From assembly GCA_001986395.2 (NCBI GenBank), contig MQVO02000033.1:62001-126000 (forward strand): 64,000 nt of DNA, given 5' to 3'. The notes under the pieces were generated by a model. It saw only the letters and a program-made list of their open reading frames with translations. It was not told the DNA's origin and made no database searches. Origin of the DNA: Irpex lacteus. Its lineage: Eukaryota; Basidiomycota; Agaricomycetes; Polyporales; Irpicaceae. The position numbers and the translations under genes are program-made. Positions 1-64,000 of the stretch are shown here, piece by piece. How positions within the stretch are numbered: position 1 is the first letter of the stretch; each line of letters begins with the position of its first letter.

Positions 1-222
1 GCCTTATTTGCTGCATAGGGGCGAATAATATGCCACTCGTACTATCGTGCCAGTTGTACCTGAGTAGATGCCTAATCAAGCCAACACCCGATCCGATCTA
101 CGGGGATATCTAATCTCCAGTCAATTATTCGGTGAGTGGGTGAAAGTTCATACGTTCAAGTTCATACGTTCTCACAGCGTCTTGCACTTGTACACACACC
201 TACACCTCTCTCAAGAAACACA

Positions 223-1142
223 ATGGCAGCAAGAACAGCAACGCTGGAACGCAAGACAAACGAGACGAGCATCTCCGTGTCGATCAACCTCGACTGCCAG
301 CCCGGATCCGGGAACAAGCAGGAGATCAACATCTCCACAGGCATTGGGTTCCTCGACCACGTAATTGTCTTCCCAACACCACCTACTATGAGTACCGTCC
401 CAGCTAACTACCCCACAATACGGATGTCTTGTAGATGTACCATGCCCTGGCGAAACACTCTGGCATGTCGTTGACTCTGAAGGCGGAAGGCGATTTGTGG
501 ATTGATGATCATCACACTGCAGATAAGTATAAACATGCAGCATTTGAAGAAGGTCAAGGAGGCTTATTGAGGTTGTTTGTGCTGTACACAGGATAGCGCT
601 ATAGCCCTTGGGACGGCGTTCAAACAGGCGTTGGGCGAGGTCCGCGGGATTCGTCGGTACGGGACTGGCTTTGCGCCGTTAGATGAAGTAAGCACCACCA
701 TATTCCCTTCCACTTTGTTCCGTTCAACTCGGACTTGAAATGCCATATGGACTGACGTTTCTTGTACGACGTTGCAGGCTCTTTCAAGAGCAGTAATAGA
801 CATCTGCTCACGCCCCTTCTGCGTCACCAACCTCGGCATCAAACGCGAAAAGATCGGGGACCTCTCGACGGAGATGTTCCCACATATCTTCTACTCGTTC
901 GCTATCGCCTCGGGTGTGACGTTGCACGTCGACGTGCTGAGAGGGGAGAACGACCATCACAGGTGAGTAGCCCCAGTTTCGAGGTTTTTTTGGATGGTGG
1001 TGTACTGGAGAAGGAGTATGTACGCTGACGAGGTTTGATTGATAGAGCGGAGTCTGCGTTCAAGGCGTTGGCGTTGGCGATTAGGGAGGCTATTACGCGT
1101 ACGGGGGGAGACGACGTTCCGAGTACGAAGGGAGTTCTGTAG
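223..1142 (+). CDS. HIS3: Imidazoleglycerol-phosphate dehydratase (histidine biosynthesis)
   Basis: Dehydrates imidazole glycerol phosphate to imidazole acetol phosphate, a late step of histidine synthesis. Five exons read in order. The first (223-360) carries [14 protein letters not shown] and GIGFLDH; the second has [13 protein letters not shown] and the metal-binding DDHHTAD; the third has [13 protein letters not shown]; the fourth has [13 protein letters not shown] and FPHIFYSFA; the last has [15 protein letters not shown] and ends PSTKGVL, as fungal HIS3 proteins do. The histidine-rich metal motifs (FLDHM, DDHHT) are intact, and total length fits the family (about 200 residues). The ATG at 223 follows a CACA-rich leader. 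The intron after HHTAD reads best as GTATAA...GATAG, giving Asn before AIALG. The gene converges on CDC45. Confidence 0.95.
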
Positions 1143-1328
1143 GCTTGTACGTAGGCTCTACGGCGCAGGGGAAAATTACACATACATAGCTATGTTGGTA
1201 TGGTATGATACAGTACAGTGCCAGAAACGAAACGAAACGTAAAACCAAAACACACACAGAAAGAACGAGAACATGACCGTCCGAAAGCACTAGATACCAT
1301 TACGAGTGTGCCACAACCACCTCTACTT

Positions 1329-4000
1329 CTATCTGGCACCCTCACAAAGAGTGTTCAAAAAATCAACGAGGTCGTCCTTGTGTATCTCTATAACGCTAGT
1401 GTCGAACGCGGTGTACCGGACCTGTGCGTTACACTTGGCTTGTGCTTCTATGAACGCGAATCCGAATTCACTGTGAGATACGATGACATGAGTCAGCTTG
1501 TTGTCCAGGAGATCTGAAGAATGAGGGAAAAACAGGAAAGAAGGGGAATGGGAGAGGGGGGAGGGGAGAAGGAAACACACTTACTTCTTCCTAACCTGCC
1601 CGAAATCAGTCGCAGCAGTGACACCCACAACAGTATACGCCCCCTTCCTCTCATTCAAACAACACACAATAAACGGCAGACTCTTCCTCCTCCTCCCTCC
1701 TTCCCCTCCTCCTCCCCTTGCCTCCCTCTCCGCCACCTTATCCCTAAGCGCCTCCACCAGCCACAATGCGAGCCGCGAAAGGACGGAGGGGTGAGAGAAG
1801 AGAGGGAGGTCGGGGCCCTGGGTGAGGACGACGACGCGGTGGCCGCGGAAGGATTTGATGTCTTGCTTGTCGATGATGGAGGTGCCGGTGCGGATGATTG
1901 CGCGGTGGAGGGCCATTGAGAGCGGGAGGGCTTTTTTCATTAGGAATATGCTGCGAGACGTATCAAAATTCAAGGTTAGATAATCTTCTTTCGATATGTG
2001 CATAATCACTATGTTGAGCTTACTCGTCTAACGCATCATACGCAGTCCAGAAATTCCTAACCCACCACTCCGACTCACCCTTCCCCTCCTCTCCCTCCTC
2101 CTCCCTCTCCCTCTCCCCATTAACATCCCTCTCCCTCTCCTTCCCCTTTACCCCACCCACCCCATTCACAAGCGCATTCTCCTTATCACCCTCCCCTCTT
2201 CCCCCACCCACCCCACCCCCCGCATCCCACGCCCGTCCCCCACCAAACCACTCCCCCCCATTCCTCGCCCCCTCCACCTCCACCTCAATCTTCGTACCCT
2301 CCGCCAAATCCAACAACGCACATACACCCTCCACAGCGTCCCCCGCCGAGATCGGCTGACTCACGTACCCGCACGCGCGCGCGAAGGAAGGGTAGGAGAG
2401 CTCGAGGAGGCCGTACTCTGGGGCGATTTGCGCGAGCTTGGTGCGGAGAGAGTTTTTGAGGTCTTTGGCCATGTGGGAGTAGGACTGTTGGGTTTCTGTT
2501 ACTGAGAAGCCCATCTTTGCGAGGAGACCTGTGAGGCGTTTTCGACCTTTTTCTTTCCAGATCCCGAGGCGGCCTGCAACGTAACTTGAATGGTACATCG
2601 CGTCGTAGAGGTTCCAGTGTCGGAAGAGCATGAAGCGCCACTCGTCGGTGGAGAAGATGGCCCGGTCGTCAGGGTTCTGTGCTTTGTATTCGCTGTAGTC
2701 GGAGGTGGTGGATGAAGTGGGGAGAGGGGGGTGGAGACGGGCGACTTCGTCGTGGTAGACGGCGTGGAATTTGTCGTATTCGGAGCGCGAGATGCGGGAG
2801 GTTGTGTATTGGTAGGTGAGGCCGAGGATCGCTAGCCTGTTTGGTGGTTAGTGTTCATCATCTAGTAGGAGGATAAGAATGAGGATGGGGACGGGGATTC
2901 AATGTCGCTTGTAGGAGAAGGGAGAAGAAGGGAGAAAGGGGAAGGGAGAAGGAGGGAGAAGAACGACGCACCAAAGCAAATCCGTGTCCGTCCGCTCAAG
3001 GACAGTAGCAAGTAGGTATATCGTCCCGGACGCGCTCTGCGCGTGCGACGTGCCCGTCTCGCTGTGTCTATTTAGGATGGCGCGTAGTCGGTCACGTTCG
3101 TCTCGCGGTGTGTATTGGGGTTTCTGTCGTGCACCAATCAATCAAACAAACAAGCGAATAATCAAGGTTAAGTGAGTGGGTCAGGGAGGGAGAAGTGAAA
3201 GAGTGTACGGACGTCTGCTTTTCGGCGTTTTCGTGATGGGCGGCCTGAGTTTAGGGATCGCCGTTTGCCTGTTGAGCTGCCTTCTTCGTACTCGTCTTCT
3301 TCCTCTTCTTCCTCGTCCTCTTCGTCGAGACCGTCATCTTCGAGTTCGGAATCTTCGTCCGAGGCGGGTTCGGGTTCATACTACAATTCTCAGTACTCCT
3401 ACACCCCATGACAGACAGAGGGATATGAACTCACAGTAATCACATTATAAGCCCTCCTCTCCTCCGTCAACTTCTCCACCCCTCCATCGTCCCATATGAC
3501 TATCCGCTCTCCGACGTCCTGCTCCATGAAGACGTTCTCCAGGTTTAGAGGCCGTGAGGAGTCGATGACGTGGACGTGCAGGTTCGTGTTGAAGGGCGCG
3601 AACCAGTCGTCCTTTGTTAGGTCGTACATGGCTCCCATGTTTATTAGGATGAGGGTGTGCAGCTATACCCACGCATCCCATGTTTGACATTAATTTTCAC
3701 GGTTATGTGGTACTAAGAAAGACGGAGACATACGTCTTGATAATGCGCAAACTCATCCTTCTGTTTCATGAGCTGGTCAGGTCCCGCTATGGGTATGATA
3801 CGATACATAACGTCGTCCTGCTTGAGCAGCTCAGCGAGCATGCGCGCCGCACATAGCGCGTCAACATCGGGTGCGACTAGGATGATCACGGATGACGCAG
3901 AGGTCAAGGGGGACCGTCGGTGTCTTGCGAGGATCTTGGCATAGGCTTCTCCGTAGGAGTCTTGGTTTGGTAGGGCGAGGTGTGGCGGGGGGAGGTACAT
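1329..4000 (-). CDS. CDC45: Cdc45, DNA replication initiation / CMG helicase subunit
   Basis: Cdc45 joins Mcm2-7 and GINS to form the CMG helicase at replication origins. The N-terminus begins MYLPPPHLALPN and carries VIILVAPDVDALCAARML, the degenerate DHH-phosphoesterase motif of the family, then RIIPIAGPDQL. The next exon has INMGAMYDLTKDDWFAP, HVHVIDSSRPLNLENVF and IVIWDDG. An acidic, low-complexity stretch rich in D and E follows (about 3290-3380), as is usual in Cdc45. Middle exons include FRHWNLYDAMYHSSYVAGRL and the C-terminal exon ends FDTSVIEIHKDDLVDFLN. Several introns interrupt it, and a glycine-rich insert (about 2080-2290, purine-rich on the coding strand) looks disordered. The ATG at 4000 is well supported; exact exon ends in the low-complexity part are uncertain. 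Confidence 0.93.
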
Positions 4001-4066
4001 CCTATGCTGGCCACGTGGATGAGCTGGGCGAGGCTACGGGGATTGCAATTGGTGAGGGTAATTGTG

Positions 4067-4235
4067 GAGGTAATATGTCACGGAATATGTGGAAAGAAAA
4101 TGTGGAGGAGGGATAGTGGATGGATAGGTCACGAGAAGGAGCTCAACAGACGCGATCAACGAATTCGAAGTCAACGCGTCGCCGTGACACAACGCGTATC
4201 GCTACCTCACGTGCGTCGTGTCACCTATGATCGTG
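4067..4235. repeat. Direct repeat R, left copy, flanking elements A and B
   Basis: This block, just upstream of the CDC45 start, is repeated in the same orientation at 6672-6825. Shared landmarks in order are ATGTCACG, GGTCACGAGAAGGAGCTCAA, CAGACGCGATCAACGAATTC and CAACGCGTATCGCTACCTCA, followed by CGTGC. The pair brackets about 2.4 kb holding elements A and B. This could be the trace of a local duplication or of one insertion event. No coding sequence was recognised. The stretch from 4236 to 4438 shows nothing I can identify. Confidence 0.75.
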
Positions 4236-4438
4236 ACACTCAACACACAAAACTTTCAGTTCGAGCACTGCTAACACTGAAGCACGTTCTCTTTGATATT
4301 GTTTACATCAATGCTGATACTGGCTACGCTCATACAACAGGACAAGTGCGCACAAAGTCAGCCGAGCCCCAGAGAAAGTCTGTGTTGACTTCTCTTCGTT
4401 ATCGTTTCTATGCAGATGTGCAGCTATAAGCTAAGTCT

Positions 4439-5294
4439 CTTCATCACCCCCGTCAACGCAGCCCCCAGTTCTGCATTTTCTTCGCAGCCTTAGAAATAAT
4501 CCCCGCATGTTCATCGTCATTCTTTTCATCACCCCCATCAACGCAGCCCCCGATTCTGCATTTTCTTCGCAGCCTGATATCCCACATGTAACGCACAAGG
4601 CGAGCCCTGCAAGGCTGAGATGGTCGTTCTAGACGCGTCAAAGAGCCGGAGAGGATGTCGCCGAAGAGGCTAGTCGAGCGAAGGTGGCTAGTGTGAAGCT
4701 CGCGCGTAGTCGCCAGATGTGAAGCGTGTGGAGGGAGGGACAGCCCAGCGAGAGCACAAGACATGTCACCTAGCAGACTGTCAGCCACCAGCGTGAATCG
4801 CAGGCGAACGGGGTTGCTCACCGAAAGATCAAACAGCTGCATGTAGAGGCGGACGTAATACATCGATATCGCCGTCGTTCGCGCGCGACGCTTTCGGCGG
4901 AAGGGAGCGACAGGTGCGGTGTGAGGGGTGTTCGAATAGAAGGAACCCATTGTGACGGTCGAGTACGAGTATAGCCCGAGGTCTTGTGGGTAGAACGGTA
5001 TAGAGGGCTCTCAACAACCAGTGAGTGCCATGAGGTCACGGCGCGGAGGACGATGAGCAACAGGTCGACGACGAAGACGAGGGTTGGAGAGCCATAGGGC
5101 AGGACAGGTAGACTGTAGACGTTGAGCTGAGAGCCCTCGATAGGAGGGAAGGTGGTGGAAGAGAGGAAAGAGCGGTGAGGTCAACTCGCGACGACGGAGG
5201 GACTTTATAGGAATTCAACTACCACGGCTGACATAAGGCGAGCCAAACAACGCGTTCGTCAGTCACGTTCGATCGCGACGACGTGTTGTTTGGC
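4439..5294 (-). repeat. Repeat element copy A (TATA, intron-like segment, tandem tail)
   Basis: One of four related copies (A, B, C, D) of an unrecognised element; A reads on the minus strand. In order of reading: an upstream palindrome (arms GCCAAACAAC and GTTGTTTGGC, 5242-5294), then GTCAGCC, then a TATA-like CTATAAAG near 5203-5209, then a pyrimidine-rich leader with CTTCCACCACC. A short open frame begins MALQPSS and ends SSSSAP. A segment with full intron signals lies at 4770-4821 (GTGAGC donor, GGCTGAC branch-like site, CTAG acceptor, 52 bp). The end holds two tandem copies of a block of about 85 bp containing GCTGCGAAGAAAATGCAG. Longer frames exist but are not kept in copy B because of a 17-bp indel. 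I cannot assign a function; a non-coding or micro-peptide transcript is an inference. Confidence 0.75.
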
Positions 5295-5751
5295 ATCAGC
5301 CCAGAATGAATCGGGGTGGCTGGACGAGAGCGAAGTCAGCCTCTTCTTCATGGTGCAGCTTCAAGGACTATACCTTCGAAGTCGTCGCCTATGGCGATTG
5401 GGATGTGGACGTACGTTTACCCAGCCCAGGATCTTTCATGACGAGAGCTCCGCAATAACTGGGGCCGTTGAGTGCTGAAAGAAGCGATGGCTGTTTGTAT
5501 TTTCCCTTGAAGACATGTCTAAAAACGTACGGCATGCGTGCTGAGTAGTGCTGAAGTGCTCAGGCTGAGGCGCAGAAGGAGACGAACTTGAACATCCGAA
5601 CACAGTAGCGCCCGAGTACAAAGATAAGATAAAAGCCAGACAGATCTAATCAGTCCCCCACTGGCAGCCACCCGCGCTACTAGTACAGGACAACAACGAT
5701 CCCTCGCCAGTATGTAATAGCTGAGTTCCTCGACATTAATAAACTAATACT
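5295..5751. other. Spacer between elements A and B
   Basis: No gene is supported here. The part next to element A (about 5300-5340) resembles the sequence upstream of element B (about 6605-6650), sharing GAGTGCGAAGTCA-like words, so it belongs to the repeated upstream region. The rest, including the AT-richer stretch with AAGATAAGATAAAAGCC near 5622, shows no feature I recognise. Confidence 0.5.
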
Positions 5752-6567
5752 CTTCATCACCCCCATCAACGCAGCCCCCAAATCTGCATTTTCTTCGCAG
5801 CCTCAGAAACAATCCCCACAAGTTCATCGTCATCTTTTCATCATCCCCGTCAACGCAGCCCCCGTTCTGCATTTTCTTCGCAGCCTGATATCCCACATGT
5901 AACGCACAAGGCGAGCCCCCGGAAGGCTGAGATGGTCGTTCTAGACGCGACAAAGAACCGGAGAAGATGTCGCCCAAGAGTGTAGTCGAGCGAAGTTGGC
6001 TAGTAAGGCATGTGAAGGGAGGGACAGCCCAGCAAGAGCACAGGACATGTCGCCTAATAGACCGTCAGCCACCATCGTGGATCGCAAGCAAACAGGGTTG
6101 CTCACCAGAAGACCAACCAGCTGCATGTTAAGGCGGACATAATAATTCGCGCGCGACCCTCTCGGCGGAAGGGAGCGACAGGTGCGGTGTGAGGGGTGTT
6201 CGGATAGAAGGAACCCATTGTGACGGTCGAGTACGAGTATAGCCCGAGTTCTTGTGGGTAGAAGGGTATAGAGGGCTCTCAACAACCAGTGAGTGCCATG
6301 AGGTCACGGCGCGGAGGACGATGAGAAACAGGTCGACGACAAAGATGAGGGTTGGAGAGCCATAGGGCAGGACAGGTAGACTGGTCACTGTATGTGACAG
6401 ACGTTGAACGTTGACTTGCGACCCCTAGAGGAGTCAGTCAAGAGGGAAGGTGGTGGAAGGAAGGAAAGAGAGATGAGGGTCGACTTGCGACGACGGAGGG
6501 GTTTTATAGGAATCCAACCACCACGGCTGACATAAGAGTCAAGGCGGACGATCGCGAGCCAAACAAC
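5752..6567 (-). repeat. Repeat element copy B (TATA, intron-like segment, tandem tail)
   Basis: This is the second copy, in the same orientation as A and closely similar along its length. It keeps the GCCAAACAAC word (6558-6567), a clear TATAAAA box at 6502-6508, the pyrimidine-rich leader with CTTCCACCACC, the micro-frame MALQPSSLSS...SSSSAP, the 52-bp intron-like segment (6054-6105, GTGAGC...TTAG with GGCTGAC inside) and two tail blocks of about 83 bp. Against A it lacks 17 bp just before the intron-like segment and has lost one palindrome arm. Longer reading frames are broken between A and B while the leader, micro-frame and splice signals persist; this argues against a long conserved protein. 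Confidence 0.75.
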
Positions 6568-6671
6568 GCGTTCGCAGCCCATGTTTGATCGCGACGTGTT
6601 ATGTGAATGGCATGGGAGTGCGGCTGGGCATGTACGAGTGCGAAGTCAATCTGAGACCGGGTGCTTGTGGA

Positions 6672-6825
6672 GGATGTATGTCACGAAATATGAGGGAAAA
6701 TGTGGCGGAGGAAAGGAGGATGGGTAGGTCACGAGAAGGAGCTCAACAGACGCGATCAACGAATTCAACGCGTCTGCCGTGATAGTACAACGCGTATCGC
6801 TACCTCACGTGCATCACCCTGGCCA
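6672..6825. repeat. Direct repeat R, right copy
   Basis: This block matches 4067-4235 in the same orientation, with small indels (for example AATTCGAAGTCAACGCGT on the left against AATTCAACGCGT here). Together the two copies bracket elements A and B. The 6826-7052 stretch that follows shows no gene I can support. Confidence 0.75.
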
Positions 6826-7052
6826 GTAAAAGCGAGTTTACTTCAACTCACGGAGTTCGAACCACGTATCACTCTTAGCTGTAGATGTCGAAACCTACAG
6901 TTAGAGAATAAGTATCATTTACAGTTGTGGTACCGGGTCACGCCACGCTGCATATACATTCCACGTCCTCCATACTCAGGCTGTAACTGTCCATGTTGGA
7001 TCGCTGAGTCTTCACATGCTTCACCTCACACCCTCTTCCTCGCAATCTCGAA

Positions 7053-7407
7053 TCAACCCAAAGCTCGCCGCGCATTAGCACGGGCCAGGAACTCCTGCTC
7101 CGACACAAGTCTTTTCTCTTCAGCCGCACGAAGCTTCGCCTCCCTCTCCTTGTATCGTTCAACGCAAGACTGATGAATTCTGGACTTCAAGTGTACGCTT
7201 AGGTGCGTACGAGCCACCCATCCGGGTCGCAACTGTCTTGACGCGAGAACTGATTGGAAGGTCGAACACGCGATACAGAGTACCTTCTTCCCGCACAAGG
7301 ATTCCTCAAAACCTGCCCGGTGTGGCGTTGGTATTAGTGCCGCAGTGACGCCTCATAAGTGCGATAATCATCGTCTTACCCTCGGGAAGTGACTTCTTGG
7401 GAGACAT
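7053..7407 (-). CDS. Small hypothetical protein with Cys/His cluster and charged helix
   Basis: I do not recognise this protein. Two exons (7380-7407 and 7053-7312) join across a 67-bp GTAAGA...CAG intron to give about 95 residues. The start is MSPKKSLPEG. A CGKKVLCIAC cluster is followed by ARTHLSVHLKSRIHQSC, so Cys and His are spaced in a way that could bind zinc. The C-terminal third (ERYKEREAKLRAAEEKRL) is a charged helix or coiled coil. A TATATAA box lies about 95 bp upstream of the ATG on the same strand, which supports a real transcript. A further exon past the TGA cannot be excluded. It could be a host gene or the remnant of a transposon-encoded zinc-finger protein. Confidence 0.5.
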
Positions 7408-7503
7408 CTCGAGCTCGTCGGATGTTGTAGGCGGGTGACTGGGCCTTGTGTATGCGGGCGGATGACCGGGTTTTGTGTGTCCAGTTGTATCTTACGAGGT
7501 GCG

Positions 7504-7510
7504 TTATATA
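7504..7510 (-). promoter_or_regulatory. TATA box of the small Cys/His protein gene
   Basis: The minus strand reads TATATAA about 97 bp before the ATG at 7407. This is the expected arrangement for a fungal core promoter with a short 5' leader. Confidence 0.5.
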
Positions 7511-8037
7511 TACTCCACTCAAGAGATAGTACCACGAATTTTGGCCATCGCCTTCGCGACAGGGTCTCTAATGCCATTGTGTTAAACCAATGGCAACATT
7601 AGTGTGGTGGCCGCCTGTTGTTGTCGTAACTCGAAGTTGGGTACCGGGCGCTGCGGAAACAGAAGTTGTGAACGAGAGGTAAGTAACGGAGGGACCAACG
7701 AGGAGAACATACTAGCAGATATAGTTGTCTTCAACAGTAGGGGCCCGGGCGAATAAGTACATCTGTGGAAGAGAGACACAGCATCACGATGGCATAACCA
7801 GCATTATTACTAGAACGCGGATCATATACGTACTCTACTACTAAGGCGGATACATGAAACAAGCTATACGAAGAATATATCTGTAAAATTACTGTTAATA
7901 ACAATAAGCATATGAAGCCGAGGAACTAAGGACTGAAACCCTATATACTACTACACTAACCAAACAATTAAAACCAAAATGAACGAACAAAAGCTCGCAC
8001 CTACTCTCGTAAACAAGCCTTAACTCGCAGACCAGTT
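7511..8037. other. Intergenic stretch
   Basis: No gene is supported. The right half (about 7800-8000) is AT-rich with short A and T runs and probably serves as the 3' region of the minus-strand gene that ends at 8038. Confidence 0.4.
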
Positions 8038-8709
8038 CTACCTCTCAAAGTCAAAGCTTCCCAAACGTTTGCCCCGCGTCACGAGCAACGTCGGAGAAGC
8101 AGCTCTTATAGGATGAGGTGAGCCGACCCTTCGCGTCGTCGCTCGAGCCTGAGATCCAGTACAATGTGAACCCGAGAGTACTGGTGCTGTCCCCACGTCG
8201 GATAACGCCCTCCTCCTCTTAGGTAACGCCACAGGTAGCGATATCTGAGAAGTAACCATATGCATCGGGTCACGATACGAAGATGGGGGTGGCACTGGTG
8301 TCGTACTGCGAGGCTGCTGAGCTGGGACCGTCAATCGGACGCTACGCGTCGCAGGTTTGCCGGGCGATTCGGCTCTGGAGGGCTCGACCGTTTCCCCTGC
8401 AGTTCGGGTTCGTCTTGATGGCAAGGCTGACAACAGCCCGAGTCTGAGTATGCGCATCCAGCGAGGTCTCGATTGAGTGACTGTAGCTTGGGCATCACCA
8501 GTGTCATAGCTCTCCGAAGCATCAACATCAGGGCGAGCGACGAATACGTTCGAGCTGGTGCTTTCGAGACTTGAGCTTGAGTCGGTGCGGGTCATGGTTA
8601 CATGTCTGGGATGATCGCAAGGAGCTGGAGGCGTCCTGGGCTGATGCGATGGAGAGTTCTTGAGGATACCACGAGGGCGCAGTGGCCCAGGAGCGTCTTT
8701 GGTGGTCAT
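8038..8709 (-). CDS. Hypothetical disordered Ser/Pro/Arg-rich protein
   Basis: A continuous frame of 223 codons starts at the ATG at 8709. I recognise no domain. The sequence begins MTTKDAPGPLRPRGILKNSP, has a serine patch (TDSSSSLESTSSN), Arg/Ser-rich and Pro-rich parts (PSRRTRTAGE, TTPVPPPSSY) and KRRRALSDVG, which could be a phosphorylated basic site. The composition points to an intrinsically disordered, possibly nuclear or regulatory protein. A TATAAAA box at 8903-8909 on the same strand gives a leader of about 170-200 nt that contains a short upstream frame starting MEPPWL. The RGILK word recalls docking motifs, but this alone does not identify a function. Confidence 0.55.
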   Translation of the reverse strand: MTTKDAPGPLRPRGILKNSPSHQPRTPPAPCDHPRHVTMTRTDSSSSLESTSSNVFVARPDVDASESYDTGDAQATVTQSRPRWMRILRLGLLSALPSRRTRTAGETVEPSRAESPGKPATRSVRLTVPAQQPRSTTPVPPPSSYRDPMHMVTSQISLPVALPKRRRALSDVGTAPVLSGSHCTGSQARATTRRVGSPHPIRAASPTLLVTRGKRLGSFDFER

Positions 8710-8902
8710 GCAGATCTAATGTGGCGTGGTGGAGGTTACTGTAGGCAGTACTTGCAGCAGTAGAAGAAGGGCGTAGCCACTGACCAGGAATGTGGTGGCT
8801 GACCGTGACAGAGATCGAAGTCGACGTCAGAGAAAAGAAATCTGCTCTGTAGTTATGCAGATCAGCCAGGGAGGTTCCATCGTCAGGATCTATGTCAGTT
8901 GC

Positions 8903-8909
8903 TTTTATA
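8903..8909 (-). promoter_or_regulatory. TATA box of the disordered-protein gene
   Basis: The minus strand reads TATAAAA roughly 195 bp upstream of the ATG at 8709. One short upstream open frame (MEPPWL...) lies between the box and the main start, so uORF control is possible. Confidence 0.45.
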
Positions 8910-8939
8910 TGTGGTAGCCAAGCAAGCTTTTTCACCCAT

Positions 8940-9558
8940 CAGACTGTAGTGATGTCGCCTCGGCCACATCCCGCTGCGAAGTCTTTTGAGTTCGGTGGCC
9001 ATGGCTCGAACTCACTGAAGGCCTATTTCTAGCTTAGTGGATACTTGGATCTCGGACTCACTGTATGTGTGTACATTGTAGGCCAGTGGCCGTCATGAGG
9101 CACGTATGTACGAACACGAGGCCACCATGCTTTGGCCCTGCTGACGCTGTAGATCTGGATATCCGAAGGAGCGCATTCGAATAGACAAGTGGACAAGAAC
9201 TTACTGTACAGTGGCTGCCAGTGGCTGCCAGTGGTCAACTCTATTCACTGCTCAGATATATTCTCCCCTTTGAGATCACTCACGAAGCTATTCGAAGATT
9301 GAGATGCGTTGGCGGTTGGCCACAGCCTGAGTGGGATGGCCGTGAGCCAGGGTCGGGGATTTCCGTCGGACTTCCCACGCCTGTGTTCCGTTCATCCGAC
9401 CCTTGTGGCCATTGTAACTTGGATCTCGACCATGATGTTCTTTATAGTGTAGCCCGTGAGTGAACTCTCCCTCGCAGGCCACTTCAACAGCCCATTGGAG
9501 TAGATGGTATCAGTACTGAGTACGCAGAAATAGTAAGTCTACTACGTCCAAGAATCAT
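8940..9558. other. Intergenic stretch
   Basis: No gene is supported. A small direct duplication of GTGGCTGCCA occurs near 9212-9232. The remaining sequence shows no motif that I can assign. Confidence 0.4.
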
Positions 9559-10799
9559 TCACAGGACAACCTTCCTTCCCTCCCGGATGCTGGTGAGCGC
9601 AGCATCCACCACACGATAGACATCCACACTGCTCTCAAGCGTCTCGTACACGCCAGTCTTTTCCTTAGCAAACTCCAACCATCCCTTACCAGTGTTCCCC
9701 AGCCTTTTCCCTTCATCACTCTCCCCAACGTCGACCTTCTCGCCGTTCAGGTAGACGTCTTTCTCATGAGTGGCAATTCCATCTCCAGGTGCACCTTTCG
9801 TAGACTTGACTTCGATGACTCCCTCTTCTCCGTAGATCACCCATCGGAATGGTTCTTCGACGGAAAGACCACCCTGATAGTGGATGTTCACGACGACGCC
9901 GTCGAAGTCTGACGTACGTCCTTTGAGAGCGCCGTTTACGGTGATCTGGTCGTGCGACGTCTTCACGATGGGGTCAGGGAGCGTTTGGCCTGTGGTGGGC
10001 TCGATAACGTGTGCGGTGGGTGTACGGATTGCTCCGAAAGCGCTGACTTCGGCGAGCTCTCCTAGGACGTCTTTCAGAACGACGAGGAAGTGGCCGATTG
10101 GAATGGTGAGCAAAGTAAGGCCTGCGGCAGGTAAAACATCAGTGTTATATTTGAGGAAATGAGAATATGTGGCTGACCATTATTCAAGGAATACATGTAG
10201 GCGTACGGAGGTGTGATGATCTTGCCGAAATACGCTACTGCGCCGTTCTGCACGATATCAACATGAGGCGAGATTATTTCAGAAGGAACTGCATCACATA
10301 CCAACGTAGTCGACAAAACCTTGCCGATCTTCCCAGAGTCGATGATCGCTTTCACCCTCCTAACATAGGCCGCATGGACGCCTTGCGTACCTACCATCGA
10401 CCTCACTCCCTTCGCTTTAACGGCTTCCGCGATGTGCACCGTTTCATCCAAGTTCCTCCCAGGTGCCCACTCCACAAATATCATTTTTCCCGCCTCGACC
10501 GCAAACATCACAACCGCATAATGGTCTGGCACCTTCACAGACACAACCACCATATCCACCTCCGGGTCTCTCGCGATGTCCACTTGACCTTGCGTGCCAT
10601 AGTACGCCTTGACCGTACGTCCAACCTGCTGCGAGTACTTCGAGGCAGCTTCTGCAGCGGATTGCGGAGTGGAGGTGCATAGTGCGGTGAGAGTGTATTT
10701 GTCGGCGAGGAAAGGGTCGAAGATTGGAGGTATGAGGTCGGTGGAGGCCCAGCCTCCTTTAGCGGAGAGACCGATGACCCCGAGACGGATAGGTGCCAT
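9559..10799 (-). CDS. Gfo/Idh/MocA-fold protein, GAL80-like
   Basis: Two exons give roughly 400 residues. The N-terminal Rossmann half begins APIRLGVIGLSAKGGWAST, a GAL80-style variant of the dinucleotide loop, then YTLTALCTSTPQSAAEAA and PEVDMVVVSVKVPDHY. The family's usual EKP motif, which carries the catalytic lysine in true sugar dehydrogenases, is replaced here by VEWAPGRNL, as in the GAL80 repressor branch. The C-terminal half has IGHFLVVLKDVLGEL, VVNIHYQGGLS and FRWVIYGEEGVIEV, a normal alpha/beta domain. A single intron lies near 10120-10180. Known family members either oxidise sugars with NAD(P) or, like GAL80, act as NAD(P)-binding regulators; the missing lysine suggests the second or an atypical enzyme. 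Confidence 0.85.
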
Positions 10800-11516
10800 C
10801 CTGAGTTGTGATAGGTTTAGATTGTAAGGGTGAAATGAAAGCGCGGGCTTGGGGCTAGTTGTGTTTAACTGACTCTCTCCTCTCTCTTATAGCCTTCCGT
10901 CGGCTCAAACGCTTGTAATGCATCTCTCACGACGTGCTGTATGAGTATAGACGGCTTCTGTCAAGTTCACACTGAGCAGTAGTGCTCGGCCCGCCACAAC
11001 AAACGCTATACTCTGCAGCGACGCTCAGCTCTCTCCTGGTCGTTAACAATCAGAAGCTCGTGGCACCGTCATCCTCATTTCAATAGAAACAGGGCATCCG
11101 TGTGAGAGTTCGCGTAACATGTAAGTTGTAAACCCACTGGAAGCGCGGAATCGCGTCAGTCCATACGCAGTAGCGAAGAGGTTCAATACCCGAGAATCTC
11201 GGGAATCCGAGGTCATGGTATATGTTCCCGGCTACGAGCTGTAGAGCTTACGAGGTGTATGGTTTGGGTAGATGAATACGTACGCTGGTTACTTATCTTA
11301 TGAGTCTCAATTCACCGCTAAGAGGGCCATACAAATGGGAATAGTCGGAATACAATTATCGGCCTAGTTTGCGAAGTACTCTACGTAACGGTAGATGGGC
11401 GACACGAGGAGCGATGACATTTTGAGTAAACAAACTAGTAGCGTGATATACAACAGGATGAAACCGTGATTATAGCGAAGTGACAGTATAAGAAGCTGAA
11501 GATCACGCCCGCGGTG
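10800..11516. other. Intergenic stretch between GAL80-like and DUF7918 genes
   Basis: About 0.7 kb with no supported gene on either strand. It holds the upstream region of the GAL80-like gene and the 3' side of the DUF7918 gene. I see no clear TATA box or repeat. Confidence 0.4.
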
Positions 11517-12562
11517 TTACTGAGGAGGAGGGAATAAAGTAAGAAAAGCAGGGTTTATCGCGTCGGTAGAAGACACCGTTGGCGTATTCCAGTGCTGTTG
11601 AGGCGGTAGCCAGCTCGGACATGAGTCTACCACCGGATAATTCCCACTCTCCTCATTCTGAGACGTCGGGAACTGCTCATTGACGAACAGAAGCGGCATC
11701 GGATTCGGCTCTGTTTGACTGGGTCTAGGTATGATGCCTTGTTCAATTAGAAACTCTGCGCCGTACATAGATGAGATGGATCGAGTGACATGGACGACGA
11801 ACAACGCACCTCGAGTCCTGTATCGAAACACGAATTGTACGTATGAGCCAGGCTGGGACTTGTCGTACGGAACGAACGACCATGTCTTCTCGTGCTGGAG
11901 ATAGGCTGTGCGTTCAGGACCATAGCTATTCACGAAGTGTCAGCGCCCAATAACAATAATAAACCTTCGACTTCTACACACCCAACTCGAGCTTCCGTGA
12001 CACCATGGCGAGTACGCGGTGGACTTGGTGGCTTGATAGGAGCATTGGCAGCATGATCGGCAGTACGCGTGACCTGCTTTATTCTGAGGACGATAGTGCC
12101 AATGTCGGGAGTACTTTCTGAGCTACGAGCCTCGCCTGCAAACGCCAGTGATTTACAATGAGTAAGATCCCAAAACTCCAGGGGAGATAGGAACTTTACC
12201 TGGATCAGGAGAAGCGAATTGAAACGGCCGCTCTGAACAATCACCTACTCTCACACCACTTCTCTCAGCTGCACCTAAGCCGTGCAAAAACCTTCCCGGG
12301 GCAGAAAAACCATCGAGGTCTATATACGCAGCAGAGTCGACGTTGGTTCCGTGGTCCATCCAATGCACCGAGAATGTCTAATGATAGAATCGTTCAGTGA
12401 TCTAGTAATACTTTGAGCGAGGTGTATAATGTATACCTTTCCGATTTCGCAAGGGATCCAGCAGGTGACTTTGTTAGTGTTGTAGTCCACCACAACGTCA
12501 TACTCTGGCAGCTCTTTTCCTTCGGATATGATCCATGCAGAGAATCCGCGATGGGTAAGCAT
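11517..12562 (-). CDS. DUF7918 family protein
   Basis: It belongs to a family common in agaricomycetes and of unknown function. Exon 1 reads MLTHRGFSAWI, then GKELPEYDVVVD and KVTCWIPCEIGK, the family's opening. Exon 2 has HSVHWMDHG and AAYIDLDGFSAPGRFL; another has STPDIGTIVLRIKQV. The last exon has YLQHEKTWSFVPYDKSQPG, then YVQFVFRYRTR and AEFLIEQGIIPR, matching the family's usual ending, in which a residue pair before P closes a short helix. The ATG at 12562 starts directly at the conserved segment. The exon near 11950-12110 reads in a Ser/Pro-rich linker whose splice sites I could not fix. No catalytic motif is visible. Confidence 0.75.
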
Positions 12563-13976
12563 CTTAAAAGAACTGTACAGATTGAGGAGAAAATTGTGAG
12601 TGCTAGAAGATGTACGTTGTGAGGGAGTAATTCACCCAAAGGCTCTTAAATGTCTGTGAAGAGGCCATTGTGTCGTGTTTCCAGGGCCTTAGCGGTGGCC
12701 ACAGTTCGACTTGAATTGGGCCAAGTGGCCTTGATGCACGTGGCCCGGAGATAATCTAGGGAACAGCATGAGCTGCACAACATCCATGCATACTTATCAC
12801 CTGTATTTCATCAATATCTATGAGCTACATAGAATAGCATAGAATCAACCTTAACTTACAAGGATGTGGTAGTACTGGTAGGTGACCGTGACTAGCGGCG
12901 GTACTAGCGCTAGCGCTAGCAAGTCACACATGCGTTAGTCACAGGGACGTGAGCGCGTATGTCACCCTACCGTGACATAGTGCCCAATTACACTGATCAA
13001 CTTGAAGCCACGCGCACATGGCCAACTGCAAGTTGCAATTGAAGTCGCCAGCGAGCTGTTGCATCGTTTTCCCCCTTGCCTCGCTACGTTTTGTCCTTGA
13101 TCGAACTCTAGTACTAGTTTGCTCATCGTTCATGTCCCAAACTGTAGCGTGAGGTCGCGCCGAAAGACCCTCGCATGGTCGTCATCACGTACGTCTTGGT
13201 TTTGTGCATCAATAACTCCGTTGTGCTGAAACTCGTTTCCACACCCAGTAGCAGTAGATTATTGCGCATACCTCGCTAGATGCATGACCCTGGTTGGTCC
13301 AACAAGGGGCTGATGGTCATTAATTTTCAAGTACTCTGCTATCACCACCGATATCTGTGTCGCGTCGCTTGCAAGTTGGATCCGACCTCGTTCACTCTCT
13401 CGAAGCAAACTGAATAGCAGCCGCGGACATTGATGGCCGTAAGTACTACTACTTCTATCACTGCCTGTCTAGACTGATCGTTTCTTGATAAGTTGCTTTC
13501 GTACTTATGCATTTGAGGAAGGCATGGCCAATACAGCTGCAGCGATCCACTTCTTCGCTTGCAAAAATATCAGCTGTGTACTGCCGCAGACACGGTATTC
13601 AGCTGTGTTCTTGAACCGATTTTCAATGCGCACCGCTTGTTAGCAGCGGGCAATGCTTTCCTCAACCTGCCCGGTTATATTCGCGTAATGTTTTTCACGT
13701 AATCAGTTCGGGCATCATATCAAATGCGCCCATTTCTTTTTTTGGACCAGGCTCGCGCCGTCCGGCAACCGTCATCGACCTCGATTGGGGCGCAAATCCA
13801 GGACCATCCTCCTCTGTAGCGATGTTCGGAATACTCCCTGAAACACAGCAAATGATTCACTATAGTCACTGCAGCTATGGCGGTGGAGGCTACCGATCAC
13901 CACGAGTGCGGCCCCACGGAGTGCGAGGCGTATATAATGACATGGTGGGGACACCCAGTTTCGTTCAACTAGTAAC
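12563..13976. other. Intergenic stretch
   Basis: About 1.4 kb without a supported gene. Near 12885-12925 is a compact palindromic patch with AGCGCTAGCGCTAGC. A TATATAA box at 13931-13937 lies about 40 bp before the lysophospholipase start. Short open frames here show no familiar protein. Confidence 0.4.
13931..13937 (+). promoter_or_regulatory. TATA box of the lysophospholipase gene
   Basis: TATATAA lies 40 bp upstream of the ATG at 13977, which implies a very short 5' leader. Confidence 0.5.
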
Positions 13977-16652
13977 ATGCCTTTCCCAACCTGGGCCATC
14001 TTCCTGTTAGGGCTGCCGTTGAGCAGTGCCGCGCTCTCGTTGAGCGGAAATTATACGCCCACTCATGTCCAGGTATGTTATTGAGCGTCGTATCAAACTT
14101 GTTTACTAAAATATAAAATATCTCCAGTGCCCAGCTGGGGAGACTTTCGTGCGTAACGCCTCCCACAGTTTGTCTACGGAAGAGACAGCATGGCTGGAGA
14201 AACGTCGCCCGAATGTTGTTCGCGCTCTGGAGAGTTATCTCAGCAACGTCGGAATCGAAGGATTTAACGTCTCCGAATATATCTCTGCTCTCAACAATAC
14301 ACCACATGGAGTACCAACTATAGGCTTAACTTGGTCTGGAGGAGGAACGTGAGTGATAAACACACTATTGCTCTGTTTCTATGCTGAGCACTCGGGGATA
14401 CTTAGACGTGCTCAGAGCTCTGACTACGGTCAGATGTACTCTTTCGATGGACGAGTCTCTGCGGCGGTTAACGCACGTACAGGTGGTTTACTTCAGGCGA
14501 CCACGTATGTCGCGGGTTGTACGTTATGTCATCATGCCTCTACTCTCCGCGTGTCCTGACGAGCCTTTACAGTGAGTGGTGGTGCTACCGGTCTGGGACC
14601 AGTTGCGATGGCCGACTTCCAGAACATCGAGGACATGTTCCAAGAGGGCCTGCTCTCAGTTAACTTCAGCTCTAACACGTTCAACGAGATGCTCGGTAAA
14701 GCCAAACAGGGATTCAATCTTTCTGTGTCGGATATCTACGCGATTGTAAGTTCCTCGATGCTCGATGAATATTAGTATTCACCTTGACTAACCGCCGGAA
14801 TCACACTACTTCTCTAGGCTCTCGGTGCCAACACGCTGAAAATTCCAGGCAACGATAGCGTCGACCCCTTGTCCCGTTTATGGAGCGATATCACGACATT
14901 CTCTAACTTCTCCGCTGGACTGTCCCCGATGCCTGTCTTGTTGTACACTGAAGTCATACCAGCGGGCCTCCCTGGGCACAACGCGTACAACGGTTTCCTC
15001 ATCCCAGCCGACAATGCCAGGCTTAATGGCACGTACTACGAGGCCACGCCTTTCGAGGTATGCACAATAATTCGTTCCTCGAACCCGTAAGCGAATGCTA
15101 AACGACTACTACCATCCAGGTTGGCAGTTGGCAAGGACGTGCATCAGCGTTCGTCAAAACCAACTATCTCGGCACAAGATTCGATAATGGCCAGCCTATA
15201 AATGACACCTGCGTGAATGGCTTCGAGACCGCAGCATTCATGGTCGGCGCTGCAGACGCGGCTATGAACTTCTGTACGTATCTCTATATCCTTGATTATG
15301 CCTCATTATAATGCTCACCATGACGTTGCTGTCTCTAGGGGTTGCTTCGGTCCAGTCCAACGGGACTGTCGGTCAATTTGCTAAACGGTCGCATGACAGC
15401 AAGACGAAGGTCCCGTATCCTCCTCACGAAGATAAGATCGAGCAGGAGAGATTGGCATCATCGTTTGTTGATATGGTAGGAGAGCTCCCTAGATACCTAC
15501 AGGGTATCGACAACCCGCCGGCGGAAGAAGCTGTCTGTAAGTGAAGCCATTATTTATCTTCCCACTCGTGAGCTAGAAGTACGCATGCTCACGATATAAT
15601 CTCTTGTAGATGGTCTATGGCCTAACCCCTTCCAGAACTCTTCATCTGCGGACGTTCACCTTCGTACGCAAAAGCTACTCTGGATCACCGACGGTAGCGA
15701 ATACGGCCAGGTAAGGTTCAGAGTGACCCACTTTTGCGCCGGTTAGCTAAAACTGCGGTTGTAGGAAAACCCTATAATCCCACTCATCCAGAAAGCTAGG
15801 ACACCCGACTTCATCGTGGTCAATGATGCTGGTGGTAGCGAATTGAGCGTATGTCTGCTTCTCCTTATATATATTTGGCTACTTAGCTTACTATCCATCG
15901 TGTATAGAGCGGATGGATGAACGGCACGAGCTTTGTGAACACCGCGGACTGGTAAGAATACTCATTGCTCGTGTCTGTTTGGCCTGTCTCACGTAGCGAT
16001 TATGTAGGGCGAAACACAACGGTCTCCCTTTCCCAAAGGTTCCGTCTGTAAACACGATCCTCAACCTCAACCATACGCTCTTCCCCACTTTCTATGGCTG
16101 CCACGAGAAAGATGTCCCTCTCATCCTGTACGTCATGAACCTACGTCTCATGATCAACTGCTAATATTCCATCTTATCGTCGCCCAAACAGATACGCTGC
16201 AGACGCACCATACACCGAGTACTCGAACATTACGGCTATTGACACGTAAGCTATCATCTTCCTATCCGTCTGCACCGCACGAGATCTCATCACTCCCTTA
16301 ATGCAGTGCGGAATCCTCTTTGGAACAGCACGTCAGACTCTGGAACAACACTCTGAACATCTACTCTCAACCCAAGAACCTAAGACCTCACATCACCACC
16401 GACCTCCCCACCTGTATTGCCTGCGGCTCGATCCTGCGATCCCTTCAACGCCTCCACAAGCCTGTACCGGACGCTTGCAAGAAGTGCTTTAAGGAGCATT
16501 GTTGGGATGGGAAAGAAGACCATAGCCAGCCTGGGTTCTTGGCTCCGGCGCTGCTTTATGATCCGCAGGTGTCGTTTGCCCAGTGGAACGCTTCGTTCTA
16601 TGCCAGTGCGACCACCAACTCTACTGGCAACTCCTCGAGCAGCGGCTTGTAA
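13977..16652 (+). CDS. Secreted lysophospholipase (phospholipase B)
   Basis: Hydrolyses acyl ester bonds of phospholipids and lysophospholipids outside the cell. The start MPFPTWAIFLLGLPLSSAAL is a signal peptide. Many short introns split the gene. Exon 2 has CPAGETFVRNASHSLS and AWLEKRRPNVV, the family's mature N-terminus; next come LTWSGGGTYR, SFDGRVSAAV and LLQATTYVAG. Across an intron this joins LSGGATGLGP, so the nucleophile motif GLSGG is present, although the following residue is Ala where most homologues have SW. Later exons have WITDGSEYGQENPIIPLIQKA (the catalytic Asp region), DFIVVNDAGGSE, WMNGTSFVNTADW and LNLNHTLFPTFYGCHEKDVP. Many NxS/T sites fit glycosylation. The tail is Ser-rich with no hydrophobic GPI signal, so secretion is likely. 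A decayed relative lies near 38.4 kb. Confidence 0.9.
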
Positions 16653-17206
16653 CGTGCTTCTTACTTCATGAGCCCGAAAGTGTGCGGGAATGTATTTATT
16701 CCAAACGAATCTTCATGATATCCATCGTTTACCGTTCTGACGTTTGCATAGCACAAGTAGCGTACCAGTCAAACTATGAATTCAAGTCAAAAGTTCGAGA
16801 ATTAGCGCCAGGCCCTTAGAGTGGGACGATGCCGTGCTTATGATCTCTATACGCTTCAAACGCTTGTTTACGAGAAAATCACAACAGCGCCGTGAAGCAT
16901 GTCTCTAATGTACGACCCGGGGTTGGCTGTCGTCCATACAATGGTCGCCACGATGTATTGCGGATGTAGATCGGCGTGCCTCACATTTCAGGGCAGTTTT
17001 TATGCGTCAAGGTTATGTGACCGCTGAATGATGCTTTTATAGACCGGCTTTTGACCTGCTCGCTTCCTGACACACGATGGGAGCGAGATGTTTGTATATA
17101 AGACTCACAGCATGGAGCTTCCGAGCGCACTTACGATCATCCCCTCTGGCAAGCGAGGACATCCTGTCATATAGACCCCACCCTCTTCCCTGTGAAAGCT
17201 AGCACA
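16653..17206. other. Intergenic stretch with F-box gene promoter
   Basis: No gene is supported. It includes the 3' end of the lysophospholipase gene and, at 17095-17101, a TATATAA box about 107 bp before the F-box start. Confidence 0.45.
17095..17101 (+). promoter_or_regulatory. TATA box of the F-box gene
   Basis: TATATAA sits 106 bp before the ATG at 17207, a common spacing for fungal genes with a leader of about 70 nt. Confidence 0.45.
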
Positions 17207-19152
17207 ATGGAAGTAGAAACCTCTTTAAACGCACTGATGTGTGCATTGAGCAGGGCATATTCCGCGGACTCCTGGTGAGCTGAACAGCTTGTACCAAGGA
17301 CTAAAACTCACAGAAGCATATAAGCCTATCAACCTCTTATGGAGCCTCGTCATCACTTCGAAAAGCTGCACGCGATGCAACACTTCTACTTTTTGACACA
17401 AACATTGCTGGGCTCGGCGATGTTTTGAAGCAAGTGAACTCTTCTATCACGACACTTGCGATCTCTATTCGCCGCGCTCGCAACTCTCTGTGCGATATAA
17501 ATCGGCTTCCGGTAGAGATTTTCCATGCTATCTTCCGGTTTGTCAGCGAACCAAGCCAGGAGCCCTTTGCAGAGCATCCAGTCGAATTCAGCTCTGCCGC
17601 CCACCTTCACCCCCTTCGACTCTCACAAGTTTGCGCCCACTGGAGGGTAATCGCTCTCGAACAGAGGACGTTATGGAGTCGACTCGACATCACAACAATG
17701 TCCAAAGGGTGTCTGGAACTGTTTCAGAAGAGAGCCGGAGACTGTCTCTTGACTGTCTCGTGCCCTGTGTGGTATAAAACTCGATGGCCAGAGTTCTGGT
17801 CCGAGTCTTCTGCGAAGCAGCGCATGAAGACCATGGAGCTAGCCTTGCCTCCGCCGGGCGCACATAACAACGCATCCATTATATTCAACTCTTCTTCGGC
17901 ACCGTTTCTCGAGAACCTCTACTTGTCGAATTTTGGTGCATGCGTGCCTCTCCCTCACGTTTTTCCTGGTGGAACCCCTCGTCTACAACAGCTTCACGTC
18001 AAAGGATTCAATATTGAATGGCGCTCGGGCCTCTACAAGAACCTTACGACGCTATGTCTCCATGATACCCGGTTGGCGTACATGCTTCCTATAGGCCACC
18101 TGGACGATCTCCTGCAGATGATCAACGACTCACCAAACCTGGAGCAATTCGAATATTCACTTGTAGTGCATGGCCGCCACCCGGGTACCCGGCCGTTCGA
18201 AAACAACCTCGAGTTCCCTGAAGGATTCCCTCCTGTTCTTGCAACGGCAAGCCGCATATTGTTGGGTCATTTGCGAAAGGTCCGCCTTGTGATGCCCTCA
18301 TCGAAATCCGCCGCGTACATTCTCAATCGCATCTCCTTACCTACCACCGTTTACGGTTTTGACCTCAATATTTGGGGTCCCTGCGATCTCGAAGACCTCC
18401 TACATCCAGACATCATACCCCCATGCCTACTCCAATCCATGAGCGAGGCTATCTTTGACTGCACAGCGAGAAGTTTCGAATCATACTCCCTCACCTCTTA
18501 TTTCGCCGCGTTGGAGAGAGCAGAGTGTGGTGCTGTCCGTAGTGGATTCCTAGTTTGTTGGAGCTCGGATAGACCTTTCTACGAAGGGATATGCGAGGTC
18601 GCCGGACTGCTCGCCAGGGACTACCCCGAGCTCCCTATCCGCACTCAGACCATCAATTTGGGGCGAGTCATGCCATGGGCTATCGCGGACCAGCTGGACG
18701 ACCTCACGTCACCTCTTGCGCATAACTTGCTCCTCCGATCAGCACCTCTGAGAACTCTGCGGCTCACAGTGGACGAAAGCATTTACCTCGAAGAATTATT
18801 CGACACGATCATTGAAGAGTTGGATGACACTCCAGCATGCTCTCATATCGCTGCAACCTTCGCTCGATGGCACGGCCTGACCGCGCTCGAAATCTTGGAC
18901 TCGCCTGTGATCACCATTCGTGAGATGGATGCAGCCACATCCTTAGCGCAGGCACTGAACTCGTCCGGAAGGCTGGAATCACTGGCCATCATGGGTTGCA
19001 CCATTGTGGCAGACCAGGATGACACTGGCAACCCTGGAGAGCAGCTAGATCGAATAATCAAGCGACAGTCAGGCCTTACTCAGCTGAACATACTCTATGA
19101 CGATGTCACGGCCGACTCCATGAGGAAATTGTGGGATAGCAAGCGGGAGTGA
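17207..19152 (+). CDS. F-box protein with LRR-like C-terminal region
   Basis: Probable substrate adaptor of an SCF ubiquitin ligase. I place the start at 17207 (MEVETSLNALMCALS), with a 50-bp intron at 17275-17324 (GTGAGC...TATAAG) that restores frame to a long second exon. Together they give about 630 residues. The N-terminus has a helical stretch, then the F-box proper, CDINRLPVEIFHAIFRFVSE, followed by LRLSQVCAHWRVIALEQRTLWSRLD, a common agaricomycete arrangement. The remaining 450 residues alternate short hydrophobic strands with leucines (PRLQQLHVKGFNI, LRKVRLVMPSS, LRTLRLTVDES), consistent with irregular leucine-rich repeats. The substrate cannot be told from sequence. Agaricomycete genomes hold large, fast-evolving families of such proteins. 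Confidence 0.85.
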
Positions 19153-19743
19153 GATATTACTCCGTGTTATTAACCATGCCCCCCAAGCTTCAATTTTTTT
19201 CTTACCGTTGCTCAATCGCTTCATTTTTACTTACGACGCCATGTCAGGGCGTCCATTCCTTTCTTATCTTTACTTACCTAGCTTACTTAGTGCTTACTTA
19301 TTTGACTTGATAGTCGTGCCCTCCCCTCCCCCACAGGATCTCTGGCTTCCCTGGCTATTTATTCTTCGACGTGTACCCTATGATGCCATTTATTTGCACC
19401 CTGTGTCCGTTCTATCGTGCCCCGGTGGAGACTTCGCGAACCAGTCTTTTGTTCTGCTGCGGTATTACCGTAAGTATCGGGAGTGTACCGTGATCCGCTT
19501 TCCTCTTGCAGTCGTTGATCCTTGCACCCTCGCTCACCTGGACCACCCGGAGCGTAGCGAGGGCCACTCTTGTGAATGTAACGCGGCATACGTACGCGAA
19601 TAGCTATGTTTTTTTATTCCTCTGTAGTCATGGGTTTCCATCTGTACGATAGTTGCAATTCTTGCTAGACAGACTGAAAGCATGGATTAGGAACTTTGAC
19701 AAATACAAAAAGCTGTGACAGAAAGCAACGAAACGGCGATTTA
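19153..19743. other. Convergent 3' region between F-box gene and CWC22
   Basis: It contains a pyrimidine-rich patch with repeated CTTACTTA words (about 19226-19305), likely untranslated. No gene is supported. Confidence 0.4.
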
Positions 19744-22507
19744 TCAACGGCGCGAGTCACGACCACCGTATCTTTCTCTCGACACAGAGCGGGCATCACG
19801 TCTGCGCTCACGATAATCGTCCCTATCCCTGGACTTCTCCCTCCGCCTGTAATCATCCCGGCGACGCGAGTCGTATTCGTCCCGTCCACTCCGGCCGTTC
19901 TCACGTCGCGGTGGTGGACTCGCAGACCGTGACGGCGAGCGAGCATGTCGGGAGCGAGGGGGAGGAGAAGGGGACCTCGGTGGAGAGCGCACACGACGAG
20001 GCTCTCGCCTCTCGGAGCTGTAGTCCCGTCGACGGGGAGAACCACGCGACCTGTACCGATCTTCGTCCCTGTCTCGTCTCTTGTCATCGTCTCTGTATCT
20101 GGGAGATGGTGAACGGCGACTCGAGCGAGGTGGTGGAGAGCGAGAATCATCTCGCCTGGGCCTGCGAGAGGATTGGTGCCGACGTGAATCTTCTGAAGAG
20201 TCAGATGCGTCTGAATCAGACTCCGAGTCCGAATCAGAGTCTGAATCGGAGTCGTCAGAGTCACTGTCAGATGAGTCCGAGTCGGAGGAGCTTGACTCGG
20301 CCTCCAGCATAGCACGACGTTGCTCCATGATGAGCCTCGGCGCATTCTTACAAAGAATCAGTATTGCTTTACAAGATAACAAAGCATAAATGCTCACTTT
20401 CAGATATTCACGCATCTCCTCAGTGACGACACCCAGGCCGATACTCGTAAGGTAGTTGATGGCGAAGCGAGTATTCTTGGGGTTATCCAATGGGAATATC
20501 CCACTGCAGCATCGCTTCACTTCGTCATCCTTGAACCGCTCGGAAAGAGTCTTCAAACCCATTGCCTCCGTCATCTCATTGAACATGATCTTGATGAAGA
20601 TACGACTACTCGACGTAGTATCGTCCTCGTTGAGCTTGATGGTCTCCAAGACCGCCCACGATATCGCATCCGTCGCGAGTAGGTGACCAAAGAAGCGAGC
20701 AATGTTGCGAAGCCGGTTAGTTTCGTAACGATGGATGGTGTTGTAGTAGTTGTTGAAAGCCTGTTCGAAGCCCTCGTTCCACACGCGATTCAATTTGCAG
20801 AACCGTTCACCGATGAGACCGTAGAAGGTGGAATATGATCGTTCTTGCGAGCAACACTCGATGATCATGTTGCACAGCTCAATCTGGCAATATTCGTCAG
20901 CGACGTTACGAGAAGGTTCAAATTATCAACTTTACCTCCTGTCCTTCCTTGATCTGGACCTTCAAAAGCTTGTGGACTGCTTCTTCGTAGTTTAAGGCAT
21001 TCATGATGGTGAGATAAATAACACGGCGAAGGTTGACGAGGTTGGTCTCCGTTCGATCCTCGATACCCTCCTTCTCTTCTACTAACGGAGAGGTCAGCAC
21101 TGCCAAGGCCATTCATAGAATGCATTACTCACCCTCCTCCTCATCTTCCTCGTCGGACCCTGATTCGGTTTCAGATTCGTCCTCGTCGTCAGAACCTTCA
21201 CCCAAGATCTCGGCCTTGATAGCTTTGTATCTTTCCTCGTTCTCCTCATAATTCGGGTCGAACTTGAAGATGTCTACGAGATAGCTTAAGTGACCTGTAC
21301 ATATTTTGAAGTGCCATGAAACTTACTTAGACCCTCTTGCACCTGCAACTCGTCCTCCAAAGAAATCTGGTGCGTGATCTGTTCGTCTTCCTCCACGAGG
21401 TCCAACCCCTCTGGGATGATGGGGTTGTCCTTGTACTTATCCTTCCGAACTTGCATGAGGACTTCGATCATATACTGTACACGATGGCTGATAGATCCCT
21501 CGTTCAACACGGCACGGAAGCGTTCAAACACGGAGGCGTTTGCCTTGGGAGAGTTTTCGGTCAGGAAAGCACCGACTTCGCGCATAAAGCCGACCGCGAT
21601 TTCGATGGAGTCGTCCGTAGGGCGTTCGAGGAGCAGAATGAGGATTTGGAGAGCGATGATTTCGTTAATGACCTGTTGATTCACCAGGTGCGCGATGAAG
21701 GTAGTAGTAGAGTGACAGACGATCTGCGCAGAAGGTCAGTGTCTCGAAGAGTCACGCAGCTGAGATGATCACGCACCTTATCGTTCCGCTTGAATGAGCG
21801 ACGGAACTGAGAAATCAGACGGGTGACGACGAGTTCTCCGACTTGAGGGAGTTTTGTGTTGATGATGGCAACGAGAGCAGCAAAGACGGGTGTAAATGGC
21901 AAACTAGCAGCCTGCGCCTTCATGACACTACGGGCGAAGAGACCACGACCGCGGATGAGGTTCTCCGAGAAGAGTTCCGGTACCACCAACTTGATGTTCT
22001 GGACGTTGACTCGATTGACAATACCGGTGATAGACTTGCGAAGCGCGTCCCATGAGAGACGTTGATACTCTGGACTGGCCTTGTCCTTCGACGCCGCTTC
22101 TTGTAACGCACGCAGACGAGCTGGAGGCATGTACACGCCACCAGACCTCGTACTGGTAAGCTTGGCGAACTCGGCCTTCGCGTCGAACTCTGCGCCCTTG
22201 CCCTTCTCATTATCCTTCTTCTCTAGTTTCTCCAGCTCCAGAGCAGCGACGCGGGCTGCCAATGCCTTTTCTCGCTCTGCACGGCGTACTGGGTCTACGT
22301 CGTTAATCCTCGGGACTTCCACAACGCGAGCACGGCTTGAGGGCGAGGCTGAACGTCGGCGAGTAAGAGGAGGCTCGTCAGAGGTACCTGGCGAGATGGA
22401 CCTGGTAAACACGTTAATCTCACAGTCACAATGCAAGAGTTAGTTACATACCGTTTCCTCTTTTGAAGAGGACTGTCTACCGGGGGCATACTCACTTCGG
22501 TGGCCAT
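19744..22507 (-). CDS. CWC22: Pre-mRNA-splicing factor Cwc22
   Basis: Spliceosome component that binds eIF4A-III to seed exon-junction complexes and is needed for the catalytic activation of the spliceosome. The N-terminus starts [19 protein letters not shown] and is basic and Ser-rich. The MIF4G domain begins with [14 protein letters not shown] and [18 protein letters not shown] and runs through [19 protein letters not shown] to FQQ-like helices. An acidic linker rich in E, S and D follows (about 21135-21200). The MA3 domain has [40 protein letters not shown] and [16 protein letters not shown]. The C-terminus is a long RS domain with [13 protein letters not shown] and many RS and RD dipeptides. 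Several introns split it. The opposite strand of the RS part has long false frames. Confidence 0.93.
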
Positions 22508-22883
22508 GGTCGTCGCAGTTCAAGTCCAGCGGTGGCGAGCGCAGCTACAGACGAAGGCAGGTGTTGAATATAAGCGCTGCCGTCTTCCTTCCTTTCGCGG
22601 TGGCATTACCCACACTTACAAATGTTCAAAGTCCGAAAAGAATAGACTATAGCATTGTTTATCGGCTATAGCACCAAGATAAGACCGGCACGGAGCAGGT
22701 AAGAAGCCGCACTATTGCAGTACCTAAGGTCAGCCTGAGGCTGTGAGCAGGCTAGTCAATCGCGTCGTTCCTATCGCATCATGTGTGTAATCCTGGCGTA
22801 TAAATGCCCAGGGAGAGCAGCACTCCGGGTACCTGCACAATCTTCCTTTCGCCCCTCGTAGCCCAATAAGACATAGATTCACG
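22508..22883. promoter_or_regulatory. Divergent promoter region of CWC22 and the LACTB2-like gene
   Basis: The two genes are divergently transcribed from this 376-bp interval. TATAAAT at 22799-22805 lies about 80 bp before the start at 22884. No TATA box is obvious on the CWC22 side, as expected for a housekeeping gene. Confidence 0.5.
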
Positions 22884-24135
22884 ATGGCCGAAATGCCTGC
22901 TGTCCCCAATCTCACAAGGGTGAGCCTGATGGATTTGATCACACTTACGATATCCAAATGCTTACCTCGTACGGCAGTTGAGCAAGAACGTCACACGAAT
23001 ACTAGGCCAGGTAAGATTACATTGGCTCGAGAACTTCCAATGCTTGCTGGCTTCTTACGCTGTCTCTCTTATGCATAGAACGCTAGCAAGTTCACTCTGC
23101 AGGGTACATGACCATGTATCTCACATCCCATCGCATGATCTCACCGTTCTTCTAGGAACGAACACCTACCTGGTGGGACAAACCAACCCATATATACTCG
23201 TAGACACAGCTCAAGGATTCGATGGATACATCCCCATTCTTCGCGAAGCCCTACTCAACCCCGGCGTAGATATCAGACCAGATAACCCAGACATCTCCGA
23301 CATCATCCTCACACACAAACACCACGACCACGTCAATGGCCTTCCCTCCGTGCTCACCCTCCTTCAGAAACTCTGGTCCGACCGCAATCCCGACAAACCC
23401 TTCGTCGGTCCACGTATCCACAAATTCCCTCTCCTCTCCGCTGAGGTCGAGAAAGTCTTGACTACACTACCCACAGGGTCCTTCACACCTGCACCCTCAG
23501 GTCTCATCCTCCACAGTCTCCACGAAGGCCAGACCTTCCCCATCACTAAGCTACCCTCTTCTCCTGACGAAGAACAACCCGTTCTGCACGTCATCCACAC
23601 CCCTGGCCACACCGCTGACTCCCTCTGTCTCTACCTCCCCGACGATCGCGCCCTCTTCACTGCCGACACCGTGCTGGGGTGGGGATCCTCCGTCTTCGAG
23701 GATCTTTATACGTACATGTCCTCCCTCCGCCAACTCATCGAGTTCAAGACTGCACCGGACGGCACACAACGGTATACTACCATCTACCCTGGCCACGGAC
23801 CCACCGCCTCACACGAACAAGTCGACACCTACTTGAGTCACCGGGTGGAGAGGGAGAATCAGGTGTTGCAGGCGATAAGCTCCGCACTTCCCAAGGGGAA
23901 GGCCTCGAATGTTGAAAGCGAGGAAGCAGAAGAGGAGGACGAGTCGGATGAGGACGAGGGCGCACTGACGACTTGGGATATCATGAAGAGCATCTATGCC
24001 GAGAAATATCCAGAGTCACTGTGGGAGCCTGCGGCCCACGGTGTTGATCTGCATCTGCAGAAGCTGGCGGTAGATGGCAGGGTCGAGAAGGTCGGCGGCG
24101 GCGGTTTTCAGACGAAGTGGCGGTTCATAGCGTAA
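22884..24135 (+). CDS. Metallo-beta-lactamase-fold hydrolase, LACTB2-like
   Basis: Three short exons lead into one long exon. Exon 1 is MAEMPAVPNLTR (22884-22919), exon 2 LSKNVTRILGQ, exon 3 NASKFTLQ, then GTNTYLVGQTNPYILVDTA. The metal site is visible as ILTHKHHDHVNG (HxHxDH), later HTPGHTADSLCLY and the Asp in ALFTADTVLGWG, with IYPGHGP near the end of the domain. The C-terminal region has an acidic linker (SEEAEEEDESDEDE) and then a small winged-helix-like tail (DLHLQKLAVDGRVEK). This order matches human LACTB2, a mitochondrial endoribonuclease, and related hydrolases once linked to polyketide clusters; no such cluster is present here. The substrate in fungi is not settled. Confidence 0.88.
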
Positions 24136-24276
24136 GGAGCTGAAGGGGCTTCCTGGTGCACGAGGACTGGATATAAATACGGATGGGTATGACTCTGTAG
24201 TAACTTAACATGTAGGAATGCACAAGCGCAATAAGTAAATGTAACAATAACGGGGACTCTCAAACGTCTCAGAGAG
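24136..24276. other. Convergent 3' region
   Basis: This short spacer lies between two stop codons of converging genes. An A/T-rich run with ATAAGTAAAT could hold the polyadenylation signals. Confidence 0.4.
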
Positions 24277-26993
24277 CTACAGCGCATCGAAGTTGATATG
24301 ATGCGAAGCCTTCCTCCTCTCCAGTTCGTCCGCTCTCTGCAACACAGTCAGCATGCACCAACACAAGATCACTATACCAAAACCAACGCGCACCTTCTCA
24401 TTCAAATGCAACACAAACACCGTAACAGCAAGCACGATCGTCGTCGCCACCATCGTCAACGTCACCCACGGTATCCACTCCCCCGGCCTCAAATACAGCT
24501 CCTTCCTCCACATCCCTCCATCCTCGATCGGCGGGATAATCACTACCTTCGAGTTCGGTATGACTCCTTCCATGTTGATGAAGTGCTCTGGGGTGTGCTT
24601 GGTAGATCCGACAAAGAGGTTTTCGATGTAGTTGTTCGTGCGACCGAGGCCGAAGTAGGAGTAGGGCGTGAGGAGGGATTGGTAGCTTGTTTGTGGGAGC
24701 TGGCCGACTGAGAGGACGGGGTGTGAGTATAAATGGGGGCCGAAGGAGGAAGGGAGGACTTACCTGCCGCGGCTGAACGTCGGCCGCTTGTGTCTAGGAC
24801 GGTATACTTGTACGTTGCCCCTGAGTAGCTGACGCCAAAAGGCTAATAGAGAACGTTCTGTCTGAAGTTCAATGGAAGGATGATTTGGTACTTACATGGT
24901 ATTTCCCACTTCCGTTAGGATATGTGCACAGGCCACTTCCACATGCACCATTTAGCACTTCGTAGATAGAAGTCAGTCACTTCATTTCAAGTGAAAAGAA
25001 TGTAAGCGTACCGATTGCTTTCAAGAAGAACGCGTCATAATAGAAGTTGTTTTGTACGAATAACATATTTCCTTCTCCTTGACTACCCGTCCTCTGCACC
25101 ATAACATCCAAACTTCCCTAAAAACCACACAGAACCGTCAGTCAGCCATCATCACAAAGCATCTCTCAAATCTGAAACACTCACATCTTCATCCATATCC
25201 AAAAACGCAACCCCCACCGCATCCCTCACCTCATTCAACACCTCCGCACCCTTCTGCAACACACTCCATCCTCTCCTCCCATTCTCAGCACATCCCGGCA
25301 CACTCTTCCCATGCTTCCCCCCATGGCATTCAACCGAATACGCCAATCGAGGCGTACGGTCACTTCTGCCTGTCGTCCCGGAGGCAACGATAGCGAGTAT
25401 GTCGGGGAAGCCGTCTTGGTTTACGTCGCCGAGTTTGATGGGGATGGGTACCGAGGGCGATTGGGTGGTGTCGAGGACGAGGAGGAAGGATGCGGAGTTG
25501 GAGTTGGATGAGGAGGAGGGGAAGAGTGTGGTCACGGGGATCCGGACGAAGTCCTATTGGTGACGGACGCAAGATGAGGTTAGGGAAAGCGACATGAACA
25601 TAAGCGCGGTGGTTATAGTGGTAATGACGTACCGGGTTATCGTCTCTCACGGAGAGGTCGAAGCGGAAGTCGGGATCGCCTGTACAGAGCCCTTCAGGCG
25701 ATCTGCACACTCGCTTACCATTCTGTAAACTGGAACTCCCGGGCGAGCAGAGAGGAAGCTGTTTGTTGTAAGCGATATTGATCGCGCAGCCCGTACCAAT
25801 ACCTGTCGACTTCGAGACGGAGTCGCATGTTACAAATAGCATGTCGATCGTTCCATCTCGGTCTACTTTTCTTAGCATGAAGTACAGGCGGGCGAGCTTG
25901 AGCAGACTCACCGATGTCGGCGAAAGAGACTGACTGGAAGCCGGCTGGGAAGCGGCCGGTCATAGCCAGCTCAAAACCGTCATCCTTATTGTTGGTCCAT
26001 ATTTGATAGTAGTGGTCCCTGCCGTTGTCTTCGTCACATACAAGGAAGAGATCTATATAATAGTGAGTCAAAAGGACCGCATTCAAAGCAGAGAGATGGT
26101 TTACCGGCAAGACAGTCACCGTTCAGGTCAACAGCCGCGTTACTATGAGGATTCGATAGCTTGCACTGTGCGCCGTTCAGCTTTGGCTCCGTTCTAGAGT
26201 AAACGAATCTATTCAATCCATCTTCAGGTAGATACACATATCTTCTGACTACGCACATTTCGAAGATATCTGACTGCTCGGCTGAGGCATTCCAAACATT
26301 ACTCCAGACCTTGAATGGTCCACTTGATGACGTCGATGGTATCGAGCCGAAGAGATCTATCTTCAGGTCGCCGTTCGTATCCAGCGGTATTGGCTGCGAT
26401 AGTGTTGAAGCCGGTGCAGATACAGGGTTCAAGTCTGTGCAACAGCTTAGAGTGCATTCTCAGGGAAACAGGAGAGAAACGCACTAAATCCTCCCTCAGG
26501 TAGTCCTGCATACATCGACAAAGCCAGCTGACTTGATATGCGATCCTGGCTCATGACGAGAATGTCCAGCTTCCCGTCTTGTGTGAAGTCGCCTGGGACG
26601 ACATTGTACACCTTCTGTGGATGTCGGAAAAATGTACCCTTGTCAAAGGTGTATCGGTCTGTCGTTCATGAGAAAGTGCGCTTTCTCCTCTTCGTGTTCG
26701 GAGTGCGTACCGTGATTCCATAGGTAGATCGTTAACGTCTGCTGGTCCTTGTTCACTGCCAAGAGATCCAAACTGCAATGTATGTTAAGTCTTATGAAGC
26801 ATATCCACTGCAGTTGCACGCACAATTGGTCTCCGTTAAAGTCCCCGTATGCAATTACCCTGTCATTGCCATCGACACCCATGGACCCTGCCTTGAGCAG
26901 GGAGTTGCCGCTGAACCGCTTTGGAGGAAAGGGCCATATCGCATTCGCTGGCAGTACAAGAAAACAAGCTAGCAAAAGACCTAATGGCAGCAT
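24277..26993 (-). CDS. ITFG1/TIP-like FG-GAP membrane protein
   Basis: Homologue of T-cell immunomodulatory protein, a type I membrane protein with an extracellular beta-propeller. It begins with a signal peptide, MLPLGLLLACFLVLPANAIW, then FPPKRFSGNSLLKAGSMG. Calcium-loop-like FG-GAP motifs follow one after another: GDFNGDQ, LLAVNKDQQ, DTNGDLKIDLFG, DLNGDC, DRDGTIDMLFVT, GDVNQDGFPDILA and FLDMDEDGS. The last exons carry GACGSGLCTYPNGSGKYHPF, LLTPYSYFGLGRTNNYIE and PNSKVVIIPP, family hallmarks. A single membrane helix (WVTLTMVATTIVLAVTVFVL) comes next, with a short cytosolic tail ending ASHHINFDAL, close to the animal ending HFDA. About ten exons. The first two exons were copied into the duplicated unit near 30.0 kb. 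Confidence 0.9.
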
Positions 26994-29615
26994 AGAGTCA
27001 TGCGTACGCCCGCGTTAAGAGCTGCAATCGAGCGACGTTGTGATGCAGAGTCAAAGTAACGACCCAGTGCGCAGTGGTGGCGCAGACCCCGATTATGGGC
27101 GCTATTTTCTATACTCGCTTTGGCTTACGACCTCCACCACCGAAATCAATGTATTCTTCCATGTAACACTTGCTATATGTTTGGCTTGCGACAATCGTAT
27201 AGAATGGCGAACGTGGCTCGTGTGGCGACGACTGACTTGGACAATATTCACTATTCAAGTACCAGCTGATATCCAAGCATGCTGCATCGCCAATCCTCTC
27301 CGCCGTGAAGTCATAGGTAGACTTGACGGACTGTCGACATTCTAGGTGGGTGAAATGGAAAGTCTTTCACTCGGCAAACATTCTAACGCTCTCTTATTAG
27401 TTTATGGCTTCGAATAAGCTCCATGACGCACTATGAAGTGGGGGGTGGAGCATATACCTGAGCCCGTAGAACGCGCCGCTATAAGAAGACTGAGGCTTAC
27501 TGCAGCTGTCAGTCGCTATATCCTTCCCTCTGCTCTCCTCACACAACTTTGATCCCTCACAGGGCTAAACAATGTCAGCCACTGGTGGACCTCCATCTCG
27601 AGTGGACACCCAAATCTCGCCGAGCACGCATCAAGGAGCGCGTACGATGACGCCCACTGCGTATCGTAATAGCTCTGAGACAGGCTTGTCAAGGGTTGAC
27701 GATGACCGTAGAGGGCTCAATGAGAAGGGCGAGAAGAAGGGGGACAATGCTTACACCAAAGTTTACCCCGAGAATAGCTTTGACGTCTATGGCGACGAAG
27801 ACAATGCGGACAGTACGTGCATGCATGCCTTGTGAAGGATGGTGCCTTAACCTCGTATATATCTAGTCAAGTACAGAACGATGGAATGGTGGAAAGCTGC
27901 AGCTCTCATGCTCGCAGAGACAGTCTCCCTAGGGGTGCGTACCCAGCTCCCTTGACGTTGTTACCCATCTCATCCACTTCAAATAGGTACTTTCACTCCC
28001 ATCTGCCTTTGCAAGCCTAGGTATGGTCGCAGGAATAATCTTGGTAATTGGGTTGGGTACCATAGCCACAATAACTGGCTACGCCATCGGCTCTTTCAAG
28101 CTACGTTATCCACACGTGCACAATATGGCCGATGCAGGCGAAATCCTCGCGGGCCCTGTCGGGAGGGAAGTTCTTGGTTCGGCGCAAGTGATATTCATGG
28201 TGTTCCTATGCGCCAGCCATGTTTTGACTGGGACTATTGCGTTCGATACGAGTACGTTTCCAGTTCTACACCCGAAGCTGATCAATATACTGAAGGAGTT
28301 CTTAGTCACGGATGGTGCATCGTGTTCAGTGGTTTGGGCAATTGTCTCCGCCCTTATTTGCTTCGTCATGACGCTACCTCGCACACTGAACGGCATAGCA
28401 TACCTCAGCGTCGCTTCATTCATTTCCATCCTCGGGGCTATCATGATCACCATGATCGGTGTCGGTATCATTGGCCACCAAGGGACTGTTTCGGTCACGT
28501 CAAATCTGACCTTCGCAAAGGGATTTTTGGCTGTGACGGACATAGTCAGTATACTTATGGTCAACTAAGACCGGGTCATACTGCGGATACTAATCAAGTT
28601 ATTTCATAGATCTTCGCATATGCAGGCCATGTCGCCTTCTTCACATTCATCTCCGAGATGAAAAAGCCTCGCGTGCGTCACATCTCTTCCCTCTCCCTCC
28701 CTCACTCACCCACTGACCTACCTGTTATCATATAGGACTTTCCCAAGACACTCTACGCTCTTCAAATTTGCGATACCACCATCTACCTCATCGTAGGTAT
28801 CGTAGTCTACGCTTATACAGGCGACAATGCGACCTCCCCCGCACTAGGCAACACAGGTGTAACCCTCCGAAAGGTCGCCTATGGTATCGCGTTACCGACG
28901 ATTATGATCGCAGGAGTGATCAACGGGCACGTATGTGCGAAGTTAATCTATATTCGCGTGTACGTACATTTTCTCAGCGGTCACAACAATATCATCATGT
29001 TCTTTAGCTAACGACGTCTCTCATTTAGTTTCCGCCGCGAAGGCCAAACCTCACGCCACATGACCTCGCACACGCTCCTCGGCTGGGGCGTCTGGATCGG
29101 TTCCTGCGTCGCCATCTGGCTCCTCGCCTTCCTCATCGCGGAAGTCATACCATTCTTCAACGACCTGCTCGGTGTCATCTCGTCCTTGTTCGCCGCGTGG
29201 TTTACGTATGGGATCTCCGGTGTGTTTTGGCTGCATTTGAATCCGAGGAAGGAGAGGTGGACGACGGGGTGGATGAAGGTGAAGACAGTGTTTTGGTGGG
29301 GTGTTGTTATGGTATGTGTTTTCGTCGTTCGAGGGAAGAAATCCATGTGAGATTCTGACGGCTTTGCGTATGTACTTACAGATGGGTGCGTTCATCATGG
29401 TTGCAGGGTTGTATGCAAGCATTGTCAGCATCATCGACGGTACGTTAATCACCCGGCCTTGCCTCTCGTAAAACCTCATAACGGGTTGCGGACATTTCAC
29501 AGGCTACAAAGACGGCAGTTTCCCCGCGCCGTTCAGTTGTGTCAATCGTGCCATGACATGAGTGGATTACATGTTCCACTATCTCTTTTTCGGGTTGTTC
29601 GCCGGAGTATGTGCC
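26731..29615 (+). repeat. Segmental duplication, unit 1
   Basis: This unit, holding the 5' part of the TIP gene, the shared upstream region and permease gene 1, is repeated at 29868-32925 in the same orientation. The left edge is sharp: both units begin with GTTAACGTCTGCTGGTCCTT. The right edge fades after the permease stop codon. Coding exons are nearly identical in both, while introns and upstream DNA have diverged, so both permeases are probably under constraint. Confidence 0.85.
27572..29561 (+). CDS. Amino acid permease 1 (AAAP family, mtr-like)
   Basis: Proton-coupled amino acid importer of the AAAP family, closest in pattern to the Neurospora neutral amino acid permease mtr. A hydrophilic N-terminus (MSATGGPPSRVD, later YPENSFDVYGDEDNAD) leads into IKYRTMEWWKAAALMLAETVS and LGVLSLPSAFASLG, the conserved first helix. 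Further helices include GLGTIATITGYAIGSF, VIFMVFLCASHVLTGT and SFISILGAIMITMIGVGII. Skipping a GTACGT...TTAG intron gives FDTITDGASCSVVW, matching the family. Later exons give GHVAFFTFISEM, FPKTLYALQICDTTIYLIV, YGIALPTIMIAGVINGHV and TSHTLLGWGVWIGSC. The protein ends FSCVNRAMT. TATAAGA lies about 92 bp upstream. All exons read open. Confidence 0.9.
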
Positions 29616-29867
29616 ACGAATTATGTTATAACACTAACTTAATCAGCGGGAGGAAGTGTACTCCCGATTGTATCATATCTATCTTAGGACACCATCACGA
29701 ATAATGAAGTTGTCGTGAAACATTCATATTCCGCTGGCGTTGTGTTTATCCTGAAATGAGAAAACGTAGACAGGAACCACGCCCAGCTAACGGGATAGTA
29801 CCGTGAGTATTGAGTATTGAATTGTAAGATGCCATACTGAGGAAGACGAGGTGTTATTATTAGATTG

Positions 29868-30117
29868 TTAACGTCTGCTGGTCCTTGTTCACGGCTCGCA
29901 GGTACAGACTGCGATGTCGTAAGTCTTTAGACACAGTGTCATATTCTCAATCGAAGTCCCCATACGCGACTTTTACCCTGCCGGCGCCATTGCCATCAAC
30001 ACCCAGAGATCCTGCCTTGAGCAGGGAGTTGCCGCTGAATTGCTTCGGAGGAAAGGGCCATATCGCCTTCGCTGGAAGCACAAGAGAAGAAAGCAGCAAA
30101 AGACCTATTGGCAGCAT
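29868..30117 (-). pseudogene. Truncated TIP (FG-GAP protein) 5' fragment
   Basis: The fragment corresponds to the first two exons of the gene at 24277-26993. The start codon and signal peptide remain (MLPIGLLLLSSLVLPAKAIW), followed by FPPKQFSGNSLLKAGSLG and a 4-codon-longer GNGAGRVKVAYGDFD. The copied DNA stops at 29868, inside what would be the second exon, so every propeller repeat beyond the first, the membrane helix and the tail are missing. Within the remnant of exon 2 the sequence has also drifted. If transcribed, it could give only a short secreted peptide of about 56 residues. It is best read as a by-product of the duplication of the neighbouring permease. Confidence 0.8.
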
Positions 30118-30522
30118 AAATTCATGCGTACGCCCTCGTTGAGAATCGCAATCGAGCAACGTTGTGGTGCAGAGTCAAAGTAACGACTCTGGCGCAGACA
30201 CCGATCATGGGCGCTATTTTCCACACTCCCTTGACTTATGACCTCCACCACCGGAATCAGCACATTTCTTTTGTGTAAAATCTGCTACATTTGCTTGCGA
30301 TTACTGTACAGAACGGTGATCTTGGCTCGTGTGGCGAGGACTGGTTTGATCGATATTCACTATCCAAGCTTCAAGCATCGGCTGACACCTTATAAGTATG
30401 CTGCATCGTCAGTCCTCTCCGCCGTGAAGTCATAGCTATAGATAGTCTTGACGGGCTGTCTACATTCTAGGTGAGTGGAATGTTAAGTATCTCACTCGAC
30501 AAACGACCTGACGCTCTGTTAT

Positions 30523-30770
30523 AGTCTCGTTACTCTCGTACCCAAGATTTTAGGCAGCGGCCCAGTACGGTGGCTTCTTACAGTATCGTTTTAGGACAAG
30601 TTCGTGGCAAAAGAGAAACACCTTTCTCCATCAGCCGTCCCTGGTTCGAAAACGTTAGTCTGGGAACCGGCCTTTTGGACATGACCGAATAGGTAGGAGC
30701 CAGCCGCGACCTCTCGCAGGGCTGGCTTGCGAGACTACGGAAACGTCTGGTTCGAAGCCAGCTCTGTTAT
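30523..30770. mobile_element. 248-bp insertion with 10-bp target duplication
   Basis: Unit 1 lacks this segment; unit 2 has it between two exact copies of GCTCTGTTAT (30513-30522 and 30761-30770). The flanks line up with unit 1 directly across the insertion (CTCTTATTAGTTTATGG against GTTATCAGTTCACGAC). No clear terminal inverted repeats are seen. The insert carries two GGTTCGAA words (about 30644 and 30749), the second reading GGTTCGAAGCC, which fits a pol III B box, with TGGCTTGCGAG some 30 bp before it as a possible weak A box. A SINE-like retroposon is therefore possible. It has no open frame of note and sits in the permease 2 promoter region. Confidence 0.65.
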
Positions 30771-30859
30771 CAGTTCACGACTTCGGATAGGCTTCGTGAA
30801 GCACTGCGAACAATGGAAGTGGAGGGTAAAGCTGCTATAAGACACGGCTCTCGTGGCCA

Positions 30860-32872
30860 ATGTCAGTCGCTAGCGGACGTGTACCTCAAGCGAACACATA
30901 TCTCGCCGAACAAGGAGCGCGAACGATGACGAGCACCACGTATCACATTAGCTCTGAGACAGGCTTGCCAAGGCCCGACAACGACCGCAAAGAGCTCAAC
31001 GAAAAGGGTGAAAACGAGGATAACAATGCTTGCACTAAAGCGTACCCCGAGAATAGCTTTGATGTCTATGGTGACGAAGACGACGCGGACAGTACGTGCA
31101 TACACACATTGGAATATATATTTGACACTAAAATTATATACCCAGTCAAATACAGAACGATGGGATGGTGGAAGGCCGTAGTTCTCATGATTGCACATAC
31201 GGTCTCCCTTGGGGTGCGTGCTCAGCCCTTTCGGTGGTTATTATCCTTCTAATCTACTTGATATAGGTCTTCTCCCTTCCATCGGCGTTCGCAAGTCTAG
31301 GTATGGTTGCGGGAATCTTCTTGATTATTGGTCTGGGTGCCATAGCCACAATAACTGGCTACGCCATCGGCTCTTTCAAGCTTCGCTACCCACACGTGCA
31401 TAACATGGCAGATGCAGGCGAAATTCTGGCGGGCCCCATCGGGAGAGAGGTGCTCGGGTCGGCGCAAGTTATATTCATGGTGTTCCTGTGCGCCAGCCAT
31501 GTCCTGACTGGGACTATTGCATTTGATACGAGTACGTTGCTATTTGTATACCCGAAGCTGAGCAGTATACTGAAAGATATGTCAGTAACGGATGGTGCTT
31601 CTTGTTCAGTGGTTTGGGCAGTCGTCTCTGTCGTTATTTGCTTCGTCATGACGCTACCTCGCACACTCAACGGCATTGCAAATTTCAGTGTTGCTTCATT
31701 CATTTCCATCCTCGGGGCCATCATGATCACCATGATCGGTGTCGGTATTATTGGACACCAAGGGACTGTTTCGATGACGTCAAATCTCACTTTCGCAAAG
31801 GCATTCTTGGCCGTGACAGACATAGGCAGTATACTTATCACCTCTCTCATTATTCTGAAAGTAACATTGAGACTGCTTACAGATCTTCCCGTTTGCAGGC
31901 CACATCGGCTTCTTCACATTCATCTCCGAGATGAAACAGCCTCGCGTGAGTCCCTTCCCTTCTCTCTCTTAATTCCCCTCTCCTCCATTCACTCACTCAC
32001 TTATCTATTTATTTCTGCATATAGGACTTTCCCAAAGCCCTCTACGCTCTTCAAATATGCGACATCACCATCTACCTCATCGTAGCCATCGTGGTCTACG
32101 CATATACAGGCGACAATGCTATTTCCCCCGCACTGGGCAACACAGGTGTCGCTCTGCGAAAGGTAGCCTACGGCATCGCATTACCGACGATTATGATCGC
32201 TGGAGTGATCAACGGGCACGTATGTGCAAAATTGATCTATATTCGCGTGTACGTGCCCTCTCTGTCTCTTATCAACCACAATCATACACCTTGTCACGTC
32301 AGCTGACAACGTACGAACGTTCCTTCGCAGATTCCGCCGTGAAGGCCAAACCTCCCGCCACATGACCTCCCACACGTTCTTCGGCTGGGGCGTCTGGATC
32401 GGTTCCTGCGTCGCCATCTGGCTCCTCGCATTCCTCATCGCAGAAGTCATACCATTCTTCAACGACCTTCTCGGTGTCATCTCGTCCTTGTTCGCCGCGT
32501 GGTTCACGTACGGGATCTCCGGTGTGTTTTGGCTGCATTTGAATCCGAGGAAGGAGAGGTGGACGACGGGGTGGATGAAGGTGAAGACGGTGTTTTGGTG
32601 GGGTGTTGTTATGGTACGTGTTTCCGTCGTTCGAGGGAAGGAAATCCGTATGTGATTCTGACGGGGTGTGCGTGTGCTTGCAGATGGGCGGCTTCATCAT
32701 GGTTGCAGGTTTGTATGCAAGCATTGTCAGTATTATCGATGGTACGTTGGTCATCCAGACTTATCACTCATAAATAAAAAACCGACATTAATGTGTCGCG
32801 GACATTCTAACAGGATACAAAGACGGCAGTTTCCCTGCGCCATTCAGTTGTGTCAACCGTGCCATGACATGA
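30860..32872 (+). CDS. Amino acid permease 2 (AAAP family, mtr-like)
   Basis: Paralogue of the permease at 27572-29561, with the same exon plan. Membrane exons are nearly identical: AIATITGYAIGSF, FLCASHVLTGT, the spliced FDTITDGASCSVVW, YALQICDITIYLIVAIVVYAY, YGIALPTIMIAGVINGHV, ending FSCVNRAMT. One difference in the first helix segment is WWKAVVLMIAHTVSLGVFSLPS, with His in place of the conserved Glu of permease 1. The N-terminal 70 residues have diverged more. The ATG at 30860 lies only about 24 bp after the TATAA at 30836-30840, because about 68 bp of leader present in gene 1 is missing; the in-frame ATG at 30925 (MTSTTYHISS) may be the start used. Exons read open, so the gene appears functional. 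Confidence 0.87.
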
Positions 32873-33056
32873 TGGGATTTCATGGATCCACTATGTCTTT
32901 CTCTTGGGTCGTCCGCTGGAATACATACTACTTATGCTAGACCCGATTCAATTAATCAAAGAGACTGCAATCATTGTTGTACCATAGCCAGCGGTATGTA
33001 TCATAGTACGCTTCAACAATCAAAACACGATGAAATGGTGTAGAGTTCCTGGGAAT

Positions 33057-35477
33057 TTATCGCCCACCCATGTCCAAGAGAAGCAGGACACCCAAAGAGA
33101 ACATAATAATGTACGTCCGATCGGATGGGGCTGAGGCGGCAGCAGAAGACTGTGGGTCAGGCTGGGGTTTAAAGACGCCAGGGTCTGCTTGTACTCGCTG
33201 GGCGTTCAGGTTATCATACTCGGCCCACGCATCGCCCTCATTCGTCGTCTGTAAAGAGAGGTCAAATGGAGTTTAGATATCCAGTTCCGATGAGATTTGT
33301 AACGCGAGAACATGATCTTACGTTCAAAAGCCTGACGAACGGTGTGCCTGTGCCGTTCCTCGACCAATTGCCGTAGTTGAACTGCGTGTAAACATTCCTA
33401 AGGAAGGTATCGCCTAGAATACCATCTACAGGTGAATCGCACAGGATCGTCAGGTTGGCTCTAGGATATAGGGACTCGGGCACTCACCAACCCCAGCGAA
33501 CGCTACAAGGCCAGCGTCCGCACAGTTAAAGGCAGCCAGACAAATGGGTACACTGCTGTTTGGACCAGTAGTATTGGAGCCAGCTTGCCGTTTGGGCGGG
33601 GCAATGGAGCACTGAGTTACGGTAGGGTTTGTAATCTGAGCTTGACCGGGGTAGAAGTCATCAGGGTAGGGAGGGACGACGACATCGAGTGGGTGGACGG
33701 GGAAGGTTTGGTTGCCAATGACGAAGCTGACATTGACCTTTCCGGTGTCACAGGAAACTGTCCACACTTGATTGTCTACGTCGAAGACTGCTCCGGGTAA
33801 GTCTTGGTATATAGCGTGTACCAGGGATGCGGGAAGTAGTGCTAGAGAGGGCGAAGTGCACCGTTTGTTCGAATAGATTTCGACGACTAACAAGCGATAT
33901 ATAATAAACCACTAACCTTCCGAAGTACCCGAATCCAAAAGCATCAAAAGTTGTCCGGGTTGGAGTCTATCGATACCACTAACAAAGTAGTACGCAGTCA
34001 GATCCATAGGCTGATCAATACTCTGAAGATACTAACGTACGTTGCACTAGACGTATTATTCACGGCTTCTCCGTTGATGAGAAGACTATCAACTGGTATA
34101 GCCCAGTTCCAGTCGGAAAGCACATACACCATAGGACGGTGAAGGATGTCCTCATACCCAGTAGCGACTTCTCCTAGATAAGACCGGGTCGTTAGCGTGC
34201 CGAATGTTCACGTCGTGCAGATATATGCTTCTCACCGATGGTAAGAGTTCCTCCATCCGCTTCTTCGTAGGGGGTACGAGACAGTAGAGTGGTGATATAT
34301 TGCTGTTCTGTAGGGTACGCAGTAAATATCTAGACTGCACTGCGTAACCAGTGCCGTCTTTCCTATGGAAGCTGAAAAATAAAGCATCACTTTTTCTATG
34401 GCTTTTCACATGGAAAAATGTATACGTTTTCCACTGCTTCTTCCGACATTTTTCTAAAATTGAATTGAAATCCGACATTTGTAGATAGCTTTTCCTTGAA
34501 TTTTTACGTCGGAAAAGCTGACTATAAAGTAGGTATATTTTCTGGCATATTTCTCAACCTTTACCTTCAGAAATGTGACACTGGTTACGCAGTGCTGTAG
34601 TGATTAGTTATGTGATCAAATACAGCGAGCAAGAATGCACTTGCATGGTCAAGTAGCGTGTTGCCAGTGCTGTCATCCTTCGGTAGCGCATCCTGTATCC
34701 GGCTTCCGTTCAACGCAGTGGAGCTATGCGAAGACAATGTGAGATGCAAAGCACATGGTAGATACCAGACAGCACAGATGTGATCTGAACGACCTCGTAC
34801 CTGCCAAACCCAATTAACCCAGTCATGTTGATTATCAACGCTGATGAATTGCACGTCTGAACTGCGAATGAGCAGTATGGATATATAAGGTACTTTCTCT
34901 GAGAGAGGTAAGAGACCACATACTGAACGCCTGTTGGGGAACTGCGAAGTCGCCAAACACCACTTCAGACACAATTATGGGGCCTTCGGCGTCCGAATGA
35001 TCGCTAGATACACAAAACAAGATATGGCTGAGAAAATACTCGCATACGATCCTACGTACCCATAATCAACTGTTACTGTCCCGTCGTATGCAGATGATGA
35101 AGTATTATACAGTGTGACATTCGCAGCACAAGTGTCCACCCAAAGATCCGAACTGCCTGTGTCAATTTGGACCTAGTGCGGTGATCAACTGTGAATAGCA
35201 ATGAACAGACCGCAGGGACTTACTGAGAACACTTGTCCGCCTACAGTTATATTGGCGTTGTAGACACCGTTGTACCCATTACGGAACCCATAACTCTGAT
35301 CGTTCGTATTATTTGCCAGTAACGTCCTTGCCTTCCAGGAGTGGGCTCGAGGGAAGCCGGGGCCCTTGCGAATCGGAATCTGCACGGCTTGGGTGGCGTG
35401 AACGAAACTAGAATTGTGGTGAAAGTTATAGTCAGCTGGAATAACAGCGTAGTTGGCTTATGCGGAGTGAAGTGCAT
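33057..35477 (-). CDS. Pepsin-like aspartic protease (family A1), probably membrane-anchored
   Basis: Secreted acid endopeptidase. Both catalytic motifs are present: IDTGSSDLWVDTC (first Asp) and LLDSGTSEG (second Asp). Between them are GPIIVSEVVFGDFAVPQQAF, NMTGLIGFG, STALNGSRIQDALP and ITTLLSRTPYEEADGGTLTIG joined to EVATGYEDI. After the second Asp come YQDLPGAVFDVDNQVWTVSCD, VNVSFVIGNQTF and GILGDTFLRNVYTQFNYGNW, the normal A1 ending. The tail is Ser/Pro-rich, then hydrophobic (TYIIMFSLGVLLLLDMGGR), which suggests a GPI signal or a membrane anchor. About ten exons. The mature N-terminus (AVQIPIRKGPGFPRAHSWKA) is clear, but the signal-peptide exon lies in another frame and I could not fix its splice sites, so the start is tentative. 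One intron carries a MITE. Confidence 0.87.
34338..34594. mobile_element. CACTA-like MITE inside a protease intron
   Basis: This 257-bp AT-rich element has perfect 16-bp terminal inverted repeats, CACTGCGTAACCAGTG on the left (34338-34353) and its complement on the right (34579-34594). It is flanked by CTG on both sides (34335-34337 and 34595-34597), read as a 3-bp target duplication. Termini starting CACTG plus 3-bp duplications are features of the CACTA/EnSpm group, so a non-autonomous member is likely. No frame in it looks like a transposase. It lies wholly within a protease intron (34330-34623, GTATTT donor and TCTAG acceptor on the minus strand), which would be only about 34 bp without it. 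Splicing across it restores the A1 protease frame. Confidence 0.82.
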
Positions 35478-35924
35478 GTATTGTAGACCTATGCGGGGAG
35501 ACGAGACGTGGACGTTGAGTACTGAGTTGCGGGGTGCCAGATCAATGAACATGAGGTGGTCTTATATGCAGCTTCGTGTATAACGCTCTGAGTTCCATCT
35601 TTCCATGAACGTGGTTTCAGCATTGTAGACCCGGGGAGATAACCGCCTGGGCGTCCGTCTTTTATGTAGACATATCCTATGTTCCACTCCCTTGAATTGT
35701 TTTGTCATGGACAATTTCACTAATTTGCGTAGGAACTATGTTACAGCTTTTGACTAGTCAGTTCTGAGGCAAGAAAAGATCGCGCAAGACACATGATGAC
35801 CATGGCCAACCAGGGTCTGAGCGTTAGCAGAAGTCGTGCCCTTCACATGCTGCGCTCAAATGAAAGGTCAGTCGAAAGCAGTCAATACCTAAATAGCATA
35901 TCGTGACGTACCGACGTATGCCGT
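35478..35924. other. Short intergenic region between protease and TYR1
   Basis: It holds the promoter and probable first exon of the minus-strand protease and the 3' side of TYR1. No additional gene is supported. Confidence 0.4.
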
Positions 35925-37563
35925 TCACTTTTGTGTTTGCTGTCCATTCTGAGAGCTATCCATGATGGCTTGAATCATCGCGGAGCCAACCTTTGTCGCC
36001 TCCTCGAATCTCGACTGGAAGAACTCAGCCGTCTCCGTAAACCGCGTCTTGTACAGGTCAAAGCTGCCAAACGAGATACACTGGCTCCATCCACGTGCAG
36101 CAATGACGAACTCGGCGTCGTTGGATCTATGAGAGGTGTCGTACAATGCGGCTTGTATGGCGGCGTCGAGACGTTGAGGATTGCGGAACAGGTACTCTGC
36201 GACACCGATCCATAGCCTGAATATCGGGGTCGCGGCGAGTTCGAGGTGAATGTAGGGCTGAATACCTAGACGAGCCCAACAATCCACCATGGCAAGGAGC
36301 GAGAGGTGAGAGTTGGCTGTTGTGCCACCCCCAGGCGGCGTGTCCACGTCTTTGGGCTTCTTCCCGAGGCTAAATCGATCGAATATGTCTTCTGAGAGCA
36401 GAATTGGCTGACGGTCCCCCGCCCCAAAGACTTTGTCGCGCGCGTCATAGATTCGTTTACGAAGACCTGCCTCATCTGCGGAGAGCATAAGCTTGAAGAT
36501 CTCTGTCGTGCTACGAGCGAATTGGTCTATTTGGACACGGGCGGAGGGGTTGAGGATGGCTAGGCCAGCGTATACGTGCCATTTGTTGGAGTATATGCGC
36601 AACATAATGTTGACTTTGACCGTCTCGATACCTTTGACGTAGTATCCGTGTTCCCATGGGTATGACTGCTCGCCTGCCCAAGCGGTACCCATACTGCAGA
36701 GGTGTTAACATTCGTTTGTCTTACGCACTGGCGCATTGCGTACCTCAGGAACGCGGCATGCGTTACCGCTTGAGTGTTTGCAGTGACGATATCGTGCTCG
36801 TCGTAAGAGAGGTATACGAAGCGGGACTTGAGCGGCTTCAAAATGCTCTCGACAAGTTGCACGGATTCTGCGGGTGCCCGATGATTTATGATCACCTAGT
36901 GCAAGATATTTTGTTGGTATCTTCCAGCAGTGAGAATACAGGAATCACTTACCAGTGGCTGGCCGAGTGGTGATACAGTGGGTCCGTGTAGGGAGTGACA
37001 TGAGACAATGTGCACATCGTTTGGAAGATACTTCTCGAATGCCGCGCGCTCTGGTGCCTTGACAGATGTCTGACCAGCGACAACGGCACCTACTTTCGTA
37101 GCTGAGAGAAACGAAGCTTCTTAGCTTGATGTACCGGAAGAGAGGTAAATGATCGTACAAGGACCGTATTCAGCAACTACCCGGTCAATGTACTCGGCTT
37201 CGACAGAGTACATGATCCAATCAGAGATCCGCGACACGGCGTGACCGTCCCGAAGAACAGTGATAGAGGGATTGCCTGAGGGATGGGGTAAACAGGCGAT
37301 CTTCAAACACACCTCACAGGGAGCAACGCATACCCTCATAGGTCTTCTGCAGCGCTTCAAACTTGCTTGGTAGATCACAAATGAAGATCCTAAGAGGACC
37401 AGTCAATGAAACCACTATAGAACGGTCTGTGGCTATCGTACCTTTTCCATCCCGCTGCCGCAAGCTGTTTCGCATACATGGTGCCCATCGCACCCATCCC
37501 AATCAGACCAATTGCTGGCTGCTCCTCCACCGGCGCATCTGGCGTTACATCTGGCTTCACCAT
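35925..37563 (-). CDS. TYR1: Prephenate dehydrogenase (tyrosine biosynthesis)
   Basis: Oxidises prephenate to 4-hydroxyphenylpyruvate with NAD(P). Exon 1 reads MVKPDVTPDAPVEEQPAI then GLIGMGAMGTMYAKQLAAAG, the dinucleotide fold. It continues RIFICDLPSKFEALQKTYEG, NPSITVLRDGHAVSRISDWI and MYSVEAEYIDRVVAEYGP. Next come VGAVVAGQTSVKAPE, FEKYLPNDVHIVSCHSLHGP and GQPLVIINHRAP, all family hallmarks, followed by TANTQAVTHAAFLSMGTAWA and INSLRIYSNKWHVYAGLAI-type sequence in the large last exon. That exon carries the all-alpha dimerisation domain and ends MDSSQNGQQTQK. Length, about 440 residues, fits the yeast enzyme. About five introns. The ATG at 37563 gives a short, plausible N-terminus. Confidence 0.94.
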
Positions 37564-38258
37564 CCTTTAGTGTCGTAGGTTATGGAACAAGTCCAACTGT
37601 TGTCTTGGCTGGTCTTGTTGATGAAGCGATGCTGCTGCAGCTGGTCCTGGTCAAAGTTTTCAGCTTCGGCTCGAACGGGATGGAATGGCAAGGGCATACT
37701 CACAAGACCTCCGCTTCACGACGTCAGCACGGATATTGGATGCGAATATATAGTCCATCGTCTACCTCTGCGTCTACGCAAACGGGTGATGACTAGATGA
37801 CTCGTTGAGTAGCTGAGGGCTTTACCCGGGCGAGAGAGATCATTTACCGCAGGCGCCCATATGATTTCGCTTCCCATCAGTGCGTTCACCTCATTGTCGC
37901 GGAGGTGGCCAAGGACGCTCAGCGTAAAAACACACCGCTCACAAGTTCTAATCAGACAATCTCAGCACCGAGTAGGCACGGAGAATTCAACAGCGAGCAA
38001 TACGCGCAAGGGTTGACGAAATATTCGCATGCTGCCGTGCTAAACCTACATCTACTATTCGTCTGCTGTAACTTAAGTGCAGTGATCATCAGCAGTCCCA
38101 AGTGCATTCAGATTAACATCCGTCTACAATGATTGGAGCTGGAAGTTGTTCGTCCCTTCTATAGTCTATCGGTGGTCCGAGCATTAGGTCCTGCGAATTT
38201 GGGAAATGGACAGCTGTCTCAAGGTACATAATGTTACATGTAAGAGTACGATAACTTA
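37564..38258. other. Intergenic stretch upstream of TYR1
   Basis: No gene is supported. Frames across 37570-37800 and 37905-38132 have no familiar content and no strong start or splice context. Confidence 0.4.
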
Positions 38259-38565
38259 CGTATGTAAAATTTGAGCGCGGCGTATCTGCCAGCGTATCTG
38301 AGTTAGAAGCGTGCAGAAAGCAGATCAGAAGAGGAGCGGAGATCAGAGGATATGAAAATCCAGCGGGGCGTTCTCATCGAAGCAGCCAGAGAAGGAACAA
38401 CGTGTGGTTGATGTTGGGTATCATGTTCACTGTGAGAACCTTCGCGGTAATTCTGCGCCCTGCGTAATACATAACTTCGTCAGATCTTGCGAAGATAAGG
38501 ATAGGTCCGAGCTTTACTCACCAGTCCGCCGTGTTGACAAAGTTCACGTCATTCATCCAACTACT
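38259..38565 (-). pseudogene. Lysophospholipase (PLB) remnant
   Basis: Three consecutive minus-strand blocks match exons of the intact gene at 13977-16652 in the same order. The first (38521-38565) reads SSWMNDVNFVNTADW, ends in a GTGAGT donor and matches WMNGTSFVNTADW. The second (about 38355-38460) reads VNMIPNINHTLF, then has a net 5-bp deletion before TGGCTGCTTCGATGAGAA, matching the exon with LNLNHTLFPTFYGCHEK. The third (38259-38300) begins GATACGCTG and matches the YAADAPYTEYSNIT exon, frame-shifted. Intron positions are preserved, so the copy arose at DNA level, not by retroposition. Nothing matching the N-terminal catalytic part was found. It cannot encode an enzyme. Confidence 0.72.
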
Positions 38566-39720
38566 CCATGGTGAATTCTACTTCTAAGCGGATACTTGCA
38601 TATCAGCAGAGCCTCGGTATTCTAAAACACATATGAGCGATGTAATTGTCAAAGGTTAATGCATACCATTGATCATACTACCAGTACTCTGGGAGGATAG
38701 CCAGATATTGTGAGGTTGCATAGCAGACTTCTTTCTAAATAAAAGCTGTCTGTGCTGTAGCCGTAAACAAGATAAACGACCCGCAAGTTTTCATAGGCAT
38801 TGCATGTTCCACAGACTACGTACTTGAGTCATGATAGCGTACTCTTCACATGTAGCGGGCTGCTACCGATGTCCTTCCCAAACATTAGAAAGCTGCTCGT
38901 GAATACGAGAGCCGTGCCGTGCGAGTTGGTGTTGTCCTAAATGGCCACAAGTACCAGGTGGTAGCGAGGACTCAGAGAGCTTGGCGCTGACAGGCGAAGC
39001 TTACATCCGATGGGCTTACCATAAAGGGAAGTTATACCGGTAATTCCCGCTGCCTCCAGTCACGGTGACAGACTCTCGGAGTCGAACTTCGTGGTACCTG
39101 CATCATGTTGAGTGTCTTGTTTTATCCCACGATGTGTCTAGGCAAACTGATTGATTGCACCAATGTGTACGGAATGGAGGAGACAGGATCAAAATGTTGA
39201 ACTTTCTACACCTTGATATTCTCATCGGCCTCTCCGCACATCAGTTACCTGGGCGCATGTGAAGGAGACGAACATCTTGTGATGGTCCCCCTCGAGGTGA
39301 ACGAACAGATGTCTTTGTAAGTCCGACACGTACAGCCTCTCAATACTAATATTTATACCATCTTGGTGCCCACTTATGGTTCTAGGATCTGATAGATAGA
39401 GATGCCATCCCGTAGTAACTACAGCCACTGCTCTCGTTCCCATTCTTTGCTCACCCCGATAACCATCTGGTACCCTCAGGTCAATAAAGCTGAAGCTCCA
39501 CCTTGCGACCAGGGAGATTTGCTCTTGCCATTTGTCCTCGTGAGGCCATAGTCTGAGGGAGCACAGGGTGCATCGTCGGTCTCAATTATTTCAGCAGCAG
39601 TGAGTTGACTGTATAGTGAATCCCCTTTGGCACACTCATCTTGCTTCGATGCGCAGGAGATTGCTTTGACCGACATCCTATAGCTGAGAGCTGCGTGGGA
39701 CACTCCGTCGACTTCGAAAC
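38566..39720. other. Region with coding-like fragments but no resolved gene
   Basis: On the minus strand several short open pieces are bounded by splice-like sites: RLRESVTVTGGSGNYRYNF (about 39040-39095), NTNSHGTALVFTSSFLMFG (about 38880-38940) and, on the plus strand, ISYLGACEGDEHLVMVPLEV (about 39238-39298). None joined into a frame I recognise. They may be decayed exons of the lost 5' part of the remnant next door, or first exons of the membrane-protein gene at 39.8 kb. Confidence 0.3.
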
Positions 39721-39834
39721 ATGCATGGCACATTACAACCTAGAACATTTACAGGCGGCCACGGTATGTATCTTCGTGTACATCAATTATTTTATCGAAG
39801 ACTTAATAGAACCAATGAAAAATACTACCTCAAA

Positions 39835-41118
39835 ATGCACATAACTTCAGGGACCGTAAAAAGCTGCCTCGCTCTCTGGTGCCATGAAAACAACCCTACA
39901 CTGTCCATTAGTATTGCCCCGGGGCTACCGGCCGCCACCACCAGGACTGACAGCAGTACCATTGCCCTTCCTTCGAATACTTCCCAGGCTGATCCAACCA
40001 ATGCGACATCCACATCCGACACCACAACCACTGCCACACCCACGCCCGACCCGACGATCGAAAGTTCATCTAACTCGAGCTCCCAATCTCAATATATATC
40101 CAGTACCGATTTAACGCAATCTTCCTCGTCATCCTCTGTTCCTACAAACGTCAATCATACCACCAGCTCCCCAACACCTCCACTCCTATCCAGCGAGTAT
40201 CTCTCTCAACCTTCACTTTCTTCTGGGTCTAGTATGACTGGGCTGGGGATTCTGCCACAGAATAGCAGTACAACCAGGACACTCGCTTTCTCAACGCCCT
40301 CCCCAGGGCTCGTCCCACAAGAGGCACCGTCGCAACCGACTCCCAAGCAAGCCCTCTCATTAGGCCATTCCTCAAGAGCCGGCCCTATCGCAGGAGGCGT
40401 AATCAGCGGCCTCCTCATAGTCGCTGCTCTGCCCTTACTCTGGTTTTATAGAAGGAAGATCCTCAATCGCTGGAGCGGAAGACACCGCGTCGCACCCAGC
40501 TCAGAGTTCCTCAACGCCGGTATACGCGCACTCACCCCTCGGGATGGTATGCTCGGTGCAGAGCGACAGCAACGCGTGACGAGCATGCACGAAGGCAGCC
40601 GTACGGTACTGACTGGTCCTTACGGGGCGACTCAGCACATCCGAAGGAGTAGCAGTGCTCCGCCTTCCAACCCTCTACCTTCTCCTCCAGGCCTTTTTGC
40701 AGATAGGCTGGGGAACTCACAGTGGTTGAACGATGCTTCGAGGAGACGGGAGGAGCTCTACCAAGCTGCTGCTTCCAGCGGGTCCCCTGACAGTCAACAA
40801 GATCTCGTCGCTTCTGCTTACCCGAGGTCCCCTCCACCTTTGATGGTGCACTACACACCTCCTGCATCATATTCCTCCTCGTCACGAGACATGAGCTCGC
40901 ATGCAAGGCAGGAATCGGGTACCACTGTACAAACGTCACATGAAGGTTCTGGTCGTAGAAATTCGGACCCTTTCCAAGACCAGAGTGACTCTGAGGAGGA
41001 TATGCAGACCACGAGTCGCATGTTGAGCCCGAGCAAGGTGACTCGGGTGGATGGACGGACAGATGCAGCGACGGGCACAAACGTAACAGCGGCCGAAGAA
41101 ATCGGGCGGGCGGTCTAG
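39835..41118 (+). CDS. Ser/Thr-rich single-pass membrane protein
   Basis: I recognise the architecture but no specific function. The open frame holds an extracellular Ser/Thr/Pro-rich stalk of roughly 170 residues (for example TNATSTSDTTTTATPTP and SSNSSSQSQYISSTDLTQS) with many NxS/T sites, a single hydrophobic segment (GPIAGGVISGLLIVAALPLL) followed directly by WFYRRKILNRW as a stop-transfer anchor, and a cytosolic tail of about 220 residues rich in Pro and Ser (PPSNPLPSPPG). Such proteins are frequent in agaricomycetes, usually with an N-terminal beta-rich ectodomain encoded by upstream exons. Those exons are missing or unresolved here; an acceptor (ACTTCAG) at 39841-39850 suggests that the real gene starts further upstream. 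No signal peptide is seen in the part given. Confidence 0.65.
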   Translation: MHITSGTVKSCLALWCHENNPTLSISIAPGLPAATTRTDSSTIALPSNTSQADPTNATSTSDTTTTATPTPDPTIESSSNSSSQSQYISSTDLTQSSSSSSVPTNVNHTTSSPTPPLLSSEYLSQPSLSSGSSMTGLGILPQNSSTTRTLAFSTPSPGLVPQEAPSQPTPKQALSLGHSSRAGPIAGGVISGLLIVAALPLLWFYRRKILNRWSGRHRVAPSSEFLNAGIRALTPRDGMLGAERQQRVTSMHEGSRTVLTGPYGATQHIRRSSSAPPSNPLPSPPGLFADRLGNSQWLNDASRRREELYQAAASSGSPDSQQDLVASAYPRSPPPLMVHYTPPASYSSSSRDMSSHARQESGTTVQTSHEGSGRRNSDPFQDQSDSEEDMQTTSRMLSPSKVTRVDGRTDAATGTNVTAAEEIGRAV

Positions 41119-41295
41119 GAATAGTAATATTGGACTCTCGTTCACCTGGATATTTGATACTCAGGACTATGATTCTGGGTATGGATTCTTTCTGTCGTTT
41201 ACACGTGTACATTTTAGCTGTAGTCGTACCCGCTTGCCGGTACTGTTAAATACGTTCATTATCTGGGAGTTGACCTGAGAAATACCTTTATACCA

Positions 41296-43223
41296 CTACT
41301 CCCTCGGGATTTTATATGCGCTCCTCTTTCCTTTCACGTCCTTCGCCCTATAATACTCAAACTCATCATCCACCGCCTCAATAAGATCGGCTTTCTCCAA
41401 AAATTCCAACGCGTCTCTGAAGCTTACAATATAAGACTCAGTCTTTCTCCGTGGTAAGGGTCAAAGTACTCACATGGTATCGCTGTAGGATATGTTATCT
41501 TGGCTATGCGTCCTCTTGACGTGTTTCGCGATGTCTCGTATGTGCACACCACCGGAAGAACCGTCTTCTTTGATCTTGAGTAAAATACTTCTCTGGAGTA
41601 ACGTGAGATGAGATAATGGATCTCGTGTAGACAGTTGAGGTCTCCGGTTATTGGTAGTACGTTCCGTGGCAGGTGAGGCAGGTGTCGACGACGTAGAAGT
41701 CCTGGATGAGGAACTGCCAGCGGCGGTTGCGGCACGTGTAGAAGTACCTGCACGACGGCTATCTGGAGTGGGAGATTCGGGTGTTGAACTCGATTCGGTA
41801 GCTGCGCTTCTTCCCTTACTCTTGCTTGTGCTAGTGGCAGTGGAAGAGGCGGATCTGGTCTGCTTAGACCCAGGGCTATTCAGAGCAAGCGATCCCGTTC
41901 CACTAACAGAAGGGGACGTAGCGCTTGCATCTCTCCAAATCTCACGACGGCTCTCCGGGGCAGGAGAGGTTGGAGTCGGTTCGGTCGCGACACCTTTGTC
42001 TTTCCATCTACCCTTAACAGTAGTGCTAGGACCGGTCGTGAACCTAGTCTGCTTAGAGCCAGCCTGAGCACCACTAGCCTCGGCCGCACCAGCAGGACTG
42101 TTTAAGTTGAGAGATCCCATAGCACCGGTCGGGGACGTAGGGGACTGTGCTCTTGTACTTGTACTGCGCGATGGCTTTGTAGGGGTGTGCGGTGCTGAAG
42201 GAACGGAAGGTAGATCGTGTGGAGACTGTCGAGGTGCTCGAGGTGCGGATATCGTTCTCGCCGGAGCGGGCGTGTTCGTAGGGTGGTCCTTCAGTACGCT
42301 GGGTTCGTACATGTCGTCGTCGTCGCTATCCGAGCTGTCGCTGGAGCCTGCGTCCACCTGTCGACTCTTGCCTTTCACGTCCTTATGATCATCGGCCTCA
42401 GGTTCACGTCGCATGATCGAACCGGGCTATTATGAATGAGTATATCAGATTACGATATGTTGTATCGAACTGTGGAGGACGCTGTTATGACATGACAGAA
42501 AACTCACCGGTGGCCCCCTTTCGTACATCAACTCGGTCTTAACAACTTCTAACACGTGGTGATATGGCTCGTGAGGATCGGCTACAGGCCTCATGTAGTC
42601 TATCCTTAGAAAGTTCTTTCCACCCCCGAACTTCGACTCGTCCACGCGTCCCACGATACTCACATACCGCAGGCTTGGCAGGACACCTCGTTCGGATCTG
42701 GGAAGCAACGGAGCATACTCGTCTGAGTCTATGCCAGACAAGGACGCGAAGAGTGGCTGGTTCGGGTTGATGGTCCCGTCGTCGAGTTTGTAAGTGGCGT
42801 AGGAACGGTTGATGTTCTCTTCTCGGATCGTGGCTACGATGCGTACCTATAGTATATGGAACGAATGAGTACATAAGCACACTGCAACTTTGGGGATGTG
42901 GAAAGATGAGGCTCGGATTTCATATAGAAAAGATTGAATGGGGAAATGCAAATGGCATGGACGTACGGATTGAAAACTACGTCCGTTCAGCACAAACAGC
43001 TTGGTCGCTGGATCGCGTTGTGCTTTCAGGAGTTGGCGTAATGTCACCGGTCGAAGGACGTCCTTCTGAGATATTTTCTATTCCACATGTCAGTGGGGGT
43101 GTTATGCAATCTCTCTGTGGCTCTATACAGGGTATTGAAGATACACACCCATTTTGATTGAGAAGCGGATGATTGTTCGAGTTCAAGTTCATCAGCGCTA
43201 CCATCAGCTTGAGTTCCAGCCAT
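41296..43223 (-). CDS. RPA2-like protein (RPA32 paralogue) with long linker
   Basis: A divergent second RPA32. Exon 1 reads MAGTQADGSADELELEQSS; a 65-bp-range intron leads to KISQKDVLRPVTLRQLLKAQ, the RPA2 start of the OB fold. Then come VRIVATIREENINRSYATYKL, DDGT, LRYVSIVGRVDESKFGGGKN and FLRIDYMRPVADPHEPYHHV, parallel to RPA2. Between the OB fold and the C-terminal winged helix (LTLLQRSILLKIKEDGSSGG, VHIRDIAKHVKRTHSQ, EFLEKADLIEAVDDEFEYYR) lies a disordered linker of about 280 residues. Ordinary RPA32 has only about 25-40 there. The linker is Ser/Pro-rich, has an acidic patch (SSDSSDSDDDDMYEP) and an internal repeat (GSLNLNSP...GSKQTR and GSLALNSPGSKQTR). The canonical RPA2 lies at 46458-47737. 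Role unknown; a specialised RPA complex or repair or meiotic role is inference. Confidence 0.82.
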
Positions 43224-43937
43224 CTATGCCAATTCGGCGTGGAAGTTGGGGTTCTTCTCGGTCGTGATTAGTTGTGGCCAAGCCGGCTGTGAGCTCCTAT
43301 GCGGTCAACTGGAGAGATACCTTCGATACGGTATGGTAGGGCTTGGTTACTGAACCCACGACAACCGTGGGTACTATAAGGCTGATAGCACGGATGATTC
43401 AACATTCGGATCTCAGTGAGTACCGTGACGTACTAGAGTCAGTGGCGTCGCAAGCAATGTATCCGTATTGCAGGTCCCGGATTGAGTACCGTTGAGCGGC
43501 CAAGCTTGCAAGCACTGCGATTAATGCCTTCCCACGTGGGGAGAGCAATACTCATGTACTCGGATCACTCTTCACACCTGCCTTCATCTCCTTCAACGCC
43601 TCAGCACTTTGGTACTCACATGCCCTACGTTCTTAAATATGTCTTTGGCGGAAAATATAGGCTGCCAATGCTACTCTGGGCACCAAATGGCCACAATTAA
43701 TCTTGCGGAGCTCTTGTCATGAGACATTCTGTGTTAGGTTATCCCCATCATCGAAGGTAGCTACTTCGAGGGTGTGGTCCTTGAAGCTTGAAGCTTGAAG
43801 CTGCACATCTGGATATAACAAGGAGAAGTCAACGTGGTATATAACTGGTGCGTACGCCAGAACTTGAAGAGACTGTGTGGCTCGGCTGACTTCGTACTTC
43901 ACACTTGTTCAGCCGCACCATTCCATTCCCGATCGAT
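43224..43937. other. Upstream region of RPA2-like gene and element C
   Basis: No gene is supported. From about 43590 the sequence resembles that before element D (about 44930): both have CTCAGCACT, then ACGTTCT and AAATATGTCT, and later CTTGAAGCTGCAC. So the repeated unit begins before the palindrome. At 43783-43801 CTTGAAG is present as a short tandem triplet. Confidence 0.45.
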
Positions 43938-44755
43938 GCCAAACAACTTGAACGCGTTGTTGCGTTGTGATCGAACATGGCTGACAGGTTTATGTCAGCC
44001 ATGGTGGCGGTTGGATTTCTATAAAATCTCCCTCGTCGTCGCAAGTCAATCCTCATCTCTCTTTCCTCTCTTCCACCACCATCCCTCCTCTCGACTGCCT
44101 CCTCTATGGCTTGCAGGTCACAACGGGTCGATGTCTGTGCCACTTCTGGTCTATCTGCTATACTCTATGTCTTCTAGTCTTCGTCTCTCGTCGTCGCCGC
44201 CGTCCCCCTGATGCTCACCGTCTGTCGTGACTCCCTCCACGCTGTGACCCCGACCGGCCTGCCACCTCCCAAAGTCCAGCAAATAGCCTACCCTCTTGAC
44301 CCTCGACCACTCCTCATGGCATACACTAGTAGTTGAAACCCCTACAGACCCTCCGACTCGCTGTTTTCGCAGGTTGGCCTTCATACGCCGGTGAGCACTC
44401 ATGCGTCTCATCTATCTCTCCTCGGGGCTAATCATTTTCATGCAGACTTTGGTGGTGCTAGTTGAGACGTCAACCCGCCCAGCTCCAGCAGTTGGTCAAG
44501 AGATGGACATGATAAGGCTGCGAAGAAAATGCAGAACGGGGGCTGCGTTGATGGAGGTGATGCAAAGATGACGATGAACTCGTAGGGATCATTTCTAAGG
44601 CTGCGAAGAAAATGCAGACATGGGTGCCCATAGCGGCGTTGGTGGTGGTGATGAAAAGTTGACGATGAACTTGCGGGGATTTTTACTATTCCTAGGCTGC
44701 GAAGAAAATGCAGAACTGGGGGCTGCGTTGGCGGTGATGCGAAAGAGAAATAGCT
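43938..44755 (+). repeat. Repeat element copy C (TATA, intron-like segment, tandem tail)
   Basis: Third copy, plus strand, opposite to A and B. It keeps GCCAAACAAC (43938-43947), GTCAGCC, a TATAAAA box (44020-44026), CTTCCACCACC, a short frame starting MSVPLLVYLL (44132) that ends at a TGA near 44209, and an intron-like segment at 44391-44445 (GTGAGC...GGCTAAT...GCAG, 55 bp). The tail has three blocks starting at 44515, 44598 and 44694, each opening AGGCTGCGAAGAAAATGCAG. The middle part between the short frame and the intron has diverged from A and B. A 3' segment (about 44835-44870: TTCTCGTCTTGTAC, GGACTTCTTCGGCGAAT) recurs after copy D. Confidence 0.75.
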
Positions 44756-45199
44756 TGCCAATGTCGGAAAACTGGCTGGGATCGTCTTTCTGTCTGTCTT
44801 GCTCTATCCTGTTGCTGGCAAACTGATCCGCTCGGTTCTCGTCTTGTACATGGACTTCTTCGGCGAATACAATCGGATCTTCTTCCTGTGTTACTGCTCT
44901 TGTTCTCTCTCCTTCGACGTCTAAAGCCTCAGCGCTCAGCACTCAACACCTCCACGTTCTCAAATATGTCTCCAAAGGAACGATATACGTTGAAGCTGTT
45001 ACCATAGGTATCCTACTACCAGGGTCAACCGCCACAATGGACTTTGCGGAGTTATGAGCCGTTCTGTGCCGCAAGTTCGAGAGTGCACTCCTTGAAGCTG
45101 CACCTCGAAGACGAGTCAAAATAGTATCTGGTGCGTGCGAGGAGAGGCTCTCTGCTGCTGGGCTGATTTCGCACTTCAACGTGTCCAGCCTGGACCGAC
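44756..45199. other. Spacer between elements C and D
   Basis: It contains the shared 3' segment of element C (near 44835-44870) and, from about 44930, the upstream region of element D, with CTCAGCACT and TTGAAGCTGCACC words. No gene is supported. Confidence 0.45.
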
Positions 45200-46165
45200 G
45201 CCAAACAACGCGCCGCCGCGATCGAACATGGCTGACGAGTTGTTTGGCTCGTCTTATGTCAGCCGCGGTGGTGGTTGGATTTCTATAAAATCCCCCCGTC
45301 GTCACAAGTCAGCCCTCACCGCTCTTTCCTCTCTTCCACCACCATCTCTTCTAGACTGCCTCCTCTTGGACCCGCAAGTCGCAGCGAGTCAATGTCTGTG
45401 TCACCTCTAGTCTATCTGCTCTACCCTATGTCTCTCTCTCCTTCGTCGTCGTCAATCCTCCGTTGCCCGTCGTCTTCCGCGCCGTGACCTGGCCTGCAAC
45501 TTTCCAACGTCCAGCAGCAGCCTGCCCTCTATCATGCACCACTCCTCAGGGCACTCACCCCTCAATACGGGATGCTCAGGCTGGCATCTCCCATCGTTGC
45601 TAAGAGGGAATCATCACTCGAGTTTCCTTGTGCAGTCGACAGGGTCTTTCGGTGAGTACCTGATTTGTTGACGACTCACTTACGGTGGCTGACAGCCTGT
45701 AAGTAGGCGCTATATCTCGTGCTCTGAGCTCTCCTGCTAGCTGTGCCTAGCTGTGTCTTCCCTGACATCTGGCGACTACGCTCAACCTTCATACTAGCCA
45801 CCTCCGCGGGACTCTCCTCTCTCTGTGGCTCTCAGCTTCTCCGAAGCATCAAATCCAGAACGATCACCTCAGCCTCCCGCCACTCGGCTCGCTTTAGGCA
45901 TTTGTAGGACTTAAGGCTGCGAAGAAAATGCAGAATTGGGTGCCCACGCGGCGTTGACGGGGGTGATGAAAAGATGACGACGACGATGAACACGCGGGGA
46001 TTGCTTGTTTTACTAGGCTGCGAAGAAAATGCAGAACTGGGAGCCCTTGCGGCGTTGACGGGGGTGATGTAAAGATGTCTATGAACTCGCGGGATGGTTT
46101 CTATTACTAGGCTGCGAAGAAAATGCAGAATTGGGGGCTGCGTTGGTGGGGGTGATGAAGAGAAT
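45200..46165 (+). repeat. Repeat element copy D (TATA, intron-like segment, tandem tail)
   Basis: Fourth copy, same orientation as C. The upstream palindrome is complete (GCCAAACAAC at 45200-45209 and GTTGTTTGGC at 45239-45248). A TATAAAA box lies at 45284-45290. The short frame begins MSVSPLVYLLYPM (45392) and ends with SSSAP at a TGA near 45485, similar to A and B at its end and to C at its start. The intron-like segment is 45652-45706 (GTGAGT...GGCTGAC...GTAG, 55 bp), preceded by GGGTCTTTCG, much as in A. Downstream CATCTGGCGACTACGC matches A. The tail has three blocks starting at 45914, 46015 and 46109. After it comes a TTCTCGTCTTG segment shared with C (about 46239). Confidence 0.75.
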
Positions 46166-46457
46166 CAGTCGATATAAAAGCTGGCGAGAACCGTGTCTAT
46201 TCGTGCTGCATTGCTAGAGCGCGAATGGCCATGTCTCATTCTCGTCTTGTTTTCATTCGTACTTGGACTTGGGCTTTGACTTCTTCGGCGAATCCACGTC
46301 TTTGCTGCAGCTCGGGCTTAGAGTGTGAGAATGTGCATATCCTGGCCATAGGAAAGCAGAGGCTATGACTATTCACGTTCAACACGCGTATGTAGTATAC
46401 TGTACACAAACTTCAAAGCGACACCGATAGCAAGCAGAAACACATTCAAAAGGGAGC

Positions 46458-47737
46458 CTAGATCGAGACGTCGTAGTGACTCTCGTCAGAGGTTGTATAG
46501 ACGTGTCCGTCGTCCATCAGCGCGTCCAGAGCGTTACTGTACGAGATTTGTGTCAGCAAAAATACCCCATCATTGACACCATCCAATCTGCATCGACAAG
46601 CAGCCAGGAAGAAAAACGCACCTGATAGCAACAGCATCACCCCCCACAGCCCTCGCAATAGCAGCAATATGCACCCCCTCAGTATGGTTCGCCTGCGCCA
46701 AAATAAAGTTCACGATCTTGCGCTGTGTAGGCGGGAGGTGCGCGTATGCGTCGTGTTGCACACCCGCTCCAGGTGTGTATGCGTTACCGTTGGTGTTGGT
46801 GCCGTTGAGGGGGCGGGGTTTGAGTTCTTCGCCGGGGCGGGGGGGCTATAGGAAGGAGGGAGGGGGTTAGTTATGGAGGGAAGGGAGGTTGAGAGAGGAG
46901 AGGAGGGAGAGGAGGAGGAGGGAAGAGGAGGGAAAGAGGGAGGAGAGAGGGACGTACGGGGCCGCGTTGGACGATGAGCGTGACGGTGCACGCATCGAGG
47001 ATGTGGAAGTACTGTTCGTGGTGGTCTTTGACGGGGCGGATGTGGATTGCGTTTATGAATCTGTTGTTCCCGAAGGACTTTAGGTTGCCGACTATGCGGA
47101 TGTATGCTTGTTCTCTACACATAACAAACAAAAAGAACACACGTCAAGTCACGTTCTAATGCGAGTGAGGAGGGGGAGAGAAAAGTAGAGAGAGAAGGGG
47201 AGAGGGAGAGAGAGGGAGACAAAGCGCACTTGATATCGTCGTCCTCGCCGGACTGCGAAGGGTCCACCCAGTGCCGCGCCTGGATCTGGCCCGTACCGTC
47301 ATCAAGGTCGTACGTGATGTTCGTAGCCTGCGGGTTAATCTTGATAACTTGCGCAACCACAGTGACCTATCACCTCAACTTTAGCACATATCCATATCAC
47401 ACCCTCTGGGCATGCACGTACTGGACCAATCTCGGTGTCGTCAATGTGCCAGTCCGCATCCGCGTGTGCCTGCGTAGCTTCTCGCAGTTGCTTTATCGTC
47501 GTCGGGCGTAGAGATTGTTGGATGCCGGAACGCTAGTAGGCAGTAGAGATGTTCAGGAAGAGAAAAGGAGCATAGAGAGAAGGAAGAGCACCTTCATAGC
47601 CCCTCCAGGACTCCCGCCTTGGCTTCCACCTGGCGAGGGCATGTACCCTCCGCCACCGCCATAATAGGGGCTGTCATCTACATTATCTTCAATAGAGAGT
47701 GGCTATAAGAATCGTGTGAAGACGTACATTGACTCAT
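46458..47737 (-). CDS. RPA2: Replication protein A 32-kDa subunit (canonical)
   Basis: Middle subunit of the single-stranded-DNA-binding RPA complex. A ten-base first exon (MSQ plus one base) splices to YDSPYYGGGGGYMPSPGG, the Gly-rich phosphorylated N-terminus. The OB fold follows: SLRPTTIKQLREATQ, ADWHIDDTEIGP, VTVVAQVIKINPQATNITYD, LDDGTGQIQARHWVD, AYIRIVGNLKSFGNNRFINA and IHIRPVKDHHEQYFHILDA. A short linker (PRPLNGTNTNGNAYTPG) leads to the winged helix (YAHLPPTQRKIVNFILAQ, HTEGVHIAAIARAVGG, ALDALMDDGHVYTTSDESH). About 270 residues, normal for the family. Introns near 46870-46960 and 47150-47230 are long purine-rich stretches. It lies 3.2 kb from its divergent paralogue, on the same strand. 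Confidence 0.92.
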
Positions 47738-49372
47738 GGGTGTGTACTAGGTGAATTGGGTGGTTTACTTTTGTGTGTTGTGGGGAGAACGCGCTGAGTC
47801 GTGGAGAGAGCAGAAAGAGCGTGACGGGATGAATTGTTACGCGACGCGTATTGTGTCGCGCATGTCACGGTCACATTGTAACGCGTACTCATTAATTTTC
47901 TACGCGACCCAAAGCACGTATTCAAAAGGAAACAAAGCCATACGCCCAGAAATTACTAAAGACAAGACCGATAGCGCTTCGCTTGGATTCAAGAAGTAAG
48001 AAAAGGTGATCAGGGTTTCGGGATTTCAGACGTCGATATACACATCTATCTGTAAGCTTTCGTCCCATATTACTTCTGAGAACTCTTATTTACTACGCTG
48101 ATCACACCTATCCCGAAGTGACAATGATCGAAGCTGGCGCCGTACTTAGTACTACATAGCCAAGGTATTTGTGCCAGGTGTGAGGCCTCGAACCGGATGC
48201 GAATAGGTATGCTACACCGCAGATAGGGATGCTACATATCATGAGCACATGGTGACCTGGACAAAGAGACAATGTGCTCTATCGTATCATCGATATGGCT
48301 CTACTGTGCGAGTTTGCTTCGGGAATCCTCCGGCGGTCCACATCTGTAGGCTGACCATGGCATGTTGCCCGACGGCGCGGGCTGTTCTGCTAGTGCACGT
48401 TTTAGTGAATGTGAAAATCTAAGACTTTGAGAATCCAACTTGCCAGTTGAAGCCAGAGTCCCGTCCGTCAGTGGCGGTGGCACCAACTTGAACACAGTAA
48501 GTATCTAACCTCTGTCCCTATCACTCAGATTGAGGGCTCACGGAGTTACGGTTTTGGCTCAGTGTCTTGTTGAGCAGAAGTCAGGCCATATGGGAGATGT
48601 TCTTCGGTTTGAGACGCTTGCTGCTTGCAGGATATGAGGCAGCCGCAGTTAGAGCAGGGTTGATTACTCCAGCATACAGAAGCTCACGCACCGTGGAAAT
48701 ACCGGCTTCGAGCCTAAAATGAGGTCTTCCATAGAACTCAGGCTCGCTCTTCCAATCAAAGCAGCAGCAGACGTCAATCCGGTGTTGCTCATGGCTAGAA
48801 GAGGAGTCTCAATGTGACCCCGCTTGCTTCGCACTGACCACAGTGACCGGAGACGGGGAACGACGACCGAGATGGAGACTCGAGAAGATGAATGTGGCCC
48901 ATGCCCTCGCTCTCGTCACGGTGTGTGCTATATATCAGTTCCGATATGAGGCAAGTGGCGGTAAAACCTAGATAAGTGTCTGAGCAATGAGAACATACTT
49001 ATGTAGTTAGCACACACCAATGCCAATATGTGGCGGTGGAACCTAATAATGCCTACGTGAACGTCGACCTTGTGACTGCACTAAAGGCGTCGAAGCTGGT
49101 TACTAGGATGTGGAGCTATTTGACAGATATTTGCGACGAGCCACTCTGTGGCTGAAACTCTGGCTGCGGAACCGTATACGAAGGCTGAAGAGAGCTGGTA
49201 ACCGTGGGATAGCTATTGGAGGGGAGTGGTATATAAGACCGGCAGTCCGGGCAGCACAAGACGCTAGCTTGAAGTAACGAAGTAAGTAGAAAGTGTTACA
49301 GACGTGCCATCTCTGTAATATAAGAGGTATATATATATATATGGAAACTAAAAGAACCAAGTGTACGAGCGA
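47738..49372. other. Intergenic stretch upstream of RPA2
   Basis: This is 1.6 kb with no firm gene. Two weak candidates lie on the minus strand. A two-exon frame of 46 residues (exons 48692-48792 and 48581-48620, GTGCGT...AGCAG intron) starts MSNTGLTSAAALIG and ends KRLKPKNISHMA. A separate 64-codon frame at 48301-48495 has VPPPLTDGTLAS. A short TA run (49328-49341) is a microsatellite. Confidence 0.3.
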
Positions 49373-52300
49373 CTACTGCCGCGACTCTGGCCGTTTCCGC
49401 CTCTCCGGATGATGATAATACGTCGCATACCGCTTCGACCCACTCGCACTCGTAGGCGACTGCACCGTCTCTCCCTCCTCTCCAGACTCCGCAGCCCTGC
49501 CTCCACCAGTAGCACCACTATCAGGCACCGTAGAGTTCGTCCGTGTGCGCGTCCCAACAACCCCATAATCCTCATCCGAATCGCTCTCCTCCTCCAACCA
49601 ATCCCCGTCATCGGGCAACATAATCACTCCCGACGCATGGTCGAAGCTCAGTCGGTGGTGCAGATGGTTCGTGCGATGTCTCTCCGTGGTGGGTGAGACG
49701 GCATCTTGCCATGGGTTGTCTGGGTTTTCGGTGGCAGGTTGGGGAGGTTGTGTGCCGGGGGTGGAGTCTTGTTGGTCGGTCGGTTTGGGACGGGTGGATA
49801 CGCTGTAGCGTTTACGCAGGGTTAGGACTACTGCTGGTGTTGAGTCTACTTCGGAGGTGAGTGGTGCGGAGGGAGGGCCGTTCTGGATGCTTTGGCCTTT
49901 CTTGAGTGGGAGCCAGGGCTGGGGTAGGACGCCGTTTAGTGCTGGGTGGCCGTATCGTCGTTTGCCCGTGCTGGAGCGATGTGAGACGGGTAGTTTATTA
50001 AAGCCACAAGCGGAGCTTACTTGAGTACACCAGTATACCAGTTGGCCATGGGCGGTTGGGACTAAGTTGTGGAATCAGATGAAGACCCGAGCGATGCAGG
50101 AATATTACTCACATAATCCGTACGCTCATCTTCCGGAGCGACATACAACGTCTCATCATTCTGCGCATACCTCCTATGATTCAAATAGCTTTCACACACT
50201 TATAAGCCACACCATCAACCCCCCATCCACAGCCCACTCACCTCTGCGACCAAGTAACAGGATGCCCACTCCTCAACCTCGCCACATCCACCGTATCCTC
50301 CCCCCTCTGCACCTCAAACACGGAGCTAAGACTAACATACCGACTCAGCGGCTTAAACTTCTTGTCCACGTACCACGCCCACAGCAGCACGCCGGCCAGG
50401 AGCGGGACGAGCAGGGTGGAGAGGACGAAGGATTTGCGGAGGATGAAGATGCCGGACATGAAGATGAGGTGGAGGAGGACGCCGAGGATTAGGCGGGTGA
50501 AGGTTAGGGGCCAGGCTTGTCCTTGGGATTCGTAGGGTTTGTAGAAGACTGGGTGGGTGAGAGTGGGTGGGCAGGGGGAAATTTGAGGTGAGTTGGGTGA
50601 GTGGAGAGGAGGGAGACACGCACCGAAGAGAAGCTTGTACTTATACACGACATACCCAACTCCAAAGTACACAGCACCAAAGATGAGGATGAGAGGCTGG
50701 ATGATGCTATACAGGAGCGTCATGGTGAATATCAAGATAGCCTGGGGGTACACGACGCCGTAGTTTATCATCGGGGGTGCGTTGAGTTCTGCAAAGTCTG
50801 TTTCGTGGTCCAGTCAAGTTAAAGCTGATTGGATTGTGCAAAGAAGAAGAAGAAGAAGAAAGAAAGGGAAAAGGTGGGGGTGGGCGGGGACGAACCTCGA
50901 GGTGTGCGGGTGATGAACATCCGGTAGAACATCCGGGGGATTATTACTCCCAGGTTGAGGAGTTGTAGTGGCATGAGGCCGATACCTACACGTCTTCAGC
51001 CCTACGTAGACTCGCGAGATAGAGAAAAGAGCTTACCTTGCAGGATAATATAAGAGACGAAGAAATGCCTAAACCCCACATCAGTTCCTCTGCTCACATC
51101 GCATCGCAACAAACATGAACGTACCTGGCGTTACCCTGCTGCAAAGCAGCAGCCAGCTTCTCGGGGATCTTAGCGGGGGAGTTGGCCAGATCGCGCACGA
51201 GCTGCCAGTATGTGCTTGCGAAGAGGAAGATGAAGACGACGTTGACTAGGAGGTAGAGGAAGTATCTAATCGGGGTGTGTTAGTGAGAGGCAGTGGTATA
51301 GGGTGCACTGTGACGTACTTCTTTAGGAGAGAGTACTCGATCCAGCTGCGGGCTCTGTAGCCCTGGAGGTAGGTGAGAGCTACAATCCACCCATGTGTAA
51401 GTGAGAGTACGGAAGAAGTCGAGAGGAAGTCGCCTACCTTCAAGCAAAAACGGCAAACAAGCATTCAACGAAATAATCGCAATCGAAGGCAACGAATTCT
51501 GCACAATCGCTCCAATCTGCGGGTTCGCCTCAATGAGTCTCGCAAGCGCAGGCCACGTCTTCTTGATCTCCTTATAACTCAACAACCCCGCCAGCACCGA
51601 CACCGGTAGAACCCAGAAGGAGAACAGGAGGATCATGGCGCCGAGGACGATTGCTTCGCGCGTGAGAGAGCCTCGTGGGCCGATGCCCATGTTGGACCAG
51701 ACGATGTCCCGTGGTTCGGGGGCTTGGTAGGTTTTGCATTGGGCGGGGACGGAGGCGTGCACTGTTTGGACTGCGATTTGCTGGTGGATCGAGTTATTGA
51801 GGTTGCGGTATAGAACATGTAGAAAGTACTCACTGCACTGGACATCTTCTCGAACGTCACGAACGCAACGTGCGTCGCCTTGAACTTCCCCGTCTGCCTC
51901 TTTTTCTTCACCTCCTCGTCCGCCTTCCTAAACTCCTCCTCAAGGTACTCCAGCGCGTCCACCTTCCGTCTGAACCACCCAAGCCGTATAGTCGGTCGTT
52001 TCCGATTCGGCACGACCAACCTCCCGCGCTGTTCCTCTATCGTACCGTCGTCAAGGTTGATGAGGTCCGTCGTGACCGAGTCAGCTGGAGCCGCACGGCT
52101 AGGATTACCCAGGTACTGAACCCACGCGCTCTCGAGCTTTAGGAGAGCCCGCGTGCGTTTATCCAGGAGCGTCTTCAGCGCATGCACCTCCCTACACACG
52201 CTCACGCTCTCCACGCTGAGACTCATCGCCTCGAAGTAGTCGGCCAGCGCGCGTTCCGACTGGAGGTGCTTCGGGAGCTGCGTGACCATGACGGTGCGTG

Positions 52301-53203
52301 CGGCTATGGAGTGTACGAGCTCGAGGGAGAAGAGTTGGCGCGCTTTGACGAATTTTTGGTAGTTGCGGTGGATGAAGTAGAGCGTGAGGCCCGTGAAGAG
52401 GTAGGTGAAGAGGAGGTGCACGGAGAGGTAGGAGTTGGCGTCGTTGATGAGGTCGAGCCAGTCTCGGGGGCGGGGTGGGTCTCCGGGTGTTGAGGGGACG
52501 GATGTCACGGTGAAGTTGTCGCTGGGAGTTTCACCGTCTTCCCGTCCGTCTCCGATGTCTATGTTGTTCTGTGCAATATGTCAGGATCGGCTGTGGTGGA
52601 TAAGAGGGAGACTACCTTTAGGTTGATAGGCATGAGGGCTATTATGGCAAAAATTGAGCACACGGAGAATAGTTGGAATGACATCTTGAAGAAGTTGAGT
52701 AGCTGCACTATATGTTAGAAACGCACGACCATGTAATAGACATTGAGACGTACCACGGCGGCATCCAAGCCTACAATCTGCAAGACTGCATACTCCGACA
52801 CTCGTATCGTCGGTAGGATCCATCCGAAGAAGGCGTTATGGGCGTGGGCTTCGTGAGGCGAGAATGCTAGACAGTAACGCATGTCAGAATCATCAATACA
52901 GTACACATACTAAAGAGACATACCCTTCAGTTTCGTGCGGGGTGCAAACAGCAAAGGATATCGTGTTCTGCAGTACGAGAAGATGAGGAACGAGATCACA
53001 CCAACGGTGGCTGAAATCGTGAGCTGCGTCGTAAACCATGGTCCATCGTATTTGACTATACAATCATCCGCTGTCAGCAAATAGCTCTATGAACATCCAG
53101 GTAACGCACTCGTGGGAGGTGCTCCTGGCGGTAGGGGAGTTTCGTCTTCGTCTCCCGTAGCAGCCACAGCAGCAGAGAACACCGAAAGCAGATAGTTGTA
53201 CAT
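49373..53203 (-). CDS. CSC1/OSCA-like osmosensitive calcium-permeable channel
   Basis: Multi-pass membrane protein of the CSC1/OSCA/TMEM63 family (formerly DUF221), a mechanically or osmotically gated cation channel. The N-terminal exon reads MYNYLLSVFSAAVAATGDED; the next gives TTQLTISATVGVISFLIFSY then CRTRYPLLFAPRTKLK, the family opening. The following exons carry AHNAFFGWILPTIRVSEYAV, then DWLDLINDANSYLSVHLLFT, and the cytosolic domain RTVMVTQLPKHLQSERAL with KATHVAFVTFEKMSSA. Then come APEPRDIVWSNMGIGPRGSL, AIVLGAMILLFSFWVLPVSV, LPSIAIISLNACLPFLLEG and further helices, including NAPPMINYGVVYPQAILIFT. A long C-terminal tail is acidic and Ser-rich (DGDWLEEESDSDEDYG). About a dozen introns; one holds a GAA microsatellite (50843-50861). 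Confidence 0.93.
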
Positions 53204-53467
53204 GGCAGACACGAGCAACGTCGGGGTGTCACCACGCGTTTCCTGGGGCTCTTGGGAGGTTTATAGACTTCCAGAGGCAACCATCCGTGTCGGTGGCCTG
53301 GCCAATTTGTGGTGGTGAATGGCCAAATGCAAGTCGCGTGCGGTGGCCTATTCCGGTGTGACGCACCGTGCCTGCGTGATCGACCCTGAGGCTGTAAGTA
53401 CAGGACTCGGACTTGCCGCTCGACCACCAACTTCCACAAATCCAGCTTTCGAGTTCAGACTTAAAGT
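53204..53467. promoter_or_regulatory. Divergent promoter between CSC1-like and LisH-CTLH genes
   Basis: 264 bp separate the two divergent start codons. A pair of GTGGCC/GGCCA words and GTGGTGGTGA occur, but I see no TATA box on either side. Confidence 0.45.
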
Positions 53468-54831
53468 ATGCTCAGATGGGTCCCACAAAGCAAGGAGAAA
53501 CCGACAGTGGAGAGTAAACGGTACTTCTCACCTACCCCAGACGATCTGGTGCGCCGCATGGCACTCGCTGGCCCTCACAGACAGTCTCTGAACTAGCTAT
53601 CTGTTATAGCGTGCATTGGTGTTCGATTACCTCTGCCATGGCTCGTACACAACTACGGCGCGGGCATTCATGCGGGACTCTGTACCCCAGCGTACCGACA
53701 TTGATATTGGCGAAGACGACTCTATGGAGGTAGACGATGGTTTGACCGAGTCTCCAATTGACCTCGCGTCGGAGGATAGGCTGAGGCTTGCCCAGCTTCG
53801 CAAAGGTACGTAGTCCTCGTAATTCGGTATTTGTGTTTCTGAAGTCCGTGGTATATGTAGAAATAAGAGTCCAGATCCTGTCCGGTAACGTAGATGAGGC
53901 GATCGCCCTCCTCAACACTTACTTCCCCACCGTCCTTGCACAAGACCATCCCATGCACAGCAGCTCATCCACCCCATCCGATACCTTCACCTACATCGCT
54001 TCTCGCTCAATACACCCCACCCACCTCCTCCTGGACCTCCACATCCTGGGCTTCATAGAGGCCGCACGCACAATCCCACTCCCTTACTACCCTCCAGGTT
54101 CCTCCGCGCCTCCCTCACCTTCACGTTCTCACGCTCTCTCCAAGCCCATTCAGTTAAGCCACGCACGCGAAGACTCTGAGCCGAACGAACAGCAACAAAT
54201 ACTCCTGCACAAAGCTCAGAAGCTGTATTCCGATGCTGGCTGTTTGCCCAAGCCTGAAGACCGCGCGCTCTATCTCAAGGAGCTGGGTAATGTCAGCGCT
54301 CTGCTCGCGTACACGGTGCCCGAAGAGAGTCCTTTGGCGGCGTACCTTGACCAAGCCCGCCGTGAAGAAATGGCAGACCAAATCGAGGGCGCCATCCTCC
54401 GTAAGTCTAAGCGATCTACGTCCGTTCACTTTTTCAAGCAGCTGACTTTCAGACGCGTATCCAACGTGATGTCAATCTCAACGCAGATCATACCGGGGAA
54501 CTTGCCGTGTCGAAGATTGAGCTGGGCGTTCGACATACGTCCGTCGTGTGGGACTGGCTGAACGTCAACGACGTGACTTTGCCGCCAACTGCGAAGTGGC
54601 CTCCTGGCGTTCAACAGTTCATAGCGAGTCTTGCTTCCAGTTCGCAGGGTGTTGAGTCTTCGAGTGCGATGATGACGGATTCCGTCCCAGGGAAGAAATC
54701 TCCCGACAAGGAAGGCGAGGTATGTCTGTTTTCCTCGGTGTCATCTTGCATCTTTCTGACCTTGGCCTCCATTATAGACACGAGCCCCGTCATTCAATCT
54801 CACGCATTACATGGATGCTAAACCCCGGTAG
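53468..54831 (+). CDS. LisH-CTLH-CRA protein (RanBP9/GID-complex type)
   Basis: Probable subunit of the CTLH/GID ubiquitin ligase complex, which in yeast removes gluconeogenic enzymes. Start MLRWVPQSKEKPTVESKRY leads to SPTPDDL, and a GTGCGC...TATAG intron joins RALVFDYLCHGSYTTTARAF, a LisH motif. After an acidic linker (IGEDDSMEVDD) come LRKEIRVQILSGNVDEAIAL and LNTYFPTVL (CTLH) and then the CRA part: LLLDLHILGFIEAARTIPLP, LLHKAQKLYSDAGCL, LYLKELGNVSALLAYTVPEE and DQIEGAILYIQRDVNLN-like sequence. The last exon gives TRAPSFNLTHYMDAKPR. RanBP9 and yeast Gid1 carry a SPRY domain before LisH; here only about 25 residues precede it, so either SPRY is absent or it lies in exons I could not find. 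Confidence 0.8.
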
Positions 54832-55207
54832 CTTAATCTTGACACAGCTACATTGCGCAGTTACGTCGACTTCTGGATTCGCTTCTCATTCTCCTTTCCA
54901 CTCCGGCTATTCCTGGGATCATGACTGCTTACACCACATCTGTACTCCTCCTTTCACGACTATAACGACCACCACATATGCATATGTTTGGGTTCTCATG
55001 CATCCTTGTTGTATGTACTTCTGGACGGAAATGCAATATTCACCACTGAGGCATATCTACTCCACTGCATGCGAAACGACTCTCCGGTACTTCTCCGCAG
55101 TCCGTGAAGTACTATACGATTCCACCTTATCCTGTTTCTTCCCAGTTCTCCGAACTTCTTCAAATGTGAAGAGGTGGAGATATCCTGTGTCGCGTCCTGT
55201 ATGCATG
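54832..55207. other. Convergent 3' region
   Basis: 376 bp between the converging LisH-CTLH and esterase genes. It is pyrimidine-rich, with no supported gene. Confidence 0.4.
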
Positions 55208-56354
55208 TCAAACCACAATATCGCACTTCACAGCTCCTTCGCTATCAGTATTAGTGCCAGTGCTACTTGGGCCCGAGAGGGGTTCCTGCGAAGCCAGGAA
55301 ACGCGCCACCTCAGTGGCAATCGCGTCATGCACCTGGGACGTCGGGTGCAGATGGTCGTACCAGAAGCACCCTCCAGCGATGTGCGCAGTACGTTCGTCG
55401 AAGCCGTACTTGTCAGGTTCGTCTAGGATGCGTGTGAAGAGGTCGTACGAGGAGAAGAGGAGAGTGGTGGTATCTGGGTGGGCTGCGGCGAATGTGGAGA
55501 TGGAGTCCTGGAGAGCGGTGTTCCATGTTTGGTAGTGCTCTGGGGAGGGTGCTGTGCGTGTGTATTGTGAGAGTTACAATCGGAGTGTGATGTTGCGTGT
55601 CGAGGAGAAGAGCGTACTTACCGAAGACTGGGGACCGGTCGATTGGTGGGACGTCTATGAATAGGAAGTTTCGTGCACCTCCTTGAGTATAGAGGACTTC
55701 CTGCAGCTCGAAGAGTGTCTGTAGGGAGCGTTCTTTATTTGAGAACCCCCTGCACATGCAATCCGTACGACATCGTGAGGACACACATGCTTTTACTGTT
55801 GAATGATGCGTACCCGAGATCATTGATACCAATCCATGTCACTACACATCGTATGAGCTGGAATATTAGGAACTTAAGGAAGATCGATTAGCATTATGCC
55901 CTACCAAAAAGCGACTCGTTTGTGCACAAAGGTCCTTGTTCCTCGCACATTTTCATGAACTGCCCCAATACCTGAGATCGCATTTGGCTCACGGTATGCC
56001 CTCCGACAGCATAATCGTAAACGAGTAATGAGGAGTTCACGCCGGGTTTGCTGAGAAAGTGGCCGACCCAGTTGGGTTTTCCCTCTTCGTTCCACGTTAT
56101 CCCTGGAAACGGCGGCGAAACACCAAGGCGATTCGTTTCGGTTGGACGTGGGAGAACATTCGCTCCGAGCTTGACGGAAGAGTATGAGTCGCCGCTATCT
56201 TACGATACGCCGCAGAGGAGCAAGCACAATCATGATTCACGATTTGCTGACACGGAGTGGAGTGACTAGACGGGTGGACTTACAAGACGATAAGGTGCTT
56301 TATGTTTTGTAGTCCTGGCCAGTCCCTGCCAATTGTGATCGCTTTAGAGGACAT
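55208..56354 (-). CDS. GDSL-type esterase, carbohydrate esterase family 16-like
   Basis: Probable acetylesterase acting on plant cell-wall sugars. Exon 1 (MSSKAITIGRDWPGLQNIKH) ends LIVF and splices to GDSYSSVKLGANVLPRP, the GDS nucleophile block. The next residues NRLGVSPPFPGITWNEEGKP and NWVGHFLSKPG follow the CE16 pattern. YDYAVGGHTV gives block II, TWIGINDLG block III (Gly and Asn of the oxyanion hole), and YDHLHPTSQVH block V with the catalytic Asp and His. Between them is NFLFIDVPPIDRSP. Length is near 330 residues over five exons. The N-terminus lacks an obvious signal peptide, which is unusual for a secreted CE16 enzyme; an intracellular role or a missed exon are alternatives. Confidence 0.88.
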
Positions 56355-56747
56355 TTAATTGGTGCTGACGATGGTACCAGAACTTCAAAGCAGATGTGGC
56401 CGCAGAATCCAGATCAGACAAACAGGCGATCCCAAAAGGGCAGCGCCCACCTTTGTGGCGTTCGGCGTTGTCCTGCTACCCCACAAACTAGGCAGCGATA
56501 CAATTTGATGGCGGGTGATACTAGCGCCTGTAAGCAGTACACTCTGACGCACAAACACTCCATCCAAGTGGAGGCTTGTCACCCTCGAACAAGCGAAGCG
56601 CTATCCGGTCTCCAACGGCTCCCCCGCACGTATAAGTTCGCGCCTCAGCACGCCATGGCTGCCCCCAACTTGTCTTCAGTCCTCCTCCCACTCACCCATT
56701 ATACCACTAGACTCGACCACTGACCCAAGTCCCGCGAATCTGACAAC

Positions 56748-58256
56748 ATGTCCGTCGCCGTATCTCGCATGCCATTTGGCCCAGGGGACCACTTCCGTAG
56801 GATGGACCAACCCACTATTAACCCCCTCGCCGAGCCCTTCAAGCCGTCGGGTGTGATCTTGCAACCCACTGGCAATGGCACCACCGTTAGGAGACTGTCA
56901 GCCGGTGCAGCCTTTGCTGAGGCCGTCGGCATTGATTTGAACATTATTGGCAAAGGTACACACAAATTCTCTTACGTCGTACGCGGTTACTTACGCTAAC
57001 TGACCCTTGATACAGCGGAAGCAAAGAAGATCATGTCCATTGAACACAAAGTTCTCGGTTTCCGCCCGCCCCAGGGTTCGTTCGCTGCAGAAGCGCAGGC
57101 CGCAGCAGCAAAGCACCCGGAAGTGCCAGGCGTCCAATTGGACTCTGAGAAGCTGAAGGAGGCTGCAAAGATAGATGCGCAGCGCATTCTGTAAGTGGTG
57201 CCCGGAAAACGCTATTTCCAACTTTAATGTCGTGTACTCACATAATTCGCTGGCAGAGCGGAGCGCAATCAGTCTTCTGGCTCAGAAAGCCCCACCAGCT
57301 CCACCGTTGACAAGGCAGCTGCGGTGCTTGATGACGGTACCACGCCCGACGTTGATCTCACCACCCTCAGCGAAGGTGAGCTCTAGTCGTGGAAATTTCT
57401 TTGTAGAGCCTCTTAGTGACGCTCGCTTATCAGCGGATGCCCGCAAGCTGATGTCGCATGAGCACCGCGCACTGGGCTTCCGCCCGCCCCCTGGGTCGGT
57501 TGCCGCAGAGGCGCAGGCACTCGTGGCCAAGACGACGGAGGTGAAGACAGAGAGCGAGACTGCGAAGCCTCGCAGAATGTCATCTTCGAGTGATTCGAAG
57601 TGGCGTCGCGGTTCGAACGAATCTTCGCCCACGCACAGCAGGAGGGGATCTGCCGACCTCTCCATCAAGCCAAAGGTCCGCCGTGGCTCCAACGAGCCGA
57701 CCACTATCAAACGAAGCAGCAGCGACGAGGGTGTCAAAACTGCTCCCAAGTCGGCTGCTACGAGGAGAAAGAGCGTCAACGTCTCCGGCCTCTCTACCGC
57801 CGAGAAGGAGGTTTTGTTGAGGGAAGTCGCGTTGCGCGATGCCGAAAGGATCAAGTACGTCGAATAGTACATGGTGATATTCCAGTTGCTAACCCATCCT
57901 TGCGCAGAGCAACTCGAGGCATCAATGGTGAGACTGCCAGCGAAAACTCGCATATTGAGGCGAAAGAGGCACCTATTGGTCTAAAGTCTTCATCCAGCCC
58001 GGAGTCCGTCAACCTTCCGGGCCCTGTCCAGGAGGCTCAGAAGGCAGTCGCAGACCTAGTCGAGCCAGTTGAGCCAGTCGTCAACAGTTCTACCGAGCGA
58101 GTTGCGGTCACTCCCACTGGTGAGAAGGCCCTTCCGATCGATCCCATCCCGGAGCACGAGGAAGAGGACGCGCTGGCTGAGGAGAACTCTCGCGGCAAGA
58201 TCTCCCGCGCAGAGACCACCGACTCCGTCCAAATCGTCGGCGACGTTCATGCCTAG
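56748..58256 (+). CDS. SMP-like repeat protein, Ser-rich, disordered
   Basis: Function unknown. The protein begins MSVAVSRMPFGPGDHFRRMD and has two related segments: KIMSIEHKVLGFRPPQGSFA followed by AEAQAAAAKHPE (exon 2), and KLMSHEHRALGFRPPPGSVA followed by AEAQALVAK (exon 4). These resemble the seed-maturation-protein (SMP) repeat as annotated in many basidiomycete proteins; the match is from memory. Between and after them are disordered segments: a Ser/Arg-rich block (SKWRRGSNESSPTHSRRGS) with likely phosphorylation sites, and an acidic Pro/Val-rich tail (DPIPEHEEEDALAEENSR) ending QIVGDVHA. Five exons. In plants SMP/LEA proteins protect against drying; a stress-tolerance role here is inference. 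Confidence 0.75.
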
Positions 58257-58806
58257 AGAAGGAGTTGAGCTGGCCTATAGAGACTCATGCTGCATGAAGT
58301 TAGCTGGATTCGTGTTACTGCTACGACAGGAAGACCGACCTGAGACTCGGTCCATTTAATTATTTTGCATCGTCCACGTACATACATCGTTGCCCCCACA
58401 TCGAGGGCTTAATACCTTGCATCATCATTGTATTTGTATCAGTTGTTATTCAAGTTATTCTTTGACATCTTTAACGTTGTTGCGTTTTGGCTCATATGTA
58501 TATGGTGAGAGTGAAGGTGAAGAGGACGGCTAGGCGCCTCAGCGACAAGCGTAAATTCCGGGATCTCGATCACCCCCACCGTCATTGCTGTATCACAGCG
58601 ACCGCGACCTAGTCTTCAACTACATTTCAAGTGACTGCAAACCTCGCATGTGCTTTGAGAAACACAATTGTAAGCGCTGTTATTGCGTGGTTTGAACTTT
58701 GTACGCTGCTCATCCGTGTACCGGTTTAGACGACACAAACAGCATCAGTCACTAGCGAATAGTAAACCACCTGCAACTCACGCGTTTGTACGCGTCCAAC
58801 ACGCTC
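58257..58806. other. Intergenic stretch between SMP-like gene and MED16
   Basis: No gene is supported. It holds the 3' end of the SMP-like gene and the MED16 promoter region. Confidence 0.4.
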
Positions 58807-61800
58807 ATGCATCCATCACCTTCCAAAGGTAAAGCAAGAGAGGATGCCCACTGGCAACTAGGATGGTGGGAGCTATATCCTCTAGTAGACGGGCCTCGTA
58901 GGTGCGTTACAACTCCTCTCGATTCATTGCGCCCCAATAGCTCGAACAGTCACCTCTACCGACCCACAGACCTCTGGTTTGGTCCGGATCCTCAGTCATA
59001 TATACGGCGCACCCGTCTCAACCAGTAGTCGTTGCCCGACACTTCCCCTCAAACCGCCACTTCTTCCTACCTCTACCTCCGCCTATCGCAAGCTCTCCTG
59101 TCTCGTTCGAACCTCCCACGGTGATACGCGTCAGCCCAGAAGATGACTGGCTATTCGCATTTACGCCATCAAGGGAAGGACCTGGTGTAGGATGTATATA
59201 TCGCAAGGGGTACCAGATTGATAGTTGGACGCCGAATGAGTGGTGGAACTTCGCAAAGGGAGCGGGGGTCGTGTGTGCTGAGTGGATGTTCGCTCAAAGG
59301 CCGGTGAGTTGACTTGAGACATCACTGCCTGACCGAGTACGCTGACACAGGTGCAGTGGGTTGTAGGCGAATCCGGTGCACCGTATCGTCTCCCACCAAA
59401 AGGGCCCACCATACCCATGAACAACCCTACCCTCCTTCTAGTCACTGAAACCCACTTCCTGCACGTGTGCGTTCTAACGCCAATATATTCATCCATGAAG
59501 ATAGTGCGAATGCCGTTGCTTCAGTTCGGAATGGCCCAACAAGGGGGATCTCCTCCGCCTAAACCAGGTCAGCCAGAGCACCCTCAACCACAGGCGAACG
59601 AAGCGGAGAAGAACAACGATATGAATCCTGAAGATGTCCCTCCTGCGGGTAATGGAGGACGACGCGTTTGTGTGCATGCTGCTATTGGGTTCAGTTACAA
59701 CGGTACGCGTAAACCCCATTGTACTAGATAACCTTATGCGTCGCTGATTCGAAGGACAGAACCACATTTCGTCATCGCCATGCGCTCAAAGTACCTACCT
59801 CCTTACCACGTACCTGGTATTGACCACGACGCTGGTTTCGATGCCATGGATATCGACTTGAACCTTGGGATAGGGCAACCAGGTACTTCAGGTACTGGGT
59901 CTCCTTCGGACAGCGTAAACGACGCTTCCGCCGACTGGGAACAGTGGGGCGAAGACGCCACTATCGATCTTACTGTGGTCCAATTTGACTTCAACGGATC
60001 CATAATTTGTATGTGTGTCCTTTACCCCTCCGATGACCACGTGGATGCTGATATACCCAAGCTTTGGGCGGAAGACCAATACTGCCGATCTTCAAGCCTG
60101 GATCTCAACTCGTAGATATGAAGTTTCTGCCCGTGCCGCCAGAGACTGCCCTGGCATCTCCGACAATTTCTAGAGACCCTAGACGGCCTGGCAAGGAGAG
60201 GGAAGGTAGCAACGACAAAGGCTCTCTGTATCTTGTGACGACTTTCATGGATTTTGAGGATTGTGAGTTTGTGGTCACGCCGCCCACTCGATCTAATGCC
60301 AATGGATGACATGTAGATTCTGCGTTGCCCAAGTCGGAGATCTCGCTATATGCAGTGGGGATCTCTCAGCCGGCTCCAGGTAGGACGCTGGACAACCAAT
60401 GGGTCCGTCCCTGACACCATTCAGGCTGTATGCACTACTCATGACTGTGCGCCAGTAGATTGTACGGCATGAGAAGACCCGGACGTTCGACCAAGGCGCA
60501 CTTGCATTCCTCGAACCTGGACCTACGAGAGGCACGGTGTTGGCAGGATTCTTGGACACTGTAGGAAATACTCCTAGACGGACGAAGAAGAGCGAAATTC
60601 CCATTGGAAGTATCTCTGTACTTCAACTGTGAGTCGTTTTATTACCTGCCAATACACTTACGGCTACTCATTTCCCGTAAAGTCCGGATTTGAGTAACGA
60701 CGGTCGCTGGGAACATTCTCAGATAGTTTCCTCGCCTGACGGGATCGGACGCGATAGTACGTACAACAACTTCTTGTTCTCTGATGCCTTATCGAAGACA
60801 GTCTGCCACAGTACCTACCGGCGTCGTGGTCTCCCCCAACTCCGCTCTCCTGTGTAGTACTTCTCCTTCCTCGAACGCCTCTGGCTATCGAATTTCTATT
60901 CACTCCCTTCCCCACCGACAGCCCCCACCCTCACAGAATTCCTCACTGCGCTCATACCTCTCGCGGACCCTTGCACAAGCTATATGCACAAGAAGGTCTC
61001 CGTCGGACGTCATCCATGCGTTGACGAATAAATCGGTGTCATTGGAAACGGTGACACATACACTCCTGGGCGCAGCTTCTGTGTTGGAAGCTCATCCAGT
61101 GGGATTGAGCGAGCTCTGGATTGTCGAGATCTTGGGTGTGGCGACTGAGGTTTATCTGTAAGCGACCATTCGTCTCCGTGAGTATTGTGTCGGGGCTAAT
61201 GTGATGTCTTACGGCATAGGACCAGGGCTAAGGCCAGCAATGATGAGACGGAGAAAGATGCGCTGACGGAGCATTGGAAGACGGCTCATGATATATGCTC
61301 TGTCGTAGCTCTCAACGCGGCTTTCGAGGACTGCAAAGAGAGCGATTCCGGATATGACCTTGGTATGGTATGGTATGGTATGTAATTTATGCCGAGCTAA
61401 ATAAAGGTTTTCCTAGATGCGATTTGGCAATTAATCGGTCAGACGAGCTGGCTGATTGCTTTGGTCGAACGTATATTCAAGCAGTGCATATTCGTTGCGG
61501 AGGGCAACCCAACTCCCAAACCGCATCAATTAAAGGCTGGGGATACTGACCCTCTCTCTTACGCGGATGGTGAGTAGAGCACCGGTGTTGGGAGAGAGAA
61601 AATGTGTTGACTGTTGACCAGCTGCTGTATTGTTGCACCTCGTGCATCCATACGCGCTGAAGAATCTTACGACGGCTATTTCTCATGTGAAAAGGTTTCA
61701 AGAGCAGGTCAATCAGGCGAATCCAAAAACCGAGAACGCCCTGTTGTCGAAGGAGGCGTTGGTGGATGTCATCGATTCGTCAGGTGTTATTTTGAACGGG

Positions 61801-62293
61801 CTGTTGCCTCTCCTAGAAGAGTTTGAGAAAAGTGCTGGCCAAACTCCTTGTATGTACAAAGCATTGATTCTGGATTTGATGCTGATGATAAACGGTGTGA
61901 TACGTAGCCGACGAACTGCGCAGAGCATTGGTGTCCATCTCTATCACACCCGCTCTGGGGCCGTTCACTCGCCAGGCCATTGACAAGATACTCGCGTCGC
62001 CCGTCATCAACAGACCGAGGTTATTCATCAAGCCTGCGGATCTGAACTTGAATCTGGACCCCCCTCCTGCCGAGACGAAACCATGGGATCCTAACGTGGA
62101 TGTTGTCTCGAAGGGCATGCTCCTTCGACGACCCGGAGGGGTTAACGTTGTCTGTGTGAGATGTGGAGGCAAGAGCGAGACAATATTGAACAGAGGTGCT
62201 GCTACCCATGTATCCTTCCGCTGGAAGCCTTGGGAAACATTGTGGTCGACGAGATGTGTATGCGGAGGTGCTTGGATTCGTATACCCCTGTAG
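58807..62293 (+). CDS. MED16: Mediator complex subunit 16
   Basis: Tail-module subunit of Mediator (yeast Sin4), linking activators to RNA polymerase II. Start at the ATG at 58807: MHPSPSKGKAREDAHWQLG then WWELYPLVDGPRR, the fungal Med16 opening. The N-terminal half is a WD40-like propeller: TVIRVSPEDDWLFAFTPSRE, VGCIYRKGYQIDSWTPNEWW, VCAEWMFAQRPVS, WVVGESGAPYRLPPKGPTIP and KGSLYLVTTFMDFEDCEF. The C-terminal half is helical (DAIWQLIGQTSWLIALVERI, HPYALKNLTTAISHVKRFQE). The end has VVCVRCGGKSE and TRCVCGGAWIRIPL, paired Cys motifs that fit the zinc-binding C-terminus of the family. About 12 exons; a TATGG microsatellite lies in the intron near 61363-61382. Some exon joins remain uncertain. Confidence 0.85.
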
Positions 62294-62489
62294 TATCGTA
62301 GTAACTTTGACGCCTGCCATATATGGACGGCTGTGCTTCTACTAAACGCCCAAAATCTTTTGTTGATCCCGGATTTGGTAGGCGTGGGAATATATCAGCT
62401 ACAACTGCATAGGTCGTCAAGCCACCGTCGGCGCACGCTCAGACTCGCCGACCACAGGCAAAAGTACGTCGTCCCTCAAGATCCCCTAA

Positions 62490-63757
62490 TGGCCCCCTCA
62501 ACAACGTGCGTAGTCCATCCGAAATGCTGCTGCTGCGACGATGCTGATGATTACTTGCTCGTTGTAGTGTCCCGACGGTCGCGGTTAGTGCTCTGTGGCC
62601 CTACACATCCTCCATGGCGAAGTTCTGACCGTGCATCTGGTTATCTTATATTTGGATCATTTAGGACATCGAAGTCCCGGAGACTCTCCTCAAGAAGAGG
62701 AAGCAAAACGAAAAGGCTCGGGAGGAGCGATTGGCCAAGGCTGCGGCTGCCCGTAAGGTGAGTACACGATGTCTATGCGTTTAACTCTTTCGAGTAGAAT
62801 TGTAGTTTGCTGTGATGCATAACAACCCCTTTCATGGCTAGCTGGACTTTCGTTTCATCAATGCTGCCTGAAATATACCATCTTTCGGGACTGAGCTTTT
62901 CATTCTTGGTTTAACTTCTTCATGATCAGTAACTGGTCTTTGGAGCAGGAACTCACATACTCTTCTCTCTCAGGCTTCCAGGGCCAAGCGTGTGGTTGTC
63001 TTCAAGAGGGCTGAGAAGTATGTCAAGGAGTACTTGGAGCAGGAGAAGGAGGAGATTCGCCTGAAGCGGGCTGCCCGTGCTGCTGGTGACTTCTACGTCC
63101 CCGCACAGCCAAAGGTTTACTTCGTTATCCGTATCCGTGGGTGAGTACGCGCTTTGCTTTTATGGAAAGGAAGACTTACTAAACTTCATTTAGTATTAAC
63201 GAGATTGCTCCCAAGCCCCGCAAGATCTTGCAGCTCCTCCGTCTGCTCCAGATCAACAACGGTGTCTTCGTCAAGGTGACCAAGGCCACCGAGCAGATGC
63301 TCCGTCTCGTTGAGCCCTACGTTACCTACGGGTATGTATTCCACTCAATGTGTATCGCAACCGAAAATCTGACATCGGATTAGCGAGCCCAACCTGAAGT
63401 CCGTCCGTGAACTTATCTACAAGCGCGGCTACGGCAAGGTCAACAAGCAGCGTGTTCCCCTTTCCAACAACCAGGTCATCGAGGAGGCACTCGGCAAGTA
63501 CGACATCCTCTCCGTCGAGGATCTCGTCCACGAGATCTTCACCGTTGGCCCTAACTTCAAGCAGGTGTGTATCTACGTGTATCATGATGAACTTCCATGT
63601 CTTACAGGTATTGCAGGCTGCCAACTTCCTCTGGCCCTTCAAGCTCTCCAACCCCACTGGCGGCTGGAGAACGCGCAAATTCAAGCACTACGTCCAGGGT
63701 GGTGACTTCGGCAACCGGGAAACCAACATCAACAAGCTCATCAGACAGGTGAACTAA
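62490..63757 (+). CDS. RPL7: Ribosomal protein uL30 (L7), large subunit
   Basis: Component of the 60S subunit. Seven exons were read: 62490-62506, 62568-62583, 62665-62757, 62974-63140, 63194-63331, 63384-63564 and 63617-63757. The protein starts [20 protein letters not shown] and continues [120 protein letters not shown] and [18 protein letters not shown], ending [10 protein letters not shown]. Length is about 250 residues, as expected. Codon choice is strongly biased to C-ending codons, typical of highly expressed fungal genes. The third intron is long (216 bp, 62758-62973) and appears to encode a snoRNA. Confidence 0.96.
62806..62899 (+). ncRNA. Candidate box C/D snoRNA in RPL7 intron 3 (25S G805-type guide)
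   Basis: The 216-bp RPL7 intron holds a C-box-like GTGATGC (62812-62818; consensus RTGATGA, one mismatch) and two CTGA boxes at 62868-62871 and 62891-62894. Directly before the second CTGA is CCATCTTTCGGG (62878-62889) plus A. This is complementary over 12 nt to CCCGAAAGATGG of the large-subunit rRNA, as I recall that sequence. By the fifth-base rule the methylated residue would be the G of CCCG, which I place at yeast 25S G805; A807, two bases on, is the target of snR39/snR59, which sit in yeast RPL7 introns. The terminal stem is weak and no clear C' box was found. Confidence 0.6.
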
Positions 63758-64000
63758 GTTGTATCTTTGTATTACTCGGTGGTGGGGTCTCGTCCGCGTC
63801 GCTCTACGACTTTGCGGATGTCCGTCGGATAGGTCATACGTCGCGGGGTTTGCTTGGCATGCATCATTCCCTCTTTCATATTTTAGTTCTTCTTCCCTTG
63901 TATGCCCTATGTGACAAAACAAATCTGCTGTGCATGCCATGATGTTTTCGCTGTGATTAATGTCGCCCTGGTTTGAGCGGAGATGTGAAAATGTGAGTTT
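63758..64000. other. 3' flank of RPL7
   Basis: This is the downstream untranslated and intergenic sequence to the end of the window. The T-rich stretch near 63875-63900 may be the 3' UTR. No gene is supported. Confidence 0.4.

Follow-up and report, generated by a model that had tools for sequence, protein, structure and literature searches.

What is made by a unit that repeats the same series of promoter-like, intron-like and tail signals four times within one 64,000-nt stretch of Irpex lacteus DNA (the window), and does it belong to a known class? Descriptions of noncoding RNAs in fungi mostly concern single transcripts in which little conserved sequence can be recognised. The results below make it rather probable, in our judgement, that the four copies, A to D, belong to a multicopy family of promoter-bearing, spliced and mostly noncoding Pol II transcripts, whose tail boxes bind a common partner. 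The parts of the four copies are located as follows.

4439..5294, minus strand: copy A, whole unit, upstream of CDC45
5752..6567, minus strand: copy B, whole unit, upstream of copy A
43938..44755, plus strand: copy C, whole unit
45200..46165, plus strand: copy D, whole unit
5243..5293, minus strand: copy A inverted upstream arms, CCAAACAAC at 5285-5293 and GTTGTTTGG at 5243-5251
5204..5236, minus strand: copy A promoter core, from TTATGTCAGCC at 5226-5236 to CTATAAA at 5204-5210
6503..6535, minus strand: copy B promoter core
43990..44025, plus strand: copy C promoter core
45254..45289, plus strand: copy D promoter core
5036..5095, minus strand: copy A short Ser-rich frame, 19 aa, candidate coding
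6304..6363, minus strand: copy B short Ser-rich frame, 19 aa, candidate coding
45428..45487, plus strand: copy D short Ser-rich frame, 19 aa, candidate coding
4770..4821, minus strand: copy A intron-like segment, 52 nt (GTGAGC...CTGAC...TAG)
6054..6105, minus strand: copy B intron-like segment, 52 nt
44391..44445, plus strand: copy C intron-like segment, 55 nt, branch CTAAT, interior unlike A and B
45652..45706, plus strand: copy D intron-like segment, AG at 45703 (AAG) or 45706 (TAG)
4471..4574, minus strand: copy A tail boxes, 4556-4574 and 4471-4489
5784..5885, minus strand: copy B tail boxes, 5867-5885 and 5784-5802
44516..44713, plus strand: copy C tail boxes, 44516-44534, 44599-44617 and 44695-44713
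45915..46128, plus strand: copy D tail boxes, 45915-45933, 46016-46034 and 46110-46128

All four copies, with their strands and the order of their parts, were found as the original prediction had placed them. The ordered plan holds in A to D, except that the exact CCAAACAAC is missing from B and the exact GTTGTTTGG from C. The intron-like segments of A, B and C coincide with the predicted coordinates; in copy D, the branch lies at 45689-45693, and the predicted end at 45706 has the AG at 45703 as a second candidate. The tail had been described as two or three blocks, and the box count is two in A and B and three in C and D.

Genome-wide extent of the family

A search of the whole genome, the one genome examined, found 27 family places including A to D, so the family is real and larger than the four places from which it was first described. 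Twelve copies lie on contig C308, ten on C23 and three on C185, while C257 and C1 have a single copy each. A search that used the most diverged copy, that of C1, as the query found no new family place. The promoter, TATA box, pyrimidine-rich leader, donor site and one to three tail modules are present in 26 copies, and the branch site and acceptor additionally in 25. Tail boxes occur in 26 of the 27 places; the tailless copy, C185_1048984, is excluded from the donor, branch and exon-segment counts, which refer to the 26 tailed copies. The exon segments show mean identities of 54-69% between copies, exon 1 being the most variable (0.54), and the copies form a natural alignment that tells constrained parts from free parts. 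The family is not a product of chance, because its 19-nt tail box, GGCTGCGAAGAAAATGCAG, has 64 genome-wide matches with at most two mismatches, 60 of them in the family, versus 3 for the reversed pattern, and its promoter string has 25 exact matches genome-wide, every one in family copies, versus 0 for the reversed pattern.

Promoter and intron-like segment

In the putative Pol II promoter, TTATGTCAGCC is exact in 26 of the 27 copies (script). CTATAAA was found in 25 of the 27 by script and, in a separate count, in all 26 tailed copies, while both inverted arms are exact in 12 of the 27. The upstream segment, folded with C1 and C185_1048984 left out, has a predicted fold of -2.84 kcal/mol with a z of -2.63, and 3 of 100 column shuffles were as good.

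The intron-like segment is 52 nt long in most copies. A pattern search found a GGTRAG donor once in each of the 26 tailed copies, and in an alignment that did not use donors as anchors, the donors of 25 copies are in register; in this free alignment, the pattern-found donor of the C1 copy is out of line with those of the other copies. A CTRAY branch is present in 25 of the 26 tailed copies, at +37 in 19 of them, and is kept despite a different interior sequence in copy C and in the copies at 2366448 and 2376740. The identity of 1.00 in the donor and branch columns is forced, since these columns were chosen by the motifs themselves. Taken together, the counts and the donor register bear out the claim that splice-like signals are kept, and, by sequence comparison, the intron signals are under constraint, as expected of a spliced long noncoding RNA gene.

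Coding potential

By inspection, no common long frame was seen across the copies, whether spliced, unspliced or antisense. The module spacings (78-107 nt) represent all three phases, in agreement with the claim that longer frames are not kept. Indels were analysed in 25 copies (C185_1048984 and C1 left out), using the 203 of 300 pairs above a 76% identity bar, pairs that are not independent; 16-37% of indel lengths outside the short frame are divisible by three, and 28% in exon 1. A protein search with copy A's longest frame found no relative among 371 candidates with E up to 1, and Pfam gave no match for two frames (copies A and C).

The short Ser-rich frame admits a second reading, which we consider unlikely. 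The units would then be a family of micro-peptide genes: a Ser-rich peptide of 15-27 aa would be translated from exon 1, and a long 3' UTR that holds the intron and the boxes would regulate the mRNA. The aligned ATG is present in 23 of the 27 copies, the start-to-stop phase is kept in 22 of the 27 (19 of 26 using all columns), and in 17 copies, 15 of them with the ATG, the frame runs unbroken to the shared stop. These counts favour a peptide, but five of the 27 copies stop after 3-7 codons. That the ATG of this frame is the first after the TATA box in 14 of 26 copies also speaks for it, whereas upstream ATGs show no depletion (15 found against 11 expected). Over all copies, the frame has a pN/pS of 0.80, the other frames have 0.86 and 0.94, and the exon controls have 0.78-0.94, which argues against a peptide. 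When the frames are compared in the 17 intact copies, a peptide is favoured more than by the all-copy control alone: the Ser-rich frame has 0.69-0.70, the other frames have 1.08 and 0.89; however, the exon controls there (0.77-0.90) reach down to 0.77 in exon 2. Similarly, 42% of the indels in the frame are divisible by three, the highest value of the six regions, but the tract is TCG-rich, and slippage in threes is expected in it. The original prediction had allowed either a noncoding transcript or a micro-peptide, and the noncoding one is favoured here.

Tail boxes and RNA structure

Over the 27 copies, 56 boxes have no mismatch, two have one, two have two, none has three to five and two have six. 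The module columns outside the box, on the other hand, range from 0.25 to 1.00 in identity. One exact match to the 19-mer was found among viral contigs, seemingly in phage coding sequence; it was taken as chance, and viral contigs were rejected as another source of the 19-mer.

A hairpin, AAUGCAG/CUGCGUU, is predicted in the modules, and no structure is predicted in the leader, exon 1 or exon 2 (C1 and C185_1048984 left out in both cases). The predicted folds of the last and the internal modules have z values of -1.69 and -1.84 (6 of 100 column shuffles as good for each), that of the aligned tail -1.9 (5 of 100), and that of a single tail folded alone -1.38. The predictions thus give weak support for RNA structure in the family. 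In a module variant with a 7-nt insert, one hairpin pair is broken (by inspection).

The boxes might instead act as DNA, as binding-site arrays for a factor of chromatin or replication, and transcription would be incidental. Constraint at the nucleotide level, independent of frame, and the weak folding support would suit such arrays, but a genome-wide search found exact boxes only in the family, together with this promoter and donor site, and the retained splice signals point to a transcript that is used, which makes this explanation improbable.

Proposed mode of action

According to the preferred reading of spliced, mostly noncoding transcripts, the shared promoter (inverted CCAAACAAC/GTTGTTTGG arms, TTATGTCAGCC and TATA box) would start a transcript with a pyrimidine-rich leader, and one intron, of 52 nt in most copies, would be removed. 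The 3' exon would then carry one to three modules, each with a near-invariant 19-nt box. The boxes are probably the working part and may recruit one partner, either a protein or another RNA; if this partner is common to all boxes, the many copies may therefore act together. We infer from these sequence features that the units are transcribed and spliced, that a partner exists and that the action is in trans. A more specific version, which is possible but distinctly tentative, is a family of spliced noncoding RNA genes that are co-regulated and of a dosage type. Their boxes would recruit or titrate one dedicated factor in trans, and their number would not be the same in the two haplotypes. Each haplotype would have about 17 copies, provided that those on C185, C257 and C1 group with the C308 set. 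The 26 tailed copies and their 60 near-invariant boxes offer a ready bait for a partner search.

Comparison with known classes

At the gathering score, Rfam has no match in the whole window, and a known Rfam RNA family was rejected; a lax scan of 4300-6900 gave three weak matches with E of 3.0-3.8. The tail modules hold GTGATGA, which resembles the C box consensus of C/D-box snoRNA genes. However, the snoRNA match with the best score has an E of 3.8 and 18.9 bits, compared to a gathering score of 48, and the CTGA seen by inspection before the next box in some modules is not kept. A literature search with the box 18-mer and related topics, among papers accessible without subscription and other than preprints, did not find the family. 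The earlier statement that no class matches therefore holds for Rfam, one protein search and Pfam on two frames (A and C).

The wtf genes of fission yeast are multicopy, clustered and converting and share a promoter, like the present family, but they encode proteins, whereas the present family has no long conserved frame. In Ganoderma lucidum, an agaricomycete, long noncoding RNAs (PMC4059649) are likewise intergenic and have no long coding frame. The strings "lincRNA famil", "repeat" and "copies" do not occur in the main text of that paper, and passages from it showed no multicopy family with a shared box.

Haplotypes and spread of the copies

Within C308 2.29-2.38 Mb and its haplotig lie 22 of the 27 copies, and C23 is most likely a divergent haplotig of C308. 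The mating-type locus was considered and rejected: STE3 has its matches on C37 and at C308:1.61 Mb, and Homeobox_KN on C58 and C187, outside the element clusters.

That the family consists of mobile elements, such as non-autonomous DNA elements with a promoter of their own, is very unlikely. Multiple copies on five contigs and short inverted upstream arms would be consistent with one, but 22 of the 27 copies lie in C308 2.29-2.38 Mb and its haplotig, the clusters also resemble each other in their spacer DNA, no box has 3-5 mismatches, and the BLAST similarity limits differ among the lone copies C185:1242161, C257 and C1, in disagreement with fixed ends. The intron is kept, and therefore the copies are not retroposed mRNA. 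Neither a transposase nor a reverse transcriptase was indicated by the search with copy A's longest frame or by Pfam on the A and C frames. It is hardly credible that the units are a fast-evolving effector-like protein family with a hypervariable coding part and a conserved promoter and 3' UTR: exon 1 is indeed the most variable segment, and the haplotypes diverge more in exon 1 of A and B than in the spacers, but no common long frame was seen by inspection, the exon 1 indels are not in threes, copy A's longest frame has no relative, the A and C frames have no Pfam domain, and a conversion tract in A/B (97% over 238 nt) explains the exon 1 divergence better.

The family has probably grown by tandem duplication and changed by gene conversion and local inversion. 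Recombination at its copies also appears to have reshaped the surroundings of CDC45 between the two haplotypes.

Family size and unit plan

DNA searches of the genome (44.3 Mb, 317 contigs) returned 53 matching pieces with copy B as the query and 47 with copy D. Merging these pieces by position gave 27 places, counts that are lower bounds: 12 on contig C308, 10 on C23 (the contig containing the window, at 62001-126000), 3 on C185, 1 on C257 and 1 on C1. With the most diverged copy of the family (C1:1394900-1395962) as the query, the genome DNA search found no place beyond the 27. The copies in the window are the following.

4439-5294, minus strand, copy A
5752-6567, minus strand, copy B
43938-44755, plus strand, copy C
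45200-46165, plus strand, copy D

Tails are present in 26 of the 27 places. The tailless member, C185:1048984-1049320, comprises only the promoter and the initial part of exon 1, and CAATAAA replaces CTATAAA in it.

Promoter and intron-like segment

The promoter motif TTATGTCAGCC is exact in 26/27 copies, and CTATAAA is found in 25/27; one of the misses has a doubled promoter motif and does carry a TATA box. The combined promoter string has 25 matches genome-wide, all within the family (reversed control, 0). Upstream, exact matches to the arms CCAAACAAC and GTTGTTTGG occur in 17/27 and 16/27 copies, respectively, and to both in 12/27; the gap between the arms is 33 nt in 12/27. The leader motif CTTCCACCAC, exact in 14/27, lies mostly 47-52 nt downstream of the TATA box.

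All 26 tailed copies carry a single GGTRAG donor, and 25 of them a CTRAY branch, at +36 (n=1), +37 (n=19) or +43 (n=5). An AG follows CTRAY at 51-67 nt from the donor, with options at 56 or 74 in the C1 copy; among the tailed copies scanned by pattern, C185:1242161 gave no CTRAY/AG match. The donor and branch columns of the motif-anchored comparison are forced by the selection on the motifs; in a free alignment, donors are in register in 25 copies, the exceptions being the C1 and truncated copies. In copy C and the copies at 2366448 and 2376740, the intron interior differs in sequence, yet the donor, branch distance and AG are kept, which is the best evidence that an RNA may be made and spliced.

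Short frame

First among the alternatives to a noncoding RNA is a micro-peptide mRNA. The short frame has its ATG in 23/27 copies, with phase kept in 22/27 (19/26 counting all columns), but its sequence is TCG-rich. Indels divisible by three make up 42% here, 30% upstream, 16% in the leader, 28% in the remaining exon 1, 37% in the intron plus exon 2 and 19% in the tail. In the 17 intact copies, pN/pS is 0.69-0.70 vs 1.08 and 0.89 in the other frames (exon 2 control, 0.77-0.90); over all copies, it is 0.80 vs 0.86 and 0.94 (exon controls, 0.78-0.94). The leaders of 26 copies contain 15 ATGs against 11 expected.

Tail modules and working model

The tails of 26 copies contain 60 boxes, 1 to 3 per copy, spaced 78-107 nt apart with all three phases represented. 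Over 27 copies, the 19-mer has no mismatch in 56 cases, one in 2, two in 2, three to five in none and six in 2. By inspection, the frame of the box relative to the remaining module varies among copies; because it is read in differing frames, the constraint on the box acts on nucleotides. Module columns other than the box range from 0.25 to 1.00, and a second strong block surrounds GCTGCGTTG. Boxes acting at the DNA level rank second among the alternatives. Outside the family, the genome has 4 box sites, each with 2 mismatches (reversed pattern, 3). An exact 19-mer in apparent coding sequence of a viral contig (L032:6826-6844) was taken as chance.

The two boxes of the C1 copy differ from the 19-mer by an identical pair of changes, and its two modules share 92% identity across 105 nt, so these modules were duplicated or homogenised within it; such identity implies that modules themselves duplicate.

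In our working model, only the sequence features are observed, and every other step is what we infer from them: a factor on the upstream arms and TTATGTCAGCC would initiate a Pol II transcript, which would undergo a single splicing and whose tail boxes would bind one partner. The noncoding RNA gene is a known kind; for a multi-gene family around a repeated, nearly invariant box, no precedent was found in Rfam (no family matched in the window), protein or literature searches (nothing on this family).

Evolution of copies and long frames

Copies A and B share 97% identity across 238 nt of exon 1 vs 84-90% for most remaining stretches, which points to gene conversion; one additional stretch of 60 nt also reaches 97%. 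When the alleles of A and B are compared, the worst 50-nt bins of exon 1 drop to 0.44-0.65, and the spacers on either side give 0.84-1.00. A mobile element is the third alternative for this multicopy family, but the BLAST limits of similarity are unequal among three lone copies, and this inequality speaks against a transposon having fixed ends.

By inspection, the family copies share no long frame, whether read spliced, unspliced or on the antisense strand. No relative was found for the longest frame of copy A at E up to 1, and the frames of copies A and C contain no Pfam domain. Together with the indel and pN/pS results, these tests make a long protein product unlikely, and a fast-evolving protein comes last among the alternatives.

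Haplotypes and the CDC45 region

The window contains the fungal housekeeping genes CDC45 and those for a metallo-beta-lactamase protein, an amino acid transporter and a PHM7-domain protein; the genome also encodes STE3-type receptors. Among 120 listed of 252 CDC45 relatives, the best named one, from Agrocybe pediades, is 56% identical and others up to 65%; this match and the receptors suggest an agaricomycete. Outside the clusters, the main blocks of C23 and C308 are 87-94% identical (one block, 80%), and C308 carries a second CDC45 (91% protein identity) and two PHM7-domain copies (95-96%). Based on these results, C23 and C308 most likely represent alternative haplotypes. Family copy number differs between them (10 vs 12). 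The PHM7-domain gene, single on C23, lies on C308 as close copies at 2404440-2405381, with one in-frame TAG, and 2427013-2427954.

Relative to the rest, two C23 blocks are inverted: 46811-50906 and that from 61930 (window 1 to about 4400). Their C308 counterparts are at 2293046-2297079 and 2301174-2305458. Element clusters adjoin both blocks, and the second block carries CDC45. The clusters flanking CDC45 are in opposite orientation, which suggests that inverted copies may have recombined with each other near this gene. The CDC45 upstream region is duplicated as a direct repeat (83%; window 4056-4217 and 6659-6815) flanking the A/B pair, and C308 also has two copies of it. Elsewhere, a tandem duplication of ~3.3 kb spans window 26700-32900, with repeat stretches 78-95% identical and the amino acid transporter domain in its second unit.
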